From: Rathayibacter iranicus NCPPB 2253 = VKM Ac-1602
Lineage (GTDB): Bacteria > Actinomycetota > Actinomycetes > Actinomycetales > Microbacteriaceae
Direction of reading: 5' to 3'
DNA length: 64,000 bases
Assembly: GCF_003149025.1 (NCBI RefSeq)
Contig: NZ_QGDV01000008.1
Location: forward strand, 62,001 to 126,000
The translations under genes were made by a program, and so were the position numbers. Position 1 is the stretch's first letter; every line of letters begins with the position of its first letter. Positions 1 to 64,000 of this stretch are shown here, piece after piece. The notes beneath the pieces are model-generated. The model worked only from the letters and a program-made list of their open reading frames with translations. It was not told the origin of the DNA and did no database searches.

Positions 1-1
1 A

Positions 2-922
2 GCACATTTCACGAAGGGCCGTGTCGCGCTGAGCGCACTCGCGGTCGGTGCCGTCGTGGCACTGGCAGGGTGTTCCTCGAGCGATCCGCTCGCTGAGGGA
101 TCGGGTGCGACGGCGGGTGGCGAGACGATCGTCGTCGGCTCGCAGGACTACTACTCGAACGAGATCCTCGCCGAGATTTACGCGCAGGCGCTCGAGAACG
201 ATGGCTTCACCGTCGACCGACAGCTGCGCATCGGCCAGCGCGAGATCTATCTGCCCGAAATCGAGAGCGGATCCATCGACGTCTTCCCCGACTACGACGG
301 AAGCCTCCTCCAGGCGCTCCAGCCCGACGCCACCGCGACCACCGCGGACGCCGTGTACTCGGCGCTCGGCGAGGCTCTTCCCGACGGCCTCCGCGCCCTT
401 GATGCGGCTGACGCCAGCGACCAGAACTCCTACACCGTGACCAAGAGCTTCGCGGATAAGTGGAAGCTGACCGACATCGCGTCGCTGAAGAATGTCACCG
501 ACCCGATCGTCGTCGGCGGCAACTCCGAGCTGCAGACGCGCCCGTACGGGCCTGAGACCCTGCAGTCGAAGTACGGCATCACGACGACCTTCCAGGCGAT
601 CGAGGACAGCGGCGGATCGACGACGGTCGATGCGCTCACCAGCAACCAGATCCAGCTGGCGAACATCTACACCGCAGACCCCAACATCCAGAAGAACGAC
701 CTTGTCGCGCTCCAGGACCCGGACGGCCTGTTCGTCGCCGACAACGTCGTTCCGATCGTGTCGAACAAGATCACCGATAAGGCTGCCGGGGTGCTGAACG
801 CGGTCAGCGCGAAGCTCACGGCGGATGACCTGGTCTCGCTCAACTCCGAAAGCGTCAACGACCAGAAGTCGGCCTCGGCGATCGCGGGCGAGTGGCTGAA
901 GTCGGCGGGTCTCGTCGGCTGA
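2..922 (+). CDS. Osmoprotectant/glycine-betaine-type ABC transporter substrate-binding lipoprotein (5' partial)
   Basis: The reading frame is open at the left edge, so the start codon lies just outside. The visible N-terminus is a hydrophobic signal sequence ending in the lipobox LAGC followed by serines, so the mature protein should be a lipid-anchored extracellular binding protein. The body has the OpuAC/ProX-type pattern: an early VGSQDYYSNEILAEIYAQAL segment, an FPDYDGSLLQ segment and a late VVPIVSNKITDKA segment. Family members deliver glycine betaine, choline or carnitine to an ABC permease; the exact ligand cannot be read here. The permease and ATPase genes would lie to the left. It is probably the last gene of its operon, because a bidirectional hairpin follows at 941-974. 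Confidence 0.85.
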   Translation, partial: AHFTKGRVALSALAVGAVVALAGCSSSDPLAEGSGATAGGETIVVGSQDYYSNEILAEIYAQALENDGFTVDRQLRIGQREIYLPEIESGSIDVFPDYDGSLLQALQPDATATTADAVYSALGEALPDGLRALDAADASDQNSYTVTKSFADKWKLTDIASLKNVTDPIVVGGNSELQTRPYGPETLQSKYGITTTFQAIEDSGGSTTVDALTSNQIQLANIYTADPNIQKNDLVALQDPDGLFVADNVVPIVSNKITDKAAGVLNAVSAKLTADDLVSLNSESVNDQKSASAIAGEWLKSAGLVG

Positions 923-940
923 TCCTCCGCGGACACGGCC

Positions 941-974
941 GGAGGCGCGTCACTCGTCGAGGTGACGCGCCTCC
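941..974. terminator. Bidirectional hairpin terminator between convergent genes
   Basis: A perfect 12-bp inverted repeat (GGAGGCGCGTCA at 941-952, TGACGCGCCTCC at 963-974) with a 10-nt loop lies between the convergent binding-protein and DedA genes. It overlaps the last codon of the DedA gene. A short T-rich run (GCTTTG) follows on the plus strand. It can serve both transcripts. Confidence 0.7.
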
Positions 975-1588
975 GCTTTGCTCAGCAGCTTCTTACCGAG
1001 CAGCACGAGCAGAGCGAACGCGACGATAACGCCAACGAACACGTAGCCGGCTCCGTGCAGGTTTTCGGAGAGTTCGCGGTAACTGCCGGCCGCGGCCGTC
1101 CCGACGCCCACGTAGGCGGAAGACCAGAGCACACAGGCCGGGACTGTCCACGCCATGAAGGTGCGGTAGCGCATACCGCTCATTCCGACCGTCAGGGGGA
1201 TTAACGAGTGCAGCACCGGCAGAAAGCGCGAGAGAAACACCGCGATCCCGCCGCGGCGATCGAGATACCGTTCGGCGCGCAGCCAGTTCTTCTCGCCCAG
1301 GCGGCGACCCAGGCGTGAGGCGCGGATCCTCGGGCCGAACCAGCGCCCCAGGTAAAAGCCGAGCGACTCGCCGCAGAGCGCACCGATCACCACGGTGACC
1401 GCGAGGGCGACGAACTGCAGTGGACTCGTGACGCCGGTAGCGCTCACGATGACGATCGTGTCCCCGGGAACGATCAGCCCGGCCAGAATGGTCGTTTCGA
1501 AGAAGATGGCGAGCCCGGCCAGCAGCGTGCGCCAGACGGGCGGCACGCTCACGACCACGTCGAGAAGACCACTGAGGACGTCGTTCAC
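950..1588 (-). CDS. DedA/VTT-domain family membrane protein
   Basis: A 212-residue integral membrane protein of the DedA (SNARE-associated/VTT) family. Visible family features are the N-terminal FFETTILAGLIVPGD segment, the GESLGFYLGRWFGPR segment, the RFLPVLHSLIPLTVGMSGM segment with its conserved arginine and proline, and several hydrophobic spans. DedA proteins act in the cytoplasmic membrane, and some are reported as undecaprenyl-phosphate or phospholipid flippases; the role here is unknown. The GTG start at 1588 was chosen because GGAG lies 6 nt upstream and because the longer upstream reading is low-complexity Arg/Pro sequence. It converges on the binding-protein gene and stands alone on its strand. 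Confidence 0.85.
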   Translation of the reverse strand: MNDVLSGLLDVVVSVPPVWRTLLAGLAIFFETTILAGLIVPGDTIVIVSATGVTSPLQFVALAVTVVIGALCGESLGFYLGRWFGPRIRASRLGRRLGEKNWLRAERYLDRRGGIAVFLSRFLPVLHSLIPLTVGMSGMRYRTFMAWTVPACVLWSSAYVGVGTAAAGSYRELSENLHGAGYVFVGVIVAFALLVLLGKKLLSKAEARHLDE

Positions 1589-1735
1589 CAACGGCTCCGG
1601 GGGCGGGTGGGGGTGCTCGGCATGGCTTGATCGTAGGGGCGCTCGGCTGGGCGTCGGCCGCCTCCGCGCCTGCTGTCGCGCCGCGCGTGCGCAAAAGTGA
1701 CGGTCGTTGGCGGCGACCACCACGTCTGTGGCGGC

Positions 1736-2389
1736 TTAAGTGGCCGGCGGCGGGAGAACCGTCACCGATCGCCGCAGCGGTGGCGAATCAAGGACTCGCA
1801 CCCCCGCTTGTGCACACGCGGTGATCCCGTCGATCTCTTTCGATTGGTCGACCTGCAGCTCATCGTTTCTGCCTTGCCGTCCGAACAGCGCCCAGGCGTT
1901 GGGGCCCGAGGCGCTGGTGTACCGCGAGGAGTACCGGATGCCGTCGAAGCCCGCTGCGTGCAGCACTGCGGACCACTCCTGAGTGATGGTGTAGTCGGTC
2001 ATCGTCGTGAGTTCGCGCGTGACGCCATGCTCGTCTGCGGTGACGGACGTCACCGCTGCGTAAGCGCCTCCTGCCGGGGGAAGGACCGCGGACACACGAA
2101 AATGCGCTGCCGCCGCGGGCGTGAGCACCTGGTCCGGGACGATCCTGTCACCCAGGCTCTCCCGGACAGCCGTCCGGACATCGTCGGCGATGTAGCACGT
2201 ACCGTCCGATCCGTCTGTCGGAAGGTCAAACCGTCCTCTGCCACTTGTGCTGAACCACCACGGCGAAAGATCCGACGCATGAGCCCGCCATGTCACCTTG
2301 GCGTCGAGAGAGACGGACGGGAACCCGCTCAGGTTCTGATCGGTCCCCGGCCGTTGCTGCGCGACGTCGGAGCGGCTCACGACGCCCAC
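1736..2389 (-). CDS. RES-domain protein, probable NAD+-degrading toxin
   Basis: A 217-residue RES-domain protein. The N-terminal WRAH, the GRFDLP segment, the CYIADD segment and the following RTAVRES segment match the family pattern of conserved Arg, Tyr and Glu. RES toxins of RES-Xre pairs are established NAD+ phosphorylases/hydrolases; activity here is inferred. The GTG start overlaps the upstream antitoxin-like gene by 13 nt, so the two are translationally coupled, antitoxin first, as in known RES-Xre modules. The end GFDGIRYSSRY...NAWALFG is also typical of the family. It is slightly longer than compact RES domains because of a C-terminal tail of about 45 residues. Confidence 0.75.
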   Translation of the reverse strand: MGVVSRSDVAQQRPGTDQNLSGFPSVSLDAKVTWRAHASDLSPWWFSTSGRGRFDLPTDGSDGTCYIADDVRTAVRESLGDRIVPDQVLTPAAAAHFRVSAVLPPAGGAYAAVTSVTADEHGVTRELTTMTDYTITQEWSAVLHAAGFDGIRYSSRYTSASGPNAWALFGRQGRNDELQVDQSKEIDGITACAQAGVRVLDSPPLRRSVTVLPPPAT

Positions 2390-3132
2390 AGCGAGCCGGC
2401 GCGGCTCGCTCGCGCAAGCACCTCGGCGATCCGGCCTTGACGAAGCGCCTGCGCCGGAGTCGCACCGTCGAGTTCAGGCAGTGCGCTACTCAGCCAGAGC
2501 GCGTCGCCCCAGGCGTCGATCCCTCGAGGGTCCAGCGCGGCGAGGACACGGCGAAGCTGCGGAAGAGGTGTGCCCTCCGGGCCCTCGAACTGGAAAGCCG
2601 GATAGAGGCGATGTCCGTCGCTCGTGCGAACGCAGAGCAGATCGCCCCGTTCGACCTGTCCGTCGATCGATTGCCGAGTAATGCCCTTCCACGTCCGCAG
2701 GCCCGTTGTGTCGTAGAAAGGACCGATCTTTTCGTCGTAGTAGTTGGCGCCCGGGACGCTCGCGAACATCTTGGAGACGACGCTCTCGACGCCGCCGCCC
2801 GAGTGCACGATCCGGTCCAGATCCAGACCCTGTGCCTGATCGACGATGGCCTGCAGCAGAGCGCGAAGTTGCGGTTCGAGGGAGCTGCGCGCGTCACGGT
2901 CGTCTCTCGCGTTCGCGATCGTCGTCTTTCGCGAGCCGTTCGTCGGGTTCGACCGAGTGGGAGTCGCCTCCGCACGAACTCGGTCCACTGACGTGACGGA
3001 GCCCGGCTTCGACCGTGACGTGCTGAATCTGGTCGTCTTTATCTTCATGCCGTAGCGGCTTCGAGTCGCAGCGCTGAGTCTGCCGGTCTCCGCGGTGCCC
3101 GCCTCCGGCCCGCCGATCCTGATCTTGCGCAT
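2377..3132 (-). CDS. Xre/MbcA/ParS-type antitoxin of the RES module, N-terminally extended
   Basis: A 251-residue protein whose C-terminal half carries the RES-partner pattern: a helix-turn-helix-like region (TTGLRTWKGITRQSIDGQVE), then RTSDGHRLYPAFQF, then the toxin-binding repeat-like end (LRRVLAALDPRGIDAWGDAL...ATPAQALRQGR). The start at 3132 has GGAGG 7 nt upstream. The first ~100 residues are Arg/Ser/Thr-rich and of low complexity, unlike the short N-terminus of typical antitoxins. It should bind both its own promoter and the RES toxin, as known for the family. The stop codon overlaps the toxin start. Confidence in the pairing is good; confidence in the N-terminal function is low. Confidence 0.65.
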   Translation of the reverse strand: MRKIRIGGPEAGTAETGRLSAATRSRYGMKIKTTRFSTSRSKPGSVTSVDRVRAEATPTRSNPTNGSRKTTIANARDDRDARSSLEPQLRALLQAIVDQAQGLDLDRIVHSGGGVESVVSKMFASVPGANYYDEKIGPFYDTTGLRTWKGITRQSIDGQVERGDLLCVRTSDGHRLYPAFQFEGPEGTPLPQLRRVLAALDPRGIDAWGDALWLSSALPELDGATPAQALRQGRIAEVLARASRAGSLWAS

Positions 3133-3220
3133 CGTCGATCCTCCGTCTTCTTTATGCGTCAGTTGAAGCAGCCTAGTCGCAATGATGCTTGGCGGCACTC
3201 TCCGTGGCGCGTCCGCACGG

Positions 3221-3991
3221 TTACTCCAGATCGGCCAAGAGGACGGCCCGGACCGCGTTGGCGAAGCGCGCATAGCCCGCCTCGGTGAAGTGCAGGCCGT
3301 CGTCGACGAAGAGGGAGGAGTCGATCCTGCCGTCGGCGGTGAGGAGCGCCTGCGCGGTGGAGATGAAGGTGACCCGGTCGTCGGTTTCGGTGTAGGCGCT
3401 GATCGCCGTGTTCGCGGCACGGACCTCGTCGCGAACCGACTCGCGGGCGGGAGTCTCGGCGATCTCGACGTAGTAGAGGGCGGCATCCGGAGCGATGTCT
3501 TCGAGGCGTTGCAGGTACTCGATCACCGCCTCAGCAGTCTCGGGGCCGGTGCGAGAATCGGCCTCGCCACTGATGTCGTTGGCGCCGACGTAGACGACGA
3601 CGGCGCGCGGGTCGAAGGGTGCGACCATCCGGTCGAGCCACGCGAGATGATCGGCGACGGTCGTGCCGCCGATCCCAATGTTGTAGGTCTCGAGCGGGCG
3701 CAGGTCCTCCTTCGAGGTCGTCCAGCGTCCGATCGTTGAGCTGCCGGTGAGGACGATGCTGTGCTGCGGGAAGCCGGCGGCAAAGCGCGTCTCGAGGCCG
3801 GCGATCCGCTCGGCCATGTCGACAGAGGAGGTGGCGGCGGGAGCTGGCGGTTCTGCCTGCCCTCCGGACCGGGAGTTCAGCGCCAGGGCAGTCGCGACGG
3901 CCGCGAGGACCACTGCCACGGCGAGCAGGATCAGCAGGAGGCGGGTCGTCGCTCGGGAGCGGCCGGTGGTGGGGGTCGTCGCTCGAGCCAT
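3221..3991 (-). CDS. Membrane-anchored SGNH/GDSL-family hydrolase
   Basis: A 256-residue protein with one N-terminal membrane segment (about residues 17-38, LLLILLAVAVVLAAVATALAL) and an extracytoplasmic SGNH hydrolase domain. The SGNH blocks are visible in order: block I as VLTGSSTIGRW (catalytic Ser), the Gly block NIGIGGTT, the Asn block VYVGANDIS, and the catalytic Asp/His block DDGLHFTEAGY. Such enzymes remove or transfer acyl groups on glycans or lipids. It is divergent from the acyltransferase-3 gene at 4197, which suggests work on the same surface acylation. An alternative ATG lies six codons upstream at 4009; neither has a strong ribosome binding site. Confidence 0.8.
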   Translation of the reverse strand: MARATTPTTGRSRATTRLLLILLAVAVVLAAVATALALNSRSGGQAEPPAPAATSSVDMAERIAGLETRFAAGFPQHSIVLTGSSTIGRWTTSKEDLRPLETYNIGIGGTTVADHLAWLDRMVAPFDPRAVVVYVGANDISGEADSRTGPETAEAVIEYLQRLEDIAPDAALYYVEIAETPARESVRDEVRAANTAISAYTETDDRVTFISTAQALLTADGRIDSSLFVDDGLHFTEAGYARFANAVRAVLLADLE

Positions 3992-4196
3992 GCGTCGATC
4001 ATCGGGCATCGGCGGGGGCGTGAGGGGGTTCTCGAAAGAATCCGGTGAGGGAGAGGAGAAATCGGAGTGATGTGGATGCCCGGCCCGAATAACATTTGAC
4101 ACGTCACAGGAGATGCACAGCTGTGCGACACTTGCTCCGCGCCGCCGTCGCTGATGCCGCCGGCCGTTTTGTGACGGACAACCCCAATGAGGACTC

Positions 4197-5246
4197 ATGG
4201 CACGCGCACGCATCACCTGGGTGGACACCGCTAAGGGCATGGCGATCATCCTGGTCGCCCTCGCGCATTCGGTGCAGTGGACGACTACGGCCGGTCTGGC
4301 ACCGGACGTCTGGAACGACATCAACCTTCTGTTGATTACTTTCCGGATGCCGCTGTTCTTCCTCGCCTCCGGCCTGTTCGCCGGTTCTGTGTTGACGCGC
4401 TCGTGGTCCGAGCTCTGGCGGTCGCGGCTGAGCCTTTTAGTCTGGGCGTTCTTGCTCTGGTCGGTGGTGCGCTTTCTCTTCTTCCTCGTCGTTCCCAATC
4501 CGGGCGGGACCGATGAGTCCGACCCGCTGGCGCTCCTCCTGCAGCCCGTGATGCCGCAGAACGGACTGTGGTTTCTCTACGCGCTGACGATCTTCTTCGT
4601 GGTGGCCAAGCTCGCCCAGGGCCGGATCGACTGGCGGGTGCAGATCGGGGTTGCGACCGCGATCGCGGTGCTGTGGTATGCGGTCCGTTCCAGCACGTCT
4701 GAGGGGACCGGCAATATCGCCTGGGATGGCATGGCGCGCTATCTGATGTTCTTTCTCCTCGGCCTGTACCTGCGCACGGCGGTGATCGCCTTCGTCGAGC
4801 GGCGCGGGATCCTCAGTGGCCTCGGCTGTGGCGTCCTCTTCCTTGCGCTTGCCGGTGTGATCCTCGCGGTGCGCGGCCGTTTCCCGCTGCTGACGATCGG
4901 TCTGGTGCTGGTGAGTGTGCTCGCGGTGCTGGCCGGCCTCATCGTCGCGCGCTTTCTCGCTCCTCGACGCGGCGCGGGCTGGATCACCGTCATTGGCCGC
5001 AACACCCTGCCGGTCTATGTGGTTCACGTTCTCTTCGTGTCGCTCGCGACGAGCGCGCTGCTGCTGTTCGACGGGCAGCGTTGGCTCGACGCGATCGGCC
5101 CGGTCGTACCGCTCCTGGTCTGCGCGATCGGCGTGGCGGGGGCTTTGGGCTATTGGCGACTGACCCGCGACCTGCCGGTGCTGAGGTATGGCTTCCAGGC
5201 TCCGCGCTGGTTTTCGGGTGCTCGCTCCCGCGTCGACGCCGGCTGA
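4197..5246 (+). CDS. Acyltransferase-3 family integral membrane protein
   Basis: A 349-residue polytopic membrane protein of the acyltransferase-3 family. It opens with the family signature WVDTAKGMAIILVALAHS (the His is the likely catalytic residue), followed by FRMPLFFLASGLFAG and about ten hydrophobic spans, with NTLPVYVVHVLF near the end. Members transfer acyl groups, often acetyl, across the membrane to cell-wall glycans, exopolysaccharides or antibiotics. The adjacent divergent SGNH hydrolase is suggestive because OatA-type enzymes fuse exactly these two activities. The ATG is preceded by TGAGGAC. The acceptor cannot be read from sequence. Confidence 0.8.
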   Translation: MARARITWVDTAKGMAIILVALAHSVQWTTTAGLAPDVWNDINLLLITFRMPLFFLASGLFAGSVLTRSWSELWRSRLSLLVWAFLLWSVVRFLFFLVVPNPGGTDESDPLALLLQPVMPQNGLWFLYALTIFFVVAKLAQGRIDWRVQIGVATAIAVLWYAVRSSTSEGTGNIAWDGMARYLMFFLLGLYLRTAVIAFVERRGILSGLGCGVLFLALAGVILAVRGRFPLLTIGLVLVSVLAVLAGLIVARFLAPRRGAGWITVIGRNTLPVYVVHVLFVSLATSALLLFDGQRWLDAIGPVVPLLVCAIGVAGALGYWRLTRDLPVLRYGFQAPRWFSGARSRVDAG

Positions 5247-5590
5247 GCTGGGTGAACGGATTTCCAACAGTAAGTCGCGGATGTGCACGGCTGAAACGGT
5301 CGGGCGGAGTCCTGTATCGCTGAGCGGTTGTGCAATCGCTCGGCGTCGAGAGTCCTGCTGCCGGTGGCTCAGCGGTGACCAGGGCTGCTCGGCAGTGATC
5401 GTGTGGGGGAGTCGCTCGACGTCAAGAGGGAGTGACTCGACATCGAGCGACACGGGGACCGATCTCTCACTATCAGCTGCGAACGGCGCCCTGGTCACAG
5501 TCTCGTAGCCCGGCTCTGCACGCCCGCACATCCGCTCCAGTCCGGGGATCGAGGCGGTCCGCGCGCCAGAGTCGACCTACTCTCAGAGCC
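5247..5590. other. Intergenic region before cydA
   Basis: About 340 bp without a convincing gene. Reading frames here lack family signatures and ribosome binding sites. The only element I can support is a TACTCT -10-like box at 5578-5583 immediately before cydA. A short internal repeat of GAGTGACTCGACATCGAG-like sequence lies at about 5429-5448; its meaning is unknown. Confidence 0.5.
5578..5583 (+). promoter_or_regulatory. Putative -10 box of a leaderless cydA transcript
   Basis: TACTCT fits the actinobacterial TANNNT -10 pattern and ends 7 nt before the cydA GTG, with no Shine-Dalgarno sequence between. A transcript starting at the GTG itself is expected. No clear -35 box is seen. Confidence 0.4.
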
Positions 5591-7000
5591 GTGAACGAGT
5601 TCCTGGATCCGCTTCTGCTGTCGAGATGGCAGTTCGGTCTGACGACGATCTACCATTTCCTCTTCGTGCCGCTGACCATCGGCATGGCGTTGACTGTCGC
5701 GATCTTTCAGACCTGCTGGGTGCGTACCGGAAAGGTGCACTACCTCCAGCTGACGAAATTTTTCGGGAAGCTGTTTCTCATCAATTTCGCGATGGGAGTG
5801 GTGACCGGCATCGTTCAAGAGTTCCAGTTCGGGATGAACTGGAGTGACTACTCCCGCTTCGTCGGCGACGTGTTCGGCGCTCCGCTCGCCTTCGAAGGAT
5901 TGCTTGCTTTCTTCCTCGAGGCCACCTTCATCGGCCTGTGGATCTTCGGCTGGGACAAGCTGCCGGAAAAGCTGCATCTCGCCACGATCTGGCTGACCAC
6001 TCTCGGCACCACGCTCTCGGCCTACTTCATCATCGCGGCGAATGCCTTCATGCAAAATCCGGTCGGTTTCCGGATCAACGAGACGAAGGGCCGCGCGGAA
6101 CTCACCGATATCTGGGCGCTGTTGACGAATAAGGTCGCGCTCGCGGCGTTCCCGCACACGATCTTCGCCTGCTTCATGGTGTCGGCTGCCGTCATCATCA
6201 GCGTCGCGGCGTACCACCTTTCGCGGAACCAGCATCTGGAGACGATGCGGCCGGCGCTCACGTTCGGCGCCTGGATGATGCTGATCAGCGGCGCTCTGAC
6301 CCTCGTCACCGGTGATTCGCTCGGCCTCGCGATGGTCGACACTCAGCCGATGAAGATGGCGTCGGCGGAGGCGCTGTATACGACCTCCACCGGCATCGAC
6401 GCCTCCTTCTCGGTCTTCACCTGGGGGACTCCCGACGGCTCGAGCGAGCTGTTCTCGATCCGTATCCCGTACCTGCTCTCGTTCCTCTCGACGCACACCT
6501 TCACCGGCACGGTCGAGGGCATCAATGACCTCCAGGCGCAGTACACGCAGGTTTACGGACCGGGCGATTACACCCCGATCATCTGGGTCACCTACTGGTC
6601 GTTCCGCTGGATGATGGCGCTCGGCGTCCTCGCAATCGGCGTCGCGGCGGCCGGACTCTGGTTCACCAGGAAGGGGCGAGAGCCGAAGCCGTGGATGTGG
6701 ACGATCGCGATCTGGGCGGCTCCGCTCCCACTGATGGCGATGATCATCGGCTGGGTCTTCACCGAGATGGGCCGACAGCCCTGGCTCGTCTTCGGGCTGC
6801 TGAAGACCGCCGACGGTGTCTCGCCCGGAGTGAGTGGGCTCGAGGTCCTGATCTCGCTGATCGCTTTCACCGCGATCTACGGCACGCTCGCCGTGGTCGA
6901 GTTCCGCCTGATCAAGCGCGCCGCGCAGGCCGGCCCCGACGACGCTCCCGAGGTCGATGAGGAGAGCGGTCGCCCGCAGCTCGTCGGCACGGTCTACTAG
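5591..7000 (+). CDS. cydA: Cytochrome bd ubiquinol/menaquinol oxidase subunit I
   Basis: A 469-residue subunit I of cytochrome bd, the membrane oxidase that reduces O2 with quinol electrons and has high oxygen affinity. Conserved features are the N-terminal SRWQFGLTTIYHFLFVPLTIG (haem ligand His), EFQFGMNWSDYSRFVGDVFGAPLA, FPHTIFACFMV (second haem-ligand His region) and EMGRQPW (haem-ligand Met and the family signature). The GTG at 5591 gives the usual family N-terminus; upstream reading is unrelated sequence. It heads cydABDC, with cydB 11 nt downstream behind an AGGAGG site. Confidence 0.97.
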   Translation: MNEFLDPLLLSRWQFGLTTIYHFLFVPLTIGMALTVAIFQTCWVRTGKVHYLQLTKFFGKLFLINFAMGVVTGIVQEFQFGMNWSDYSRFVGDVFGAPLAFEGLLAFFLEATFIGLWIFGWDKLPEKLHLATIWLTTLGTTLSAYFIIAANAFMQNPVGFRINETKGRAELTDIWALLTNKVALAAFPHTIFACFMVSAAVIISVAAYHLSRNQHLETMRPALTFGAWMMLISGALTLVTGDSLGLAMVDTQPMKMASAEALYTTSTGIDASFSVFTWGTPDGSSELFSIRIPYLLSFLSTHTFTGTVEGINDLQAQYTQVYGPGDYTPIIWVTYWSFRWMMALGVLAIGVAAAGLWFTRKGREPKPWMWTIAIWAAPLPLMAMIIGWVFTEMGRQPWLVFGLLKTADGVSPGVSGLEVLISLIAFTAIYGTLAVVEFRLIKRAAQAGPDDAPEVDEESGRPQLVGTVY

Positions 7001-7011
7001 GAGGCATCCCC

Positions 7012-8016
7012 ATGGATCTCGCAGTGCTCTGGTTCTGGATCGTCGCGTTCTTCTTTATCGGCTACTTCGTTCTCGATGGTTTCGACTTCGGCGTCGGTAT
7101 GTCCCTTCCGTTTCTCGGGCGCGACGACACCGACCGCCGCGTGCTGATCAATACGATCGGGCCGGTCTGGGACCTCAACGAGACCTGGGTCATCGTGGCC
7201 GGAGCCGCGATGTTCGCGGCTTTCCCGGAGTGGTACGCGACGTTATTCAGCGGCTTCTACCTGCCGCTGCTGCTCATCCTGCTCGCCCTGATTGCGCGCG
7301 GTGTCTCGTTCGAGTACCGGCACCAGCGGCCCGAGGGCGTCTGGAAGAAACGGTTCGACGCGATGATTGTCGTCGGCTCGGCTGTGCCCGCTTTTCTTTG
7401 GGGTGTTGCCTTCGCGAACATTGTCCAGGGCGTGCCGATGGATGCGGACCACAATTACATCGGCACTGTCTTCGACCTGCTCTCCCCCTACGCGCTACTG
7501 GGCGGCGCGACGACCCTCCTGCTCTTCTTCACCCATGGAGTGGTGTTTGTCTCGCTCAAGACCGCGGGGGAGATTCGGGAGCGGGCGCGTCGTCTGGCGA
7601 CTCGGGCGGGGCTGGTGACCACTGTGGTGGCGGCCGTGTTCCTCGCCTGGACGAACCTCGGACAGGGCAGCGCCGCCTCCTGGGCCCTCTCGATCGCGGC
7701 TGCAGTGACGCTCGGCGGCGGCTGGCTCGCGATTAGGAGAGGCCGCGAGGGTCGCGCATTCACCCTGCTCGCTGGCACGATCGCGCTGGTTGTGCCCGCC
7801 CTGTTCACCACACTGTTCCCTGCCGTGATGCCTGCCTCGAACGTGCCCGCCTATGGGCTGACGATTGAGAATGCGTCGAGCACGCCGTATACGCTGACGG
7901 TCATGAGTTGGACCGCCCTGGTGTTCGTGCCGCTCATCGTCGGCTACCAGGCCTGGACTTACTGGATCTTCCGCACGCGAATCAGTCGAACGCACATCCC
8001 GGTCGACGCGCACTGA
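7012..8016 (+). CDS. cydB: Cytochrome bd oxidase subunit II
   Basis: A 334-residue polytopic subunit II. The opening LAVLWFWIVAFFFIGYFVLDGFDFGVG is the family hallmark, followed by GPVWDLNETWVIVAGAAMFAAFPEWYA. It pairs with CydA to form the bd-type oxidase core. An excellent AGGAGG ribosome binding site lies 7 nt before the ATG. It is second in cydABDC; the cydD GTG follows its stop codon after one nucleotide. Confidence 0.97.
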   Translation: MDLAVLWFWIVAFFFIGYFVLDGFDFGVGMSLPFLGRDDTDRRVLINTIGPVWDLNETWVIVAGAAMFAAFPEWYATLFSGFYLPLLLILLALIARGVSFEYRHQRPEGVWKKRFDAMIVVGSAVPAFLWGVAFANIVQGVPMDADHNYIGTVFDLLSPYALLGGATTLLLFFTHGVVFVSLKTAGEIRERARRLATRAGLVTTVVAAVFLAWTNLGQGSAASWALSIAAAVTLGGGWLAIRRGREGRAFTLLAGTIALVVPALFTTLFPAVMPASNVPAYGLTIENASSTPYTLTVMSWTALVFVPLIVGYQAWTYWIFRTRISRTHIPVDAH

Positions 8017-8017
8017 C

Positions 8018-9631
8018 GTGAAACCCCTCGATCCGCGCCTGCTCCGCTACGCCCGCGCGACCCGCGTCTTCCTGGTGCTCGGCGGTGCACTGGCGCTGGC
8101 CCGCACGCTCGTCCTCGTGGCGTTCGCGTGGCTGGTCGCGCAGCTGATAGCGGGCGCGGTCGATGGCAGAAGTGCCTCCGACCTCGCCCCGCTCCTCGCG
8201 GCGCTGCTCGGGGTGGCCGCCGCCCGTGCTGTCCTCGCGTGGGCGACCGAGGTGAACGCCGTGCGAGGCGGAATCGGTGCGAAGACTCAACTTCGTGCGG
8301 CGGTGCTTGCCGCTCTCGTCACGCTCGGTCCCGCGGGCCGACCCGAAGGGGGTTCAGGAGGGACGGTCGCGCTGCTGAGCGGCGGACTCGATGCCCTCGA
8401 CGGCTACTTCGCCCGCTACCTGCCGCAGCTGATCGCGACGGCAATCGCTACTCCGCTGCTGATCCTGGTCGTCTTCCTCGCCGATCCGCTCAGCGCACTG
8501 TTCCTCGTCGTCACCCTGCCGCTCATCCCCGTCTTCATGGTGCTCATCGGCTGGGCGACCCGCGCGGTGCAGGAGCGGCAGTGGGAGCGGCTACAGGCGC
8601 TCGCCTCCGGCTTCATCGACACGGTCGGTGGGCTCGCAACGCTGAAGATCTTCGGCCGGGCCGAGCGGCAGACAGCGCGGATCCGCGCGCTGACCGAGGA
8701 CTACCGGCTGCACACGATGAAGGTATTGCGGGTCACCTTCGTCAGCGGTTTCGTGCTCGAGCTGGCAGGCTCGCTGTCGGTCGCGCTCGTCGCCGTGTCG
8801 ATTGGCCTCCGGCTCGTCGACGGCTCGCTCGGGCTGGCGGTCGGGCTGTTCGTGCTCGTTCTCGCGCCGGACGTCTTTCTGCCGGTGCGGCAGGTCGGCG
8901 CCGAGTTCCACGCCGCCGCCGCCGGGGTGCAGGCGGCGGAGCGGGCGTTCGCCCTGATCGAGCACGCGGCTCGGCTGCCGGAGCGGGCGACGGCGAGATC
9001 GGCGGGTGCTCTGGAGCTGCGCAGACTGACCGTCGACAACGGGCACGGCAGGGTGCTCGCTCCGGTCGACGCGGTGCTACCTGTCGGCTCGATCACGGCC
9101 GTGACGGGGCCGAGCGGATCCGGAAAGTCGACCCTCCTCGCGGCCCTCGCGGGCTTCGTGCCGTTCGACGGCGCGCTGCTGCTCGGCGGTGAGGCCGCCG
9201 GCGACCTGCGCGCCCGCCTCGCGTGGTCGGGCCAGCGTCCCGACCTGCTGCCCGGGACGGTGGGCTCGAACGTCGAGCTGGGCACGCGCTCCCCGGACCC
9301 TGAGCGCGTGTGCCGCGCCCTCGCGCTCGCCGCCGCGGACGTCGCTCCGTCGTGCCGCGTCGATGCCGAGGGTTCGGGACTCTCCGGCGGTCAGAGCGCG
9401 CGCGTCGCCGTGGCGCGGGCCGTGCACCGGCTGCTCGAGAACGGCTGCACCGTCCTCGCGCTCGACGAGCCGACAGCCGCCCTTGACGAGGAGTCGGAGC
9501 GCGCGCTGCTCGCCGGGTTGCGCACGCTCGCCGATCGCGGCGTGATCGTCGTCGTCGCCAGCCATCGGCCTGCGACGATCGCCGCGGCGGACTCCGTGCT
9601 CGCTCTCACGCCCGCGGCGGTCCTCGGATGA
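8018..9631 (+). CDS. cydD: CydD-type ABC transporter, permease-ATPase (cytochrome bd assembly)
   Basis: A 537-residue half-transporter with N-terminal membrane helices and a C-terminal ATPase. Walker A is GPSGSGKST (about residue 364), the signature is LSGGQ (about 455), and Walker B is LALDEPTAALDEE (about 482). CydDC exports thiols (glutathione/cysteine in E. coli) and is needed for cytochrome bd assembly. The GTG start is coupled to cydB, and its end overlaps the cydC ATG by 4 nt. The ATPase is somewhat compact relative to CydC, but all nucleotide-binding motifs are present. Confidence 0.93.
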   Translation: MKPLDPRLLRYARATRVFLVLGGALALARTLVLVAFAWLVAQLIAGAVDGRSASDLAPLLAALLGVAAARAVLAWATEVNAVRGGIGAKTQLRAAVLAALVTLGPAGRPEGGSGGTVALLSGGLDALDGYFARYLPQLIATAIATPLLILVVFLADPLSALFLVVTLPLIPVFMVLIGWATRAVQERQWERLQALASGFIDTVGGLATLKIFGRAERQTARIRALTEDYRLHTMKVLRVTFVSGFVLELAGSLSVALVAVSIGLRLVDGSLGLAVGLFVLVLAPDVFLPVRQVGAEFHAAAAGVQAAERAFALIEHAARLPERATARSAGALELRRLTVDNGHGRVLAPVDAVLPVGSITAVTGPSGSGKSTLLAALAGFVPFDGALLLGGEAAGDLRARLAWSGQRPDLLPGTVGSNVELGTRSPDPERVCRALALAAADVAPSCRVDAEGSGLSGGQSARVAVARAVHRLLENGCTVLALDEPTAALDEESERALLAGLRTLADRGVIVVVASHRPATIAAADSVLALTPAAVLG

Positions 9632-11310
9632 ACCGCGCCGATGTCCTCCGCGCGGCGATTCCCGGCCCGCGCCGCTTCCTGCCCGGCCTCTCCTTCGGAT
9701 TACTGTCCTCCGCCTCCGTCGTCGCCCTGCTGGCCTGTTCCGCCTGGTTGATCGTGCGGGCGGCCGAGCAGCCGCCGATCCTCTTTTTCTCGATGGCGGT
9801 CGTCGGCGTTCGCGCATTCGCCCTCGCCCGCGCGGTCTTCCGCTATCTGGAGCGACTCGCTGGGCACGACGCCGCGTTCCGGGCGCTGGCAGACCTGCGG
9901 GTCGGCGTCTACGAGCGTCTTGTGCCCGTTGCTCCGGACGGGCTTGGCCGCGTGCGCCGCGGCGACCTGGTGTCGCGGATCGTCGCCGACGTCGATGCCC
10001 AGCAGGACGTGCCGCTGCGGATCGTGCAGCCGCTGCTCGTCTCGGCGGTTGTCGCGACGGCCTCGGTGGTCGGAGTGTGGCTCCTCCTGCCCGCGATGGG
10101 AGCCGTGCTGCTGGTGCTGCTCGTCCTGGCGTTGGCGGGCGGGGCTGTCGGTGCGGGCCTGCTCTCGGCGCGCGCCGACCGCGAGCTGGCTCCGCTGCGG
10201 GGAGAGCTCGCCGAACGCCTGAATCTCGTGGTCACCCGGCTGGATGTGCTGATCGCCTTCGACGCCGCCGACGAGGCGGTCGCGCACGTGACCCGGGCCG
10301 AGGAGGCGCTCGCTCGCGCCGCGCGACGCCGGGCGGCCTCGGCCGGGCTCGCGGCAGCCGTGCTGGCGCTCTGCTCGGGCGGCGCGGTCTGGGCGGGGCT
10401 CGCGCTGGGCGTGCCCGCGGTCGGCCAGCTCGGCGGGCCCGCCCTCGGCGTGATCGCGCTGGTGCCCCTGGCGGTCTTCGAGGTGCTGGCCACGGCTCCG
10501 TTGGCTGTTCAGTCTGCCCGCGCGGCGCTCTCCAGCGCCCAGAGGCTCGCGGACCTTGACCGGGAGGCGTCCTCGCCGGCGCTCGCGACTGACGCGGACG
10601 TCGATCCGCGGGCCGCACAGCCGACCGGCCATGACATCGTGCTGCGGGACGTGACCGTGAGCTGGCCCGGAGCGGCGGGCCCCGCCCTGAGCGGTGTCTC
10701 GCTGGAGCTGCCCGCCGGTGCCCGCGTCCTCCTCACGGGCGCCAGTGGATCCGGCAAGACCACGCTGGCCCATGCGCTGGTGCGCTTCCTGGCCTACTCC
10801 GGTTCCTATTCCCTGGGCGGAGTGGAGGCGCGGACGCTCCCGCAGGATGAGGTGCGCCGCGTCATCGGCCTGGTTGAGCAGCAGCCCTACCTCTTCGACG
10901 ACACGATTCGGCAGAACCTCCTTTTCGCCCGTCCCGACGCCGCCGACGCTGTCCTCGAGGACGTGCTCGCGCGGGTCGGCCTCGCCTCCTGGGTCGCCGC
11001 GCGCGGAGGGCTCGACGCACGGGTGGGCGAGCGCGGTTCGCTGGTGTCTGGCGGCCAGGCGCAACGGCTCGCGCTGGCGCGGGCGCTGCTCGCCGACTTC
11101 GATGTGCTGGTGCTGGACGAGCCGACCGCCTCGGTCGACGCCCCCGTGGCGGACGCGCTGCTCTGCGACCTGCTCCGGGCCGCGGAGGGGCGGACAGTCG
11201 TGCTGATTGCGCACCGTGTGCCTCCGGCGCTCGTGTTCGACCAGCGGATTCGCGTGGAGCGGGGCACGGCGTTGACGGACGGCGGGAGCGGCGCTTGGAA
11301 CCGAGGCTGA
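9628..11310 (+). CDS. cydC: CydC-type ABC transporter, permease-ATPase (cytochrome bd assembly)
   Basis: A 560-residue partner of CydD. The membrane domain is followed by Walker A (GASGSGKTT, about residue 372), a Q-loop (VEQQPYLFDD), the signature SGGQAQRLALARALL (about 474) and Walker B (VLVLDEPTASVDAP). Its ATG overlaps the cydD stop codon. This copy is intact and presumably functional. Its last ~315 bp are the left end of a direct repeat: a diverged, internally deleted copy lies at 29176-29396 on the far side of the island. Confidence 0.95.
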   Translation: MNRADVLRAAIPGPRRFLPGLSFGLLSSASVVALLACSAWLIVRAAEQPPILFFSMAVVGVRAFALARAVFRYLERLAGHDAAFRALADLRVGVYERLVPVAPDGLGRVRRGDLVSRIVADVDAQQDVPLRIVQPLLVSAVVATASVVGVWLLLPAMGAVLLVLLVLALAGGAVGAGLLSARADRELAPLRGELAERLNLVVTRLDVLIAFDAADEAVAHVTRAEEALARAARRRAASAGLAAAVLALCSGGAVWAGLALGVPAVGQLGGPALGVIALVPLAVFEVLATAPLAVQSARAALSSAQRLADLDREASSPALATDADVDPRAAQPTGHDIVLRDVTVSWPGAAGPALSGVSLELPAGARVLLTGASGSGKTTLAHALVRFLAYSGSYSLGGVEARTLPQDEVRRVIGLVEQQPYLFDDTIRQNLLFARPDAADAVLEDVLARVGLASWVAARGGLDARVGERGSLVSGGQAQRLALARALLADFDVLVLDEPTASVDAPVADALLCDLLRAAEGRTVVLIAHRVPPALVFDQRIRVERGTALTDGGSGAWNRG

Positions 11311-11659
11311 GACGCGCTGACGGGGGCTGGCCGCTCCAGATCCGGCTTCTCAGCCTTGGTTGTGAAGGTCGTCCCGAGCTGGCGTCGCGACGCTCTTTAA
11401 CCGACCGCCCTCGGTGGCCCAGCGGTCGAGTGCCGCGTCCGCCCGCGTCTGCGCCGCGCCGGCCAGGCCTGCGAGCAGCGGGGCGATGACGTCTCGGGCC
11501 AGCGGATCGCTCAGCTCGTCCACTCGCGAGTCGCGCGCGAACCCTTCGAGGCGGGTGAGGTCGGAGGAACGCAGGAGCGCTGCGCGCGACAGTGCCGCGC
11601 ACCGCCCCGACCGAGGCACCGGTCGAGTCGAGACCGGCGCCCAAGCGCTCCCGAACCTC
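10994..11659 (+). repeat. Left flanking direct repeat of the island (cydC 3' end plus alkD-like fragment)
   Basis: This segment matches 29176-29864. Up to 11109 the match is a diverged cydC copy. Bases 11110-11205 have no counterpart on the right except one GTGCTG. From about 11206 the match is nearly perfect, apart from a cluster of substitutions at about 11279-11302. The tract 11304-11562 is identical base for base to 29390-29648. Then come 8 differing positions, and the left copy lacks 119 bp (29676-29794 on the right). The last 70 bp (11590-11659) are again identical. Homology stops abruptly at 11659. Confidence 0.9.
11350..11659 (-). pseudogene. Truncated AlkD-like DNA alkylation repair gene, left copy
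   Basis: This is the minus-strand remnant of the gene also present at 29436-29930. Conserved HEAT-repeat text such as DLTRLEGFARDSRVDELSDPLA and DVIAPLLAGLAGAAQT remains. Relative to the right copy, 119 bp are missing between 11589 and 11590, a frameshifting loss that removes the central HTALSTELWNPPVF-type region. At 11659 the gene is cut and joined to unrelated DNA (the uvrD fragment). It cannot encode a working protein. The C-terminus is the same short, atypical end as in the right copy. Confidence 0.75.
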
Positions 11660-11996
11660 TGGTCGGTTGACATACGATGACCTGCCCCGTGTTGCCGAGT
11701 TGATCCTGGCGGATGACCGCGTTGCTGAGTTCTACCGAGAGCACTTCGGTGCCGTCGTCGTTGACGAATTTCAGGATCTGACGCCGCCGCAGCTGCGCAT
11801 CGTCAACAGGATCGGATACAGACGCACGACCTTCGCTGGTGACCTGGCACAGGGTATCTACGGTTTCACCGGTGCAAAGCCGATCGAGGTGCACAGGCAT
11901 ATTTCAGAAGAATGCACGGAGGCGGTGACATTCGCCGAGCCGCATCGTTACTGGTCGAAGTGCTACCCGCAGAATGGGGGTACCGGCTCGCCGTAG
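11660..11996 (+). pseudogene. UvrD/Rep-type helicase fragment
   Basis: About 95 residues of a superfamily 1 helicase remain. They include motif II (VVVDEFQDLTPPQLRI) and motif III-like text (TTFAGDLAQGIYGFTGAKPIEV), then VTFAEPHR near motif IV. After that the sequence becomes unrelated and stops at 11996. The N-terminal ATP-binding region (Walker A) and the entire C-terminal half are absent. The upstream boundary coincides exactly with the end of the left repeat arm at 11659, so the gene was cut there before or during integration. Not functional. Confidence 0.75.
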
Positions 11997-12102
11997 AGAC
12001 GGACGTTATGTGAACGGCGCTTCTCAAGATTCAGCGTGGGCCTCCCGTCCCGTACAGTGATACTGATCGCACGGACTGCCGTACATCGGCGAGCATCTAT
12101 GG

Positions 12103-15100
12103 TTACCCTTCCAGCACTGTGGCCATCGCCTCCGCCAGGACTTCGACGTGCGGGGATTCGTGGAGCGTGAAGTGCGCACCTGGTATTCGATGCACATCAA
12201 CGCCTTTGAGTGCCACTCGATCCCACCCGAGTTCGGGGTTAGTGAACCGTGTGAACTCAGGGTCGCCGGTATGTAAGAGGCTGATTCGACCCGGATACTC
12301 CTCGATCACGTAGTTCGTAGCAGCGCTTTTGTTCCTCCAACCAACTCGCAGCATGGGTGCGAGGACTTGAGTGAAAAACCGCGAAGCCAATCGTGGATGC
12401 CGAACAAGAATCCATCCCATGTTCCTCCCTTGCCACTGAGGCTGGAAGCTCTTGAATGCCTCTCGAAGAATGCTGCCAAAACGCTTGGCCTGTACTCTCA
12501 GTGGAATCTCGTCCAAGAATCGATCCACTGAATCAGTTGCCTGGTCAATGATGATCAAACGCTCGACGTCCTCGCCCTCCTTGTCCAGCTGCTGCGCCAT
12601 TTCTAGGGCAATCAGGCTTCCAAGTGACCATCCGCCAATGTAATACGGCCCGCTTGGTTGTACCCGTTTCATCTCTGAGATGTACAAAGACGCCATCTCG
12701 TTGATCGTCCGGAGGGGATGTTCGCCGGCTGAGAATCCGCGTGCCTGTATTGCATAGAAGGGGCGTGAAGGTTTCATCATTCGGGCGAGTTCGGCATAGG
12801 GGTAAACCAATCCGAAAAGAGGGTGAACCCCGAAGAAGGGGGTCTTGGCTCCTTGCGTTTGGAGCGGAACTATCAAATTGGATTGGAGACTTGTGACCCC
12901 ACGTATCTTCGAATCGATGTGTTCGGCGAGTGAGGCGACGGTTGGGTGAGACATCAGGATAGTGACCTGGAGCTGGATACCGAAGTCTCGTTCAACTGAT
13001 GAGATGGCCAGGGCGGCTGACAGTGAAGTACCACCGAGCTCGAAGAAGTTCTCATCGACATGTACTGATTCGCGATCCAACACTTCTTGCCAAATACGTT
13101 GTACCTTGATCTCTGTTTGCCCCTCAGATCCGCGTCGACTCACGTGAGTTGAGGTCGCGAGGTGACTTCCTTCCCCACCGGCGGACAGCCAAACAACGTC
13201 CGAATCTATGCCGAACGGATCTTGGGGTTTGAGTCGTTGACCTTCTTCAAATTTGGCGTCCGACCGAACTACAAGCCGCGCTCCGGCTTGAGGGTCGTTC
13301 CTCAGGAGTCGTGAAACATCAGGACGCTGGGGATTTAGACCAGTCCAAAGCTGAACGTCGTTAAGACCCGCTACGCGCGTCAATGCATCTAGCGCGTCAC
13401 TGGTTTGCATTGGCACATACCCACGCCTTTCCATTAGCGCTTGGACGGCGGACTCTCTACTGATCCCTACGTCGCGCCATATTCCCCAGCTAATACAGGT
13501 GCTTCTTATGCCGGATGAACGCTCTGCGTCGCTGAGAGACTCGACGAAGTGGTTGGCGACAGCGTATAGACCAGTGCCTGCCCCATGAAGCAATGTCACT
13601 GCCGACGAGGCGTGCACGATCTGCAGATCGGGCCTGCTCGTCACAATTCGATGGAGGTTCCATGTCCCCACGAGCTTCGTTGACAATACTCGTTGAGCTG
13701 ACTTCAAGTCTGATTCTTGGACAGTCAGAGACTCATAGCTTCCCGCGAGGTTGATTATGCCATCGAGGGTTGCTCCGGTGTCAGACTCGTACAAGTTGAT
13801 GGCGTTGATTAATGCGTCGTAGTCGGTGATGTCGACACTCCGGTATGTGATGTTTCCCACTCGCATCATCTCGTCAAGGACGCCTGGTTCCAGTTCTTCG
13901 GGCTTTCGCCGCCCTACTGCAAGCACAGAGCATTCGAATTCGGTGGTCAACCGTGTAACTATGTGGCGGCCAATACCTCCCATACCGCCCGCGACAAGAT
14001 AGGTCCCTCCCTGCTTCAGGCCGTTCGGGCTGTTCTCAGGGGGCAGCTCGATTAATTCGAGCCCCGGAACCATACTCTTACCTTGCTTCAGCACGATTTC
14101 TTCGTCCGATGGGTCAGCGAGAATTATGCGAGCAACGTCGTCGGCGTCGGAATCGACTTCGCGCGATTCGGCGATGTCGATATGTCTGTAGGTGAGGCCG
14201 GGGTGCTCCGCACTCAATGTATCGGCAAGAGCCAGAATCGATGACCGTTCGTACGCAGTCTCTGTCTCTCCAATGGGCTGGATGTCACTCGAGATAGTCC
14301 ATACATCTAGTCCTGAGAGATCGCTATGCCAATTTTTAACTAGGCGGTTGATACTCCCGAAACCGAGCTCGTACTCTCGCCATAACCGATTCACGTCAGA
14401 ATCGATGGGCGTCCTCTCCCCATAAGCCCAGCAGTGGACAACGCGTACGGCAGTGCCGAGTCGTCGCTGGATGTGCGCGCACAGGCGTCTAAACGACGAA
14501 TCTTGTGTGGGGTCCATGATGATCGTGGATTCGTCGATCATCTCAAAGTCTCCTCCCGTTCGAACCAGGATGCAGTTGGCCGCGCCAATCAGTTCCGCGA
14601 GTGCAGACCCCAACCCGGCGGCGTCTGCCATAACAACAGTGGGAACCTCGAGGGCTTCCGAATTGCTCGGAAGGTACCGTCGGCGGTGCCAGTTTCGGAT
14701 AAAGCATGATGGACCGTTTGCACCGCTTGAAACTAAAGCGATTCCTTGTTCGGCCAATTCGCTTGCAAACCCGCCGCTGGCGAGCTTTTCCGCAAGATCG
14801 CCTCTCTGGATCTTGCCGATCGCTGTTTTCGGTATTTGGTCATGTTTGACCGCTATGACGGCGGAGGGATAGACGCTCATACGTTGAGCAAGCTCGCGGC
14901 GGATTTCTCGTTTCACGCGGTGACGTGATTTCTCGGTCTCGCTTTCCACGTAGAGCAACGCGACTTGCTCAGACCCACCATGCTTGGTGGCCACGGCCGC
15001 AGTGTAGGAGGGTGCAACACCTTCGACTGACTCCGCGACCGATTCAACCTCCTGACAGTAGACATTGAGTCCGTTGACGATGATGACATCCTTTTCACGT

Positions 15101-16842
15101 CCAGTGATCGTGATTTCGCCATCACGAATGAACGCAAGATCGCCGGTACGGAACCATCCGTCCTCGGTGAAAGAGTCCCTATTTGCGGAGGCGTTGTCGA
15201 AGTACCCTTTCGTCACAACGGTCCCGTGCACTTGGAGCCGTCCGACTTCGCCCTCAGCGACCAGTAGGCCGGATTCATTGATGATTCGCGCGGAGAGATC
15301 GGAGATCGGCCGTCCGATGGAAACGGGTCGATGTGAACTGTCCTGCGGCTCGAGTACCCCATAGGTCACGGCGGAGCAGGTCTCTGACATTCCCCAAGCG
15401 GGACGCATGACGCGCTCTGAGGCGCCGTATGAGTGCAGGAGTCGTGCAAAGTCCGAGGCCGAACTGCGAACGATGGCTTCACCGGCGTTCACGACAACCC
15501 TCAGCCTTCGGAGGTCCCAGTTGCGCTTATCGGCCCGGTGATGGGCACTGGTCACCAAGGAACTCGCAAAGTTTGGCGCCCAGGTAATGCTCACATCGAA
15601 CCGGTCGATCCAATTCAACCAGAGTAGTGGGTCTTTCAAGATCGGGTCAGGCCGACTGTGAAACTGATCTGCTCCTAGCAGCAAATCACGGAGATGAAAC
15701 ATGACAATACCGCCCACATGATCGAGCGGGAACCAGTTCAGCGAGACGTCGTCTCCGGTGAGCTCGAGCGATGCGATCGCGGATCTGGCTTGCGCAAGCA
15801 GTGCCTTGTGGCTCTGCATCACGACCTTGGGCTTTCCGGTGCTCCCAGAGGTCAGGAGCATTACCGCGGTGTCCTCGGGGTCCGGGCTAACGAGGATTCC
15901 GGTTTCTCCTGAGCTTTGTAAGTCATTCATCGAAAGTGCGCGAGTGGAGGAGTCGAGAACATCCGCGTAAAGGCGAGCGTGCTGGTCGTCGGAAATCACA
16001 GCGAGTGCCCGGAGCGATTCTTGGGCGCTCAACAGTCGGCGTATCGCAGGATCATCAGGCACCAGTTCCACTGGCGGATTGACGGGAACCGGGATCGCGC
16101 CTCCAAGAATGCATCCCCAGAATGCGACGAAGAATGACTGTGGAGCCTCACAGGCGACAACGACGCGATCTCCAGGCTTGATGTCCATTCGTTGAAGAGC
16201 GCCGAGCGCAGACCGCGCTGCGCCCAGCAGGCTCTTATAGGAAGTGGTATGGAGGGCGCCTGACCTGTCGATGGATGCGCACACACCTTGTGGATTCGAG
16301 GCCGCGGTGCGGAGGAGAGTGTCGACGAGGGTTGTCGCTGCACCGCTTGGAACATCCGTGGGCTCGGCGCTTATAATCGCAGGCGCCGCCTCCGCCGAGG
16401 ATCGTAGCCGAAAGGTACCTTCACCACGCTCTGCTCGGAGTGGTCGGGCATGGTGCTCGGCCGTGCCCGACTCAATCGTGACGGCCCATTCGACGTCCTG
16501 CGTCGACTCCAAGCCTGACGCCAACTGCTGGGACATCGCATCATCGACTATTGGAATCTGGCTGAGCCTGTTCAGGTCGATTTCGCCGTCATGCGTTAGA
16601 GGTATTGAAGTCACCCTCATCCAGTAGTCGATTGTGGTAAAGGTATCCTTCGATTCGCCCCCATCATCTGGTGGCCAGTGGCTGCTGGTCGATGGATCTG
16701 TGACCAGATATGCGACGCGTTTTGTTTCGCCAGCAGAGTCGACGCGTGCGGTAACCGCCGCGTCGTAGATGCCGGGGATCTTGCGCAGCGCCCGGGCCAT
16801 TCGGTCACTTGATTCGTCAGACCTGAGATTCTGGATTCTCAT
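12103..16842 (-). CDS. NRPS/PKS-like megaenzyme: adenylation - ketoreductase - carrier - thioesterase
   Basis: A 1579-residue protein. Residues 1-150 resemble the C-terminal subdomain of an adenylating enzyme (AAVTARVDSAGETKRVAYLVTD). Residues ~165-690 form an acyl/aryl-adenylation domain: TSGSTGKPK at 331-339, NWFPLDHVGG at 369-378, GMSET at 484-488, YFDN/FRTGDL at 547-569, and Lys677 in KTAIGKIQR. A linker follows, then a PKS-type ketoreductase (LVAGGMGGIG at 949-958, catalytic Ser1080 and Tyr1093). Next is a carrier domain (GGTSL, Ser1273) and a type I thioesterase (GGWSLG, Ser1406; His1557). No condensation or ketosynthase domain is present. It could activate a keto acid or fatty acid, reduce it on the carrier and release it; the substrate is unknown. 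It is the last gene of the minus-strand group. Confidence 0.85.
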   Translation of the reverse strand: MRIQNLRSDESSDRMARALRKIPGIYDAAVTARVDSAGETKRVAYLVTDPSTSSHWPPDDGGESKDTFTTIDYWMRVTSIPLTHDGEIDLNRLSQIPIVDDAMSQQLASGLESTQDVEWAVTIESGTAEHHARPLRAERGEGTFRLRSSAEAAPAIISAEPTDVPSGAATTLVDTLLRTAASNPQGVCASIDRSGALHTTSYKSLLGAARSALGALQRMDIKPGDRVVVACEAPQSFFVAFWGCILGGAIPVPVNPPVELVPDDPAIRRLLSAQESLRALAVISDDQHARLYADVLDSSTRALSMNDLQSSGETGILVSPDPEDTAVMLLTSGSTGKPKVVMQSHKALLAQARSAIASLELTGDDVSLNWFPLDHVGGIVMFHLRDLLLGADQFHSRPDPILKDPLLWLNWIDRFDVSITWAPNFASSLVTSAHHRADKRNWDLRRLRVVVNAGEAIVRSSASDFARLLHSYGASERVMRPAWGMSETCSAVTYGVLEPQDSSHRPVSIGRPISDLSARIINESGLLVAEGEVGRLQVHGTVVTKGYFDNASANRDSFTEDGWFRTGDLAFIRDGEITITGREKDVIIVNGLNVYCQEVESVAESVEGVAPSYTAAVATKHGGSEQVALLYVESETEKSRHRVKREIRRELAQRMSVYPSAVIAVKHDQIPKTAIGKIQRGDLAEKLASGGFASELAEQGIALVSSGANGPSCFIRNWHRRRYLPSNSEALEVPTVVMADAAGLGSALAELIGAANCILVRTGGDFEMIDESTIIMDPTQDSSFRRLCAHIQRRLGTAVRVVHCWAYGERTPIDSDVNRLWREYELGFGSINRLVKNWHSDLSGLDVWTISSDIQPIGETETAYERSSILALADTLSAEHPGLTYRHIDIAESREVDSDADDVARIILADPSDEEIVLKQGKSMVPGLELIELPPENSPNGLKQGGTYLVAGGMGGIGRHIVTRLTTEFECSVLAVGRRKPEELEPGVLDEMMRVGNITYRSVDITDYDALINAINLYESDTGATLDGIINLAGSYESLTVQESDLKSAQRVLSTKLVGTWNLHRIVTSRPDLQIVHASSAVTLLHGAGTGLYAVANHFVESLSDAERSSGIRSTCISWGIWRDVGISRESAVQALMERRGYVPMQTSDALDALTRVAGLNDVQLWTGLNPQRPDVSRLLRNDPQAGARLVVRSDAKFEEGQRLKPQDPFGIDSDVVWLSAGGEGSHLATSTHVSRRGSEGQTEIKVQRIWQEVLDRESVHVDENFFELGGTSLSAALAISSVERDFGIQLQVTILMSHPTVASLAEHIDSKIRGVTSLQSNLIVPLQTQGAKTPFFGVHPLFGLVYPYAELARMMKPSRPFYAIQARGFSAGEHPLRTINEMASLYISEMKRVQPSGPYYIGGWSLGSLIALEMAQQLDKEGEDVERLIIIDQATDSVDRFLDEIPLRVQAKRFGSILREAFKSFQPQWQGRNMGWILVRHPRLASRFFTQVLAPMLRVGWRNKSAATNYVIEEYPGRISLLHTGDPEFTRFTNPELGWDRVALKGVDVHRIPGAHFTLHESPHVEVLAEAMATVLEG

Positions 16843-17009
16843 TGACGTGCCCTCCTAGTAAGTCAGAGTGAATGACAATGCGTTGCCAGCACCGAAGAGT
16901 GTGTGGCGCCGACTCGTGCATGATGCCAGTGATGCTCGGCGTTCTGGTTATGCGTCGCTCTTGGAGCACGAGTCATCGACGAATTGTCGGCATCGGTATC
17001 GAAGCTCAG

Positions 17010-17678
17010 TTAGCGCTTGTTGGGTCCCTTACGCCATTCAACGAACTCGGTCGGTGCTGCTGCGCCGACAGCGCCGCGGATCTTGCGTCGAGTGATGTCG
17101 TCCATGTTCACACCAGTAATAGCTTCAGCAATTTGAAGCATTGGCAGATCGGACGCACTGTCGCTATATGCTCTTGTGACTCCTGAAGAGAGTCGTCTTT
17201 CTTTCAGCATCGATACCTTGTGCTCGCCGTAGCAGTGTTCTGCCGATACGAGGCCACCGAATCGACGCTCTAAGGTCGACCCAACGACTGTTATACGCGA
17301 GTCCAATGTGCGGCAGATGCGCTCTGCAATCTGCTGAGCGGAAGCGGTTACTACGATGACCTCGTCCCCTTGGTCCAGGTGAGCCTTGACGGCTGTCACC
17401 GCTTCTGGGAAAAGCCGCGCCGTGGGATCGAGAGAGTCGAGATAGCGGTCAACCGCATCCTCAAACGACCCCCGTGTGATACTGACCGTGCCAATCCACA
17501 GGAGCAACGACGAGGTTCTGGTCCTCTGCTTGCTGGCGATGAGAACCGCGATAGCAGGAATCATCAGGAGTGCGAGTAAAAGGCGAGTCGGATTGGTGCC
17601 GATTCGACGCAACAGGAATCTTGTTACGGTGTCATGATCGATGATTGTCTTGTCTAGATCAAAGAGAATGCGTGACAT
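17010..17678 (-). CDS. HAD-IB family phosphatase
   Basis: A 222-residue HAD hydrolase of the phosphoserine-phosphatase-like IB group. Motif I is DLDKT at 7-11 (nucleophile Asp7), motif II is VVTAS at about 109-113, and motif III/IV comprises Lys154 and DSASD at 173-177. A hydrophobic stretch at about residues 33-49 suggests membrane association. HAD-IB enzymes are often paired with PlsC-type acyltransferases and dephosphorylate small phosphoesters or lipid phosphates. Its ATG overlaps the end of the DUF2306 gene by 20 nt, implying coupled translation. A gap of 167 bp separates it from the megaenzyme gene. Substrate not assigned. Confidence 0.8.
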   Translation of the reverse strand: MSRILFDLDKTIIDHDTVTRFLLRRIGTNPTRLLLALLMIPAIAVLIASKQRTRTSSLLLWIGTVSITRGSFEDAVDRYLDSLDPTARLFPEAVTAVKAHLDQGDEVIVVTASAQQIAERICRTLDSRITVVGSTLERRFGGLVSAEHCYGEHKVSMLKERRLSSGVTRAYSDSASDLPMLQIAEAITGVNMDDITRRKIRGAVGAAAPTEFVEWRKGPNKR

Positions 17679-18387
17679 TCTTCACCCGCACCTTTCGTTT
17701 TGAGGCCGCTTGTCTGCTCTGTACCCGCTTGCGGATTCCAAGCCAAACAAGTGCCAGTACTACGTTCGTGCCGGACCCCAGCCAGAAAATTGAGCCAAAA
17801 AACTCTGTAGCTTCAAGTCCAGTCGTGTTCGTGAGGACCGCCAGGTACATACGAGCGAGAGTGATACCCAGGCCGCTGGCCAACGCCAGAATCATCCACT
17901 CCTGATGTGCCTGGAAGTCTCTTTGTCTGGCACGAACCCAACCCATGAGGCAGAACACAATGAGGGTGATGCCGAAGAGCATGGAGGGGATTACTTCGTC
18001 CCAACCGGAGTAATTCAGAGCGACCGACAGGTACGTTCCGGTTATTGAGCTACCGATTGCGGTAACGATGAAGAGCTGCCCGAGCCAACGATGAAAGTGC
18101 CTGAGATGCTTGCGCCTCAGTCTTGGATGCAGTTGGCCGAGGCCCACGACGACGAACACGAGACTAGGAAGCAGATGGAGGGTGGTCTCGACCTTGCCTT
18201 CTCCGTGAAGCCTTACCGCCTGTATGTCGGCGTAGTGGTCTCCGGCAACAGAGCGACTCATTTCGACGACCACTTCTGCGGGGAGGACGAGGTTGATCAT
18301 GACCATGAGTGCGGCGAGGACTCCCTCCAGTAGGAGCACCGTCACACCGAGTCTCTGCCAGCGTTTCAGGAAGACGTCGTAGTTCAT
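17659..18387 (-). CDS. DUF2306-family multipass membrane protein
   Basis: A 242-residue membrane protein with about seven hydrophobic spans. It carries the DUF2306 pattern of histidines: LHLLPSLVFVVVGLGQLHPRLRRKH, then HFHRWLGQLFIVTA, and later HQEWMILALASGLGITLAR. The family has no established function; the conserved histidines suggest haem or metal binding, which is speculative. The start overlaps the stop codon of the kinase-like gene by 4 nt, and its end overlaps the HAD gene by 20 nt, so the three are made together. This placement between a lipid kinase and a phosphatase hints at a role in membrane-lipid chemistry. Confidence 0.7.
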   Translation of the reverse strand: MNYDVFLKRWQRLGVTVLLLEGVLAALMVMINLVLPAEVVVEMSRSVAGDHYADIQAVRLHGEGKVETTLHLLPSLVFVVVGLGQLHPRLRRKHLRHFHRWLGQLFIVTAIGSSITGTYLSVALNYSGWDEVIPSMLFGITLIVFCLMGWVRARQRDFQAHQEWMILALASGLGITLARMYLAVLTNTTGLEATEFFGSIFWLGSGTNVVLALVWLGIRKRVQSRQAASKRKVRVKNVTHSL

Positions 18388-19145
18388 GCGATTAACCCCG
18401 TCATGATCAATGCTCCTCCAAGCGAAATGGTCAGGTTGTCGAACCCTCGAGGCGAAAGGGCCTCAATTGCAGCGACAGCGATACCGAATGCGAGTGAGCC
18501 GGCGATGATGACCCAAACTGGGCCCGTGCTCGCTGCGATGAAGGTCACTGCGGCAATGGCCACGGCGGAGAGCATGACCGCGGCGTTGCCGTGCAGTGAT
18601 TTTGTGTTGCTGCGCCGGAAAACTAAGTCTGGCACGCGGTACGTCGTGTTTCGTCCGAATCTCAATCCAACGGGCTCAGCCAGGCCGTCTCCGATAGCAA
18701 CAGCTAGGATCCCCGCACGGGCAGCGTCTGCCGGGAAGAAGACGAAAGCCGCGACGATGCCTAGGTTTCCTAAGATGAGCGGAAAGAAGAAAAAGAACCT
18801 CGAATACGGCACGTCTCGGTCGCGAAGCGATCCGGCGACAATTCTCTCGACGGCGGGCCATCGACTGACGGCGGACCAGCCGTAGATCACTGCGACGCCG
18901 ATTGTCGCTGCGACGATCGTGGGCGTCAGGGATGGTTCCGGGAGAAACCCGATAGTCGGGGCTGCACACACGGCGTGACCCATGTGATTGAACTTGCGAC
19001 TGTAGCCGTCCTTCCACCCCTTATGCCGCCTGAAGTAGGTCGCAATATTGCCCATCACGAGTGTACTCAAGAGCAGATATACGACGAGCGGACCCCAGGC
19101 TATGTGCCGGAATCCGTCACTGAGGGCCGCGAACAGTTCCGCCAT
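18384..19145 (-). CDS. Phytol/dolichol/diacylglycerol-kinase-like membrane protein (CTP-type lipid kinase family)
   Basis: A 253-residue polytopic protein with the SEC59/DGK1/VTE5-type pattern: RKFNHMG at 50-56, IGDGLAEPVGLRFG at 151-164, and TKSLHGNAAV at 181-190. Family members use CTP (or ATP) to phosphorylate long-chain or isoprenoid alcohols or diacylglycerol in the membrane. Substrate and donor are not readable here. It is the first gene of the minus-strand operon. AAGGA precedes the ATG, and a TTATCGGGTAA operator-like site (19157-19167) lies just upstream, overlapping the probable 5' leader. Confidence 0.75.
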   Translation of the reverse strand: MAELFAALSDGFRHIAWGPLVVYLLLSTLVMGNIATYFRRHKGWKDGYSRKFNHMGHAVCAAPTIGFLPEPSLTPTIVAATIGVAVIYGWSAVSRWPAVERIVAGSLRDRDVPYSRFFFFFPLILGNLGIVAAFVFFPADAARAGILAVAIGDGLAEPVGLRFGRNTTYRVPDLVFRRSNTKSLHGNAAVMLSAVAIAAVTFIAASTGPVWVIIAGSLAFGIAVAAIEALSPRGFDNLTISLGGALIMTGLIA

Positions 19146-19156
19146 GCATGGGTTCC

Positions 19157-19167
19157 TTATCGGGTAA
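19157..19167. promoter_or_regulatory. Operator-like site upstream of the lipid-kinase-like gene
   Basis: TTATCGGGTAA. Its complement reads TTACCCGATAA, sharing TTACCCGAT with the site at 19297. It lies 12-22 nt upstream of the minus-strand start codon, where a bound repressor would block transcription. Confidence 0.4.
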
Positions 19168-19204
19168 AGATTGCGCGTGCGACTCGGGTTGCGTGCTCGT
19201 CAAC

Positions 19205-19236
19205 GTGGTCTGGATTCCGGCCGGAACCCAGACCAC
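19205..19236. repeat. 32-bp near-perfect palindrome
   Basis: GTGGTCTGG, one base, TTCCGG, then CCGGAA, one base, CCAGACCAC. The only mismatch is the A/C pair at 19214/19227. There is no loop and no T-run on either side, so it does not look like a normal terminator. It could be a dimeric protein site or a cruciform-forming element between the divergent operons. Confidence 0.75.
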
Positions 19237-19296
19237 ATGCAGCCTCCGCATTGATGGCCCCTGACCAGCCAGATCCGGAGATGACTCACACAGAAC

Positions 19297-19312
19297 TTAC
19301 CCGATCGGATAA
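19297..19312. promoter_or_regulatory. Operator-like palindrome in the divergent region
   Basis: TTACCCGATCGGATAA, a 16-bp palindrome with one mismatched pair. It shares TCGGATAA and the following ATT-type text with the site at 19656. A GATAAT -10-like box (19308-19313) overlaps its right half. Candidate target of the island TetR regulator. Confidence 0.45.
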
Positions 19313-19655
19313 TTTCGTGTCCCTCATTATGCTCCGGCTGCCGTAGCATCGCAACTCTCCGTAGCCCGTGACCGCCTGACCAGCAGGTCCGAGCCGTCAC
19401 GGTATCCCACCGGCTGCTGCCTACGTCGCCCAACACCTGGCCACTCGTCGGGCAGACGTGGCCGCAGCCGACGGCGCCAGTACCCAGCCGCGTCAGTGAC
19501 CGATTCGGTCGTCTGCGGTTGAGTGCGAGACAGATCGACCTCTCCGTCCTCGCTCGCCTCGCGCCCCACCACTCCTGAGACCGTGTGTGGCGATCGGCGA
19601 CGTCACGAATTTGCGCTCAGATCCGCAAGCCTCCATACTCAAGACGAAGTGAAAA

Positions 19656-19675
19656 TTAGTCGACCGGTCGGATAA
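19656..19675. promoter_or_regulatory. Autoregulator-responsive-element-like operator before the fatty acyl-AMP ligase gene
   Basis: TTAGTCGACCGGTCGGATAA, a 20-bp palindrome with two mismatched pairs and a perfect 10-bp core CGACCGGTCG (19661-19670). The GGTCGG half-site resembles the operators of gamma-butyrolactone receptors of the ArpA/ScbR type. It ends 18 nt before the proposed GTG at 19694 and 5 nt before the GGAGG site, so it covers the likely transcription start. Confidence 0.5.
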
Positions 19676-19693
19676 ATTGTGGAGGCAACGAAC

Positions 19694-21382
19694 GTGCTAG
19701 ACCCTGGGCAGAGCGGCGTCACCCGTCTCGTCGGTGGGCGGACCCATGTGCTCACGGCCCTCGAGCAACATGTGCGGGAGCGACCCGAAGCGACGGCCTA
19801 CGAGTACTACACATCGTTCGACATGGAGAGCCGGTACTCTGTGCTGAGCTTCCACCAGCTCGATGAGGTCGCCCGTGTTATCGGAAGTAGGCTCGCTGAG
19901 CGCACGCGTCCGGGAGACAGGGTGGCTCTCATGTTTCCGACCGGACCAGAATTTGTCCAGGCGCTCTTGGGCACGTTCTACGCAGGCGCTATAGCTGTTC
20001 CGGTGCCGTACCCGTCGGCCTTCAACGCTCACGGCGATCGCCTGGAGGGGATCCTCCAGGACTGCACCCCCGAACTCGTTGTCACGACGGACGACATGGC
20101 GGGTGACCCCGCTGTAGAAGAAGCGCGGTCGTCCGATGTTCGACAGACAGCGCGGTTGTCGTTGTCATCGCTGACTCAGGGACCCCCGGGTGAACAACGC
20201 ACCCAATACGACCTGGAGTGCGGAGCATTCATTCAGTACACGTCGGGCTCCACTGGCAGACCTAAAGGAGTTGTAGTCTCCCACGGCAACTTGTCCGCGA
20301 ATCTCGAACTCATTCAACTCGCACTACAGGGAAGCCCTACCACGCCGGTAGTGGGCTGGATACCTCACACCCATGACATGGGACTCGTGGGCCACCTGCT
20401 CTGGAGCCTGTATGCCGCCGCCCCATGCTCAGTAGTCCCACCACTGGAGTTCGCAAAGCGGCCGACAGCTTGGATCGACATGATCAGCGACGGTGGATAC
20501 TACGGGACCGCAGCCCCGAACTCTGCATACGAGGTGGTCGCGCGAATCTATCCAGACGCCAAGCTCAGTGACCTTGATCTGAGCCGATGGTCAGTCGCTC
20601 TCAATGGCGCTGAGCCCATTTCGGCAAAGAGTACCCGCCGCTTCACAACGAGGTTTGCGACCGCCGGTTTTCAAGAGTCTTCGTTTGTCCCCGCGTATGG
20701 GCTTGCGGAGGCAACCCTGTTCGTAACGTGCAGTCGACCCCAAGAGCCAGTGTCTATCAGGCGCTTCGACACTGAGCAGCTCTGGAAAGGCCGCGCCATA
20801 GAGACATCGGAGCCCCACGGCATCGAGCTCGTTGCGTCGGGGCCGGCGAACGCAAGTGGGATCACGGTCCGCGACCACACCGGAGTTGTCGTGGGTGACC
20901 ATCAGCTTGGCACCATCCATGTGCGAGGTGATCACGTTACGCGCAGGTACTGGAATCAACCACCGATCGGCGCAGACCTCGATACTGGTGACTTTGGGTT
21001 CATCTATGAAGGCGATCTCTATGTCACAGGAAGAGCGAAGGACCTGATCATTGTCAACGGTCGAAACATAGCCGCAACTGATGTCGAGGAGTCTGTCAGT
21101 GAAATCTGCACGCTCGCTCGCCCCGATGGTGTGGTCGCCTTTCAATCCTCGCAGCCCGACGATGCTCGGGTTCACATCTTTATCGAGGTGCCCCGGTCCT
21201 TGACGGATGAAATTAGTGGAAAATCCACCATCGATGAAGTCATTCAAGATCAGCTATCCAGCCAGTTCGGAATCACGGCATTACAGGTGACGAAGCTGCG
21301 AGCCGGACAGATTCCGAGAACTACAAGTGGAAAAGTGCGACGAGCCGAGACTTACAACCGGTTCGGGACCCCAAAAGTGTAG
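19694..21382 (+). CDS. Fatty acyl-AMP ligase (FAAL-type)
   Basis: A 562-residue adenylating enzyme that should activate a fatty acid as acyl-AMP and load it on the downstream carrier protein. Visible motifs are YTSGSTGRPKG at 182-192, VGWIPHTHDMGLVGHLL, VVPPLEFAKRP, YGLAEATLFVTC, and GRAKDLIIVNGRNIAATDVEE, all typical of FAALs. The GTG at 19694 was preferred over the GTG at 19679 because a GGAGG site (19681-19685) lies 8 nt before it and inside the longer reading. It heads the plus-strand operon directly behind the palindromic operator. Chain length of the substrate cannot be read. Confidence 0.9.
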   Translation: MLDPGQSGVTRLVGGRTHVLTALEQHVRERPEATAYEYYTSFDMESRYSVLSFHQLDEVARVIGSRLAERTRPGDRVALMFPTGPEFVQALLGTFYAGAIAVPVPYPSAFNAHGDRLEGILQDCTPELVVTTDDMAGDPAVEEARSSDVRQTARLSLSSLTQGPPGEQRTQYDLECGAFIQYTSGSTGRPKGVVVSHGNLSANLELIQLALQGSPTTPVVGWIPHTHDMGLVGHLLWSLYAAAPCSVVPPLEFAKRPTAWIDMISDGGYYGTAAPNSAYEVVARIYPDAKLSDLDLSRWSVALNGAEPISAKSTRRFTTRFATAGFQESSFVPAYGLAEATLFVTCSRPQEPVSIRRFDTEQLWKGRAIETSEPHGIELVASGPANASGITVRDHTGVVVGDHQLGTIHVRGDHVTRRYWNQPPIGADLDTGDFGFIYEGDLYVTGRAKDLIIVNGRNIAATDVEESVSEICTLARPDGVVAFQSSQPDDARVHIFIEVPRSLTDEISGKSTIDEVIQDQLSSQFGITALQVTKLRAGQIPRTTSGKVRRAETYNRFGTPKV

Positions 21383-21437
21383 AACCAGCCATCACATTTC
21401 ACGTCACACCATTCCAAAAAAAGAAGAGGTACAGCAG

Positions 21438-21710
21438 ATGACCGACATTAGTAAGATTCAGAGCTGGCTCGTTCAGAGAATTGCAATTTACCTTGACCGT
21501 GAGTCGGATGAGATTGACGCGGACACCCCGCTCGCAAAATACGGTCTTGACTCCGTCTACGCTCAGAGCATCGCCACCGAACTCTCTGAAAAGGTCGGCG
21601 TCAACTTCGATACCCGGGAACTCATCAAACACAACTCGGTGAACAAGATCCTTCGTCGTATCCAGGAACTCTCCGCAATCGCCCCCTCGTCTGCGGACAC
21701 GAATCAGTAG
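21438..21710 (+). CDS. Acyl carrier protein
   Basis: A 90-residue discrete carrier protein with the phosphopantetheine attachment motif YGLDSVYA (Ser39). It lies 55 nt after the acyl-AMP ligase, the usual FAAL-ACP arrangement, and must be primed by a phosphopantetheinyl transferase, presumably the one at 28280. The ATG at 21438 follows an AAGAAGAGG ribosome binding site. The longer upstream reading from 21327 is antisense-like sequence of the FAAL end. Codons are notably A/T-rich (AAG, ATT, AAA) compared with the flanks. Confidence 0.93.
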   Translation: MTDISKIQSWLVQRIAIYLDRESDEIDADTPLAKYGLDSVYAQSIATELSEKVGVNFDTRELIKHNSVNKILRRIQELSAIAPSSADTNQ

Positions 21711-21767
21711 TCGTGTCGTCATTCCCCAACTTCAGATCCCAATAGGGTCGGTCCGGAGAGGTCTCAA

Positions 21768-22916
21768 ATGCATCACGAAACGATTCTCGTCTGCCCAGGG
21801 CCCGTAGCAGTTTCTCCCACAGTGAAACGGGTTTTCGGGCAAGTTAGCACCGGACATCGCACTCCCGAGGCCAAAGCTCATCTTGCAACGGCTCGGAAGA
21901 ACCTAGTGGAGGCCTACGAGCTCTTCGGTCACGAGGCACTGCTGCTGGCAGGGTCCGGAACAAGTGCCGTCGAAGCTATCTTCTCGAGCGCAGTGCCGAC
22001 GACCGGAAAACTGCTCATTCTGGTCAACGGGCGGTTTGGCGAGCGTATGACGCACATAGCAACTGCGCTGTCCATTTCGACAGTGGCCCTGAACTTCGGC
22101 TGGAATCAACCGATCGAAGTTTCTCGCGTTCGCGCACTTATCGCAGCAGACCATGAGATCACGCATCTCGCTCTGGTTCATCATGAAACAAGCACCGGCA
22201 GGCTTAACGACCTCGACGGAGTTTTGGACGTGGCTGAAAGTCACGGTGTGAAGTCCATTGTCGACATGGTGAGTTCGTTCGGCGCTGAATCGTTGAATGG
22301 GATCCATCGGCCAACGTGGATAGCGACTTCGGCTAACAAATGCCTTGAGTCGTACCCTGGCGTCGGCATCGTCATCGCTCCGAGAACCGAATTCGAAGGT
22401 CTTTCCTCGATGGCGCGCAGCTTTACCCACAACCTATCCAGTCATTATGAGGCTCAGGTCCTCCGCGAAGAACCCCTTTTTACTCCTCCGGTTCAAGTAG
22501 TAGCGGCACTTGCTGAAGCCACCCATTGCTTAATCAAAGAAGGGGTTGCAGCCCGCGGCAAGCGGTACCTACACTCGAAAACTCGAGTCAGCGATGCTCT
22601 CGCCGAGTTCCATATTCGTCCAATCACACCAAACGAGCACTCGAGCAGCTCCGTGTCTGTATTTCGTCTTCCAGGTGTATACCAGCCAGCTCTGCTGGTT
22701 GAGGACCTACTCGCACGGAACATCGTTGCGTACGGGGCCGATTCCCGAAATCCAAATGCAATGACAATCGCCACGATGGGGCAGCTGAAATCGTCGGATA
22801 TTGATCGCGTTATTTGGTGTTTGCGTGCACTTCTAAGTGGTACTCATGCGGCCAATAAGCCGTTCCTAGACAATACGCAGTTGGCAATACATTCACGGAA
22901 AGTAAAGACCTTATGA
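21768..22916 (+). CDS. PhnW-like class V aminotransferase (2-aminoethylphosphonate-pyruvate transaminase family)
   Basis: A 382-residue PLP enzyme that resembles 2-aminoethylphosphonate:pyruvate aminotransferases throughout: ILVCPGPVAVSPTVKR at the start, LLLAGSGTSAVEAI, HLALVHHETSTGRLNDLD, IVDMVSSFGAESL (PLP-binding Asp166) and ATSANKCLES (Schiff-base Lys191). The real PhnW reaction interconverts 2-aminoethylphosphonate and phosphonoacetaldehyde. No other phosphonate gene (PEP mutase, PhnX) is visible in the island, so the amine acceptor may instead be a small aldehyde or a carrier-bound acyl aldehyde. Its stop codon overlaps the next gene's ATG by 4 nt. Confidence 0.8.
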   Translation: MHHETILVCPGPVAVSPTVKRVFGQVSTGHRTPEAKAHLATARKNLVEAYELFGHEALLLAGSGTSAVEAIFSSAVPTTGKLLILVNGRFGERMTHIATALSISTVALNFGWNQPIEVSRVRALIAADHEITHLALVHHETSTGRLNDLDGVLDVAESHGVKSIVDMVSSFGAESLNGIHRPTWIATSANKCLESYPGVGIVIAPRTEFEGLSSMARSFTHNLSSHYEAQVLREEPLFTPPVQVVAALAEATHCLIKEGVAARGKRYLHSKTRVSDALAEFHIRPITPNEHSSSSVSVFRLPGVYQPALLVEDLLARNIVAYGADSRNPNAMTIATMGQLKSSDIDRVIWCLRALLSGTHAANKPFLDNTQLAIHSRKVKTL

Positions 22917-24619
22917 TTCAAGAAGGCCTCCACGAAGCGCCATATGACGAAGTGAGAGAACTAGAGGCGCTCCTCGGAGATCCCTACTCATCCGAGAGTC
23001 AGGCATTTAGTTACGACGCCATCGTCCAACACGACGAGACAAACGCGCTCGATCAGCGTGCGCTCGAAGTGCTTCAGGACTTCGGCTTCTCGCGGCTCAC
23101 AGTCCCGGAAGCTTTCGGCGGGCTCTTCCGCAATCTTGAACAGCTCGGGTACCTGACTCGTCTGCTCGCGCGGCGCAATCCAACCCTGGCTGTCAAGTAT
23201 GGCTCGTCTTTGTTGGGCGCTAACGTCATTTGGCTTTGGGGTACGGATGAACAGCGAAGGAGAGTCGCTTCTGCGGTCGCTGGGGGAGAGTACACCGCTT
23301 TCGCCGTCTCGGAGAAGGCCCATGGAAGCGACCTTCTCGCGACAGAAACCCGAGTTTCCAATACGCCCAAGGGGATTAGTCTCACAGGCGAGAAGTGGCC
23401 CATCGGCAACGCGACGACTGCTCGGTTTATCGTCGTCTTGGCGAAGGCCCCCAATGGATTATTCGATCTTTACCTTATCGACAAGAACGACGTGCCATCC
23501 TCCTGCTATGAACATCTAGAGCAGGTGCCCACAGTAGGTTTGCGTGGCCACGATCTCAGCGGGATCAAGTTTCAGCAAGTACCACTCCGCGAGTCAGATC
23601 GGCTCGGGCGCCCCGGCGCCGGCTTGGCTATCGTCCTGAAGGCTCTCCAGATCACTAAGACCGGGATCGGGGCGATCTCCGTCGGTGTGCTTGACGCTGT
23701 GGTCGACCTCGTAACCCGATACGCGACGTCGAGGAGGCTGTACGGCTCTGACCTCTTCGCCTTGCCCTCAGTCAGGCAAAAGACCACGGCTCTTCTCGCG
23801 GACCGCATGATCTGCTCTTCATTACTGGTTCCGATTACGCGGGCACAGGTTATTGCGCCCCGGTACTTCTCGCTATGGTCATCAGCGGTCAAGGCTCTTA
23901 TCCCCACCGTTACGGATGAATCGATCCAGACTGGCTCCCAGGTTCTCGCCGCTAGAAGCTACATTAAGGGTGACTTCGCCGGAGGAGTATTTCAAAAACT
24001 GCAGCGCGATCATGCGATAGCCGCCATCTTTGAAGGCACGACGAGCGTGAATCTTCATTCCATTGCCTCGCAGCTACCAGCGCTGGAACTCACTGGAAAC
24101 GGAGCCGCCGAACTCTCCCTGCTGGATGAACTCTTCAACACATCTGAGCCTGCACCCGTATGGCAGCCAAACCCGGGCGACCTCAGATTGACAAATGAGG
24201 GCCATGATCCACTGCTCTCCAGTCTGCCGGAGACTATCGACGCCTTGGTTGCAGTTCTGATCGAAGACGTCACTGACGACAGCCAGCGCACGAGCCTGCT
24301 TCGCACTTCAGGCGAGCTCAAAGAAGCCCATGGGCGGCTTGCGGACCCGGCAACCTACGAGGATTGGTCACCGGGATCGATTGAGAGCTTTCAGCGCGCG
24401 GAGCAGTACACACTGCTGCTGGCAACGGCATGCGTATCTCACACTCAGCTCCGTAAGCTGCGCGCCGGAGGTGACGCTAAGGTTGCTGCGCAATGGACGA
24501 CGGCGATGTATCACCGTTTGAGCCAGCGACTCGAGATTTCCGCAGTATCCGGATTTCGCGCCCCAGTTTCGCTAGATGATTTGATCGATTTCAATCTTCT
24601 GAACCAGAATCCGGCCTAG
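22913..24619 (+). CDS. Acyl-CoA dehydrogenase-family flavoprotein, probably acting on acyl-ACP
   Basis: A 568-residue acyl-CoA dehydrogenase-fold protein. Seen in order: an N-terminal helical domain, FAVSEKAHGSDLLATET (flavin/substrate region), the middle domain with GLRGHDLSGIKF, RRLYGSDLFALPSVRQK, and FEGTTSVNLH with the catalytic base Glu374. The C-terminal ~190 residues extend beyond the common ~380-residue core. In FAAL-ACP clusters such enzymes introduce an alpha,beta double bond into the carrier-bound fatty acid. Here the position right after FAAL, ACP and aminotransferase supports that. FAD binding and acyl-ACP preference are inferred. Confidence 0.85.
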   Translation: MIQEGLHEAPYDEVRELEALLGDPYSSESQAFSYDAIVQHDETNALDQRALEVLQDFGFSRLTVPEAFGGLFRNLEQLGYLTRLLARRNPTLAVKYGSSLLGANVIWLWGTDEQRRRVASAVAGGEYTAFAVSEKAHGSDLLATETRVSNTPKGISLTGEKWPIGNATTARFIVVLAKAPNGLFDLYLIDKNDVPSSCYEHLEQVPTVGLRGHDLSGIKFQQVPLRESDRLGRPGAGLAIVLKALQITKTGIGAISVGVLDAVVDLVTRYATSRRLYGSDLFALPSVRQKTTALLADRMICSSLLVPITRAQVIAPRYFSLWSSAVKALIPTVTDESIQTGSQVLAARSYIKGDFAGGVFQKLQRDHAIAAIFEGTTSVNLHSIASQLPALELTGNGAAELSLLDELFNTSEPAPVWQPNPGDLRLTNEGHDPLLSSLPETIDALVAVLIEDVTDDSQRTSLLRTSGELKEAHGRLADPATYEDWSPGSIESFQRAEQYTLLLATACVSHTQLRKLRAGGDAKVAAQWTTAMYHRLSQRLEISAVSGFRAPVSLDDLIDFNLLNQNPA

Positions 24620-24631
24620 AGGGCACTAAGA

Positions 24632-25330
24632 ATGAACGCCAACGACATGACGTACCCACTGGTATCGGCGCTGAGCCGAATCATCTACAGCCCTTCAATC
24701 ATTGGCGCGGAACGCATTCCGAAAACTGGGGGTGCGCTCCTCGTCGCGAATCACCTTTCATTCGCGGAGAACATGATTATTCCTGCGGTTGCTGGCAGGG
24801 CTGTCCGCTTTATCGTCAAGTCGGAGTACTTGCAAGGAACTGGTATCGGCGGGCGGATTGCAGCATCACTGTTTCGGGCCTGGGGCAGCATTCCTATTGA
24901 ACGAGAGGGTGCTTCACACTCAATCACCGATTCCCTGAACGCCGCAACGACGGCATTGCGCGAAGGCAAGTGCATTGCAATGTATCCAGAGGGAACACGG
25001 TCACCCGATGGGCGACTCTATAAGGGGAAGGTCGGAGCGGCCAGGTTGGCTCTGGAGAGTAACGCACCCGTCATACCTATCGGCATACGCGGTACCGAGA
25101 AGATGCAGCCCATCGGACGGCGCCTCCCTCGGCGGACCCCAGTCACCCTTTCAGTAGGAATGCCCCTGTACTTCAGTAAGAACGACTACACACACACGCT
25201 CGACGACTGGAGAAAGATCACTGGGATCATCATGTCGGCCATCCAGGAGCAGTCGGGCCAGGAATACGTTGACCGGTACAAAAATGAGGCGCCCCGAGCG
25301 GCAGAGCGACGGAGTCCGAAGTATGACTAG
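24632..25330 (+). CDS. PlsC-like acyltransferase (1-acylglycerol-3-phosphate acyltransferase family)
   Basis: A 232-residue acyltransferase. Motif I reads NHLSFAE (His41 with Glu46), motif II region reads WGSIPIEREG, motif III is YPEGTRSPDG at 118-127, and motif IV is APVIPIGI. The family rule is HX4D; here the acidic residue is Glu, an unusual but conservative change. Such enzymes move a fatty acyl chain to a hydroxyl, normally of a glycerophosphate. With the lipid-kinase-like and phosphatase-like genes of the other strand, it suggests that the island product is or becomes a complex lipid. It overlaps the exporter start by 8 nt. Confidence 0.85.
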   Translation: MNANDMTYPLVSALSRIIYSPSIIGAERIPKTGGALLVANHLSFAENMIIPAVAGRAVRFIVKSEYLQGTGIGGRIAASLFRAWGSIPIEREGASHSITDSLNAATTALREGKCIAMYPEGTRSPDGRLYKGKVGAARLALESNAPVIPIGIRGTEKMQPIGRRLPRRTPVTLSVGMPLYFSKNDYTHTLDDWRKITGIIMSAIQEQSGQEYVDRYKNEAPRAAERRSPKYD

Positions 25331-26798
25331 TGACACTAACGAATCAGGTGTTACTCAACAGCAGTGGCGCAAAGGCCCTCTGCTCGTGCTCTGCTTGGGT
25401 TCCTTCATGACCCTGCTTGACGTGACAATCGTCAATGTTGCGGTACCGAGAATGCTCGCTGAGCTTCGAGTTGGACTGGAATCGGCCGGGTGGATAATTT
25501 CGCTCTACACTATTCCTCTCGCTGTGTTTGTTGCGACGTTCGGAAAACTGGGTGACGTACTCGGCAAGAGGGAATGCTACCTCGTAGGCGTGGCCCTGTT
25601 TACCTTGGCTTCTGCGGCGTGCGCACTCGCACCAAACATTGTTGTCTTGCTCGTCGCGAGAATATTTCAGGGAACAGGGGCCTCTTTGCTCTTACCTCAG
25701 ACGCTGGCAATTATCAGTACTGCCACCCCCAAAGATAAGCGAACCACCGCTTTGGGCGTTCACGGCTCGATCAGTGGAATCGCCTCCGTACTCGGTCCCC
25801 TCCTCGGCGGAGTATTGGTCGGAGTCGTCGGGTGGCGCTCCATCTTTCTTCTGAACTTGCCACTCGGCGTCATCGTGATCGTGCTCGGAATCAAGATCCT
25901 TCCCCGCACTACACAAGAGCGGGATCGTCGCCTCGATTGGGCCTCGGTTACACTTATGATCTTGGCGCTCTCAAGCGTCACATATCTCCTTCTCGAAGGA
26001 GGCGCGAGAGTTCAGAACCACCTGGCGGTTCACATCGGGATGCCCAGCGCGATAGCTGTCCTCAGCGGTGCTGCGCTCTACTACCGCCTTCGACGGACAC
26101 AAGATCGTGATCCACTCATCCCGTTCTGGATTTTCAGGAATCCTAGCTACAGACTTATGTCCCTCGTGTGGGCGTCAGTATCTGCGGCCATCGTAATCAC
26201 CTATCTCCCGCTCATGGTCTATGCCCAGACGGTACTCGGGTTGTCCTCAATGGCTGCAGGACTTCTCGTCACTCCTATGTTTGTGTGCACGGTAGTCGTT
26301 GCCGCATGTGCAGGGCGACTGGCGAAAGCATGGACAGCGCACTTCACGCTAGCCGGTGGATTGGGCCTGTTCGCACTGGGTCTAGTTGGCCTCGCAGTCA
26401 CTGCCACTGAGACAGCTTCCCCTATGCTCTTTGTGCCGAGCCTTCTCGTAGCCGGCTCAGGATTGGGTGCTACCTTCGCGACAATGCAGTCAATAGCTAT
26501 GCGTGATGTCGATCCGGGCGACTCGGGCGCTGCCTCAGGAGTGATCAACGGAATCCGTCAGCTGAGTTCCGCGCTCGGAGGTGCTGTTGTCGTCACGCTC
26601 CTGGCTGTCGGCATTCGGTTGGCCGGTCTCGATGAGAGCTTTTCAGGCTCTCCAAGTTGGCAGAGCGCGTATACTGATTCGCTGCAGTTGGTGCTCCTCG
26701 TGCCAGTTGTCTTGATCGGGCTGTGCGCGCTACTTACGTGGCGCCAGGGGGTCAGCGAGAAGAGACTGATGATCGACAACCAACATTTAGTTCGCTAG
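25323..26798 (+). CDS. DHA2-family (14-TM) MFS exporter
   Basis: A 491-residue major facilitator of the EmrB/QacA drug:H+ antiporter type with about 14 hydrophobic spans. Family motifs are LLDVTIVNVAVP (motif D1, about 31-42), GKLGDVLGKRECYLVG (motif A) and GPLLGGVLVGVVGWRSIFLLNLP (motif C, antiporter signature). It would export the island product or an antibiotic. The ATG at 25323 lies inside the end of the acyltransferase gene (8-nt overlap), which makes it part of the same operon. The reading frame open further upstream (from 25269) is the shadow of that gene. Confidence 0.9.
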   Translation: MTSDTNESGVTQQQWRKGPLLVLCLGSFMTLLDVTIVNVAVPRMLAELRVGLESAGWIISLYTIPLAVFVATFGKLGDVLGKRECYLVGVALFTLASAACALAPNIVVLLVARIFQGTGASLLLPQTLAIISTATPKDKRTTALGVHGSISGIASVLGPLLGGVLVGVVGWRSIFLLNLPLGVIVIVLGIKILPRTTQERDRRLDWASVTLMILALSSVTYLLLEGGARVQNHLAVHIGMPSAIAVLSGAALYYRLRRTQDRDPLIPFWIFRNPSYRLMSLVWASVSAAIVITYLPLMVYAQTVLGLSSMAAGLLVTPMFVCTVVVAACAGRLAKAWTAHFTLAGGLGLFALGLVGLAVTATETASPMLFVPSLLVAGSGLGATFATMQSIAMRDVDPGDSGAASGVINGIRQLSSALGGAVVVTLLAVGIRLAGLDESFSGSPSWQSAYTDSLQLVLLVPVVLIGLCALLTWRQGVSEKRLMIDNQHLVR

Positions 26799-26803
26799 TA
26801 TTC

Positions 26804-27355
26804 ATGGACGCACCTACAGAACTCACATCGTTTGCGATGGGTAGAACTTCCAGAATCATAGCGAATGGCTGGTCGTCCGACAGCTTGTTGCCGGGCGACC
26901 AGCCATTCGCGTCATTGGCTCACAACCGCGATAGACAAGCTGCGCGAATACTCTTGATGGAACTGATCGAGAGTGATGTTCGGCGGGTGAGGAGCCCTAT
27001 CGTGATCGGAACGTTGACTTGCTCTGAGGGGTGCATCTACTGCGGGGCGCCCCATGTGATCGGTCGACCTGATCTGTTTGTATCAATTAGTCACTCCTGG
27101 GGCTGGGCGGCCGCTGCGCTTTCAACACGTCCGATCGGCATTGACCTAGAGGCGCTCACCAGACGGCCTCACCCCGCAAGTGCCACACATCGCACCGCCT
27201 TCTACTCCGAGTGGACACGGAAGGAGGCACGTTGGAAGTCGCTGTCGCGGATCCTGTGTAGCAAGACCGCATGCTCCGAAACACAATCGCCGAGGATCGT
27301 TACAAGCGTCCAGAGTTCGGAGATCATTTTCAGCGTGGCACTCGTGCCCTCGTAG
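26804..27355 (+). pseudogene. Degenerate 4'-phosphopantetheinyl transferase-like gene
   Basis: A 183-residue frame 5 nt after the exporter. The N-terminal part is family-like: CIYCGAPHVIGRPDLF, then VSISHSWGWAAAALS and IGIDLEAL (Mg-binding motif). The second Mg/CoA motif, EWTRKEARWK, follows after only ~16 residues. The intact enzyme at 28280 has about 40 residues between the same motifs, so ~25 residues are missing. After the KEA motif the sequence loses similarity. No clear ribosome binding site is seen. I read it as a decayed copy, though a short variant that still folds cannot be excluded. Confidence 0.6.
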
Positions 27356-27475
27356 AACTCGAAAGTCGCCGCCGGATGTTAGGCACGAATCACTGAAATT
27401 TAGTCCTTTTTAGACCACGCAAAGGTGAAGTGGAGAGTTCGTCCACAACAGGGATGTTCCGGCAGGCGACGGATG

Positions 27476-28135
27476 TCATCCAATGGTCAAGGTTCGCCTC
27501 TCTCCCAGCATCATCGCTTCTTCAAGAATCGCGGAGATTGTCTGTTCGTCAGCAGTGATAAGAAGGGCGGGAAGCAGCGCATTCCATGCGTCGGAAACCG
27601 ACTCGGTCAGAAACTCCTCCTCCTGTCCCAGGCTCTTCAGTACGAGTTGTGCTCCGGTGTAGATTGAGACCGCAATTCTCGCGAAGTGGCTGGGCGGCAC
27701 CCGGCTCGTCACCAGTCCGTCGTCAACAGCTTGTTCGAGTAACTCCGTAAACCTCTGTATCCAGTACGTGAAGGGTTCGCGAGGAGCGACTTCAAATGAC
27801 GAAGAATCGAGTGTTAGTCGAAGTCCGGCTTTGACAGTGGGTTCCTCGAGGGCTTGCCGTGCTAATCTCAGAGTGATAGCGATCATTCGAACGATGGGGG
27901 GGGAGTTCTGCAGACTGGAATCGTCGACCGCCGTCGATCTTTCGTGTTGAAGACGAATGATTTCATGAGCAAGATGTTCTTTGGACTCAAAATGAAAGTA
28001 CAGTGAACCTTTGTTCACACCGGCCGTGCGGGCGATGTCGGCGATCCCTGCTCCGTAGCCGTGCCGTCCGAAAAGTATCGCAGCGGCATCTAGTAACTGT
28101 TCGCGGGTGGCATGCGCTCGTGCTTGCTGGACCAT
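27476..28135 (-). CDS. TetR-family regulator of the gamma-butyrolactone-receptor (ArpA/ScbR-like) type
   Basis: A 219-residue repressor-type protein. The N-terminal DNA-binding domain reads TREQLLDAAAILFGRHGYGAGIADIARTAGVNKGSLYFHFESKEHLA, with the KGSLYFHF-SKE-LA pattern characteristic of ScbR/ArpA receptors, which release DNA on binding gamma-butyrolactones. The ligand pocket is in the C-terminal half. No AfsA-type butyrolactone synthase is seen nearby. Likely targets are the palindromes at 19297 and 19656. The ATG at 28135 is preceded at 6 nt by a TACTAT -10 box, so a leaderless transcript is likely. It lies opposite the phosphopantetheinyl transferase gene. Confidence 0.8.
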   Translation of the reverse strand: MVQQARAHATREQLLDAAAILFGRHGYGAGIADIARTAGVNKGSLYFHFESKEHLAHEIIRLQHERSTAVDDSSLQNSPPIVRMIAITLRLARQALEEPTVKAGLRLTLDSSSFEVAPREPFTYWIQRFTELLEQAVDDGLVTSRVPPSHFARIAVSIYTGAQLVLKSLGQEEEFLTESVSDAWNALLPALLITADEQTISAILEEAMMLGERRTLTIG

Positions 28136-28141
28136 ACACCA

Positions 28142-28147
28142 ATAGTA
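28142..28147 (-). promoter_or_regulatory. Putative -10 box of a leaderless tetR transcript
   Basis: On the minus strand this reads TACTAT, exactly 6 nt before the ATG at 28135, with no ribosome binding site between. On the other strand a TATACT -10-like box at 28200-28205 may serve the phosphopantetheinyl transferase gene. Confidence 0.45.
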
Positions 28148-28279
28148 GGCGCTGTTCGTCGGCACCGCACCCTGAGTCGGCCACATCAATGTTCCAGCCT
28201 ATACTTGCCATCTTCTCGCATGGCGACGGCCATCGATTTTAGGGCCGAGGCGCTGGTGAAGAGCGGGTTTGAGGTGGAC

Positions 28280-29005
28280 ATGGGTATGCGTGACGGCACG
28301 AATCGGGAACATCTGCTCCCCGCCCATGAAGTCCTACTGGCGACCCGTGTTCCACTCCTGTGGGACCATACCGATCTCTTATCAGTCCAGGAGCTCGAGC
28401 GGAGCGAGAGGTTCGCATGCGAGGATGACCGTGCTCGCTTCCAAACGGGGGCAGCATTGGTCCGCCTCATGTCCTCCTCGGTCAGCGGGATCCCTCCAGC
28501 CCAGCTGATCGTAGATCGGACGTGTCCAGACTGCGGCCAGCCCCACGGTCGCCCTCGGCTCCCGATGGACCTCGGGCTCAGCCTGTCTGTAACCCACGGC
28601 GGTAGATGGGTTGCGGTAGCGTGTAGCCGTAGCCTTGTCGGAGTGGATGTGGAGCCGATTGACCCTCGAATCCTCGCATTGGAGACAAGAATCGTTTCTG
28701 AGCGGGAAGCGGGTGACTTGATTGGTCTGACGGAGCCTCAGAAGGTCAGGGCATTGACGAGGGCATGGGCGCGCAAGGAGGCAGCGACCAAATCGCTAGG
28801 TGTTGGGTTGCGAGTACCAATGCCAGAATTAGAGGTCCTCGACTCTTCACCACCGCACGTTATGGGCTCGTTTGTCCCTAGGGGCACACGGATTAGCCTT
28901 GTAGATTTCACGCTTGATCCAGTTCACTGTGCCTCAATCGCTATTGTGCACTCGGACCGCATTAGCGCGTCAAGAATCTTGATTCGTCGCTTTCCGAAAA
29001 GGTAG
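28280..29005 (+). CDS. 4'-Phosphopantetheinyl transferase (Sfp-type)
   Basis: A 241-residue Sfp-superfamily enzyme that attaches the phosphopantetheine arm of CoA to carrier-protein serines. The motifs are complete: CPDCGQPHGRPRLP, LSLSVTHGGRWVAVACS, VGVDVEPID (Mg-binding) and AWARKEAATKSLGVGLRVPM. It should activate the discrete carrier protein and the carrier domain of the megaenzyme. The ATG at 28280 (or 28286) follows a GAGGTGG site and gives normal family length. An upstream ATG at 28220 lacks a ribosome binding site. It lies opposite the TetR gene, at the right end of the island. Confidence 0.85.
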   Translation: MGMRDGTNREHLLPAHEVLLATRVPLLWDHTDLLSVQELERSERFACEDDRARFQTGAALVRLMSSSVSGIPPAQLIVDRTCPDCGQPHGRPRLPMDLGLSLSVTHGGRWVAVACSRSLVGVDVEPIDPRILALETRIVSEREAGDLIGLTEPQKVRALTRAWARKEAATKSLGVGLRVPMPELEVLDSSPPHVMGSFVPRGTRISLVDFTLDPVHCASIAIVHSDRISASRILIRRFPKR

Positions 29006-29175
29006 TCGTTTGTGCCAAGCGCTGTAACCTTCTTGCCCTTTTGGCGATCATGTGGCCTGAAGCTCTTCACGTGTTCACCTACCTGCGTGGGCAATGCAGG
29101 CGGGTTCGCAGGAAGACCGCTCGCCCGTCCCCTCGGGTCGACGGCGGAGATACGCAGCAGATGGTGGCGAGTTCG

Positions 29176-29396
29176 TCGCCGCGCGCGGCGGGCTTGAGGC
29201 GCGCGTCGGCGAGCGTGGCTCGCTGGTCTCCGGCGGCCAGGCGCAGCGGCTCGCCCTCGCGCGGGCGCTGCTCGCCGACTTCGACGTGCTGATTGCGCAC
29301 CGTGTGCCTCCGGCGCTCGTGTTCGACCAGCGGATTCGCGTGGAGCGGGGCACGGCGTTGACGGAGGGCAGGGACGGCGTTCGTCACCGAGGTTGA
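29176..29396 (+). pseudogene. Diverged, deleted cydC 3' fragment
   Basis: This encodes only the end of a CydC-like ATPase, beginning VAARGGLEARVGERGSLVSGG. It differs from the intact cydC at many positions up to 29285. It then lacks 96 bp (32 codons) between two GTGCTG repeats, an in-frame loss of the Walker B region LDEPTASVD and following helix. The remainder, from IAHRVPPALVF to the stop codon, is close to the intact copy. No promoter or start is evident. Not functional. Confidence 0.85.
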
Positions 29397-29864
29397 GACG
29401 CGCTGACGGGGGCTGGCCGCTCCAGATCCGGCTTCTCAGCCTTGGTTGTGAAGGTCGTCCCGAGCTGGCGTCGCGACGCTCTTTAACCGACCGCCCTCGG
29501 TGGCCCAGCGGTCGAGTGCCGCGTCCGCCCGCGTCTGCGCCGCGCCGGCCAGGCCTGCGAGCAGCGGGGCGATGACGTCTCGGGCCAGCGGATCGCTCAG
29601 CTCGTCCACTCGCGAGTCGCGCGCGAACCCTTCGAGGCGGGTGAGGTCCAGGCCGCGCAGGAGCGCTGCGCGCGATTGCAGCAGCACAACGGCGGCCAGC
29701 CGTGGCTCGAATACCGGCGGGTTCCAGAGTTCGGTCGAGAGGGCGGTCACGTCGTCGTGGGAGAGCCCGCGAAAGGTCCGCAGTGCATCCCGCACAGTGC
29801 CGCGCACCGCCCCGACCGAGGCACCGGTCGAGTCGAGACCGGCGCCCAAGCGCTCCCGAACCTC
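29176..29864 (+). repeat. Right flanking direct repeat of the island
   Basis: The counterpart of 10994-11659. The cydC part is diverged and carries a 96-bp deletion, while the alkD part is complete relative to the left copy. Bases 29390-29648 are identical to 11304-11562. Offset between copies is 18,086 bp across the identical tract and 18,205 bp beyond the left copy's 119-bp deletion. Confidence 0.9.
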
Positions 29865-29930
29865 CTGAGCGCGCCAGACATCGCCCTCGTAGTCGAGGGC
29901 CGAGCGGATGAACTCGCCGGGAGCGCTCAC
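29436..29930 (-). pseudogene. AlkD-like DNA alkylation repair gene, right copy, probably C-terminally truncated
   Basis: About 164 residues with the AlkD HEAT-repeat pattern: EFIRSALDYEGD, GASVGAVRGTVRDALR, HDDVTALSTELWNPPVFEPRLAAVVLL, DLTRLEGFARDSRVDELSDPLA. Family proteins are DNA glycosylases for alkylated bases and are usually ~220-240 residues. Here the sequence runs into ALDRWATEGGRLKS and stops, where the family normally continues with a tryptophan/arginine-rich segment and two more helices, so the C-terminal quarter appears lost. The GTG at 29930 is the best start. It is 29 nt beyond the end of the lectin gene on the same strand. Confidence 0.6.
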
Positions 29931-29959
29931 CCCGACACTGTGCGAGAGCCGGCCCGCCG

Positions 29960-31174
29960 TCAGCGGCTGGCCCACACGGCTCGGCGGCTGTCGTACTCGA
30001 CGAGGTTGCCGTCGTCCTGCATCACGAGCGTGTACGGTCCCACGGAGCCGACGCCGGGTACGACGGTCCAACCGGTGACCGTCTCCGTGCCCACGGAGAG
30101 CCGCCCGCTGGTGTCGAGAGCGAGGAACGCGCCGGGGCGCGTGGTCGTCGAGGCCCAGATCGGACCGGACGCGCCGTAAACGACGAGGTTGCCGTCGGCC
30201 TGCATCACTGCGCGGTAGACGCCGTTGGGCGAGCGGAGGAAGCTACCGGCCTCTAGAGAATTCGCGGCATACAGCGTCGTTGCCGGGAAGGCCGCCTGGC
30301 TGGTCCAGACCACGTCGTCTTTCGTGTTCACGATAATCAGGGAGCCGGCGTTGTTGACGCCGAGCCGGAGGTTCGTCCCGCGGGTGCCGGAGGACCACTT
30401 GACCGAGTTGTCCGCGCCGAAGAGGACGGCGTTGCCGTCCTTCTGCAGCGTGATGCGGTTGCCCGGGCCGCCGGTACCGGTCGCCCAGACAACCCCTTGC
30501 GGGCCGTAGCCGACGAAGTTGCCGTCGGTCTGCATGACTGCGCGGAAGCGGCCGTCGGCCGACGTGAGCTGGTGCACGGGACGCAGCGTCTGGCCGGCAA
30601 AGAGGGTATCGGTGACTGGCTCGGCAATGGTGCGGCGGATGTTGCTCGCCCAAGCGGGCGACCCGTTCTCGCGATAGACGACAAGATTGCCGTCGGCCTG
30701 GATGATGACTGAGGCGCCGGCTTCGTTCGTGGTGTTGGTGCTCCAGACAGGGCTGCCCTTCGCCGAGTAGACGACCAGGTTGCCGTCGGTTTGCATGACC
30801 AAATGGTTGCCTCGACCCTGAGTGCCGGTCGCAAAGGTGGGACGGCCGCTGGGGTCGTAGGTCACGGCGTTCCCGTCGCTCTGCATCTGGAACGAGTAAC
30901 CATTCGTGCTGGAGACGATCCTCTGGCCGGCGTTCAGCTGCTCGCCGCCGACGAGCGCGTTGTAGTAGCGCACCGCGGCACGTGCAGTCTGCTGCGCGGC
31001 CTCTGGCGACTCGCTGGCCGGGGCCAGCGCTGCGGGAGACTCCTCGACGGAGGACAGCGGCTTTTGCGGATTCTCGGCGGCGACGGCGGGAGTCGCGCCG
31101 ACGAGTAGGGCTCCGGCCGCGACGAGCACGACGAGCCCGGAGGCCAAGGAGCGGGAGAGGGAGGTGTGCGTCAT
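29960..31174 (-). CDS. Secreted bulb-type mannose-binding-lectin-repeat protein
   Basis: A 404-residue exported protein. The N-terminal signal peptide (SRSLASGLVVLVAAGALLVGATPAVAAE) is followed by a ~70-residue linker and three B-lectin beta-prism units. QxDGNxVxY-type mannose-binding motifs occur at least six times (QSDGNAVTY, QTDGNLVVY, QADGNLVVY, QTDGNFVGY, QADGNLVVY, QDDGNLVEY). The protein probably binds surface or plant mannose glycans outside the cell. The ATG at 31174 was chosen at the signal peptide; a far longer open frame upstream is only the antisense of pabC and pabB. No enzymatic domain is seen. Confidence 0.9.
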   Translation of the reverse strand: MTHTSLSRSLASGLVVLVAAGALLVGATPAVAAENPQKPLSSVEESPAALAPASESPEAAQQTARAAVRYYNALVGGEQLNAGQRIVSSTNGYSFQMQSDGNAVTYDPSGRPTFATGTQGRGNHLVMQTDGNLVVYSAKGSPVWSTNTTNEAGASVIIQADGNLVVYRENGSPAWASNIRRTIAEPVTDTLFAGQTLRPVHQLTSADGRFRAVMQTDGNFVGYGPQGVVWATGTGGPGNRITLQKDGNAVLFGADNSVKWSSGTRGTNLRLGVNNAGSLIIVNTKDDVVWTSQAAFPATTLYAANSLEAGSFLRSPNGVYRAVMQADGNLVVYGASGPIWASTTTRPGAFLALDTSGRLSVGTETVTGWTVVPGVGSVGPYTLVMQDDGNLVEYDSRRAVWASR

Positions 31175-31275
31175 CGCAGGACTTTCTCGAGTGGCGGCGG
31201 GGGTATTCGATGCTTGCACGGTGCGGACGATTGACGACCAACTCCGCATGCCCTCCGTCTGGGGGTGACGAGGCG

Positions 31276-32037
31276 TCAGGCGCCCGGCAGAGGGCGACGG
31301 AGGGCATCCAACCGGCGCCGCCACGCGTCGAACCGACCCGGCTCGGCAGCGAGCGCCGGACCATCGAGCCACGTCGTCGCCAGCCGGAGCCCGTGCAGCG
31401 CGTTCGCAACCCACACCTCGCGCCCTCCGAGAGAGACAGGCTCCGCCGGCGCCTCGATCACGTCGACCCCCAGCGCGCCGGCCAGCACCGAGATCGTGCG
31501 CGCCGTGACGCTGGGCACGCGCACGCTCTCCGGCGGCGGAACCACCAGGGCGTCGCCGAGCCACCAGAGCACCGCACTGGACGCGCCGTCCACGACGGCG
31601 CCGTCCGCGTCGAGGAGGATCGCCTCGTCGGCGCCCGCAGCCTGCGCTCGGGCGCGCAGCAGGGCCAGCCGCGTGATGTCCGGTCCCTTGCGGTCGGGGA
31701 CGCGCCGTGGATCCACGGGGCTGGTCCACAGCACCACCGAGCGCCCGAGCGGAGGAGCCGGCCGCAGCCGCAGCCGCAGCGCGCCCGCCGAGAGTTCGAT
31801 CCTCGGGAACCACGCGCCGGTGCGGGGCAGCGCGGCGACGGCAGCATCGACGAAGACTCCCGCGTCCGAGGGGCCGCCCGCGGCTGCTACGGCCGACAGG
31901 AAACGCCCGCGATGCAGGTCGAGGCCGCGCACCCAACCCTCGGCGACCAGCCATGAGTCGGCCGCAGCGAGCGCGGCGGGGGGAGCCTCGATGGCGGGAC
32001 CGAGCTCGCGCCCGTCCCACTCCCGCACCTGCTCCAC
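31276..32037 (-). CDS. pabC: 4-Amino-4-deoxychorismate lyase
   Basis: A 253-residue fold-type IV PLP enzyme that releases pyruvate from aminodeoxychorismate to give p-aminobenzoate for folate. Features are DRKGPDI (Schiff-base lysine), ADEAILLDADGAVVDGASSAVLWWLGDALVVPP and the later SVTARTISVLAGALG. The gene is divergent from pabB: the two GTG starts are only 19 bp apart. A TAGCGT -10 box lies 8 nt before its start on the minus strand. A dedicated glutaminase gene pabA is not seen in the window. Confidence 0.88.
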   Translation of the reverse strand: MEQVREWDGRELGPAIEAPPAALAAADSWLVAEGWVRGLDLHRGRFLSAVAAAGGPSDAGVFVDAAVAALPRTGAWFPRIELSAGALRLRLRPAPPLGRSVVLWTSPVDPRRVPDRKGPDITRLALLRARAQAAGADEAILLDADGAVVDGASSAVLWWLGDALVVPPPESVRVPSVTARTISVLAGALGVDVIEAPAEPVSLGGREVWVANALHGLRLATTWLDGPALAAEPGRFDAWRRRLDALRRPLPGA

Positions 32038-32044
32038 GACGGCC

Positions 32045-32051
32045 TACGCTA
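32045..32051. promoter_or_regulatory. Shared bidirectional -10 element of pabB and pabC
   Basis: TACGCTA. On the plus strand TACGCT (32045-32050) ends 6 nt before the pabB GTG. On the minus strand TAGCGT (32051-32046) ends 8 nt before the pabC GTG. There is no room for ribosome binding sites, so both transcripts would be leaderless. No convincing -35 boxes were found. Confidence 0.45.
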
Positions 32052-32056
32052 GCCGA

Positions 32057-33382
32057 GTGGTCACGCAGGTTCCTCCCGTGCGTGTGACCCAGTTGCCCTG
32101 GGTCGACCCGGAGCGGGTCTACCTCGCCCTCGTCGCCGGCGCCGACATGTCGTTCTGGCTCGACTCGGGACCGGACGCCAGCGCAGGACGCTCCTACCTC
32201 GGCTCCTGCGCCCCTGAGGACGTCCTGATCGTAGAGGCGGGCGGGGACGTCTCGGCGGCGCTCGCCGCAGTCGACGCCGAGCCTCCGCTCGGCGATCGCG
32301 CGCTCGGCCGCTACGGCTGGATCTCGTACGAGGCTGGCGCGGCTTCTCTCGCCCTCCCGCCGACGCAGGCGGGCCCGGATGCTCCGCCTGCTCTGGTACT
32401 GCTGCGCGGCGACCCGGTGCTCGAGTTCGATCACGCCGCGCAGACGCTCCGGCTGGTCGCGACCGATAAGGCGGAGGATCTTGCCGACGCGGTGCGCGCA
32501 CTCGCGGCTTTCCCGGACCTTCCGGGCGAGCCGTCGGCCCCGGAGCCCGCGGGCGCCGTGCAGCGACGCCACACTGCGGGTGAGTACACCGCGCTGATCG
32601 CGCACTGCCAGGCCGCTATCCAGGCGGGCGACGTGTACCAGCTTTGCCTTACCGATGAGATCGTGGTGGAGGGACGGTTCGATCCGATCGAGTGCTACCG
32701 GCGCCTGCGTCGCTCGAGCCCCAGCCACCACGGCGGAGCGATTCGCGCGGGCGGGCGCACCCTCATCAGCGCCTCGCCCGAGCGCTTTCTGACCGGCACG
32801 TCCGACGGGCGCGTGGCGACGCATCCAATCAAGGGCACCCGTTCGCGGGGGAGGGACGCCGACGAGGACCGGGCGTTGCGGGACGAACTCGTCGCGAGCG
32901 TCAAGGAGCGCGCCGAAAACGTGATGATCGTCGACCTTGTGCGGAGCGACCTGGCGCGCATCGCGGTCCCCGGGTCGGTCCGAGTCGACCGCCTCCTCGA
33001 GATCGAGACCTACCCGCACGTGCACCAGCTCGTCAGCGAGGTCTCCGCCCGGCGCGCCCCCGGTGTCGGCGTGGCCGCGCTGATCGCGGCGCTGTTCCCC
33101 GCCGGCTCGATGACGGGGGCACCTAAACGCCGCGCCGTGCAGCTCCTGCGCGAGTGGGAGGGCGGAGCGCGCGGTCTCTACTCCGGAGCCTTCGGGCGCC
33201 TGGGCTCGGACGGCTCGCTCGATCTCGCGATGACCATCCGCACCCTGGTGCTCGACGGCGAACGCGCGCGCCTCGGCACCGGCGGCGGGATCACGGCGCT
33301 CTCGGTCCCCGAGGAGGAGGTCGAGGAGACACGCCTGAAGGCGCGCGCGCTGCTCGCGGTGCTGGGCGTCGCCGAGCACTGA
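32057..33382 (+). CDS. pabB: Aminodeoxychorismate synthase component I
   Basis: A 441-residue chorismate-utilising enzyme. The C-terminal catalytic domain shows [30 protein letters not shown] (the Lys in PIKGT marks PabB rather than anthranilate synthase, which has PIAGT), [13 protein letters not shown] and GSMTGAPK. It makes 4-amino-4-deoxychorismate with a glutaminase partner encoded elsewhere. The GTG at 32057 was chosen because it sits 6 nt after a TACGCT box. Alternative in-frame GTGs are at 32078 and 32084. The much longer frame running upstream from it is the antisense of pabC. Confidence 0.9.
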
Positions 33383-33491
33383 CGGAGCGCCCGGTTTGCC
33401 GGCCGTCTTTGCGGGGCCAGTAGGGTTGATGGTCGAGCGCAGCCGCCGACGCGTGCGCGTTCTCCCCCTCATTGAGAAGCGAGTAGCACCT

Positions 33492-36074
33492 GTGGCAGAC
33501 GACACCTCCCGGCAGACCGGCGCGAGCGACGACGAGCGCTACGACTTCCGTGCGCTCCAGGAGAAGTGGCTCCCCATCTGGGAGGAGACACGCCCTTTCG
33601 CGACGGACGACCCCGACGACAAGCGCCCCCGCAAGTACGTGCTCGATATGTTCCCTTACCCCTCGGGCGACCTGCACATGGGCCACGCGGAGGCGTACGC
33701 GCTCGGCGACGTGCTTGCTCGCTACTGGCGGCAGCAGGGCTTCAATGTGCTGCACCCGATCGGTTGGGACAGCTTCGGACTGCCCGCCGAGAACGCAGCC
33801 ATCAAGCGCGGACTCAATCCGGCCACCTGGACCTACGACAACATCGAGCAGCAGAAGCGCTCGATGAAGCGCTATGCCGCATCCTTCGATTGGGATCGGG
33901 TGCTGCACACCTCCGACCCCGAGTACTACAAGTGGAACCAGTGGCTGTTCCTCAAGATGTACGAGAAGGGCCTTGCCTACCGCAAAGACAGCTGGGTCAA
34001 CTGGGACCCGGTTGACCAGACCGTGCTCGCCAACGAGCAGGTCCTCGCTGACGGCACCTCCGAGCGCTCCGGCGCGGTCGTAGTCAAGAAGAAGCTCACC
34101 CAGTGGTACTTCAAGATCACCGACTACGCCGACCGACTGCTGGATGATCTCAATCAGCTTGAGGGCTCGTGGCCCTCGAAGGTCATCGCCATGCAGCGCA
34201 ATTGGATCGGTCGCTCGATCGGCGCCGACGTCGAGTTCGAGATCGAGGGCCGCGACGAGCGCGTCACCGTCTTCACGACGCGTCCGGACACCCTCTATGG
34301 CGCGACCTTCATGGTGGTTGCACCCGACTCCGACCTCGCTTCCGAGCTGGTCGAGGGCGGGGACCCCGGTGTACGGGAGACGTTCCGCGCCTATCTCGAG
34401 ACAGTGCAGAAATCGAGCGAGATCGAGCGGCTGACGGCCGATCGTCCCAAGACCGGCGTCTTCCTCGGTCGCTACGCCGTGAACCCGGTGAACGGTGAGC
34501 GTTTGCCGATCTGGGCCGCCGACTACGTGCTCTCCGACTACGGGCACGGCGCGGTCATGGCCGTCCCGGCGCACGACCAGCGCGATCTCGACTTCGCCCG
34601 CGCCTTTGACCTGCCGGTGCGCGTCGTGGTCGACACGACCGCGTCGGTCACCGGTGCGATCCCGGTGATCCCGAAAGACCCGGAGGAGCTCGCGGCGCTC
34701 GAGCGCGAGTATTCGCTCGACCCGGCGACCACCGGCGAGGCGCTTTCCGGCGACGGCCGCCTGATGAACTCCGGCCCGCTCGATGGCCTCTCCAAGCGCA
34801 CGGCGATCGAGCGCGTCATCAGGCAATTGGAGGAGCGAGGCCGCGGTCGTTCCGCCAAGAACTACCGCTTGCGCGACTGGCTGATCTCGCGTCAGCGCTA
34901 CTGGGGAACGCCCATTCCGATCATCCACGGTGCCAACGGCGATCTCGTCCCGGTCCCCGAAGATCAGCTCCCCGTTGTCCTGCCCTCCACCGAGGGCCTC
35001 GACCTCCAGCCCAAGGGTTCCTCGCCCCTCGGGGCGGCGGATGACTGGGTGAACGTCCCGCACCCGGTCGACGGCTCGCCCGCGCGCCGCGACCCCGACA
35101 CGATGGACACTTTCGTCGACTCGTCGTGGTACTTCCTCCGTTTCCTCTCACCGAAGGACGAGACTCAGGCATTCGACCCCCAGCTCGCCGAGAAGTGGGC
35201 GCCGGTCGATCAGTACGTCGGAGGCGTGACGCACGCGATCCTGCATCTCTTGTACGCGCGTTTCATCACCAAGGTGCTCTTTGATCTCGGCTACGTCTCG
35301 TTCACCGAGCCGTTCACCGCGCTGCTCAACCAGGGCATGGTGCAGATGGACGGTGCGGCCATGTCGAAGTCGAAGGGCAACATCGTGCGGCTCTCGGAGC
35401 AGCTGGACGAGTTCGGGGTCGACGCGGTGCGTCTGACGATGGCGTTCGCTGGCCCGCCGGAGGATGACATTGACTGGGCCGACGTGTCACCGGGCGGCAG
35501 TGGCAAGTTCCTCGCCCGCGCGTGGCGTTTGGCGAAGGACGTCAGGTCGAAGCCTGACGTGGATTGGAAGAACGGTGATGCGGCGTTGCGTCGGCAGACG
35601 CATCGGTTCCTCGCGGAGTCGCCGTCTCTGGTCGAGGCGTTCAAGTTCAACGTGGTTGTCGCGCGACTGATGGAGCTGGTGAACGCGACGCGTAAGGTCG
35701 TCGATTCCGGCGCTGGAGCGGGAGATCCGGCTGTTCGTGAGGCCACCGAGGTTGTCGCGATGGCGCTCAATTTGTTCGCGCCGTATACGGCGGAGGATAT
35801 GTGGCATCGTCTGGGCTATCAGGGCACGGTCGCGCATGCGCTGTGGCGCAAGGCTGATCCGACGCTATTGGTCGAGGAGAAGGTGACCGCGATCCTGCAG
35901 GTCGACGGCAAGGTCCGTGACCGATTGGAAGTGTCGCCGAAGATCTCTTCTGACGAGCTGGAGGAGCGGGCGCGTGCGGCGAGCGGCGTGGCGCGGGCGC
36001 TGGTGGGGCGTGAGGTCGTCAAGGCTGTGGTGCGGGCGCCCCGATTGGTGAATCTGGTGACGACGGCGGTATAG
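33492..36074 (+). CDS. leuS: Leucyl-tRNA synthetase
   Basis: An 860-residue class I synthetase that charges tRNA-Leu. The HIGH-type motif is [16 protein letters not shown], the editing domain includes [17 protein letters not shown], the tryptophan-rich region is [15 protein letters not shown], and the KMSKS-type motif is AAMSKSKGN. The GTG at 33492 gives the usual N-terminus ([19 protein letters not shown] follows). The last ~600 bp (from about 35480) use more G/T-ending codons (TTG, CGT, GTG) than the rest, a mild composition shift that continues into the next intergenic DNA. Confidence 0.97.
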
Positions 36075-36207
36075 GCGACCTGCCGGGGCTCTTTCTGATG
36101 ATTCGGCCTGGGCGGACGGTGCGGTTACTCATATTTGTTAGGGGCGGTGTGAGGAATATCTGGCGAGGATGAATACTATTTCAGTGGTATGAGGTGACTG
36201 GCTAACG

Positions 36208-36213
36208 TAGACT
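36208..36213 (+). promoter_or_regulatory. Putative -10 box upstream of the tiny-gene cluster
   Basis: TAGACT fits TANNNT and lies 31 nt before the ATG at 36245, with an AAAGGA ribosome binding site between. The -35 region is not clear. The surrounding 36075-36244 DNA is lower in GC than the genes on either side. Confidence 0.35.
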
Positions 36214-36244
36214 GCGATCGTTGTCGGCAACCAAAGGATCGCTA

Positions 36245-36400
36245 ATGAACATTCTCGGCAAACAGTGCGTACTGCAAGCGGGGGTCGTGCTCGCCGCCGC
36301 CACTCTTTCGATCGGTGTGGCTTCTCCCGCCGAACAAGTAGCCCAACTTGTCAAAGGGCTAACAGGCCCGACGGTCACAATTTCCGCATCTTCCTATTGA
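36245..36400 (+). CDS. Small secreted peptide of unknown function (51 residues)
   Basis: The ATG at 36245 follows an AAAGGA ribosome binding site (36233-36238) at 6 nt. The product begins MNILGKQCVLQAGVVLAAAT, a signal-like hydrophobic segment, then LSIGVASPAEQ, with a plausible cleavage after ASPA, leaving a ~24-residue tail ending GPTVTISASSY. It is too short for most gene callers. No family is recognised. It is the first of three closely spaced tiny genes. Support rests on the ribosome binding site, an upstream -10 box and the signal peptide. Confidence 0.5.
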   Translation: MNILGKQCVLQAGVVLAAATLSIGVASPAEQVAQLVKGLTGPTVTISASSY

Positions 36401-36413
36401 CTCTCGAGGAGTA

Positions 36414-36629
36414 GTGCGGCGAGTGAAATACCAAAGAAAGGCATCCTTCGTTCCCTGGCTGATAGTCCTGATCGTCCTTCCGGTCCAGGTATCGGCGCTG
36501 ATGAGGGGCGGAGATGCTGGGCATCTCTCCTCGTGGATTTTTGTTGTGGCAGTTGATGCCCTCGTGGCCGTGGCAGTGTGTGGCGTCGTCGCTGTGCGGA
36601 GGAATTGGGATGAACATCGACGTCCGTGA
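36414..36629 (+). CDS. Small two-span membrane protein
   Basis: A 71-residue product beginning 14 nt after the secreted peptide, with two hydrophobic spans (PWLIVLIVLPVQVSALM, then WIFVVAVDALVAVAVCGVVAV), a basic N-terminus and a short charged tail. Both termini are predicted inside. A CGAGGAG site lies before the GTG. Spacing fits the in-frame GTG at 36423 better than the one at 36414, so the protein may be three residues shorter. No family is recognised; an immunity or transport role for the neighbouring peptide is only a guess. Confidence 0.5.
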   Translation: MRRVKYQRKASFVPWLIVLIVLPVQVSALMRGGDAGHLSSWIFVVAVDALVAVAVCGVVAVRRNWDEHRRP

Positions 36630-36714
36630 GAGCGGTGCTGACGATCCTCTCGCACGAGTGGGATTGGGCGGACGGCGGTCCGCAGTACCAGCGTCACCCA
36701 CTTCACCTTTTTGA
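36610..36714 (+). CDS. 34-residue open reading frame with strong ribosome binding site
   Basis: The ATG at 36610 is preceded at 6 nt by GGAGGA (36598-36603), the best ribosome binding site in this stretch. The frame overlaps the end of the membrane-protein gene by 20 nt. The product begins MNIDVRESGADDPLARVGLG and ends SPTSPF, hydrophilic and without a recognised domain. It could be a genuine micropeptide or the 5' stump of a lost gene. Confidence 0.4.
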   Translation: MNIDVRESGADDPLARVGLGGRRSAVPASPTSPF

Positions 36715-36736
36715 TCGTCGCTGGAGCTGACCGCTT

Positions 36737-37834
36737 CTATCCGGTGAACGTGTCCGCCAGGTCGACGTAGAGGCTGTTGCCGAATCGGTAATCGAGGATT
36801 CGACGGCGGTGCATCTGAAGGACGGCGACGCCCGGTGCTACTCCAACGTCACGGGCCTTCTTGAGGATATCGCCGTCAGAGGACAGGCCTCGGAACGGCG
36901 CCATCCCGTCCTCTCCGAAGAGGACGTCGAGCGCGAAAGAATTCGCATTCTTCTCGGCGGCGGTGGTGCTCTGAGCCGCCGCGCTGTAGTCCAGATGCAT
37001 CTCTCCCCGCGGGTCGTTCAGGACATGGCCGAGTTCGTGGAAGAGCGTCCAGATCACGAAACCGTCCTTGCCCCAGCGCCCCGTCTGCTGAATGACCGGT
37101 ACGCGGTTGTCGATCCATCGCGTCATACCCAGCACCGGGAACGACTTGGGCGGGACGACCGCCATGAAGACCACACCGACGCTCGCGAGCAGCTCCGCGA
37201 GGTCGCGGAGCATGGCCGCATCCGGGGTCGTCGCTCGTTCGCGCAACTCGGGAAGCGCCGCATAGAGCTGCTCGGGCTCGTAGTTGTAACGGCGGCCCTG
37301 CTCGAAGGGCTCGGACATTTCTGCAGCACGAAGCCACGTCGTCACAAGCGACTTATCGAGGGTCGCCCCCGAGTCCTTCAGCGTGGCCAGTGCGTAGTCG
37401 CCGGTAGTGATCTCCTTGTGAAGGTGCTCGTAGGCCTCCCACGTCCCGCAGCGGTGGAACGCAAGGAAATCGGAGACGAGCTTGCCCGGGTGTCGCCTGG
37501 TGGCCGTGGTCGCGCCGATGCCACGTAGGTACGTGGCGGCGCTCGGAGCGATCTCGTCGATGTGGTCGGCCAGGCTCTCCTCGTCTGCGATACGTGCCAG
37601 GTCGGCTCGGTAGCGAGCCTCGTACGAGAGCCAGGTACCTGCGGGTATGCCAACCACCCGCTCCAGGCGCAGGGCAGTCTCGCTGGTGACGGGCGCCCGA
37701 CCGTTCACTATCTCGTTAACCTGCTTCCGGCTGCTGCCGAGAAGGTCTGCGGCCTGCTGCTGCGTGAGGTCGTGCCCTTCGATCCACTCCTCGAGGTACT
37801 CCCCGGGAGCGACGGCGTAGTTGGTGGCGGTCAT
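36737..37834 (-). CDS. higA: HigA-type antitoxin: XRE helix-turn-helix fused to ImmA/IrrE metallopeptidase domain
   Basis: A 365-residue protein. The N-terminus is a HigA/VapI-type HTH (LTQQQAADLLGSSRKQVNEIVNGRAPVTSETALRLERVVG, about 24-63). A middle helical region follows, then a C-terminal ImmA/IrrE-like (M78) domain with the zinc motif FHELGHVLND. Ordinary HigA is ~100 residues, so this is the long form. The ATG at 37834 follows AGGAGA at 6 nt. It lies 13 nt after the toxin gene, the standard higBA order, and should repress the operon and neutralise HigB. Whether the peptidase cleaves itself or another repressor is unknown. Confidence 0.8.
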   Translation of the reverse strand: MTATNYAVAPGEYLEEWIEGHDLTQQQAADLLGSSRKQVNEIVNGRAPVTSETALRLERVVGIPAGTWLSYEARYRADLARIADEESLADHIDEIAPSAATYLRGIGATTATRRHPGKLVSDFLAFHRCGTWEAYEHLHKEITTGDYALATLKDSGATLDKSLVTTWLRAAEMSEPFEQGRRYNYEPEQLYAALPELRERATTPDAAMLRDLAELLASVGVVFMAVVPPKSFPVLGMTRWIDNRVPVIQQTGRWGKDGFVIWTLFHELGHVLNDPRGEMHLDYSAAAQSTTAAEKNANSFALDVLFGEDGMAPFRGLSSDGDILKKARDVGVAPGVAVLQMHRRRILDYRFGNSLYVDLADTFTG

Positions 37835-37847
37835 GGCTTCTCCTTTC

Positions 37848-38150
37848 TCAGTGGTAGTCCTCGATGTCGAGCACAGTCGATGTGGTCGCGCTGACCGCGT
37901 GGGGTGAGGGCTCGATGAGGAGTCTCCAGTTGCCGCTGAGCGATCCGGCCCACGTTCCGGCGCGTGCGCCGGTGAGCTCGTGCCACCCACCGCCGGGATC
38001 GTCGTCGAGCAGATCCCCGAGCGTGTCGGAATTTTCGAGCGCTTTGACGCGCAGGCGGAGCTTTTTCTTGAGGTCGGGCCGCCTCTTCTGCATCTCGCGC
38101 TCGTCGGTGCAGAGCTTCGCGAGCTTGTTGTCCTTGTATCGAACGTCCAC
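37848..38150 (-). CDS. higB: HigB-type (RelE superfamily) toxin
   Basis: A 100-residue RelE/HigB-like ribosome-dependent mRNA interferase. The C-terminal pattern GGGWHELTGARAGTWAGSLSGNWRLLIEP matches the HigB signature (H-L-G-R-G-W...NWR). It precedes higA on the same transcript, as in classical higBA. The start is GTG at 38150, with no strong ribosome binding site. Basic residues usual for RNA cleavage are present. Toxicity is inferred from family. Confidence 0.8.
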   Translation of the reverse strand: MDVRYKDNKLAKLCTDEREMQKRRPDLKKKLRLRVKALENSDTLGDLLDDDPGGGWHELTGARAGTWAGSLSGNWRLLIEPSPHAVSATTSTVLDIEDYH

Positions 38151-38389
38151 GTGGTGTTACCGATCTCGTTACAGGCTACCGCGACTAATGACACGCTACG
38201 GCCCCGCTCGGTGTCACCGACCTCGTGGCACACCGCGCGGCGCGCTCGTGCTGTGCCGGAGGGCGTCACTGCATGCTCGGGCACATGCCACACGCAGTCG
38301 TGGAGGCCGACGCTCCTCCACAGTGGACGAATCGCCATGTTCTCCCCACATCGAGCCCGGACGGCAACGGAGCGCATGACCGCCGCCCT

Positions 38390-38395
38390 ACCGTC
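38390..38395 (+). promoter_or_regulatory. Putative -10 box of a leaderless comEA transcript
   Basis: TACCGT ends 5 nt before the comEA ATG with no ribosome binding site between, so transcription may start at the ATG. The rest of 38151-38389 (about 240 bp) shows nothing else I can name. Confidence 0.35.
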
Positions 38396-38400
38396 GTCGG

Positions 38401-39045
38401 ATGCGGGAGACGAACGGGCCGGACGATGAGCAGCTGACGGAACTGCTGCGCCCTCGCCGTGCTCGTCCGCGGTGGCGGGTAGGAGCGGGGGCGGCAGTAG
38501 TGCTCGTCATCATGGCGGCGGTCGTCGCCGTGCTGCTGGCAGGGGCGCGGGCCGGCGGTCACGAGCGGACGCTCGAACCGGCTGTGGCGACGAGCGAGCC
38601 GGTGGCCGCGTCCGCAGAGTCGCTGTACGTGCACGTCGCCGGGGAGGTCGCTACTCCTGGGCTTTACGTGCTTTCACCGGGAGCGAGGGTGGCGGACGCG
38701 CTAGCCGCGGCGGGAGGTTTCCGCGAGTCAGCCGAGCGGGCGGCTGTCAATCTGGCACGGAAGGTAGTGGACGGCGAGCAGATCGTCGTCCCCGCGATCG
38801 GAATGGCACCCGCGGCGGCTCCGGGGTCGGCCTCCGCAGGGTCCGCCGCGGGCTCTGTGCTGAGCCTGACTGTCGCCACTGCCGCACAGCTGGAGGATCT
38901 GCCCGAGATCGGGCCGTCCACCGCTGCGAAGATCGTCGCCTACCGGGAAGCCAACGGCCCGTTCACCTCCGTTGACCAGCTGCTCGAGGTGCCCGGGATC
39001 GGCGAGAAGACCCTCTCGGCCTTCCGTGATCAGGTGGCGCCGTGA
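38401..39045 (+). CDS. comEA: ComEA-type DNA-binding competence protein
   Basis: A 214-residue protein with one N-terminal membrane span (about 27-48), an extracytoplasmic SLBB domain (LYVHVAGEVATPGLYVLSPGARVADALAAAGG) and C-terminal helix-hairpin-helix repeats (LEDLPEIGPSTAAKIVAYRE and LLEVPGIGEKTLSAFRD). ComEA captures double-stranded DNA at the membrane for uptake through ComEC. Its TGA overlaps the comEC GTG. Confidence 0.93.
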   Translation: MRETNGPDDEQLTELLRPRRARPRWRVGAGAAVVLVIMAAVVAVLLAGARAGGHERTLEPAVATSEPVAASAESLYVHVAGEVATPGLYVLSPGARVADALAAAGGFRESAERAAVNLARKVVDGEQIVVPAIGMAPAAAPGSASAGSAAGSVLSLTVATAAQLEDLPEIGPSTAAKIVAYREANGPFTSVDQLLEVPGIGEKTLSAFRDQVAP

Positions 39046-41633
39046 GTGCCGTGCGTGCGGCGGACGTCCGCCTGCTTCCCGTCGCCGTCGCGAGTTGGGC
39101 GGGCGCGTGGTCGGCGGGACTGCTCCCGGTGAGCGCGGTGCTGGAGTGGGGAGCTGCCGCCTGCGCCACGGCGTGGCTGGTGATCCTCCTCGGCGCGGGG
39201 CTGCTCGTGCAGGCCCGGAGGCGGCGCGGTCGAGCCGCGCTGGGCGGAGTGCTGGTCGCGGCGGCCGGAGCTGCGCTCGCGGTTACCTCCGTCGTGGTGT
39301 CGGCTCCCGGCGATCATCCGGAAGCGCTGCGCGGCGCCGCGGAGCGCCGTGCAATTACTTCGGTGGCCGTGTGCGTCGACAGCGGACCGCGCCCGCTCGC
39401 CACCGGCGGCGTGTGGTTCGAGGCGACCGCGCTCAGGGTCGGCGACGTCCCCGTGTCGGCGCCCGTCCGCGTTATGCTCGCCGACCCAGGAGGGGACATC
39501 GCGGTCGCCTCGGAGCTGCGGCTCGCGGCGCGGGTTGGCCCGGGGGAGAGCGCTGTGGGGGAGATGCCCCTGCTGAACGCCTCTGCCGTCCTCGATCATC
39601 GAGCACCAGAGGGAGCCGCCGGCGTCGCGGCGATGCTCCGCGCGCACTTCCTCGCACGCACGGCGCTGATTGGCGGAGACGCTGCCGGGCTCTTGCCGGG
39701 CCTGGCCACGGGCGACACTTCGGCGCTGGACGCTGGTCTCGAGGAGGACATGCGGACGGCGTCGCTCACCCATCTCACGGCCGTCTCCGGCGCGAACTGC
39801 GCACTGGTGGTTGTGGCGGGCTGGGCGGTCGCGGCGCTCCTCGGAGCCGGGCGTCGCCTCCGCACCGCCGCAGCGCTGGCGACGCTCGCGGCCTTCGTGC
39901 TGCTGGTCACGCCGGAGCCGAGCGTCGTGCGCGCGGCGGTGATGGCCACGGTGGTGCTTCTTGCTCGGCTTGGGCGGCGGTCGGGAGCGGCGGTGCCGGC
40001 GCTGCTCGCGTCGGTCGTCGTGCTCGTCGTCGCTGACCCGGCGATTGCCGGTCGGCTAGGCTTCGTCCTCTCCGTCCTGGCAACGGCGGGCCTGCTCCTC
40101 CTGGCAGAACCCATCGCGGCGACGCTCGGCCGGCTGCTCCCACGCTCGCTCGCACTCGTGCTGGCTGTGCCGACCGCCGCACAACTTGCCTGTCAGCCCG
40201 TCCTTGTGCTGGTAGACCCGTCCGTGCCTGTCTACGGCGTGCTGGCAAACCTGCTTGCGGAGCCGGCGGCGCCCGCTGTGACCGGGCTCGGGCTCATCGG
40301 CTGCCTGCTCGCGCCCTGGTGGCCGGGCGGTGCAGACGTCGCGATCCGGCTCGCCGCTGTACCCGCGTGGTGGATCGCCGCGATTGCCCGGGCCGTCGCG
40401 TCGTGGCCCTCGCCACGTCTGGCCTGGTGGTCGGGCCTCGGTGGCGCTGTGGCACTGTCCGCACTGACGCTCCTCGCACTGGTACTGGTCAGCCGGTCGG
40501 CCCGACTCGCTCGACTCCGGAGGATCGCCGCGGTCAGCCTCGCCTGCGCGCTGGCGGCGACCGGTGGCACCGCGGTAGCAACTCCGCTGCTGCGCGCGGC
40601 GTCCGTCCCCGACGACTGGCGCGTCGCCCTGTGCGACGTCGGTCAGGGAGATGCGATTCTGCTGCGCGGCGACGAGGGCGTCCTGCTCGTTGACACGGGG
40701 CCGGACCCGGCACCCCTCGACGCTTGTCTTCGTCTCCTGGGCGTGGAGCGGGTGGCACTCCTGGTGCTCACCCACTACGACCTTGACCACGTCGGCGGTC
40801 TCGACGCCACCCTCGGTCGCACCGACTCCGCTCTCGTCGGCCCCGCGGCCGGACGGGACGATGATCGTGACCGGGCGGCCCTGGCCGGCTCAGGAACCGT
40901 GGTTCGGGAAGCGGTCCGCGGCGACGCCGGCACACTCGGATCGCTCCGCTGGCGAGTGGAGTGGCCGGAGGGAGGGAGCGCCCTGCGCGGGAACGAAGCG
41001 AGTGTGGCTCTTCGCGTCGACATCGGTCCCGATGGGCGGGGCGCCCCGCTCTCCGTCGCGCTCCTGGGTGACCTCGGAGCGGAGGAGCAGGGGCGCGTCG
41101 CCCGGCTGCCCGTGGGCCGTGTCGATGTCGTCAAAGTCGCGCACCACGGCTCGGCAGACCAGGCATCCGCCCTCTATGACGCGCTGGGCGCGAGCATTGG
41201 GCTGATCTCGGTCGGCGCGGGCAACGACTACGGGCATCCGAACCCCTCGCTCCTGGCGTTGCTCGCCGAGCGAGGGGTCGAGACGCTGAGATCTGACGTC
41301 GAGGGCACGGTCGTGCTCGCGTCTCGCACCGACGGAGTCGTGGTGTGGGCGAGCGGCTCGGGAGCGTCCGCGGCAGCCTCGGAGCCCCGAGCGCAGACCG
41401 TAAAGTGGAGGCGCTCGGATGGGCGCGGGACGGAAGGACGACGGCATGGCAGGCAGAGTCCCGTCGCGCGCGAAGGCGGCGCCCGCGAAGGCGGCGATCC
41501 CGCAGCTCGCCTGGAGCCAGACGCGGCCCGCCCCGATCGTCCTGATCACGGGTCCGGAGGAGTTCCTGGCCGACCGTGCGCTGCGGTTTCTTCGCGAGTT
41601 TCTGCGCGCCGAGGATCCGAGCCTCGAGGTTAG
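39042..41633 (+). CDS. comEC: ComEC/Rec2-family DNA-uptake channel protein
   Basis: An 863-residue open frame. The N-terminal membrane domain includes THLTAVSGANCALV and several spans. The C-terminal metallo-beta-lactamase-like domain has QGDAILLRGDEGVLLVDTG, LTHYDLDHVGG and KVAHHGSADQ. It carries one DNA strand across the membrane and may degrade the other. The family text ends near VVVWASGSGAS (about 41370). The last ~80 codons read through the next gene in another frame (GTEGRRHGRQSPVAREGG...), so the natural stop codon has probably been lost or the frame shifted near the end. Confidence 0.9.
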   Translation: MSAVRAADVRLLPVAVASWAGAWSAGLLPVSAVLEWGAAACATAWLVILLGAGLLVQARRRRGRAALGGVLVAAAGAALAVTSVVVSAPGDHPEALRGAAERRAITSVAVCVDSGPRPLATGGVWFEATALRVGDVPVSAPVRVMLADPGGDIAVASELRLAARVGPGESAVGEMPLLNASAVLDHRAPEGAAGVAAMLRAHFLARTALIGGDAAGLLPGLATGDTSALDAGLEEDMRTASLTHLTAVSGANCALVVVAGWAVAALLGAGRRLRTAAALATLAAFVLLVTPEPSVVRAAVMATVVLLARLGRRSGAAVPALLASVVVLVVADPAIAGRLGFVLSVLATAGLLLLAEPIAATLGRLLPRSLALVLAVPTAAQLACQPVLVLVDPSVPVYGVLANLLAEPAAPAVTGLGLIGCLLAPWWPGGADVAIRLAAVPAWWIAAIARAVASWPSPRLAWWSGLGGAVALSALTLLALVLVSRSARLARLRRIAAVSLACALAATGGTAVATPLLRAASVPDDWRVALCDVGQGDAILLRGDEGVLLVDTGPDPAPLDACLRLLGVERVALLVLTHYDLDHVGGLDATLGRTDSALVGPAAGRDDDRDRAALAGSGTVVREAVRGDAGTLGSLRWRVEWPEGGSALRGNEASVALRVDIGPDGRGAPLSVALLGDLGAEEQGRVARLPVGRVDVVKVAHHGSADQASALYDALGASIGLISVGAGNDYGHPNPSLLALLAERGVETLRSDVEGTVVLASRTDGVVVWASGSGASAAASEPRAQTVKWRRSDGRGTEGRRHGRQSPVAREGGAREGGDPAARLEPDAARPDRPDHGSGGVPGRPCAAVSSRVSARRGSEPRG

Positions 41634-42474
41634 CGACATCGACGCGGGCGGCTACGCACCGGGCGAGCTGATAACGCTGGCCAGCCCGTCGCTGTTCGAC
41701 GAGCCCCGGCTCATCCGCGTCTCGAACGTCGAGAAGTGCAGCGACGCGTTTCTCCTCGAGATGCTCGACTACCTCCGGGCGCCGGCCGACGGAGCGACAG
41801 TGGTGCTGCGTCACGGCGGCGGCAATCGCGGCAAGAAGCTCCTCGACGCCATCCGCTCGGGAACGGGCGGTGGGATCGAGATCGTCTGCGCCGAACTCAA
41901 ACGCGAGAGCGACAAGATCGACTTCGCGATCGCCGAGTTCCGCACGGCTGGGCGGACCGCGACGACCGGCGCCGTACGCGCGTTGGTCTCCGCGTTCTCC
42001 GACGACCTCGACGAGCTCGCGTCGGCCTGCCAGCAGCTGCTCTCTGACGTGACCGGGGAGATCACCGAGGCGACCGTCGCGAAGTACTACGGCGGCCGGG
42101 TCGAAACCACAGCATTCACGGTCGCCGACTCCGCGATCGCGGGCAGGCACGGGGAGGCACTGCTCGGCCTACGTCACGCGCTCGCCTCCGGAGCCGACCC
42201 GGTGCCGATCGTCGCCGCGTTCGCAAGCAAGCTGCGCACGATGGCGAAGGTCGCCGGCACCCGAGAGGGCTCCGGCCAGGTGGCCTCCCGCCTGGGCCTC
42301 GCCCCTTGGCAGGTTGATCGCGCCCGCCGTGACCTGCAGGGCTGGACGGGCGAGGGTCTGGGCACCGCGATCCTCACCGTCGCCGACGCGGACGCCAACG
42401 TGAAGGGCGCAACCCGTGACCCCGTGTACGCCCTTGAGCGGATGGTCTCCGTCGTCTCCGCTCGCGGACTCTGA
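41446..42474 (+). CDS. holA: DNA polymerase III subunit delta
   Basis: A 342-residue clamp-loader subunit. The N-terminal domain shows VLITGPEEFLADRALRFLREF and LITLASPSLFDEPRLIRVSNVEK. Later come DLDELASACQQLLSD and AKYYGGRVETTAFTVADSAIAGRHGEALLGLRHAL, all typical of HolA. ATG 41446 has GGAAGGA at 8 nt; ATG 41419 (GGAG at 8 nt) is the alternative. It overlaps the 3' end of comEC out of frame. It is followed by the rpsT terminator. Confidence 0.92.
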   Translation: MAGRVPSRAKAAPAKAAIPQLAWSQTRPAPIVLITGPEEFLADRALRFLREFLRAEDPSLEVSDIDAGGYAPGELITLASPSLFDEPRLIRVSNVEKCSDAFLLEMLDYLRAPADGATVVLRHGGGNRGKKLLDAIRSGTGGGIEIVCAELKRESDKIDFAIAEFRTAGRTATTGAVRALVSAFSDDLDELASACQQLLSDVTGEITEATVAKYYGGRVETTAFTVADSAIAGRHGEALLGLRHALASGADPVPIVAAFASKLRTMAKVAGTREGSGQVASRLGLAPWQVDRARRDLQGWTGEGLGTAILTVADADANVKGATRDPVYALERMVSVVSARGL

Positions 42475-42557
42475 TCGCCCGGCACCGCTCCTCATCCACG
42501 CCCTGGAGCCAGTTGCGCAAAGGATGATGAGGACGCCCGTCGACGCGGTGCGGCGAG

Positions 42558-42590
42558 AAAAAAGGGCCCGGCCAGACGGCCGAACCCTTT
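42558..42590 (-). terminator. Rho-independent terminator of rpsT
   Basis: AAAGGG (42561-42566) pairs with CCCTTT (42585-42590), and inside them CGGCC (42569-42573) pairs with GGCCG (42578-42582). On the minus strand the hairpin is followed by six T residues (42563-42558), the classical form. It can also stop the convergent holA transcript. Confidence 0.85.
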
Positions 42591-42613
42591 CTTCCTCGCA
42601 GTAATGCGCAGAG

Positions 42614-42874
42614 TTACAGCGCTGCGACCTGCTTCGCGATGGCCGACTTGCGGTTCGCGGCCTGATTCTTGTGAATGACGCCCTTGCTGGCGGCCTTGTC
42701 GAGCTTCTTGGCAGCGAACGCGAGAGCGGTCGAGGCCGTGGCAGCGTCCCCGGCGGCGATCGCGGTGTTGACCGAGCGGATGGCGGTCTTCAGCTCGCTC
42801 TTGACCGCCTTGTTGCGCTCGTTCGCCTTCTTGTTGGTGAGGTTGCGCTTGATCTGCGACTTGATGTTTGCCAC
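42614..42874 (-). CDS. rpsT: 30S ribosomal protein S20
   Basis: An 86-residue basic protein, [21 protein letters not shown] at the start and [19 protein letters not shown] at the end, both typical of bS20. The start is GTG at 42874 with AGAAGG 8 nt before it. It stands alone on the minus strand between holA and lepA, a common arrangement in this lineage, and has its own terminator. Confidence 0.97.
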
Positions 42875-43204
42875 GTGGATTACCTTCTTCTCGGATGTGC
42901 GTGTGTGCAGCCGGCTACTCGACGGAGTGCCCCTTCCGCGGGCGTCTGAACGCCCTGCGGTGCGACTGGAGGTCGCCGGCTTCTGATCACTCCACGCCTG
43001 CCGGGTGTCCGGAGGGGGAGCGCAAGCCAACAAGGAACTTTAGCGCACCCGTCGCCACCCTTCAACCGCCGGCCCGCCGCTCCCGACCGCGAGGCGCCTC
43101 TTCGGTACGCGACACGCCGGACCGGGCGGACCCAAGAAGCATCTCGCGTAGCGCGCCCGCCCGGTCCCGGTCCCCGCCGCCGGGCATGGGACACTGGTCC
43201 CACG
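42875..43204. other. Divergent rpsT/lepA intergenic region
   Basis: About 330 bp without a gene. A short palindrome TGGGAC-ACTG-GTCCCA (43187-43202) lies 2 nt before the lepA ATG. It may be a hairpin at the lepA start or part of its promoter. Frames across the region show no family signature. Confidence 0.5.
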
Positions 43205-45055
43205 ATGTCTCCACGTGCACACACCGGGCTTGAGCCCGCCGCGACCGATCCGGCGTCCCTCCGTAACTTCTGCATCATCGCCCACATCGACCACGGCAAG
43301 TCCACTCTCGCCGACCGAATGCTCGGCATCACGGGCGTCGTCGAGGACCGAGCGATGCGCGCGCAATACCTCGATCGGATGGACATCGAGCGTGAGCGCG
43401 GCATCACCATCAAGTCCCAGGCCGTGCGGATGCCGTGGGAGCGTGACGGCCACACCTTCGCCCTCAACATGATCGACACTCCGGGGCACGTCGACTTCTC
43501 GTATGAGGTCAGCCGCTCTCTCGCCGCGTGTGAGGGCGCGATCCTCCTGGTCGACGCGGCGCAGGGCATTGAGGCGCAGACGCTCGCGAACCTCTACCTT
43601 GCGCTCGAGAACGACCTCACGATCATCCCGGTGCTGAACAAGATCGACCTGCCGGCCGCCGACCCCGAGAAGTACGCGAAGGAACTCGCGAGTCTCATCG
43701 GCGGCGATCCGGACGATGTGCTGCGCGTCTCCGGCAAGACAGGCGCGGGAGTCGAGGCTCTCCTTGACCGCGTCACCGAACTCATCCCGGCCCCTCAGGG
43801 CGAGAAGGACGCGCCCGCCCGCGCAATGATCTTCGACTCCGTCTACGACTCCTACCGCGGCGTCGTGACCTACGTTCGGATGATCGACGGCCGGCTCTCG
43901 CCGCGCGAGAAGATCCAGATGATGTCGACGCGAGCGACCCACGAGATCCTTGAAATCGGCGTGTCGAGCCCTGAGCCGCAGGCCACACAGGGACTCGGCG
44001 TCGGCGAGGTCGGCTACCTCATCACCGGAGTAAAAGACGTCCGCCAGTCGAAGGTCGGTGACACGGTCACCACCGCCGCCAAGCCGGCCACGCAGTCGCT
44101 TCCCGGCTATACCGAGCCGCTCCCGATGGTCTTTTCGGGCCTCTACCCCATCGATGGCAGCGATTACCCGGACCTGCGCGAGGCCCTCGACAAGCTCAAG
44201 CTTTCGGACGCCGCGCTCGTCTACGAGCCCGAGACTTCGGTCGCACTCGGCTTCGGCTTCCGCTGCGGGTTCCTTGGCCTCTTGCACCTCGAGATCATCA
44301 CCGAGCGCCTCCAGCGTGAATTCGGGCTCGACCTCATCACCACCGCGCCCTCGGTGATCTACGAGGTCACGACGGAGGACAAAAAGACCGTCATCGTCAC
44401 CAATCCGAGCGAATTCCCGGTCGGCAAGATCGCGGCCGTCACCGAGCCGATCGTCAAAGCCGCGATCCTCGCGCCGAAGGACTACGTCGGCACGATCATG
44501 GAACTCTGCCAGAGCCGCCGCGGCACGCTGATCGGCATGGAGTACCTCGGTGAGGATCGCGTGGAGATTCGCTACCACATGCCCCTCGGCGAGATCGTCT
44601 TCGACTTCTTCGACAACCTCAAGTCAAAGACCGCCGGTTACGCCTCGCTCGACTACGAGCCCGCCGGCTCGCAGGAAGCCGACCTGGTGAAGGTCGACAT
44701 CCTTCTTCAGGGCGAGCAGGTCGACGCATTCAGTGCGATCGTGCACCGTGAAAAGGCCTATGCATACGGTGTGCTGATGACGGGACGCCTGCGCAAGTTG
44801 ATTCCGCGGCAGCAGTTCGAGGTGCCGATCCAGGCGGCCATTGGCGCCAGAATCATCGCGCGCGAGTCGATCAGCGCAATGCGCAAGGACGTGTTGGCCA
44901 AGTGCTACGGCGGCGACATCACCCGCAAGCGCAAGCTCCTCGAGAAGCAGAAGGAGGGCAAGAAGCGGATGAAGATGGTCGGCCGCGTCGAGGTCCCTCA
45001 GGAGGCGTTCATCGCCGCGCTCTCGGGCGACGTCGAGACCAAGGACAAGAAGTAG
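43205..45055 (+). CDS. lepA: Elongation factor 4 (ribosomal back-translocase)
   Basis: A 616-residue translational GTPase. G1 is [14 protein letters not shown], the switch region includes [10 protein letters not shown]3 is [13 protein letters not shown]4 is NKIDLP. The C-terminal domain has the LepA-specific [13 protein letters not shown] and the basic end [22 protein letters not shown]4 binds stalled or mistranslocated ribosomes. The ATG at 43205 gives normal length. Confidence 0.97.
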
Positions 45056-45074
45056 CGCGAGGTTCTGCGTCGGA

Positions 45075-45080
45075 TACGCT
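45075..45080 (+). promoter_or_regulatory. Putative -10 box upstream of the DUF1990 leader frame
   Basis: TACGCT lies 7 nt before the ATG at 45088, with no ribosome binding site between; a leaderless transcript is expected. Confidence 0.35.
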
Positions 45081-45087
45081 GGGTCGG

Positions 45088-45141
45088 ATGGACAGGAATT
45101 CGCAGCGAGACGAGGAGTCCGGGAAGAAGGTCGGGACGTGA
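45088..45141 (+). CDS. 17-residue upstream frame coupled to the DUF1990 gene
   Basis: The ATG at 45088 lies 7 nt after a TACGCT -10 box. The frame encodes MDRNSQRDEESGKKVGT and its TGA overlaps the GTG of the DUF1990 gene in a GTGA arrangement. A GAAGAAGG site for the downstream GTG lies inside it. It has no similarity I recognise and may serve only to deliver ribosomes to the next gene. Confidence 0.4.
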   Translation: MDRNSQRDEESGKKVGT

Positions 45142-45791
45142 GCATCCGCCGTTCTAACTTCGAGGGCCAGCCGCAGGTCACCTACGCGGCGGTCGGCGGA
45201 ACGCTGGCGCCCGATCTCCTCGAGTATCCGCCGGACGGATTCACCGCCGAGCGCTTCGAAGCCCGCCTCGGCTCCGGATCCGAGCGTTTCGCCATCGCCG
45301 CTGCATCCCTGATGACCTGGGGAGTGCAACGTGGCAGCGATATCGACGTCACGGACATCACCAGCGGCAGCGGTGTGCAGTACACGGGGGTCAACTTCGA
45401 TTCTGCGGGCACACCGATCGACCTGACGAGTCGGCCGACGGAGGAGCATTTCGCTCCCGACGGCACCCCCTACATCACTGCGGGCGTCACCGCCGTGCTC
45501 CGGGTGACGCTGCTCGGCCGTGTGTTCGACGCGCCCGTGCGCGTCGTGTACGTGGTGGACGAGCCCGACCAGGTCGGCTTCGCCTACGGGACTCTCGAGG
45601 GCCATCCCGAGAGCGGCGAGGAGTCGTTCGTCGTCGAGAAGCGCGCCGACGACTCCGTCTGGCTCGTCATCCGCGTGTTTTCACGCCCCTCCACCCGTCT
45701 CTACCGTGCAGGCGCACCTGTGTTGCGCGCCGTACAGAAGCGCCAGGTCAAGAAGTACCTGCGCGCTCTGCTGCCAGCGCGCGTGAGCTGA
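45138..45791 (+). CDS. DUF1990 (UPF0548) family protein
   Basis: A 217-residue soluble protein of the DUF1990 family: FEARLGSGSERFAIAAASLMTWGVQRGSDIDV, then VVYVVDEPDQVGFAYGTLEGHPESGEESFVVEK, ending in an Arg/Lys-rich helix. No biochemical function is established. The GTG at 45138 has GAAGAAGG at 7 nt. It lies between lepA and hemW, with hemW starting 1 nt after its stop codon, so the two are co-transcribed. Confidence 0.85.
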   Translation: MSIRRSNFEGQPQVTYAAVGGTLAPDLLEYPPDGFTAERFEARLGSGSERFAIAAASLMTWGVQRGSDIDVTDITSGSGVQYTGVNFDSAGTPIDLTSRPTEEHFAPDGTPYITAGVTAVLRVTLLGRVFDAPVRVVYVVDEPDQVGFAYGTLEGHPESGEESFVVEKRADDSVWLVIRVFSRPSTRLYRAGAPVLRAVQKRQVKKYLRALLPARVS

Positions 45792-45792
45792 C

Positions 45793-47019
45793 GTGGGGAG
45801 CGCCCTCCCGCTCGCTGATCCGGCACCGCTCGACGGACGTCTCCCCGCCTCCGTGGTCGAGGGCGCCGAGAGCCGCGACTTCGGTCTGTACGTGCACGTG
45901 CCGTTCTGCCGGGTCCGCTGCGGGTACTGCGACTTCAACACTTATACGGCGACGGAATTGCGCGGAGTTCGCCAGCAGGATTACGCCGACGAGGCGGTCA
46001 CCGAGATGGCGCTGGGCGCCAGCGTGCTGGAGCGCGCGGGGCTGCCTCGCCGCCCTGCGGCCACCGTCTTCTTCGGCGGCGGCACCCCGACACTCTTGCC
46101 CGCCGGTGACCTCATCCGGATGCTCGACGGCCTGCGCACGCATTTCGGTATCGCGTCAGGCGCCGAGATCACGACGGAGGCGAATCCCGACTCGGTCGAT
46201 GCGGCCTACCTTCTCGCGCTCGCCGATGCCGGCTTCACCCGGGTCAGCTTCGGGATGCAGTCGGCCGTTCCGCATGTGCTTGCAACCCTTGAGCGCACCC
46301 ACGACCCAGAGCGGGTGCCCCGCGTCGTGCAGTGGGCGCGCGAGGCCGGCCTGCAGGTTAGCCTCGACCTCATCTATGGCACGCCGGGGGAGTCGCTCGC
46401 CGATTGGGAGCGCTCGCTTGACTCCGCCCTCGCCACTCGGCCCGACCACCTCTCGGCGTATGCGCTGATCGTGGAGGCCGGAACGAAGCTCGCCCGGCAG
46501 ATTCGACGCGGCGAGGTCGCCACTCCGGACGACGACCTGACGGCCGACATGTATGAGTTGGCGGATGCGCGGTTGGCCGAGGCGGGCTACTCCTGGTACG
46601 AGGTGAGCAACTGGGCGCGCAACAACGAGCATCGCTCCCGGCACAACCTGTCGTACTGGCTTGGTCACGACTGGTGGGGCGTCGGCCCGGGTGCGCACAG
46701 CCATGTCGGAGGCGTGCGCTGGTGGAACGTGAAGCACCCAGCGGCCTATGCCGACCGGCTGAGTGCTGGATCGTCGCCCGCCGCTGGCCGCGAGTCTCTC
46801 GATTCGGACACCCGACAGGTCGAGGATGTCCTGTTGCGCTCCCGCCTGGCCGACGGGCTGCCGATTGACGCTATCGATGCCGGGCGCAGAAGTGAGGTCG
46901 CCGGGCTGATTGCCGACGGGCTCGTGGACGGCCGAGCGGCGATCGGCGGTCGCCTCGTCCTGACGCTGCACGGGCGTCTGCTCGCCGACGTGGTGGTCCG
47001 ACGGCTGACGGATGGCTGA
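45793..47019 (+). CDS. hemW: HemW, radical-SAM haem chaperone (coproporphyrinogen-oxidase-like)
   Basis: A 408-residue radical SAM protein. The iron-sulfur motif is CRVRCGYCDF, preceded by LYVHVPF. Then follow FFGGGTPTLLP, ITTEANPDSV, RVSFGMQS, DLIYGTPGES and the C-terminal NLSYWLGHDWWGVGPGAHS. HemW binds haem and helps load it into respiratory enzymes. It is often misnamed HemN, whose active-site requirements differ. The GTG start is 1 nt after the DUF1990 stop codon. Confidence 0.93.
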   Translation: MGSALPLADPAPLDGRLPASVVEGAESRDFGLYVHVPFCRVRCGYCDFNTYTATELRGVRQQDYADEAVTEMALGASVLERAGLPRRPAATVFFGGGTPTLLPAGDLIRMLDGLRTHFGIASGAEITTEANPDSVDAAYLLALADAGFTRVSFGMQSAVPHVLATLERTHDPERVPRVVQWAREAGLQVSLDLIYGTPGESLADWERSLDSALATRPDHLSAYALIVEAGTKLARQIRRGEVATPDDDLTADMYELADARLAEAGYSWYEVSNWARNNEHRSRHNLSYWLGHDWWGVGPGAHSHVGGVRWWNVKHPAAYADRLSAGSSPAAGRESLDSDTRQVEDVLLRSRLADGLPIDAIDAGRRSEVAGLIADGLVDGRAAIGGRLVLTLHGRLLADVVVRRLTDG

Positions 47020-47054
47020 TGCCTTCCGCTACCGGAACAATTGACGCCTCCCGC

Positions 47055-47429
47055 TTACTTAAAGAACGGGATGCTGAGCGGATACGTGTAGTACTCGCCC
47101 GCGCTCGCGCGCACCGCCGCGATGATGCTGAACACGATCACCAGGATCGGCACCACGAGGAAAACGACGATGCCGACGAGCACGAGCGACAGGATCGTCC
47201 CCGCGGCATAGGCGATCAGAACCGTCAGGTGAAAGTTCAACGCTGACTTCGCGTGCGCCTCCAGGAACAGCCCTCGGCCTTTGAAGACGAGGAAGACGAC
47301 CAACGACGGCACGAAGGTGAAGAAGATGCCGAGAACGTGCATGACGATCGCCCAGGTCTTCTCGTCCGCGGGATCGATCGGAGGAGCAGGTGTGCCGTCA
47401 GCGGGAGGCGGGGGAGGAGTAGCCGACAT
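47055..47429 (-). CDS. DUF4870 (Tic20-like) small membrane protein
   Basis: A 124-residue protein with a proline-rich cytoplasmic N-terminus (MSATPPPPPADGTPAPPIDP) and three hydrophobic segments. The family pattern is WAIVMHVLGIFFTFVPSLVVFL, HAKSALNFHLTVLI and VFSIIAAVRASAGEYYTYPLSI. DUF4870 has no defined function. The ATG at 47429 has GGAGA 6 nt upstream. It converges on hemW. Confidence 0.85.
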   Translation of the reverse strand: MSATPPPPPADGTPAPPIDPADEKTWAIVMHVLGIFFTFVPSLVVFLVFKGRGLFLEAHAKSALNFHLTVLIAYAAGTILSLVLVGIVVFLVVPILVIVFSIIAAVRASAGEYYTYPLSIPFFK

Positions 47430-47630
47430 GGTGGTCTCCGTTGCGTCGTCGGCGCCGGGCGACCCCGTGCGCTTGGCGTCCATCGTGGCACGCGGCACCC
47501 GCGCCCGCACCAAGATCAGTCGTAGGGGTCTTGTGGAGCGACGCGAAGGCTCCTCCACAGGCCGTCGGGAGCGGCGTACTCGGCCGATCCCCGCGTGACC
47601 CCGCTCGGGGGGCGTGCCGCGCGGTTATGA

Positions 47631-47657
47631 TTGGCACTCAGAGTTGCGGAGTGCCAA
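47631..47657. promoter_or_regulatory. CIRCE operator (HrcA-binding site)
   Basis: TTGGCACTC (47631-47639), a 9-nt spacer, and GAGTGCCAA (47649-47657): a perfect inverted repeat with the canonical CIRCE layout (consensus TTAGCACTC-N9-GAGTGCTAA). It lies about 70 nt upstream of hrcA, so HrcA should repress its own operon, with derepression by heat shock. Confidence 0.9.
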
Positions 47658-47728
47658 GCTCCGTGCGGCGTGCACGCCGCAAAAGATCGTGCCTTCGGGC
47701 ACACGAAGTCCGGCGGGAGGTCGGTCAG

Positions 47729-48751
47729 ATGGTCACGGAGCGCGGTCTCCAGGTCCTGCGCGTGATCGTGCAGGACTACGTGGCGAACCGGGAGCCGGTC
47801 GGCTCGAAGTCGATCGTCGAGCGGCACGCCTTCGGTGTTTCCGCGGCCACCATCCGTAACGAGATGGCGCAGCTCGAGGAGGAGGAGCTGATCGCGGCCC
47901 CACACACCTCCTCCGGTCGCGTCCCCACCGACAAGGGCTACCGCCTCTTCGTCGACCAGCTCGCCGATCTGCGTCCGCTGACCTCCGCGCAGCGCCAGGC
48001 GATCGAGACGTTCCTCGGACAGAGCCCGGACCTCGACGATGTGCTGGCGAAGACGGTGCGTCTGCTCTCGCAGCTGACGAACAGCGTCGCTCTCGTGCAG
48101 TACCCGTCTTTCGGCGCTGCGCGGTTGCGACACGTCGAGCTTGTCGCTCTCGCTCCGCGCCGGCTGCTCTCGGTGCTCATCACCGACACGGGCAGGGTCG
48201 ACCAGCGTGTTCTCGAGACTCCGGAGGACATCGACGACGCTCTGCTCAGCGACATTCGGGCCACTCTCAACAGCGCTGTACTCGGTCTCGGGCTGCAGCA
48301 GGCGGCCGAGATTCTCGTCTCCGTTGCCGAGCGCTTCAGCCCCGAGCGCCATCGGATGCTCGCCCCGATCGTGCAGACGCTGCTCGAGCAGGTGGGTGCC
48401 AACCGGCAGGATCGCCTCGTGATGGCCGGAGCCGCCAACCTGGTGCGGACCGAGGAAGACTTCACCGGCAGCATCTTTCCGGTCCTCGAGGCGATCGAGG
48501 AGCAGGTGGAACTTCTGCGTTTGTTCGCCGAGATGACGCCGGACCCCCGGGGCATCTCGGTGCGCATCGGCCGCGAGAACGCATCGTTTGGGCTGCAAGA
48601 GACGTCGGTGCTCACCAGCGGCTACAACACCGCGGGCGGCCAGGTCTCGCGTCTGGGCGTGCTCGGCCCGCTTCGGATGGACTACTCCGGCAACATTGCC
48701 GCGGTGCGCGCTGTCGCCCGCTACCTCTCCCGCCTCCTCGGCGAGGGATAA
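47729..48751 (+). CDS. hrcA: Heat-inducible transcription repressor HrcA
   Basis: A 340-residue repressor with the N-terminal winged helix ([28 protein letters not shown], then [19 protein letters not shown], then [19 protein letters not shown]) and the GAF-like C-terminal domain ending [28 protein letters not shown]. It binds CIRCE sites. The ATG at 47729 has GGGAGG upstream. It is first in hrcA-dnaJ-rsmE and is preceded by its own CIRCE. Confidence 0.97.
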
Positions 48752-48837
48752 CCCTCGATTTCTCCGGCCGCCCCCGGATTCCTCCCGGTGCGCCGTGCCC
48801 GGCACACCCACCACCCGAACGAAGGACGAAGCCACCT

Positions 48838-49947
48838 GTGGCAGATCACTACGAAGTGCTAGGCGTCGAGCGCGACGCCTCCGCCGATGAGATAAAGAAG
48901 GCGTACCGCCGACTCGCCCGCGAGCTGCACCCCGACGTCAATCCGAGCGCGGACGCGTCCGATCGCTTCAAGCTCGTCACCCACGCCTACGACGTGCTGA
49001 GCGACGCCCAGCAGCGGGCGCAGTACGACCGCGGTCCGCAGGAGGGCTTCGGCGCAGGCGCCCAGGGCTTCGGCGGCTTCGGCGACATTTTCGAGAGCTT
49101 CTTCGGCCAGGGCGCGCAGGGCTCCTCGCGCGGCCCGCGCTCCCGTCGCGAGCGGGGTCAGGACGCGCTTCTGCGCGTCGAGGTTTCGCTCGACGAAGTC
49201 ATCTTCGGCGCCCACCGTGACCTCGAGGTCGACACCGCCGTGCTCTGCGAGACCTGCCAGGGCTCGTGCTGCCAGCCAGGCACCTCACCCGTCACCTGCG
49301 ACATCTGTCACGGGTCCGGCCAGATCCAGCGCACCGTCCGCTCCCTTCTGGGTAACGTGATGACCGCGAGCCCGTGCGGCACCTGCCGCGGCTACGGCAC
49401 CGTCATCGCCACTCCCTGCTCCACCTGCCAGGGCCAGGGCCGCGTCCGCGCGCGCCGCACGATCCCTGTCGACGTCCCGGCGGGCGTCGACACCGGCCTC
49501 CGCCTCCAGATGCCGGGCAGTGGCGAGGTCGGCCCGGCCGGTGGCCCGAACGGCGACCTCTATCTCGAGATCAAGGTCAAGCACCACGACGTCTATAGCC
49601 GCAACGGCGACGACCTGCTCTGTACCCTCGAGGTGCAGATGACGGATGCGATCCTGGGCTCCATGGCGACCCTCGCCGCGCTGGACGGCGACATCGACAT
49701 CGAGATCAAGCCCGGCACACAGAGCACAGAGATCGTCACGATCAAGGGTCGCGGAGTGACGCGGTTGCGTGGCAGCGGGCGCGGGGATCTCCGGATCGGG
49801 ATCCAGGTTGTCACCCCGACCAAGCTGGGCCATCGGGAGCGCGAGCTGGTCCAGGAGTTCGCGAAGCACTACAAACCGCAAAAGCCGGCGCTGACCCACT
49901 TCCAGCAGGGTCTCTTCTCGAAGCTCCGCGACCGCTTCCTGGGCTGA
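48838..49947 (+). CDS. dnaJ: Chaperone DnaJ (actinobacterial DnaJ2 type)
   Basis: A 369-residue co-chaperone. The J domain carries HPD ([13 protein letters not shown]), followed by a Gly/Phe-rich linker ([14 protein letters not shown]) and four zinc-binding CxxC motifs (CETC, CDIC, CGTC, CSTC). Then come the substrate-binding domains ([18 protein letters not shown]). DnaJ hands unfolded proteins to DnaK. The GTG start lies 86 nt after hrcA on the CIRCE-controlled transcript. Confidence 0.96.
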
Positions 49948-49951
49948 GCGA

Positions 49952-50686
49952 GTGGCGCACCACTACATCGACGAATCTCTCGATTCGGCCGACTTCCGTC
50001 TCGGATCCTGCCTCGCACTCACCGGAGCGGAGGCGCGGCATGCCGCGTCCGTGAGCCGCATCCGCGTGGGAGAGCGGGTGCGCGTCGGCGACGGTCGCGG
50101 CCGCGTGGCGACGGCGGTCGTCGAGAGCGCAGAACCGACGCGGGTGGTGCTCCTCGTCGAATCGCTACATGAGGTTCCGGTCCCGTCCCCGCGCCTTGTG
50201 CTCGTGCAGGCACTCGCAAAGGGCGATCGCGACGAACTCGCGGTGCAGGCCGCGACCGAGCTGGGCGTCGACGAGGTCGTCCCCTGGCAGGCGGCGCGCT
50301 CCATCTCGCGCTGGTCTGGCGGGAAGGAAGAGAAGGGGCGCGAGCGCTGGCGGAGCATCGTCCGCGAGGCGAGCAAACAGTCGCTGCGCGCCCGGGTCCC
50401 CGATGTCTCGCCGCTCGTCCAGACCCGCGAGCTGGCCGAACGCGCGGCGCTCGACCGGGTGCTGGTGCTCGAGCCGAGCGCCGGGGCCCGCCTTTCGGCG
50501 ATCGTGCCTGATGAGCGCGATCTCGTGCTCATCGTGGGTCCTGAGGGCGGCATCGCTCCCGAGGAGCTGCGGTTGCTCGCGGAGGTGGGGGCCGAGGCTG
50601 TCGCGCTGGGCGACTCCGTCCTGCGCACCTCGACCGCCGGGCCCGCGGGGCTCGCCGTGCTGTCTGCCCGGCTCGGCCGCTGGTGA
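49952..50686 (+). CDS. rsmE: 16S rRNA (uracil1498-N3)-methyltransferase
   Basis: A 244-residue SPOUT methyltransferase. The N-terminal PUA-like domain reads LTGAEARHAASVSRIRVGERVRVGDGRGR. The knotted C-terminal domain reads VLIVGPEGGIAPEEL and then ALGDSVLRTSTAGPAGLAVLSARLG, the SAM-binding knot. It methylates U1498 of 16S rRNA. The GTG start lies 4 nt after the dnaJ stop codon, the usual neighbour. Confidence 0.95.
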   Translation: MAHHYIDESLDSADFRLGSCLALTGAEARHAASVSRIRVGERVRVGDGRGRVATAVVESAEPTRVVLLVESLHEVPVPSPRLVLVQALAKGDRDELAVQAATELGVDEVVPWQAARSISRWSGGKEEKGRERWRSIVREASKQSLRARVPDVSPLVQTRELAERAALDRVLVLEPSAGARLSAIVPDERDLVLIVGPEGGIAPEELRLLAEVGAEAVALGDSVLRTSTAGPAGLAVLSARLGRW

Positions 50687-50777
50687 CGCTCCTCCACAGC
50701 CTCGCCGGGCCTCTCACTTCGCGTGCCGTGGGCGAACGGAGCGCCCGCCACGCGCGAGCCCTGTTTAAGATGGGCTC

Positions 50778-51128
50778 ATGAGCGAACCCACCGTCTTCAC
50801 GCGCATCGTCCGGGGTGAAATCCCGGCCGATGTCGTGTTCGAGAACGAGCGCATCCTCGCGATTACCGACATCGCGCCGAAGGCTCCCGTGCACCTGCTC
50901 GTCTTTCCCAAGACGCAGCAACATACGACAGTCAGTGCTCTCGCCGCCGCCGAGCCTGCCCTGCTCGCCGAGGTCGTGCAGGTCGCTCAGTCGCTCGCCG
51001 ATTCCCGCAGCAACGGCCAATTCCGACTCGTCTTCAACTCCGGAGAGGATGCGGGCCAGACCGTTCCTCACGTCCACGCCCACGTCCTGGGCGGCCACCA
51101 CACGGAAGGCTCCCTTGCCACCGGTTGA
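50778..51128 (+). CDS. HIT-family nucleotide-binding protein
   Basis: A 116-residue histidine-triad protein, opening FTRIVRGEIPADVVFE and ending HVHAHVLGG, the HxHxH triad of Hint-type phosphoramidases. It hydrolyses adenylated or AMP-linked small molecules. A TAAGAT -10 box (50766-50771) ends 6 nt before the ATG, so the transcript appears leaderless. It leads into phoH. Confidence 0.93.
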   Translation: MSEPTVFTRIVRGEIPADVVFENERILAITDIAPKAPVHLLVFPKTQQHTTVSALAAAEPALLAEVVQVAQSLADSRSNGQFRLVFNSGEDAGQTVPHVHAHVLGGHHTEGSLATG

Positions 51129-51138
51129 GAATTCGGGC

Positions 51139-52203
51139 GTGAGCCCCGACGAGCGCCGCGTCGTTGCGGTCGACGGAGTAGCCATGGTGCGCCTCCTCGG
51201 ACCTCAAGACCGCCTCATCCGAGCGGTCGAAGCACGATTCCCCGACGTCCGGGTGCATGTGCGCGGCAATGAGGTGACGCTCGAGGGTGAGCGCGCCCCG
51301 GTCGCCGAGGCGACGCGCCTGGTGGAAGAACTGGTGCGGATGACCGCGAGCGGGCATGATCTCGACCCTGAGGGTGTGCGGGAGTCGGCGCGGATCCTGC
51401 AGAACGGCGGTTCGGTGAGTCCGGCGGAGGCGTTCGGACAGGCGATTCTCACGGCGCGGGGGCGCAGTGTGCGTCCAAAGACGGTGGGCCAGCGTGAGTA
51501 CGTCGACGCGGTCGATACGAACACGATCGTCTTCGGCATCGGCCCGGCCGGCACCGGCAAGACGTACCTCGCCATGGCAAAGGCCGTCCAGGCGCTCCAG
51601 CGCAAGGAGGTCGAGCGGATCATTCTGACCCGCCCGGCTGTCGAGGCGGGGGAGCGGCTGGGCTATCTGCCGGGCTCGCTCACCGACAAGATCGACCCCT
51701 ACCTGCGCCCGCTCTATGACGCGCTCAACGAGATGATGGATCCCGAGATCGTGCCGAAGCTGCTCGCGGCGGGCACAATCGAGGTCGCTCCGCTCGCTTA
51801 CATGCGCGGCCGCACGCTGAACAACGCGTTCGTCGTGCTCGATGAGGCGCAGAACACAACGCCCGAGCAGATGAAGATGTTCCTCACTCGGTTGGGGTTC
51901 GGCTCGAAGATGGTCGTCACGGGCGACATCACACAGGTCGACTTGCCCACGGGCGCGAGCGGGCTCCGTCTCGTCACACGAGTGCTCGACGGCATCGAGG
52001 ACATCCACTTCTCGCGCCTGACCAGCGAGGACGTGGTACGGCATAGCCTCGTCGGCCGCATCGTGGACGCCTACACCGAATACGACCAGCAGAAGCAGGC
52101 CCAGCACTTCGAGCGCGAGCAGGCGCGCGAGTTTGCCCACCGTGCTGAGCGCCGCGGTGGCCCGGCCCGGTTGCCCGGCGACCGTCAGCCCCCTCGTGCT
52201 TAG
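51139..52203 (+). CDS. phoH: PhoH-family ATPase
   Basis: A 354-residue PhoH-like protein. An N-terminal KH-like region (VRVHVRGNEVTLEGER) precedes the ATPase: Walker A is IGPAGTGKTYLAMA, then ILTRPAVEAGERLGYLPG, Walker B is FVVLDEAQNTTPEQMKM, then VVTGDITQVDLP. It is associated with YbeY in RNA metabolism. The GTG at 51139 was chosen for family length; a GAGAAT box 6 nt upstream may be its own leaderless promoter. TTG at 51115 is an alternative start. Confidence 0.92.
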   Translation: MSPDERRVVAVDGVAMVRLLGPQDRLIRAVEARFPDVRVHVRGNEVTLEGERAPVAEATRLVEELVRMTASGHDLDPEGVRESARILQNGGSVSPAEAFGQAILTARGRSVRPKTVGQREYVDAVDTNTIVFGIGPAGTGKTYLAMAKAVQALQRKEVERIILTRPAVEAGERLGYLPGSLTDKIDPYLRPLYDALNEMMDPEIVPKLLAAGTIEVAPLAYMRGRTLNNAFVVLDEAQNTTPEQMKMFLTRLGFGSKMVVTGDITQVDLPTGASGLRLVTRVLDGIEDIHFSRLTSEDVVRHSLVGRIVDAYTEYDQQKQAQHFEREQAREFAHRAERRGGPARLPGDRQPPRA

Positions 52204-52240
52204 GCCGCCAGTCCCACCGACCGAAGGAACCCCACTCCCC

Positions 52241-52702
52241 GTGAGCATCGAGATCAACAACGAGTCGAGCATTCCCGTCGATGAGGCGGCTCTGTTGCGC
52301 CTGGCCGGTTACGCGCTCGACTCGCTGCATGTGCACCCCGACGCCGAGCTCGCGATCGTGCTCGTCGACGAGGGCGCGATGGAGCAGCTGCACGTGCAGT
52401 GGATGGACGAACCGGGGCCGACGGACGTGCTCAGCTTCCCGATGGACGAGCTGCGTCCAGGCACGGAGGACGAGCAGACGCCCGCCGGGCTCCTCGGCGA
52501 TATCGTGCTGTGCCCCCAGGTCGCGCAGAACCAGGCGGAGGCGGCCGGCCACTCGGTGCTCGACGAGCTGCAACTGCTGACTGCGCACGGTGTGCTGCAC
52601 CTGCTGGGCTTCGATCACGCCGCGCCGGAGGAGGAGCGCGAGATGTTCAGTATCCAGCGCGACATCCTGGTCGGCTTCCACATCGGCGAGCGACGCCGCT
52701 AG
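52241..52702 (+). CDS. ybeY: Endoribonuclease YbeY
   Basis: A 153-residue metal-dependent RNase for rRNA maturation and ribosome quality control. The zinc motif is HGVLHLLGFDH, preceded by PTDVLSFPMDE and LGDIVLCPQVA. The GTG at 52241 gives normal length and follows AAGGA. It sits between phoH and the CBS-domain protein, the usual order. Confidence 0.95.
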   Translation: MSIEINNESSIPVDEAALLRLAGYALDSLHVHPDAELAIVLVDEGAMEQLHVQWMDEPGPTDVLSFPMDELRPGTEDEQTPAGLLGDIVLCPQVAQNQAEAAGHSVLDELQLLTAHGVLHLLGFDHAAPEEEREMFSIQRDILVGFHIGERRR

Positions 52703-52710
52703 GAATCGAC

Positions 52711-54084
52711 GTGCCTACTCTTCAGCTCCTCATCGCCGCCCTGGCGCTCGTCGCCGTGGGCGGATGGTTCGCCGCGACCGATGCCGCACTCGGCGTTCTC
52801 TCGCGAAGCGACCTCCTCGACATGGCCCAGCATTCTCGTAGTGCTCGGGCGCTGCGGGCGATCTCGGGAGACATGACCGCCCACGTCAACGTCGTCAACT
52901 TTTCGCGGATCGCGGCCGAAACGACCGCCGCCGTGTTCGTCACGACGGTCCTCGTGGTCGAGATCGCGCAGCTGTGGCTGGCACTGCTGCTAGCTGTCCT
53001 GATCATGGCCGCCGTCTCTTTCGTGCTCGTCGGATCCAGCCCGCGCAGTGTCGGCCGCGCGCATGCTCGAGCGGTTTTGAGCACGAGCGCGGCGCTCGTC
53101 CATGTCCTCCGGCTGGCGCTGGGCCCGGTCGCGCACGGACTCGTCGCCCTGGGCAACCGCGTCACCCCCGGTACCGGGCGCTCAGCAGGCTTTTCCTCCG
53201 AGGAGCAGTTGCTCAGCATGGTGGATGAGGCCACCGAGCAGGACGTGCTCGAACAGGATGACCGCGAGCTGATCCACTCGATCTTCGAGTTCAACGAGAC
53301 CTTCGTGCGTGAAGTCATGGTGCCGAGGACTGACATGGTCACGATCGAGGCGACCTCGTCGGTCGGAGCGGGGATGGGCCTCCTGCTCAGCCGCGGCATC
53401 TCGCGCCTCCCGGTGATCGGTGACGGCGCCGATGACGTGCTCGGGGTCCTCTATCTCCGCGATGTGGCCCGGCATACCTATGAGCGGCCGGACGTCGAGG
53501 GCACCGTCGCCGAACTTGCTCGCCCCGCGCTGTTCGTCCCGGAGTCGAAGAAGGCCGACGAGCTGCTGCGCCAGATGCAGCTCGAGTCCAATCACCTCGC
53601 GATGGTCGTGGACGAGTACGGCGGCATCGCCGGACTCGTCACGCTCGAAGATCTGATCGAGGAACTCGTCGGCGATATCTCGGACGAGTATGACCGCGAG
53701 GTCGACCTCTTCGAGGAGACGGCACCCGGGGTCTACCGTGTCTCGGCGCGACTTCCCGTGGACGAGTTGGGTGAACTCTTCGAGCTCGACCTCGAGGACG
53801 ACGACGTCGACTCCGTCGGCGGGTTGCTGACCAAGGCCTACGGACGCCTTCCGGAACGCGGCGCGACCGCACGCATCGGCGGCGTGATCCTCGAGGCCGA
53901 GCAGGCGGATCCGCGCCGTGGCACCATCTCCACGGTGATCGTCCGACGCGATCCCGAACTCGACGCCGCCGGCGAGCCCGGCACCGGCCCGGTCGCGATC
54001 CTCGCTGCCGGCGGCACCACCACACCCAGCCCGAGCACGGCTCCCTACCGCGGGGCCTCGGGCGATCGGAACGAGGAACGATGA
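52711..54084 (+). CDS. CNNM/CorC-type CBS-domain membrane protein (hemolysin C family)
   Basis: A 457-residue protein with an N-terminal CNNM (DUF21) domain of three to four membrane spans. It has two CBS domains (VREVMVPRTDMVTIEAT, and LRQMQLESNHLAMVVDEYGGIAGLVTLEDLIEELVGDI) and a C-terminal transporter-associated domain (YRVSARLPVDELGELFELDLEDDDVDSVGGLL). Such proteins are linked to Mg2+/Co2+ efflux. The GTG at 52711 has AGGAA 6 nt upstream. It overlaps the era ATG by 4 nt. Confidence 0.93.
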   Translation: MPTLQLLIAALALVAVGGWFAATDAALGVLSRSDLLDMAQHSRSARALRAISGDMTAHVNVVNFSRIAAETTAAVFVTTVLVVEIAQLWLALLLAVLIMAAVSFVLVGSSPRSVGRAHARAVLSTSAALVHVLRLALGPVAHGLVALGNRVTPGTGRSAGFSSEEQLLSMVDEATEQDVLEQDDRELIHSIFEFNETFVREVMVPRTDMVTIEATSSVGAGMGLLLSRGISRLPVIGDGADDVLGVLYLRDVARHTYERPDVEGTVAELARPALFVPESKKADELLRQMQLESNHLAMVVDEYGGIAGLVTLEDLIEELVGDISDEYDREVDLFEETAPGVYRVSARLPVDELGELFELDLEDDDVDSVGGLLTKAYGRLPERGATARIGGVILEAEQADPRRGTISTVIVRRDPELDAAGEPGTGPVAILAAGGTTTPSPSTAPYRGASGDRNEER

Positions 54085-54992
54085 CTGACACCACTCCCGC
54101 CGCCGCGCCATACCGGGCGGGCTTCGTGTCCTTCGTCGGTCGCCCGAACGTCGGCAAGTCCACACTGACCAACGCTCTGGTGGGTGAGAAGATCGCCATC
54201 ACGAGTTCCAAGCCGCAGACCACCCGGCGCGCCATCCGCGGAGTCGTGCATCGCCCCGACGGACAGTTGATCGTGGTCGACACTCCAGGCATCCACCGGC
54301 CGCGGACCCTCCTGGGCGAGCGGCTGAACTCGCTGGTGACCTCCACGCTCGGCGACGTTGACGTGATCGGGATGCTATTCCCCGCGGACGAACCGATTGG
54401 GCCGGGCGATCGCTTCATCAATGAGCAGCTCGACGCGTTCCCGCGCGCGCGCAAGGTCGCGATCGTCTCGAAGGTCGACCTCTCCGCCAAGAAGTCCGTC
54501 GCCAAGCAACTGCTCGCAGTCTCGGAACTGCGCGAGTGGGAGACGATTGTGCCGATCTCGGCCATCACCGAGGAACAGCTCGACGTGCTCGCGGTCGAGC
54601 TGCTGCGTCTGATGCCGGTGTCGCCCGCGCTCTACCCCAAGGAGGCGGTCACAGACGAAGACCTGTTCTCGCGGGTCGCCGAGTTCATCCGTGAAGCCGC
54701 GCTCGAGGGAGTCTCCGATGAGCTCCCGCACTCGCTTGCCGTGACTCTCGACGACATGGTCGAGCGCGAGGACGGCTCGCTGATCGACATCTACGCCAAT
54801 GTCTTCGTCGAACGCGACAGCCAGAAGGGCATCATCATCGGTAAGGGTGGGCAGCGCCTGCGCGAGGTGGGGGCGGTCTCGCGCGAGCAGATCGAGCGCC
54901 TCCTCGGGCGCCGGGTGTTCCTCTCGATCCGCGTGAAGGTGGCCAAGGAGTGGCAGCGCGATCCGAAGCTGCTGGGGCGCCTGGGCTTCTGA
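54081..54992 (+). CDS. era: GTPase Era
   Basis: A 303-residue GTPase for 30S assembly. G1 is GRPNVGKST, then SSKPQTTRRAIRG, G3 is DTPGIHRP, G4 is VSKVD. The C-terminal KH domain carries IIIGKGGQRLREVGAVSREQIERLLGRRVFLSIRVKVAKEW. It follows ybeY and the CBS protein as in most actinobacteria. Confidence 0.96.
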   Translation: MTDTTPAAAPYRAGFVSFVGRPNVGKSTLTNALVGEKIAITSSKPQTTRRAIRGVVHRPDGQLIVVDTPGIHRPRTLLGERLNSLVTSTLGDVDVIGMLFPADEPIGPGDRFINEQLDAFPRARKVAIVSKVDLSAKKSVAKQLLAVSELREWETIVPISAITEEQLDVLAVELLRLMPVSPALYPKEAVTDEDLFSRVAEFIREAALEGVSDELPHSLAVTLDDMVEREDGSLIDIYANVFVERDSQKGIIIGKGGQRLREVGAVSREQIERLLGRRVFLSIRVKVAKEWQRDPKLLGRLGF

Positions 54993-55061
54993 ATCGGCTG
55001 TGCTGCCGGGTCGACGAGAGAGATCACCCTGCAGGACGACGCCGTCGAGCTCCCCGACCCG

Positions 55062-55067
55062 TAGCGT
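55062..55067 (+). promoter_or_regulatory. Putative -10 box of a leaderless histidine-kinase transcript
   Basis: TAGCGT ends 6 nt before the ATG at 55074; no ribosome binding site lies between. Confidence 0.4.
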
Positions 55068-55073
55068 GGGCTC

Positions 55074-56819
55074 ATGCGTGCCTTCCTCGACCGACCGGCG
55101 ACGCTGCCGATCGCTGGAGTGTTGCTCGCGGGCCTCCATCTGCTGCTCACCACCCTCGGCAGCACGCGGTTCGATGGCCTCGCCGGCAGTCTCCTGCTCG
55201 CCCTCGGACTCGCGGTCGCCGCGTTCCTCCCGGCGCTCGCCCCCTCCCTCTGCGCCGTTGGTGTCCTCACCGGAGGCGGCCTGCTCGTCGTCGGCGTTCC
55301 CGTCGATGCCGTACTCGTCGGCCTTGTCGTCGTCTGGGAGAGCGCACGGCGTCTCGGGCTCTGGGCACGCTCCCTCGTTCTCGCCGGTGTCTTCGTGCTC
55401 GCGGCGATCGGCGGCGTCGCCGCCGTCCCTCCGCTCGGCCAGGCCCTCGGCTACAGCGACACGCAGGCGATGGGATCCGTCGTCTTTGCCACAGCGATGG
55501 TGGTAGTCGCCTCCCTCATCAGCGCAGCGCACGTCCTCGTGTTCGTCCTCGGCCTGCGGGCACCGGCCGGCCCCGGTGACAGGGTTGACGCGCTGCTAAC
55601 CCGGGTCGCCGGTCCTCAGCTGCCGTTCTCGGTCGGCATCGCGGGCGTGCAGGCCCTGGCTCTGCTCCTGATCGGCGGGCTGCCCTACGTCAAGCGGCCG
55701 GAATCGTTCCAGCTCTGTGTCGCCGGTGTCTTCTCCGTCGCGCTGGTGCTGTGTCGTCGCTCGCCCCCGCTCGCCCTGACGCTCGCGTGGGTCGCGGTCG
55801 CCCTGCAGATGAGCGCGCAACTCGCGCCTGGCCCCGGTGATCTCGCCATTCTCGCCGTGCTGTTTTGCACCGGTGCGTCGGAGTCACGACGCGTGCGGAT
55901 CGCAGGCGCGGTCTCTGCCGTTCTCGGCGCGGTCATCGCGGTCGCCTATCTGACGCTCACGTTCAACCTGCTCAAGGGCCGCAGCGACAGCGTGCTGCTA
56001 GCCGGAGTGGTCTTCGGCGGGATCCTCGCGATGCTCGGCCTGTCCTGGACCATCGGTCTGCTCTCGCGGGCGGTGCGGCGTGCGCGGGAGGGCCAGACGC
56101 TGCGCGCCCAGGCGGAACAGGAGCGGGCGCGGGCGCAACGCGAACTCGACACGGTCGAGGAGCGCAACCGGATTGCCCGCGACATGCACGATGTCGTGGC
56201 CCACTCCCTCGCGGTCGTCATCGCGCAGTCTGACGGCGCGCGTTACCTTGGCGCCTCGAGTCCCGAGCAGACGGACGCGGCACTGCTGACCATCTCCTCC
56301 GTCGCCCGCGACGCGCTTGCCGATGTCCGAGTACTTCTCGCGCAGCTTCGGCATTCTCAGAGCGACGGTCCGCAGCCGGGCGCTGCCGACCTGCCTGCGC
56401 TCCTCGGCAGCGTCGGCGGTGCAGGCACTCCCGTCCGCGCCGACTTAGCCGTCGATCTGGAAGCGGTACCCCGCGCTGTCGGTCTGGCCCTGTACCGCAT
56501 CGCGCAAGAGGCGACCACCAACGCCCTGCGGCATGGTCGTCCGGGCTCGGCGATCACGGTTTCCCTGTGCCGTTCCGGCGACGAACTGGTCTTGACGGTT
56601 CGCAACGCGCGCCGCCTCGAGGACGAGCGCGATGCTCTGCCGGGCGAGGGGCACGGTCTGGTTGGGATGCGCGAGCGCGCCACCCTGGTCGGCGGCGCCC
56701 TCTCCGCCGGACCTGTAGGGGAGGACTTCGTCGTCCATGCGCGCCTCCCCGCCACTGCCCTTCTCGCTCGTGAGTCGAGCGCCACGTCCCCCCTCGCCTC
56801 TGGAGGCATCCCCGCATGA
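55074..56819 (+). CDS. NarL/DesK-type sensor histidine kinase
   Basis: A 581-residue kinase. About ten membrane spans form an N-terminal sensor region without a large extracytoplasmic domain. A coiled-coil linker (LRAQAEQERARAQRELDTVEE) leads to a HisKA_3 dimerisation domain with the phospho-acceptor in NRIARDMHDVVAHSL. The ATPase has QEATTNALRHG (N box) and GEGHGLVGMRERATLVGG (G box). It overlaps the response-regulator gene by 4 nt. The signal is unknown; the membrane-embedded sensor suggests an envelope stimulus. Confidence 0.92.
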   Translation: MRAFLDRPATLPIAGVLLAGLHLLLTTLGSTRFDGLAGSLLLALGLAVAAFLPALAPSLCAVGVLTGGGLLVVGVPVDAVLVGLVVVWESARRLGLWARSLVLAGVFVLAAIGGVAAVPPLGQALGYSDTQAMGSVVFATAMVVVASLISAAHVLVFVLGLRAPAGPGDRVDALLTRVAGPQLPFSVGIAGVQALALLLIGGLPYVKRPESFQLCVAGVFSVALVLCRRSPPLALTLAWVAVALQMSAQLAPGPGDLAILAVLFCTGASESRRVRIAGAVSAVLGAVIAVAYLTLTFNLLKGRSDSVLLAGVVFGGILAMLGLSWTIGLLSRAVRRAREGQTLRAQAEQERARAQRELDTVEERNRIARDMHDVVAHSLAVVIAQSDGARYLGASSPEQTDAALLTISSVARDALADVRVLLAQLRHSQSDGPQPGAADLPALLGSVGGAGTPVRADLAVDLEAVPRAVGLALYRIAQEATTNALRHGRPGSAITVSLCRSGDELVLTVRNARRLEDERDALPGEGHGLVGMRERATLVGGALSAGPVGEDFVVHARLPATALLARESSATSPLASGGIPA

Positions 56820-57484
56820 CCGAGTCCATCCGCGTCGTCCTCGTTGACGATCAGGCGCTCTTCCGCGCCGGTATCCGCATGCTCCTGGGTTCGCAGCCCG
56901 ATCTCGAGGTGGTGGGCGAAGCCTCGGACGGGGCCGAGGGCGCGGAGCTGGTGGCGAAGCTGGCTCCCGATGTCGTGCTGATGGACATCAGGATGCCGGG
57001 AGTCGACGGGATCGAATCGACGCGGCGGATTCTCGCCGACGCTCACGAGCGGGGAGTGGATGCGCCGCGCATCCTGGTGCTGACAACCTTCGACCTCGAT
57101 GAGGCGGCTGCCCGAGCGATCCGGGCTGGAGCGAGTGGCTTCCTCCTCAAGGACACCGAGCCCGGCTTCCTGCTCGCCTCGGTTCGGACGGTGCACGCGG
57201 GGACGGCCGTCGTCGCGGCCTCCGCCACCCGCGAGCTCTTCGAGCACTTCGGTGCGGCCGGTAGCGGCCGGGAGACGCCGGCGGAGTTCGCGACCCTCAC
57301 CGACCGCGAGCGCGAGATCTTCCACCTGGCGGCCCGGGGTCTGAGCAACACCGAGATCGCCCGTGCAGAGTTTCTGAGCGAGGCCACGGTCAAGACCCAC
57401 ATCAGCCGCACGCTCGGCAAGCTCGGGCTGCGCGATCGCGTCCAGCTCGTCGTCTATGCGTACGAGAACGGCCTGGCCGGCTAG
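56816..57484 (+). CDS. LuxR/NarL-family response regulator
   Basis: A 222-residue regulator with a receiver domain (VVLVDDQALFRAGIRMLL, phospho-acceptor Asp in VVLMDIRMPGVDG, then a conserved Lys in GFLLKDTEP) and a C-terminal LuxR helix-turn-helix (LTDREREIFHLAARGLSNTEIARAEFLSEATVKTHISRTLGKLGLRDR). It is partnered with the upstream kinase by an ATGA overlap. Targets are not known. Confidence 0.95.
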   Translation: MTESIRVVLVDDQALFRAGIRMLLGSQPDLEVVGEASDGAEGAELVAKLAPDVVLMDIRMPGVDGIESTRRILADAHERGVDAPRILVLTTFDLDEAAARAIRAGASGFLLKDTEPGFLLASVRTVHAGTAVVAASATRELFEHFGAAGSGRETPAEFATLTDREREIFHLAARGLSNTEIARAEFLSEATVKTHISRTLGKLGLRDRVQLVVYAYENGLAG

Positions 57485-57499
57485 GGGCCGTCTCGCGGG

Positions 57500-57529
57500 A
57501 TGACGTCTCTGCGGGCGCGGTGCTAACCT
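57500..57529 (+). promoter_or_regulatory. Promoter of the leucine leader peptide and leuA
   Basis: ATGACG (57500-57505, -35-like), an 18-nt spacer, and TAACCT (57524-57529, -10 TANNNT). The predicted start, 6-7 nt downstream, coincides with the GTG of the leader peptide at 57536, so the leader mRNA appears leaderless. Confidence 0.55.
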
Positions 57530-57535
57530 GGCCGA

Positions 57536-57580
57536 GTGTGCGCCGGACTGCTGCTTCTTCTCCGCCGCGACGAGATCTGA
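57536..57580 (+). CDS. leuL: Leucine-rich leader peptide of leuA
   Basis: A 14-codon frame, M(V)-C-A-G-L-L-L-L-L-R-R-D-E-I-stop. Five consecutive leucine codons (CTG CTG CTT CTT CTC) include CTT, which is uncommon in this genome. It lies 130 nt before leuA and directly behind its own promoter. This is the expected form of a ribosome-mediated attenuator, as known for leuA in other actinobacteria: low charged tRNA-Leu stalls the ribosome here. Confidence 0.75.
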   Translation: MCAGLLLLLRRDEI

Positions 57581-57605
57581 TCCTCAGGCCACCCTCGTCG
57601 CGGAG
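57560..57605 (+). promoter_or_regulatory. Putative attenuator hairpin of leuA
   Basis: CTCCGCCGCGACGAG (57560-57574) can pair with CTCGTCGCGGAG (57594-57605). The left arm is the last leucine and the Arg codons of the leader, so ribosome position would decide whether the hairpin forms. No T-run follows, so it may act on translation or as a pause/antiterminator arm. Confidence 0.5.
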
Positions 57606-57620
57606 TTCGTTGTCGGCTAA

Positions 57621-59477
<1,857 letters not shown>

Positions 59478-59481
59478 CCCG

Positions 59482-59507
59482 CGCCGGCCCCGGCGAGGGG
59501 GCCGGCG
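59482..59507. terminator. GC-rich hairpin between leuA and the UPF0126 gene
   Basis: CGCCGGCCCC (59482-59491) and GGGGCCGGCG (59498-59507) form a perfect 10-bp stem with a 6-nt loop between convergent genes. No T-run follows, so termination is likely but may not be the classical type. Confidence 0.55.
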
Positions 59508-60176
59508 TCACGGGCGGCGGCGCCAGCGGAGGCGGGGGACACCTCTCAGGGCGCGCTGCTCGGGCAGGCTCCAGCCGTAGCGCACAGCAAGCAGGCGGAT
59601 GACTGCGGTTACCAGAACGCCGAGGGTCGCGGCGAAGGCGATCGTCACTCCGAAGCGCAGTGCCACGACGATCACGACGGTGCCGACCGAAGCCGCGACC
59701 GCGTAGAGCGAGCCGACGTGCATCAGCGCGATCGGACGGTTGAGCAGGATGTCTCGTACGACGGAGCCGCCCACGGCCGAGACGGTTCCGACGAAGACCG
59801 CAGGCACCTCCGGAACTCCGAGCGACAGGGCCTTCGTGGTCCCGATCGCACCGAACAGACCGAGGGTCAACGCGTCGAGGGCGGTGATCGTGCCGTCGAC
59901 CCGATTCAGTAGGTGCTGGAGCAGCATCCCGACGAGGGAGGCGGTGACCGCGACGATCAGGTAGGCGTTGGTGTGCAGCGCCACGAGCGGCGTCTGCAGG
60001 AGCAGGTCGCGCAGCACGCCGCCGCCCAGCCCCGTCGCGGTGCCGATGATGGTGACGCCGAGCAGGTCGATCCGACGGTCGCGGAACTCGCCCGCGAACA
60101 TGGCGCCCTGAAGGCAGCCGATGGCAATCGCGAGCAGGTCGGTCCAGGCTGGGATCTCGAAGAGGGAGGCTGCCAC
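59508..60176 (-). CDS. UPF0126/TRIC-like membrane protein
   Basis: A 222-residue protein with two copies of the UPF0126 domain, each about three spans: [43 protein letters not shown], then [16 protein letters not shown]...[18 protein letters not shown]. The GGG-RD motif occurs in both halves. Relatives are predicted cation channels, and the E. coli homologue YicG has been described as a glycine transporter. The start is GTG at 60176. It converges on leuA. Confidence 0.88.
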
Positions 60177-60244
60177 GTGGACATCGTTCCATGACCCGGG
60201 CTCCCGCTCCGCCGCGCTGCCAGGCGGGTGTCGGTGGTCGGGGG

Positions 60245-60250
60245 GATAAT
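60245..60250 (+). promoter_or_regulatory. Putative -10 box of leaderless recO transcript
   Basis: GATAAT ends 6 nt before the recO ATG; no ribosome binding site lies between. Confidence 0.4.
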
Positions 60251-60256
60251 TGGCGT

Positions 60257-60979
60257 ATGCCCACCTATCGTGACGAAGCCGTGGTGCTTCGCACGCACAA
60301 GCTGGGCGAGGCCGACCGCATCGTCACCCTGCTCTCGCGCGGCCATGGCAAGATCCGCGCCGTGGCCAAGGGTGTGCGCAAGACCGGCTCCAAGTTTGGC
60401 TCGCGGCTCGAGCCGTTCATGGTCGCCGATCTCCAGCTCTATGAGGGCCGGAGCCTCGACATCGTCACGCAGGCGGAGTCGCTCGGAGCCTACGGTGCGC
60501 TGATCGCGGCCGACTACGACAGTTACACGGCCGCGAGCGCGATGGTCGAGACGGCCGACCGCTTGACCGATGCCGACGCGTCGTTACAGCAGTACCTCCT
60601 CCTGGTTGGCGCGCTGCGCTCGCTGTCTCGGCACGAGCACGAGCCGGTGCTCACCCTCGACTCGTACCTTCTGCGTGCCCTCTCCATTGCGGGCTGGGCG
60701 CCGAGTTTCGACGATTGCGCGCGCTGCGGCGCCCCGGGGCCGCACGGCGCCGTGGTGGTGCAGCTCGGAGGCGTCGTGTGCGTCGAGTGCACGCCACCGG
60801 GGGCCCCGCGGGTCGCTCCGGAGGTCGTGGTCCTGCTGGGCGCGCTACTCACGGGAGACTGGGGGCACGCCGAGACGACCGAGCCTTCGACGCGGTCGCG
60901 GGCAAGCGGAGTCGTTGCCGCCTACACCCAGTTCCACCTCGAACGCGGTCTGAGATCACTGGAGCACGTCACCCGATGA
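60257..60979 (+). CDS. recO: DNA repair protein RecO
   Basis: A 240-residue recombination mediator. The N-terminal OB fold reads [39 protein letters not shown]. The C-terminal domain carries a four-cysteine zinc site (CARCGAPG and CVEC). RecO anneals strands and loads RecA with RecF/R. The ATG at 60257 lies directly behind a GATAAT box. It overlaps uppS by 4 nt, a conserved linkage. Confidence 0.95.
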
Positions 60980-61779
60980 AGCCCTTCACCCATAAGGACG
61001 CCGAGCCGTACCGCCCCCTCGACTGGACGGGGACTTATCCGCCCGAAATCTCGCCGAAGGCGGTCCCCTCTCACGTCGCAATAGTGATGGACGGCAACGG
61101 CCGATGGGCAAACGCCCGCGGATTGACACGGATCGAGGGCCATAAGCGGGGCGAGACGGCGCTGCTCGATGTGGTCGCCGGTGCGATCCAGATCGGGGTG
61201 AAGCATCTCAGCGTCTATGCGTTCTCGACGGAGAACTGGAAGCGCTCGCCGGAGGAGGTGCGCTTCCTGATGGGGTTCAACCGCGACGTGCTGCACCGCC
61301 GCCGCGACCAGCTGAACGAGTGGGGCGTACGCGTTCGATGGGCTGGCCGCAGGCCCCGGCTCTGGGCGTCCGTCATCACCGAACTGCAGTTCGCCGAGCG
61401 GTTGACCGCCGACAACGACGTGCTCACCCTCACCATGTGTGTGAACTACGGCGGGCGCACCGAGATCGCCGACGCGGTGCAGCGGCTCGCCGGCGAGGTC
61501 GCGGCGGGGCGACTGAAGCCTTCCGGGATCAGCGAGAAGACGATCGCGCGGGCCCTCTACGTGCCAGAGATGCCGGACGTCGACCTGTTCGTGCGCTCCT
61601 CTGGCGAGCAGCGCACGAGTAACTTCCTGCTCTGGCAGAGCGCCTACGCCGAGATGGTGTTTCTCGACCGGCTCTGGCCCGACTTCACCCGCACCGACCT
61701 GTGGGAGGCGATCGAGCACTACTCCGGGCGCTCGCGTCGCTTCGGCGGCGCTGTGGACGTGCCGGGAGCCTCCGCATGA
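60976..61779 (+). CDS. uppS: Isoprenyl (Z-polyprenyl) diphosphate synthase, UppS type
   Basis: A 267-residue cis-prenyltransferase. Features are [17 protein letters not shown] (catalytic Asp), [43 protein letters not shown] and [27 protein letters not shown]. It makes the polyprenyl carrier for cell-wall synthesis. It is coupled to recO and to the following oxidoreductase by ATGA overlaps. Confidence 0.95.
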
Positions 61780-62795
61780 TCCGGGTCGGACTCGTCGGCT
61801 TCGGCCTTGCCGGCAGCGTCTTTCACGGGCCATTCCTCGCGGCCGACCCGGCGTTCGAGATCGTCGCGATCGCCACCCGCGACGCCGCGCGCTCGGAGGC
61901 TGCTTCTGCCGCCCACCCCGGGGCCCGCATCGTGCCCGATCTCGACGCGGTGCTCGCCGAGCGGCCGGCGTTGGTCGTGCTTGCCACTCCGCCGTCGGTG
62001 CACCGCGCGCAGGCCGAGCAGGTGCTGGCCGCAGGCGTCGCCGTGGTGATCGACAAGCCGTTCGCTCCGAGTACGGCCGATGCCGATGCGATCATTGCCG
62101 CGTCCGAGGCGAGTGGTGCGCCCGTCTTCGTGTTTCAGAACCGGCGCTGGGATTCTGATCTGCTGACGCTGCGTCGCCTCCTCGCCGAGGGAGCGCTCGG
62201 CCAGGTGCTCCGCTTCGAATCGTCGTTCGAGCGCTGGAGTGCGCAGAAGACCGGGCGCTGGCAGAGCGAGATCGGCGTGCCCGAGGGCGGTGGAATCCTC
62301 TTCGATCTCGGTAGCCACCTGATCGACCAAGCCCTGCTGCTGTTCGGCCCGGCGCGGGTGACGGCCGCCGAGACGCGGGTCGTGCATCCGGGAGGCGCAA
62401 GCGAAGACGAGGCTTTCGTCTCGCTGCTGCACCGCGGAGGCGTGCGCTCCCACCTCGCGATGAGCCGCGTGGCCCGCGCCACTGGTCCGCGCCTGCGCGT
62501 GCTCGGCACCCGAGGCGGCTACAGCGTCGATGGCCTCGATCCGCAGGAGATGGCGCTGCGCACCGGTGCCCACGCGGAGGATCCTCGCTTCGGCGAGGTC
62601 CCGGCCGAGAGCTGGGGCGTGCTGGTCGATGACGACGGGGCGAGACGCGTCCCGAGCGAGCGTGGGCGCTACTCGGCCTTCCTGGAGCAGGTGGCGCGGG
62701 CGTTGCTCGACGGGGCTCCGGCTCCCGTCGACGTGCACGAGGCCCGCGATGTCGTCGCGGTGATCGAACAGGCACATGCCCTCGCCGCGCAGTGA
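61776..62795 (+). CDS. Gfo/Idh/MocA-family oxidoreductase
   Basis: A 339-residue NAD(P)-dependent dehydrogenase. The Rossmann start is [18 protein letters not shown], then [21 protein letters not shown] and [18 protein letters not shown] (the EKP-type motif, here DKP), then [17 protein letters not shown]. The substrate is usually a sugar or inositol derivative and cannot be assigned. It is third in recO-uppS-oxidoreductase. Confidence 0.88.
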
Positions 62796-62877
62796 GGAGC
62801 CCGTAACCTCGCGACATCGGCACCCCCTCTGCACGCGTTGACTTGGCGATCCAGCTTCGGAGCCTCATCCTCGAAGG

Positions 62878-63936
62878 GTGAATACCGCACTGTCACATTT
62901 TTCCGACCTGCGCGCGCGCTTCGCTGGAGCTCGCGGTTACCACAACGCCTGCACGCTCGGGCTTCCACCGAGGGAGACGGTGGCGGCCCTGCGCGCAGAC
63001 CTCGATGGCTGGTCCTCAGGCGAGAGCACGGCGGCCGGTTACGGTGCCGTCGCTGATCGCGCCCGAGAAGCATTCGCCGACATTGTTGGCGTCCCCGCCG
63101 GCTCCGTAGCGATCGGCTCGCAGACCTCGGCGATGGCCGCCGTGCTCGCAGCCTCGCTGGCCGACGGAGCCCGCGTGCTTTGCGTGGATGGGGACTTTTC
63201 CTCGATCGTCTTCCCCTTCCTGGCGCAGGCGCACCGCGGAGTCGTCGTCCGCTCGGTCGCGCTGGAGGCGCTGGCCGACTCGGTCGAGGACGCGGACGAC
63301 CTCGTGATCTTCTCGGCGGTGCAGTCGAGCAGCGGTGCTCTCGCCGATCTCGACGCCGTGATCGAGGCGGCCGCTCGGCACGGGGTCCGCACCGCCTGCG
63401 ATCTCACCCAGGCCGCGGGCATCCTGCCGGTCGACGCGTCTCGCTTCGACGCGACACTCACTCACGCCTACAAGTGGCTCTGCTCACCGCGCGGAGTGGC
63501 GTTCCTCACGGTCTCGGAAGAGTACGCGGCTGAACTGATCCCGGTGCAGGCCGGCTGGTACTCCGGGGAGGACGTCTGGTCGTCCTGCTACGGGCCGGCC
63601 ATGCATCTCGCCGAGAACGCGCGCCGCTTTGACGTGTCTCCCGCCTGGCAGGCGTTCGCGGGGGCGGAAGCCTCGCTCGCGCTGTTCCGCTCGCTCGACA
63701 TCGGCGCGGTGTGGGCCCATGCATCCGGACTCGGTGACGCTCTCTGCGAGCGACTCGACCGGGAGCCGCAGCGCCGGGCCATCGTGTCCTGGCCGGACGC
63801 CGACGCCGCAGACCTTGATCGGCTTCAGGCTGCGGGGTTGCGCGTCTCAGGGCGCGGAGGACGGCTCCGGGTGGCGTTCCACCTCTGGAATGACGAGTCC
63901 GACGTGGACGAGCTCGTCCGGGTCCTCCACCGTTAG
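62878..63936 (+). CDS. Kynureninase-like class V PLP-dependent enzyme
   Basis: A 352-residue fold-type I enzyme. It has GYHNACTLGLPPRETV, VAIGSQTSAMAAVLAASLADGARVLCVDGDFSS, VIFSAVQSSSGALADLDAVI, TACDLTQAAGILPVD (PLP-binding Asp) and THAYKWLCSPRGVAFLTV (Schiff-base Lys). The overall pattern is closest to the kynureninase/cysteine-desulfurase-like subgroup; the reaction is not known. The GTG start follows CGAAGG. It is probably monocistronic, with a hairpin right after its stop codon. Confidence 0.8.
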   Translation: MNTALSHFSDLRARFAGARGYHNACTLGLPPRETVAALRADLDGWSSGESTAAGYGAVADRAREAFADIVGVPAGSVAIGSQTSAMAAVLAASLADGARVLCVDGDFSSIVFPFLAQAHRGVVVRSVALEALADSVEDADDLVIFSAVQSSSGALADLDAVIEAAARHGVRTACDLTQAAGILPVDASRFDATLTHAYKWLCSPRGVAFLTVSEEYAAELIPVQAGWYSGEDVWSSCYGPAMHLAENARRFDVSPAWQAFAGAEASLALFRSLDIGAVWAHASGLGDALCERLDREPQRRAIVSWPDADAADLDRLQAAGLRVSGRGGRLRVAFHLWNDESDVDELVRVLHR

Positions 63937-63970
63937 GAGCCACGGTTGCGCGGTCAGCGCGGTGGCTCCT
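63935..63970. terminator. Hairpin terminator after the kynureninase-like gene
   Basis: AGGAGCCAC (63935-63943) pairs with GTGGCTCCT (63962-63970). It begins inside the TAG stop codon. No long T-run follows. The last 30 bases of the window hold nothing I can name. Confidence 0.6.
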
Positions 63971-64000
63971 CCGTCGTGATGTCCGCGACCGTCGCCCCAA

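Follow-up and report, generated by a model that had tools for sequence, protein, structure and literature searches.

A horizontally acquired island between cydC and alkD

An island of 17.5 kb (positions 11660-29174) lies between cydC and alkD in the window, i.e., the whole 64-kb stretch of DNA analysed here, and carries two divergent operons together with regulatory and PPTase-like genes (Table 1). The G+C content of the island genes is 0.52-0.59, compared with 0.71-0.74 for three genes measured in the flanks, and both island ends consist of a duplicated cydC-alkD junction; on these two grounds, the island is horizontally acquired. Comparison of the left and right junction copies by blastn paired positions 11199-11589 with 29285-29675 (96.7% over 393 columns), 11585-11659 with 29791-29864 (98.7% over 75), and 10993-11109 with 29175-29291 (88.0% over 117). 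The alkD fragment in the left copy (G000:C8:73353-73613) was the second match in the alkD search. In the rest of the genus sample, 8 of 14 genomes have cydC and alkD at most 50 bases apart. The initial annotation had placed the island at 11660-29175, which fits the repeat ends within one base, and its description of one island with two divergent operons is borne out, all named parts being open reading frames at the places it assigned. The ScbR-type regulator and two PPTase-like genes, one of them apparently decayed, were absent from that annotation.

Table 1. Features of the island and its junctions, with positions in the window
Feature	Position	Strand	Basis or remark
Left junction copy: cydC end and two pieces of alkD 3' half	10993..11659		blastn
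UvrD/REP-type helicase fragment, left island edge	11592..11996	+	PF00580, E 1.2e-12, profile positions 181-260 of 271
Megaenzyme (P0001), 1579 aa: Asub-like, A, KR, carrier, thioesterase	12103..16842	-	Pfam AMP-binding, KR, PP-binding, Thioesterase
HAD-IB family phosphatase	17010..17678	-	PF12710 98.6 bits (cut-off 27); TIGR01488 61.4 bits (cut-off 45)
DUF2306 membrane protein, 242 aa	17659..18387	-	PF10067 74.2 bits (cut-off 31.6)
Small polytopic membrane protein	18384..19145	-	GDGxA...G motif, putative
28-bp palindrome, candidate operator	19207..19234		13/14 pairs; divergent intergenic region
TCGGATAATTT, first of two near-identical motifs	19305..19315	+	Divergent region; overlaps promoter-like -10
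Imperfect palindrome AAATTAGTCGACCGGTCGGATAAATT	19653..19678		10/13 pairs; not exceptional in itself
FAAL (fatty acyl-AMP ligase)	19679..21382	+	PF00501 180.3 bits; GTG start 19679 or 19694
Free-standing acyl carrier protein (ACP)	21438..21710	+	PF00550 42.2 bits; GLDS motif
Class V PLP enzyme, PhnW-like (P0007)	21768..22916	+	Below PhnW/AepZ cut-offs
Acyl-CoA dehydrogenase (ACAD) homologue, 568 aa, FAAL-associated kind	22913..24619	+	PF00441, PF02770, PF02771
PlsC/AGPAT-family acyltransferase	24632..25330	+	PF01553 74.5 bits; alignment to 5KYM
Predicted DHA2-type MFS exporter	about 25269..26798	+	PF07690 187.4 bits; start maybe 15 or 54 bases downstream
PPTase-like gene (P0011), apparently decayed	26804..27355	+	NF047349 25.7 bits (cut-off 225); Pfam ACPS only E 0.23
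Putative ScbR-family (gamma-butyrolactone-receptor-type) regulator	27476..28135	-	NF041196 163.4 bits (cut-off 150)
Sfp-type PPTase	28112..29005	+	PF01648 46.2 bits (cut-off 25); true start probably downstream of 28112
Right junction copy: cydC remnants, then full alkD-like gene	29175..30071		alkD-like gene 29436-30071 (-)

Enzymes and regulators of the island

The families found in the plus operon fit the earlier view in outline: a fatty acyl chain would be activated by the FAAL, carried by the ACP, dehydrogenated by the ACAD homologue and exported by the MFS pump. The best NCBIfam matches of the FAAL were FAAL-type, albeit under the curated cut-offs, and the protein matched the FAAL structure 7R7E with an E value of 1.9e-82. 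The gene first read as a desaturase belongs by family to the acyl-CoA dehydrogenases; its homologues adjoin FAAL and ACP genes in three of the four plasmid neighbourhoods opened from its matches, and the FAAL-ACAD-ACP order recurs in other clusters. The account of the rotihibin cassette in PMC8552735 proposes that FAAL, ACAD and ACP load and desaturate the acyl tail. As far as that account and its citation of ramoplanin go, these cassettes share with the island a FAAL, a large ACAD and a free ACP in one operon, whereas rotihibin has two dehydrogenases and the island one, the island operon also contains a PLP enzyme and a PlsC-like transferase, and no condensing-domain NRPS or PKS is present on the island to receive the chain. 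The MFS exporter scored 226.8 bits against TIGR00711, just below the cut-off of 230.2. Of the PlsC/AGPAT motifs HX4D and PEGTRS, the acyltransferase retains PEGTRS and has HX4E in place of HX4D.

For the PhnW-like protein, the best family was TIGR03301 (PhnW-AepZ) at 271.1 bits against a cut-off of 360.8, and the two other PhnW cut-offs were also missed (206.2 vs 400.8 and 205 vs 296 bits). The protein is 37-38% identical to three Burkholderiales members. It shares with the PhnW/AepZ 2-aminoethylphosphonate (AEP) aminotransferases the class V family and the PLP lysine (Lys191), which is kept in 86 of 86 homologues, mostly from Burkholderiales and Nostoc and thus not independent; in contrast, the Arg before the TMG motif, present in 85 of these homologues with a gap in the remaining one, is replaced by Thr333, and no phosphonate genes were detected. 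This Arg would have a substrate-binding role, for which a literature search returned nothing. The genome's only PEP-mutase-family match lacks the EDK motif and adjoins an apparent citrate-synthase-like protein, as read from translation and as a methylisocitrate lyase would; the family also matches in 11 of 14 control genomes, so that the match says little, and the family search found no convincing PEP mutase in the genome. The family likeness behind the first description of a PhnW-like transaminase thus stands, whereas the protein probably does not act as an AEP transaminase, and an AEP pathway was put aside in view of the low score, the missing Arg and the lack of a convincing PEP mutase. Phosphonate chemistry is therefore unlikely, and no literature joining AEP with a fatty acyl-AMP ligase was found in a search that covered few subscription papers.

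In the minus operon, the megaenzyme has its KR domain (residues 946-1124) between the A (180-548) and PP-binding (1246-1309) domains according to Pfam, and its best PDB match was StsA (6ULW, E 8.7e-150). Its N-terminus (residues 13-97) resembles Asub, the extra domain that marks alpha-keto-acid depsipeptide modules, with an hhalign probability of 88 and an E value of 2.8e-6 in a comparison of a five-row profile with a single Asub. At the place of the Asp of amino-acid A domains, the megaenzyme has Val376 (PLDHVGG at 372), and at that of their Gly-Pro it has Gly484-Met485 (GMSE at 484); these motifs align with PLDHI and FGMSE of StsA. CrpD of cryptophycin is presumably a further alpha-keto-acid module of the same kind. 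The passage on StsA in PMC11253843 gives I306 and G414-M415 as keto-acid marks, that is, no amino-binding Asp and a Met for Pro after Gly, to which the megaenzyme positions were assigned from our own alignment. McyG, Phe-activating according to a review, also carries PLDHV and GMTE at both diagnostic places, so the signature is not unique to keto-acid domains and argues against an ordinary amino-acid A domain more than for a keto acid. The Asub-like extra, the A domain without the amino-binding Asp and the KR position are shared with StsA (cereulide type) and NatD (neoantimycin), and the terminal thioesterase (TE) with NatD. Unlike NatD, given as C-A-KR-T-TE in the domain description of PMC6117356, the megaenzyme lacks a C domain, is a single free-standing protein and adjoins a fatty-acid loading operon. 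Profile scans of the megaenzyme and 12 other island proteins gave neither a condensation-domain nor a ketosynthase-catalytic match. The A-KR-carrier-TE architecture was read correctly at first, while "ketoreductive thiolation/thioesterase" gives way to an enzyme of alpha-keto-acid (depsipeptide) type. A 2-hydroxy acid is what this type suggests, and the megaenzyme probably converts a keto acid to a hydroxy acid as a stand-alone enzyme.

The remaining minus-operon genes encode a phosphatase and two membrane proteins. The HAD phosphatase scored 72.6 bits against the PgpC family TIGR01545, far under the cut-off of 259. The small membrane protein had been called a lipid kinase from GDGxA...G, which we take to be the motif of CTP-dependent lipid kinases (VTE5/DGK1/SEC59); this call found no credible match, as searches at E values up to 10 gave only DUF4079 in Pfam (E 0.043, below cut-off), nothing in NCBIfam and two chance matches in the PDB. 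GDGLAEPVGxRFGR is common to the protein and one homologue (28% identical), itself without a Pfam or NCBIfam match. Alignment-free structure prediction gave mean pLDDT values of 56 for the DUF2306 protein and 44 for the membrane protein, too poor for a fold search. The part of a 2026 paper on pramanicin (PMC12895699) that deals with the DUF2306 protein PraC reports it as required for epoxidation, and its authors left open whether PraC itself is the catalyst. By analogy, the island DUF2306 protein is possibly an oxidative tailoring enzyme; going by that text, the two share a Pfam family and a biosynthetic-cluster setting, whereas PraC is fungal with 393 aa and the island protein bacterial and shorter.

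The ScbR-type regulator passed the NCBIfam equivalog cut-off, as ScbR-type gamma-butyrolactone receptors do, in this genome alone among 15 of the genus and in none of 14 controls; weak ScbR-family matches occurred in every TetR-rich genome of the genus and in 13 of the 14 controls. AfsA homologues showed the same distribution (1 of 15 and 0 of 14); in this genome they are located on contigs C1 and C19, whereas the island has none. In the divergent region, the 28-bp palindrome is the sole 28-mer with at least 13 pairs in the window and occurs once. The AAATTAGTCGACCGGTCGGATAAATT palindrome lies directly 5' of the first possible FAAL start and includes the second of the two near-identical motifs (19668-19678). 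A scan for ArpA half-sites with a consensus yielded 26 sites scattered through the window and was uninformative. The Sfp-type PPTase carries GVDVE and KEAATK, while in P0011 the stretch from GIDLE to KEA and the C-terminus are both shorter than in two relatives.

Search for relatives of the island

No homologous island was found in the sampled searches, where a relative may quite possibly have been missed, and the combination of genes, unrecognised at the outset, closely resembled no known cluster in the same samples. With 2-4 candidates scored per genome, the FAAL (1e-100) was found in its own genome only of 296, the PhnW-like protein (1e-50) in its own genome only of 396 of the phylum, and the megaenzyme (1e-90) in its own and two others of 396; the longer of these two foreign matches (34%, residues 19-1310) lies in a 3063-aa frame and does not cover the TE. 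The unassigned membrane protein (1e-10) gave one match (30% identical) besides its own genome among 396 of the phylum. At 1e-30, the PhnW-like protein matched 4 of 149 relatives, i.e., the window itself and three at 27-33% identity. Contigs of 84,980 species were also scanned with a four-row PhnW alignment and two short patterns, and tblastn (1e-6) of the best 80 loci among the matches listed (3-21 kb, own genome absent) gave no match to the ACP, ACAD, PlsC, DUF2306, HAD, membrane-protein, PPTase or ScbR sequences, weak AMP-ligase matches (24-30%) in 8 loci and an MFS match in one. Whole-island DNA had no megablast match in plasmids or phages, and tblastn against plasmids gave none for the membrane protein or DUF2306. 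The nearest plasmid homologue of the ScbR-type regulator (40%) is from Rhodococcus ruber. In 72,556 plasmids, the megaenzyme was covered to at least 80% at one place only, an NRPS of Nostoc sp. ATCC 53789, which we take to be the cryptophycin producer. Since no homologous island was found, the joint working of the two operons rests on their common island and common divergent region.

Candidate product and competing explanations

Beyond the genes, domains and acquisition described above, we infer substrates, order of steps, regulation and product class as follows. The most plausible reading, if still tentative and short of probable, is a specialised-metabolite cluster with two enzyme arms that would produce an exported lipid of the acylated alpha-hydroxy-acid type. 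In the first arm, going by the families, the FAAL would load a fatty acid onto the free ACP, the acyl-CoA dehydrogenase would yield an alpha,beta-unsaturated chain, and the PlsC-like enzyme would transfer the acyl group from the ACP to a hydroxyl. In the second, the megaenzyme would adenylate an alpha-keto acid, its KR would reduce this, while carrier-bound, to the alpha-hydroxy acid, and the TE would free the product or hand it over to an alcohol or amine; the lack of a condensation domain implies a single action and not a chain. It would be most economical if the new hydroxyl from the second arm accepted the acyl group that the first supplies. The PLP enzyme, the DUF2306 protein (oxidation or epoxidation, following PraC) and the HAD phosphatase may tailor the product, and the MFS pump may export it. 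The cluster is probably under butyrolactone control, with the ScbR-type regulator switching it on a gamma-butyrolactone-like signal, for which the AfsA homologues lie elsewhere in the genome. The decayed-looking P0011, the HX4E of the PlsC-like enzyme and the lack of AfsA on the island speak against this reading.

Alternatively, the cassette and the keto-acid module could belong to an incomplete lipo-depsipeptide cluster and feed in trans a condensation-domain NRPS elsewhere, e.g., on contig C16. Known FAAL-ACAD-ACP cassettes adjoin NRPS genes, and C16 of the same genome encodes a related A-KR-T protein (32% identical) with neighbours read from translation as KS/aminotransferase/monooxygenase/C and A-C proteins; nevertheless, the megaenzyme terminates in its own TE and C16 has a different G+C (0.57-0.65) and two ABC exporters of its own (also read from translation), and this explanation is unlikely. 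FAAL, PPTase, NRPS-type modules, DHA2 efflux and ScbR are typical of secreted specialised metabolites, and their presence here, with the NRPS-type module of keto-acid type, argues against an island that makes or remodels a membrane lipid, instead of a secreted metabolite, by means of the kinase-like protein, the phosphatase, PlsC and the PLP enzyme. This possibility, suggested by the PlsC-family transferase, the weakly PgpC-like HAD-IB phosphatase, and the DUF2306 and unassigned membrane proteins, is quite unlikely, and the kinase call lacks HMM support. Similarly improbable, if anything a shade more so, is a relic of a formerly larger cluster on its way to loss, whose product is no longer made: each of the ten main genes for enzymes, membrane proteins and the transporter is an open frame, the catalytic motifs sought in P0001, P0002, P0005, P0006 and P0008 are all present, and the second PPTase keeps its motifs, as opposed to the apparently decayed P0011, the HX4E in PlsC, the Arg lost in P0007, the UvrD fragment at the island edge and the direct repeats, through which the island could be deleted. 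A phosphonolipid pathway, in which the PhnW-like enzyme would make an AEP head group as its best family suggests, is highly improbable in light of its sub-threshold score, the absent Arg and the EDK-less PEP-mutase-family match in a methylisocitrate-lyase-like setting.

Returning to the two-armed acylated hydroxy-acid cluster, a bolder and decidedly doubtful version would be a condensation-free acyl-depsi lipid pathway, constituting a new class of butyrolactone-controlled lipid. There, a single-turn keto-acid A-KR-T-TE enzyme would make and hand over an alpha-hydroxy acyl unit, the FAAL/ACP/ACAD/PlsC line would acylate it, the PhnW-derived PLP enzyme, having lost the anion-binding arginine, would act on a carrier-bound (thioester) substrate, and the bacterial DUF2306 protein would oxidise the double bond. 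If true, the island would be a compact case joining depsipeptide-type keto-acid chemistry and fatty-acyl loading without a condensation domain, with a PhnW-derived enzyme no longer tied to phosphonates and a DUF2306 protein of bacterial origin in a pathway where epoxidation is testable, and its flanking repeats offer a natural means of obtaining a strain that lacks the island, for use in comparisons.

Acquisition and layout of the island

In 2-kb steps, the G+C content was 0.55-0.60 within positions 12001-28000 of the window and 0.62-0.73 across the remainder, with 0.65 in the boundary-containing step 28001-30000. The measured island genes had a G+C content of 0.52-0.59, compared with 0.71-0.74 for three flanking genes. 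Both the observation of an island and its limits in the initial annotation were right. The order along the locus runs from cydC through two pieces of an alkD-like 3' half into the island, and then through cydC remnants to a full alkD-like gene. The junction copies on the two sides showed a 96.7% match over 393 columns, with further matches of 98.7% over 75 and 88.0% over 117. Of 14 further genomes of the genus, eight (G002, G005, G006, G009, G010, G011, G013, and G014) have cydC and alkD matches at most 50 bases apart, two (G004 and G007) have them about 1.4 kb apart, and two (G003 and G008) have them on separate contigs, while G001 (no alkD match) and G012 (neither match) were not comparable. 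Because cydC and alkD adjoin in eight of these 14 genomes, the junction is probably ancestral, the island having been inserted into it and having left a duplication. Single-crossover integration of a circle carrying a cydC-alkD junction would produce such a duplication. The PhnW-like gene was found in none of the 14 other genomes at E 1e-30. In one sister genome, cydC is broken into two matches, and an internal stop occurs in one of these.

A 533-bp divergent region separates four leftward from seven rightward genes, and beyond the latter come an ScbR-type gene, which again points leftward, and another PPTase gene. The left edge of the island carries a UvrD helicase fragment; within the window, no tRNA was found by ARAGORN and nothing in Rfam reached its gathering score. 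The source genome comprises 3.38 Mb, and its G+C content, together with the presence of AfsA and ScbR genes, suggests an actinobacterium.

Positions of features in the window and in other contigs or fetched loci
Feature	Sequence	Positions	Remark
Island	window	11660-29174	low G+C
Junction copies	window	11199-11589; 29285-29675	
28-mer palindrome	window	19207-19234	13 of 14 pairs; in divergent region
Second palindrome	window	19653	10 of 13 pairs; not exceptional
PPTase-like gene P0011	window	26804-27355	seems decayed
Nearby PPTase gene	window	28112-29005	has the PPTase motifs
1181-aa frame	window	29960-33505	mannose-binding lectin domain (PF01453); immediately to the right of island, overlaps start of alkD-like frame
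Split cydC	G005:C1	2665362-2667021	
AfsA and ScbR-family matches	G000:C19	2621-4374	
Second A-KR-T cluster	C16 (L030)	576-19425	
Another low-G+C patch	C1 (L144)	~5000-14000	0.55-0.65 per kb

The megaenzyme and the PhnW-like enzyme

The 1579-aa megaenzyme P0001 comprises AMP-binding, KR, PP-binding, and Thioesterase domains without a condensation domain, and its residues 13-97 resemble an A-domain C-terminal subdomain. Across 72,556 plasmid records, a single place covered at least 80% of P0001, namely an NRPS protein of Nostoc sp. ATCC 53789 neighbored by aspartate 1-decarboxylase, a P450, and an FAD-dependent oxidoreductase; we take this strain to be the cryptophycin producer and the matching gene to be crpD. 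The best solved relatives of P0001 were 6ULW (E 8.7e-150), McyG 4R0M, and 6ULX. A review identifies both 6ULW and 6ULX as StsA, which it lists under cereulide as an A-KR-T initiation module for alpha-ketoisocaproate, and describes two marks: the hydrophobic I306 in place of the amino-group-binding Asp, and G414-M415 where amino-acid A domains keep a conserved Pro (PMC11253843). At the corresponding positions, as assigned by our own alignment, P0001 has Val376 and Gly484-Met485; the same pair of marks occurs in McyG, which weakens the claim that P0001 takes a keto acid. Compared with NatD, a comparable terminal module that starts with a condensation domain (PMC6117356), P0001 is odd in being a free-standing module that has a TE and lacks the C domain. 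The host has a second A-KR-T protein on contig C16 (1331 aa, 32% identical to P0001; domains from a Pfam scan), and the cluster around it includes neighbors that, as read from translation only, resemble a KS/aminotransferase/monooxygenase/C protein, an A-C protein, and two ABC exporters.

The PhnW-like PLP enzyme P0007 was 37-38% identical to three Burkholderiales relatives and did not reach the cut-off of TIGR03301, TIGR02326, or NF010006. Its Lys191 was conserved in all 86 aligned homologues, and the Arg preceding the TMG motif, which presumably binds the acid group of substrates, occurred in 85 of them with a gap in the remaining one, P0007 having Thr333 there; these homologues are not independent, because the patterns of the scan determined their selection and most of them come from Burkholderiales and Nostoc. 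A literature search on the role of this Arg found no passage. The only PEP-mutase-family match in the genome lacks the EDK motif and, by our own reading, adjoins an apparent citrate-synthase-like protein.

Predicted acyl activation and associated proteins

For the island FAAL, the best solved relative was FAAL 7R7E (E 1.9e-82, aligned nearly end to end), and the closest plasmid FAALs were 35-37% identical. In two annotated plasmid neighborhoods, genes for FAAL, acyl-CoA dehydrogenase, and ACP are followed by ketosynthase genes. Furthermore, FAAL, dehydrogenases, and ACP adjoin in three (two Streptomyces and one Burkholderia glumae) of the four plasmid neighborhoods opened for acyl-CoA dehydrogenase hits, the fourth being without such an arrangement. 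A tblastn search (1e-4) of four FAAL neighborhoods (L153-L156) matched ACP and dehydrogenase in three, PPTase in two, MFS in one, and the megaenzyme query at the FAAL only, with no matches to the PhnW-like, PlsC-like, DUF2306, HAD, membrane, and ScbR proteins. For rotihibin, loading and desaturation of the acyl tail have been proposed to depend on a FAAL/dehydrogenase/ACP set with two dehydrogenases (PMC8552735). The PlsC-like enzyme has the HX4E motif.

A role in natural-product synthesis was first assigned to DUF2306 in 2026: the DUF2306 protein PraC is required for the epoxidation ending pramanicin synthesis, its authors leaving open whether PraC is the catalyst (PMC12895699). In the island, the DUF2306 protein may be linked with the dehydrogenase, which would make an alkene. 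The membrane protein initially called a lipid kinase had no credible match in Pfam, NCBIfam, or the PDB, and has GDGLAEPVGxRFGR in common with one distant homologue. Relative to two other PPTases, P0011 is shortened at its end as well as in the stretch from GIDLE to KEA.

Regulation and overall reading

The ScbR-type protein of the island scored 163.4 (cut-off, 150) and was the sole match above this cut-off in 15 genus genomes, with weaker TetR matches, none of which reached it, in each of the 15 and in 13 of the 14 controls. AfsA matches were detected in one of the 15 (the source genome, on C1 and C19) and in none of the 14 controls. On C19, the AfsA match adjoins an ScbR-family match (96 bits, below the cut-off), a possible gamma-butyrolactone synthase-receptor pair. 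The C1 patch harbors genes for MFS, PPTase, aldo/keto reductase, a double AfsA-domain protein, two KAS III-like proteins, FAD monooxygenase, and HAD phosphatase, and a PadR gene lies just outside it.

The divergent region contains the only 28-mer in the window with its degree of palindromic pairing. Moreover, TCGGATAAWTT, a motif picked after sequence inspection, occurs twice there and, with one mismatch allowed, nowhere else in the 64 kb (0.22 expected; one of 100 shuffles reached two). Such elements may serve as operators, or they may just be -10 elements of promoters.

The homologue searches, which gave no homologous island, sampled 149, 396, 396, 396, and 296 genomes, and one further pattern-limited scan ran over contigs of 84,980 species with the best 80 loci kept. 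The island is very probably an acquired specialized-metabolite cluster, a reading much safer than that of its product class, which we tentatively place with acylated alpha-hydroxy-acid-type lipids. It is reasonable, as initially proposed, to expect a lipid-type product that has no peptide chain, and several of the parts named in that proposal have been renamed. The island combines known kinds of enzymes in an orphan arrangement, the variant being new and the kind not.
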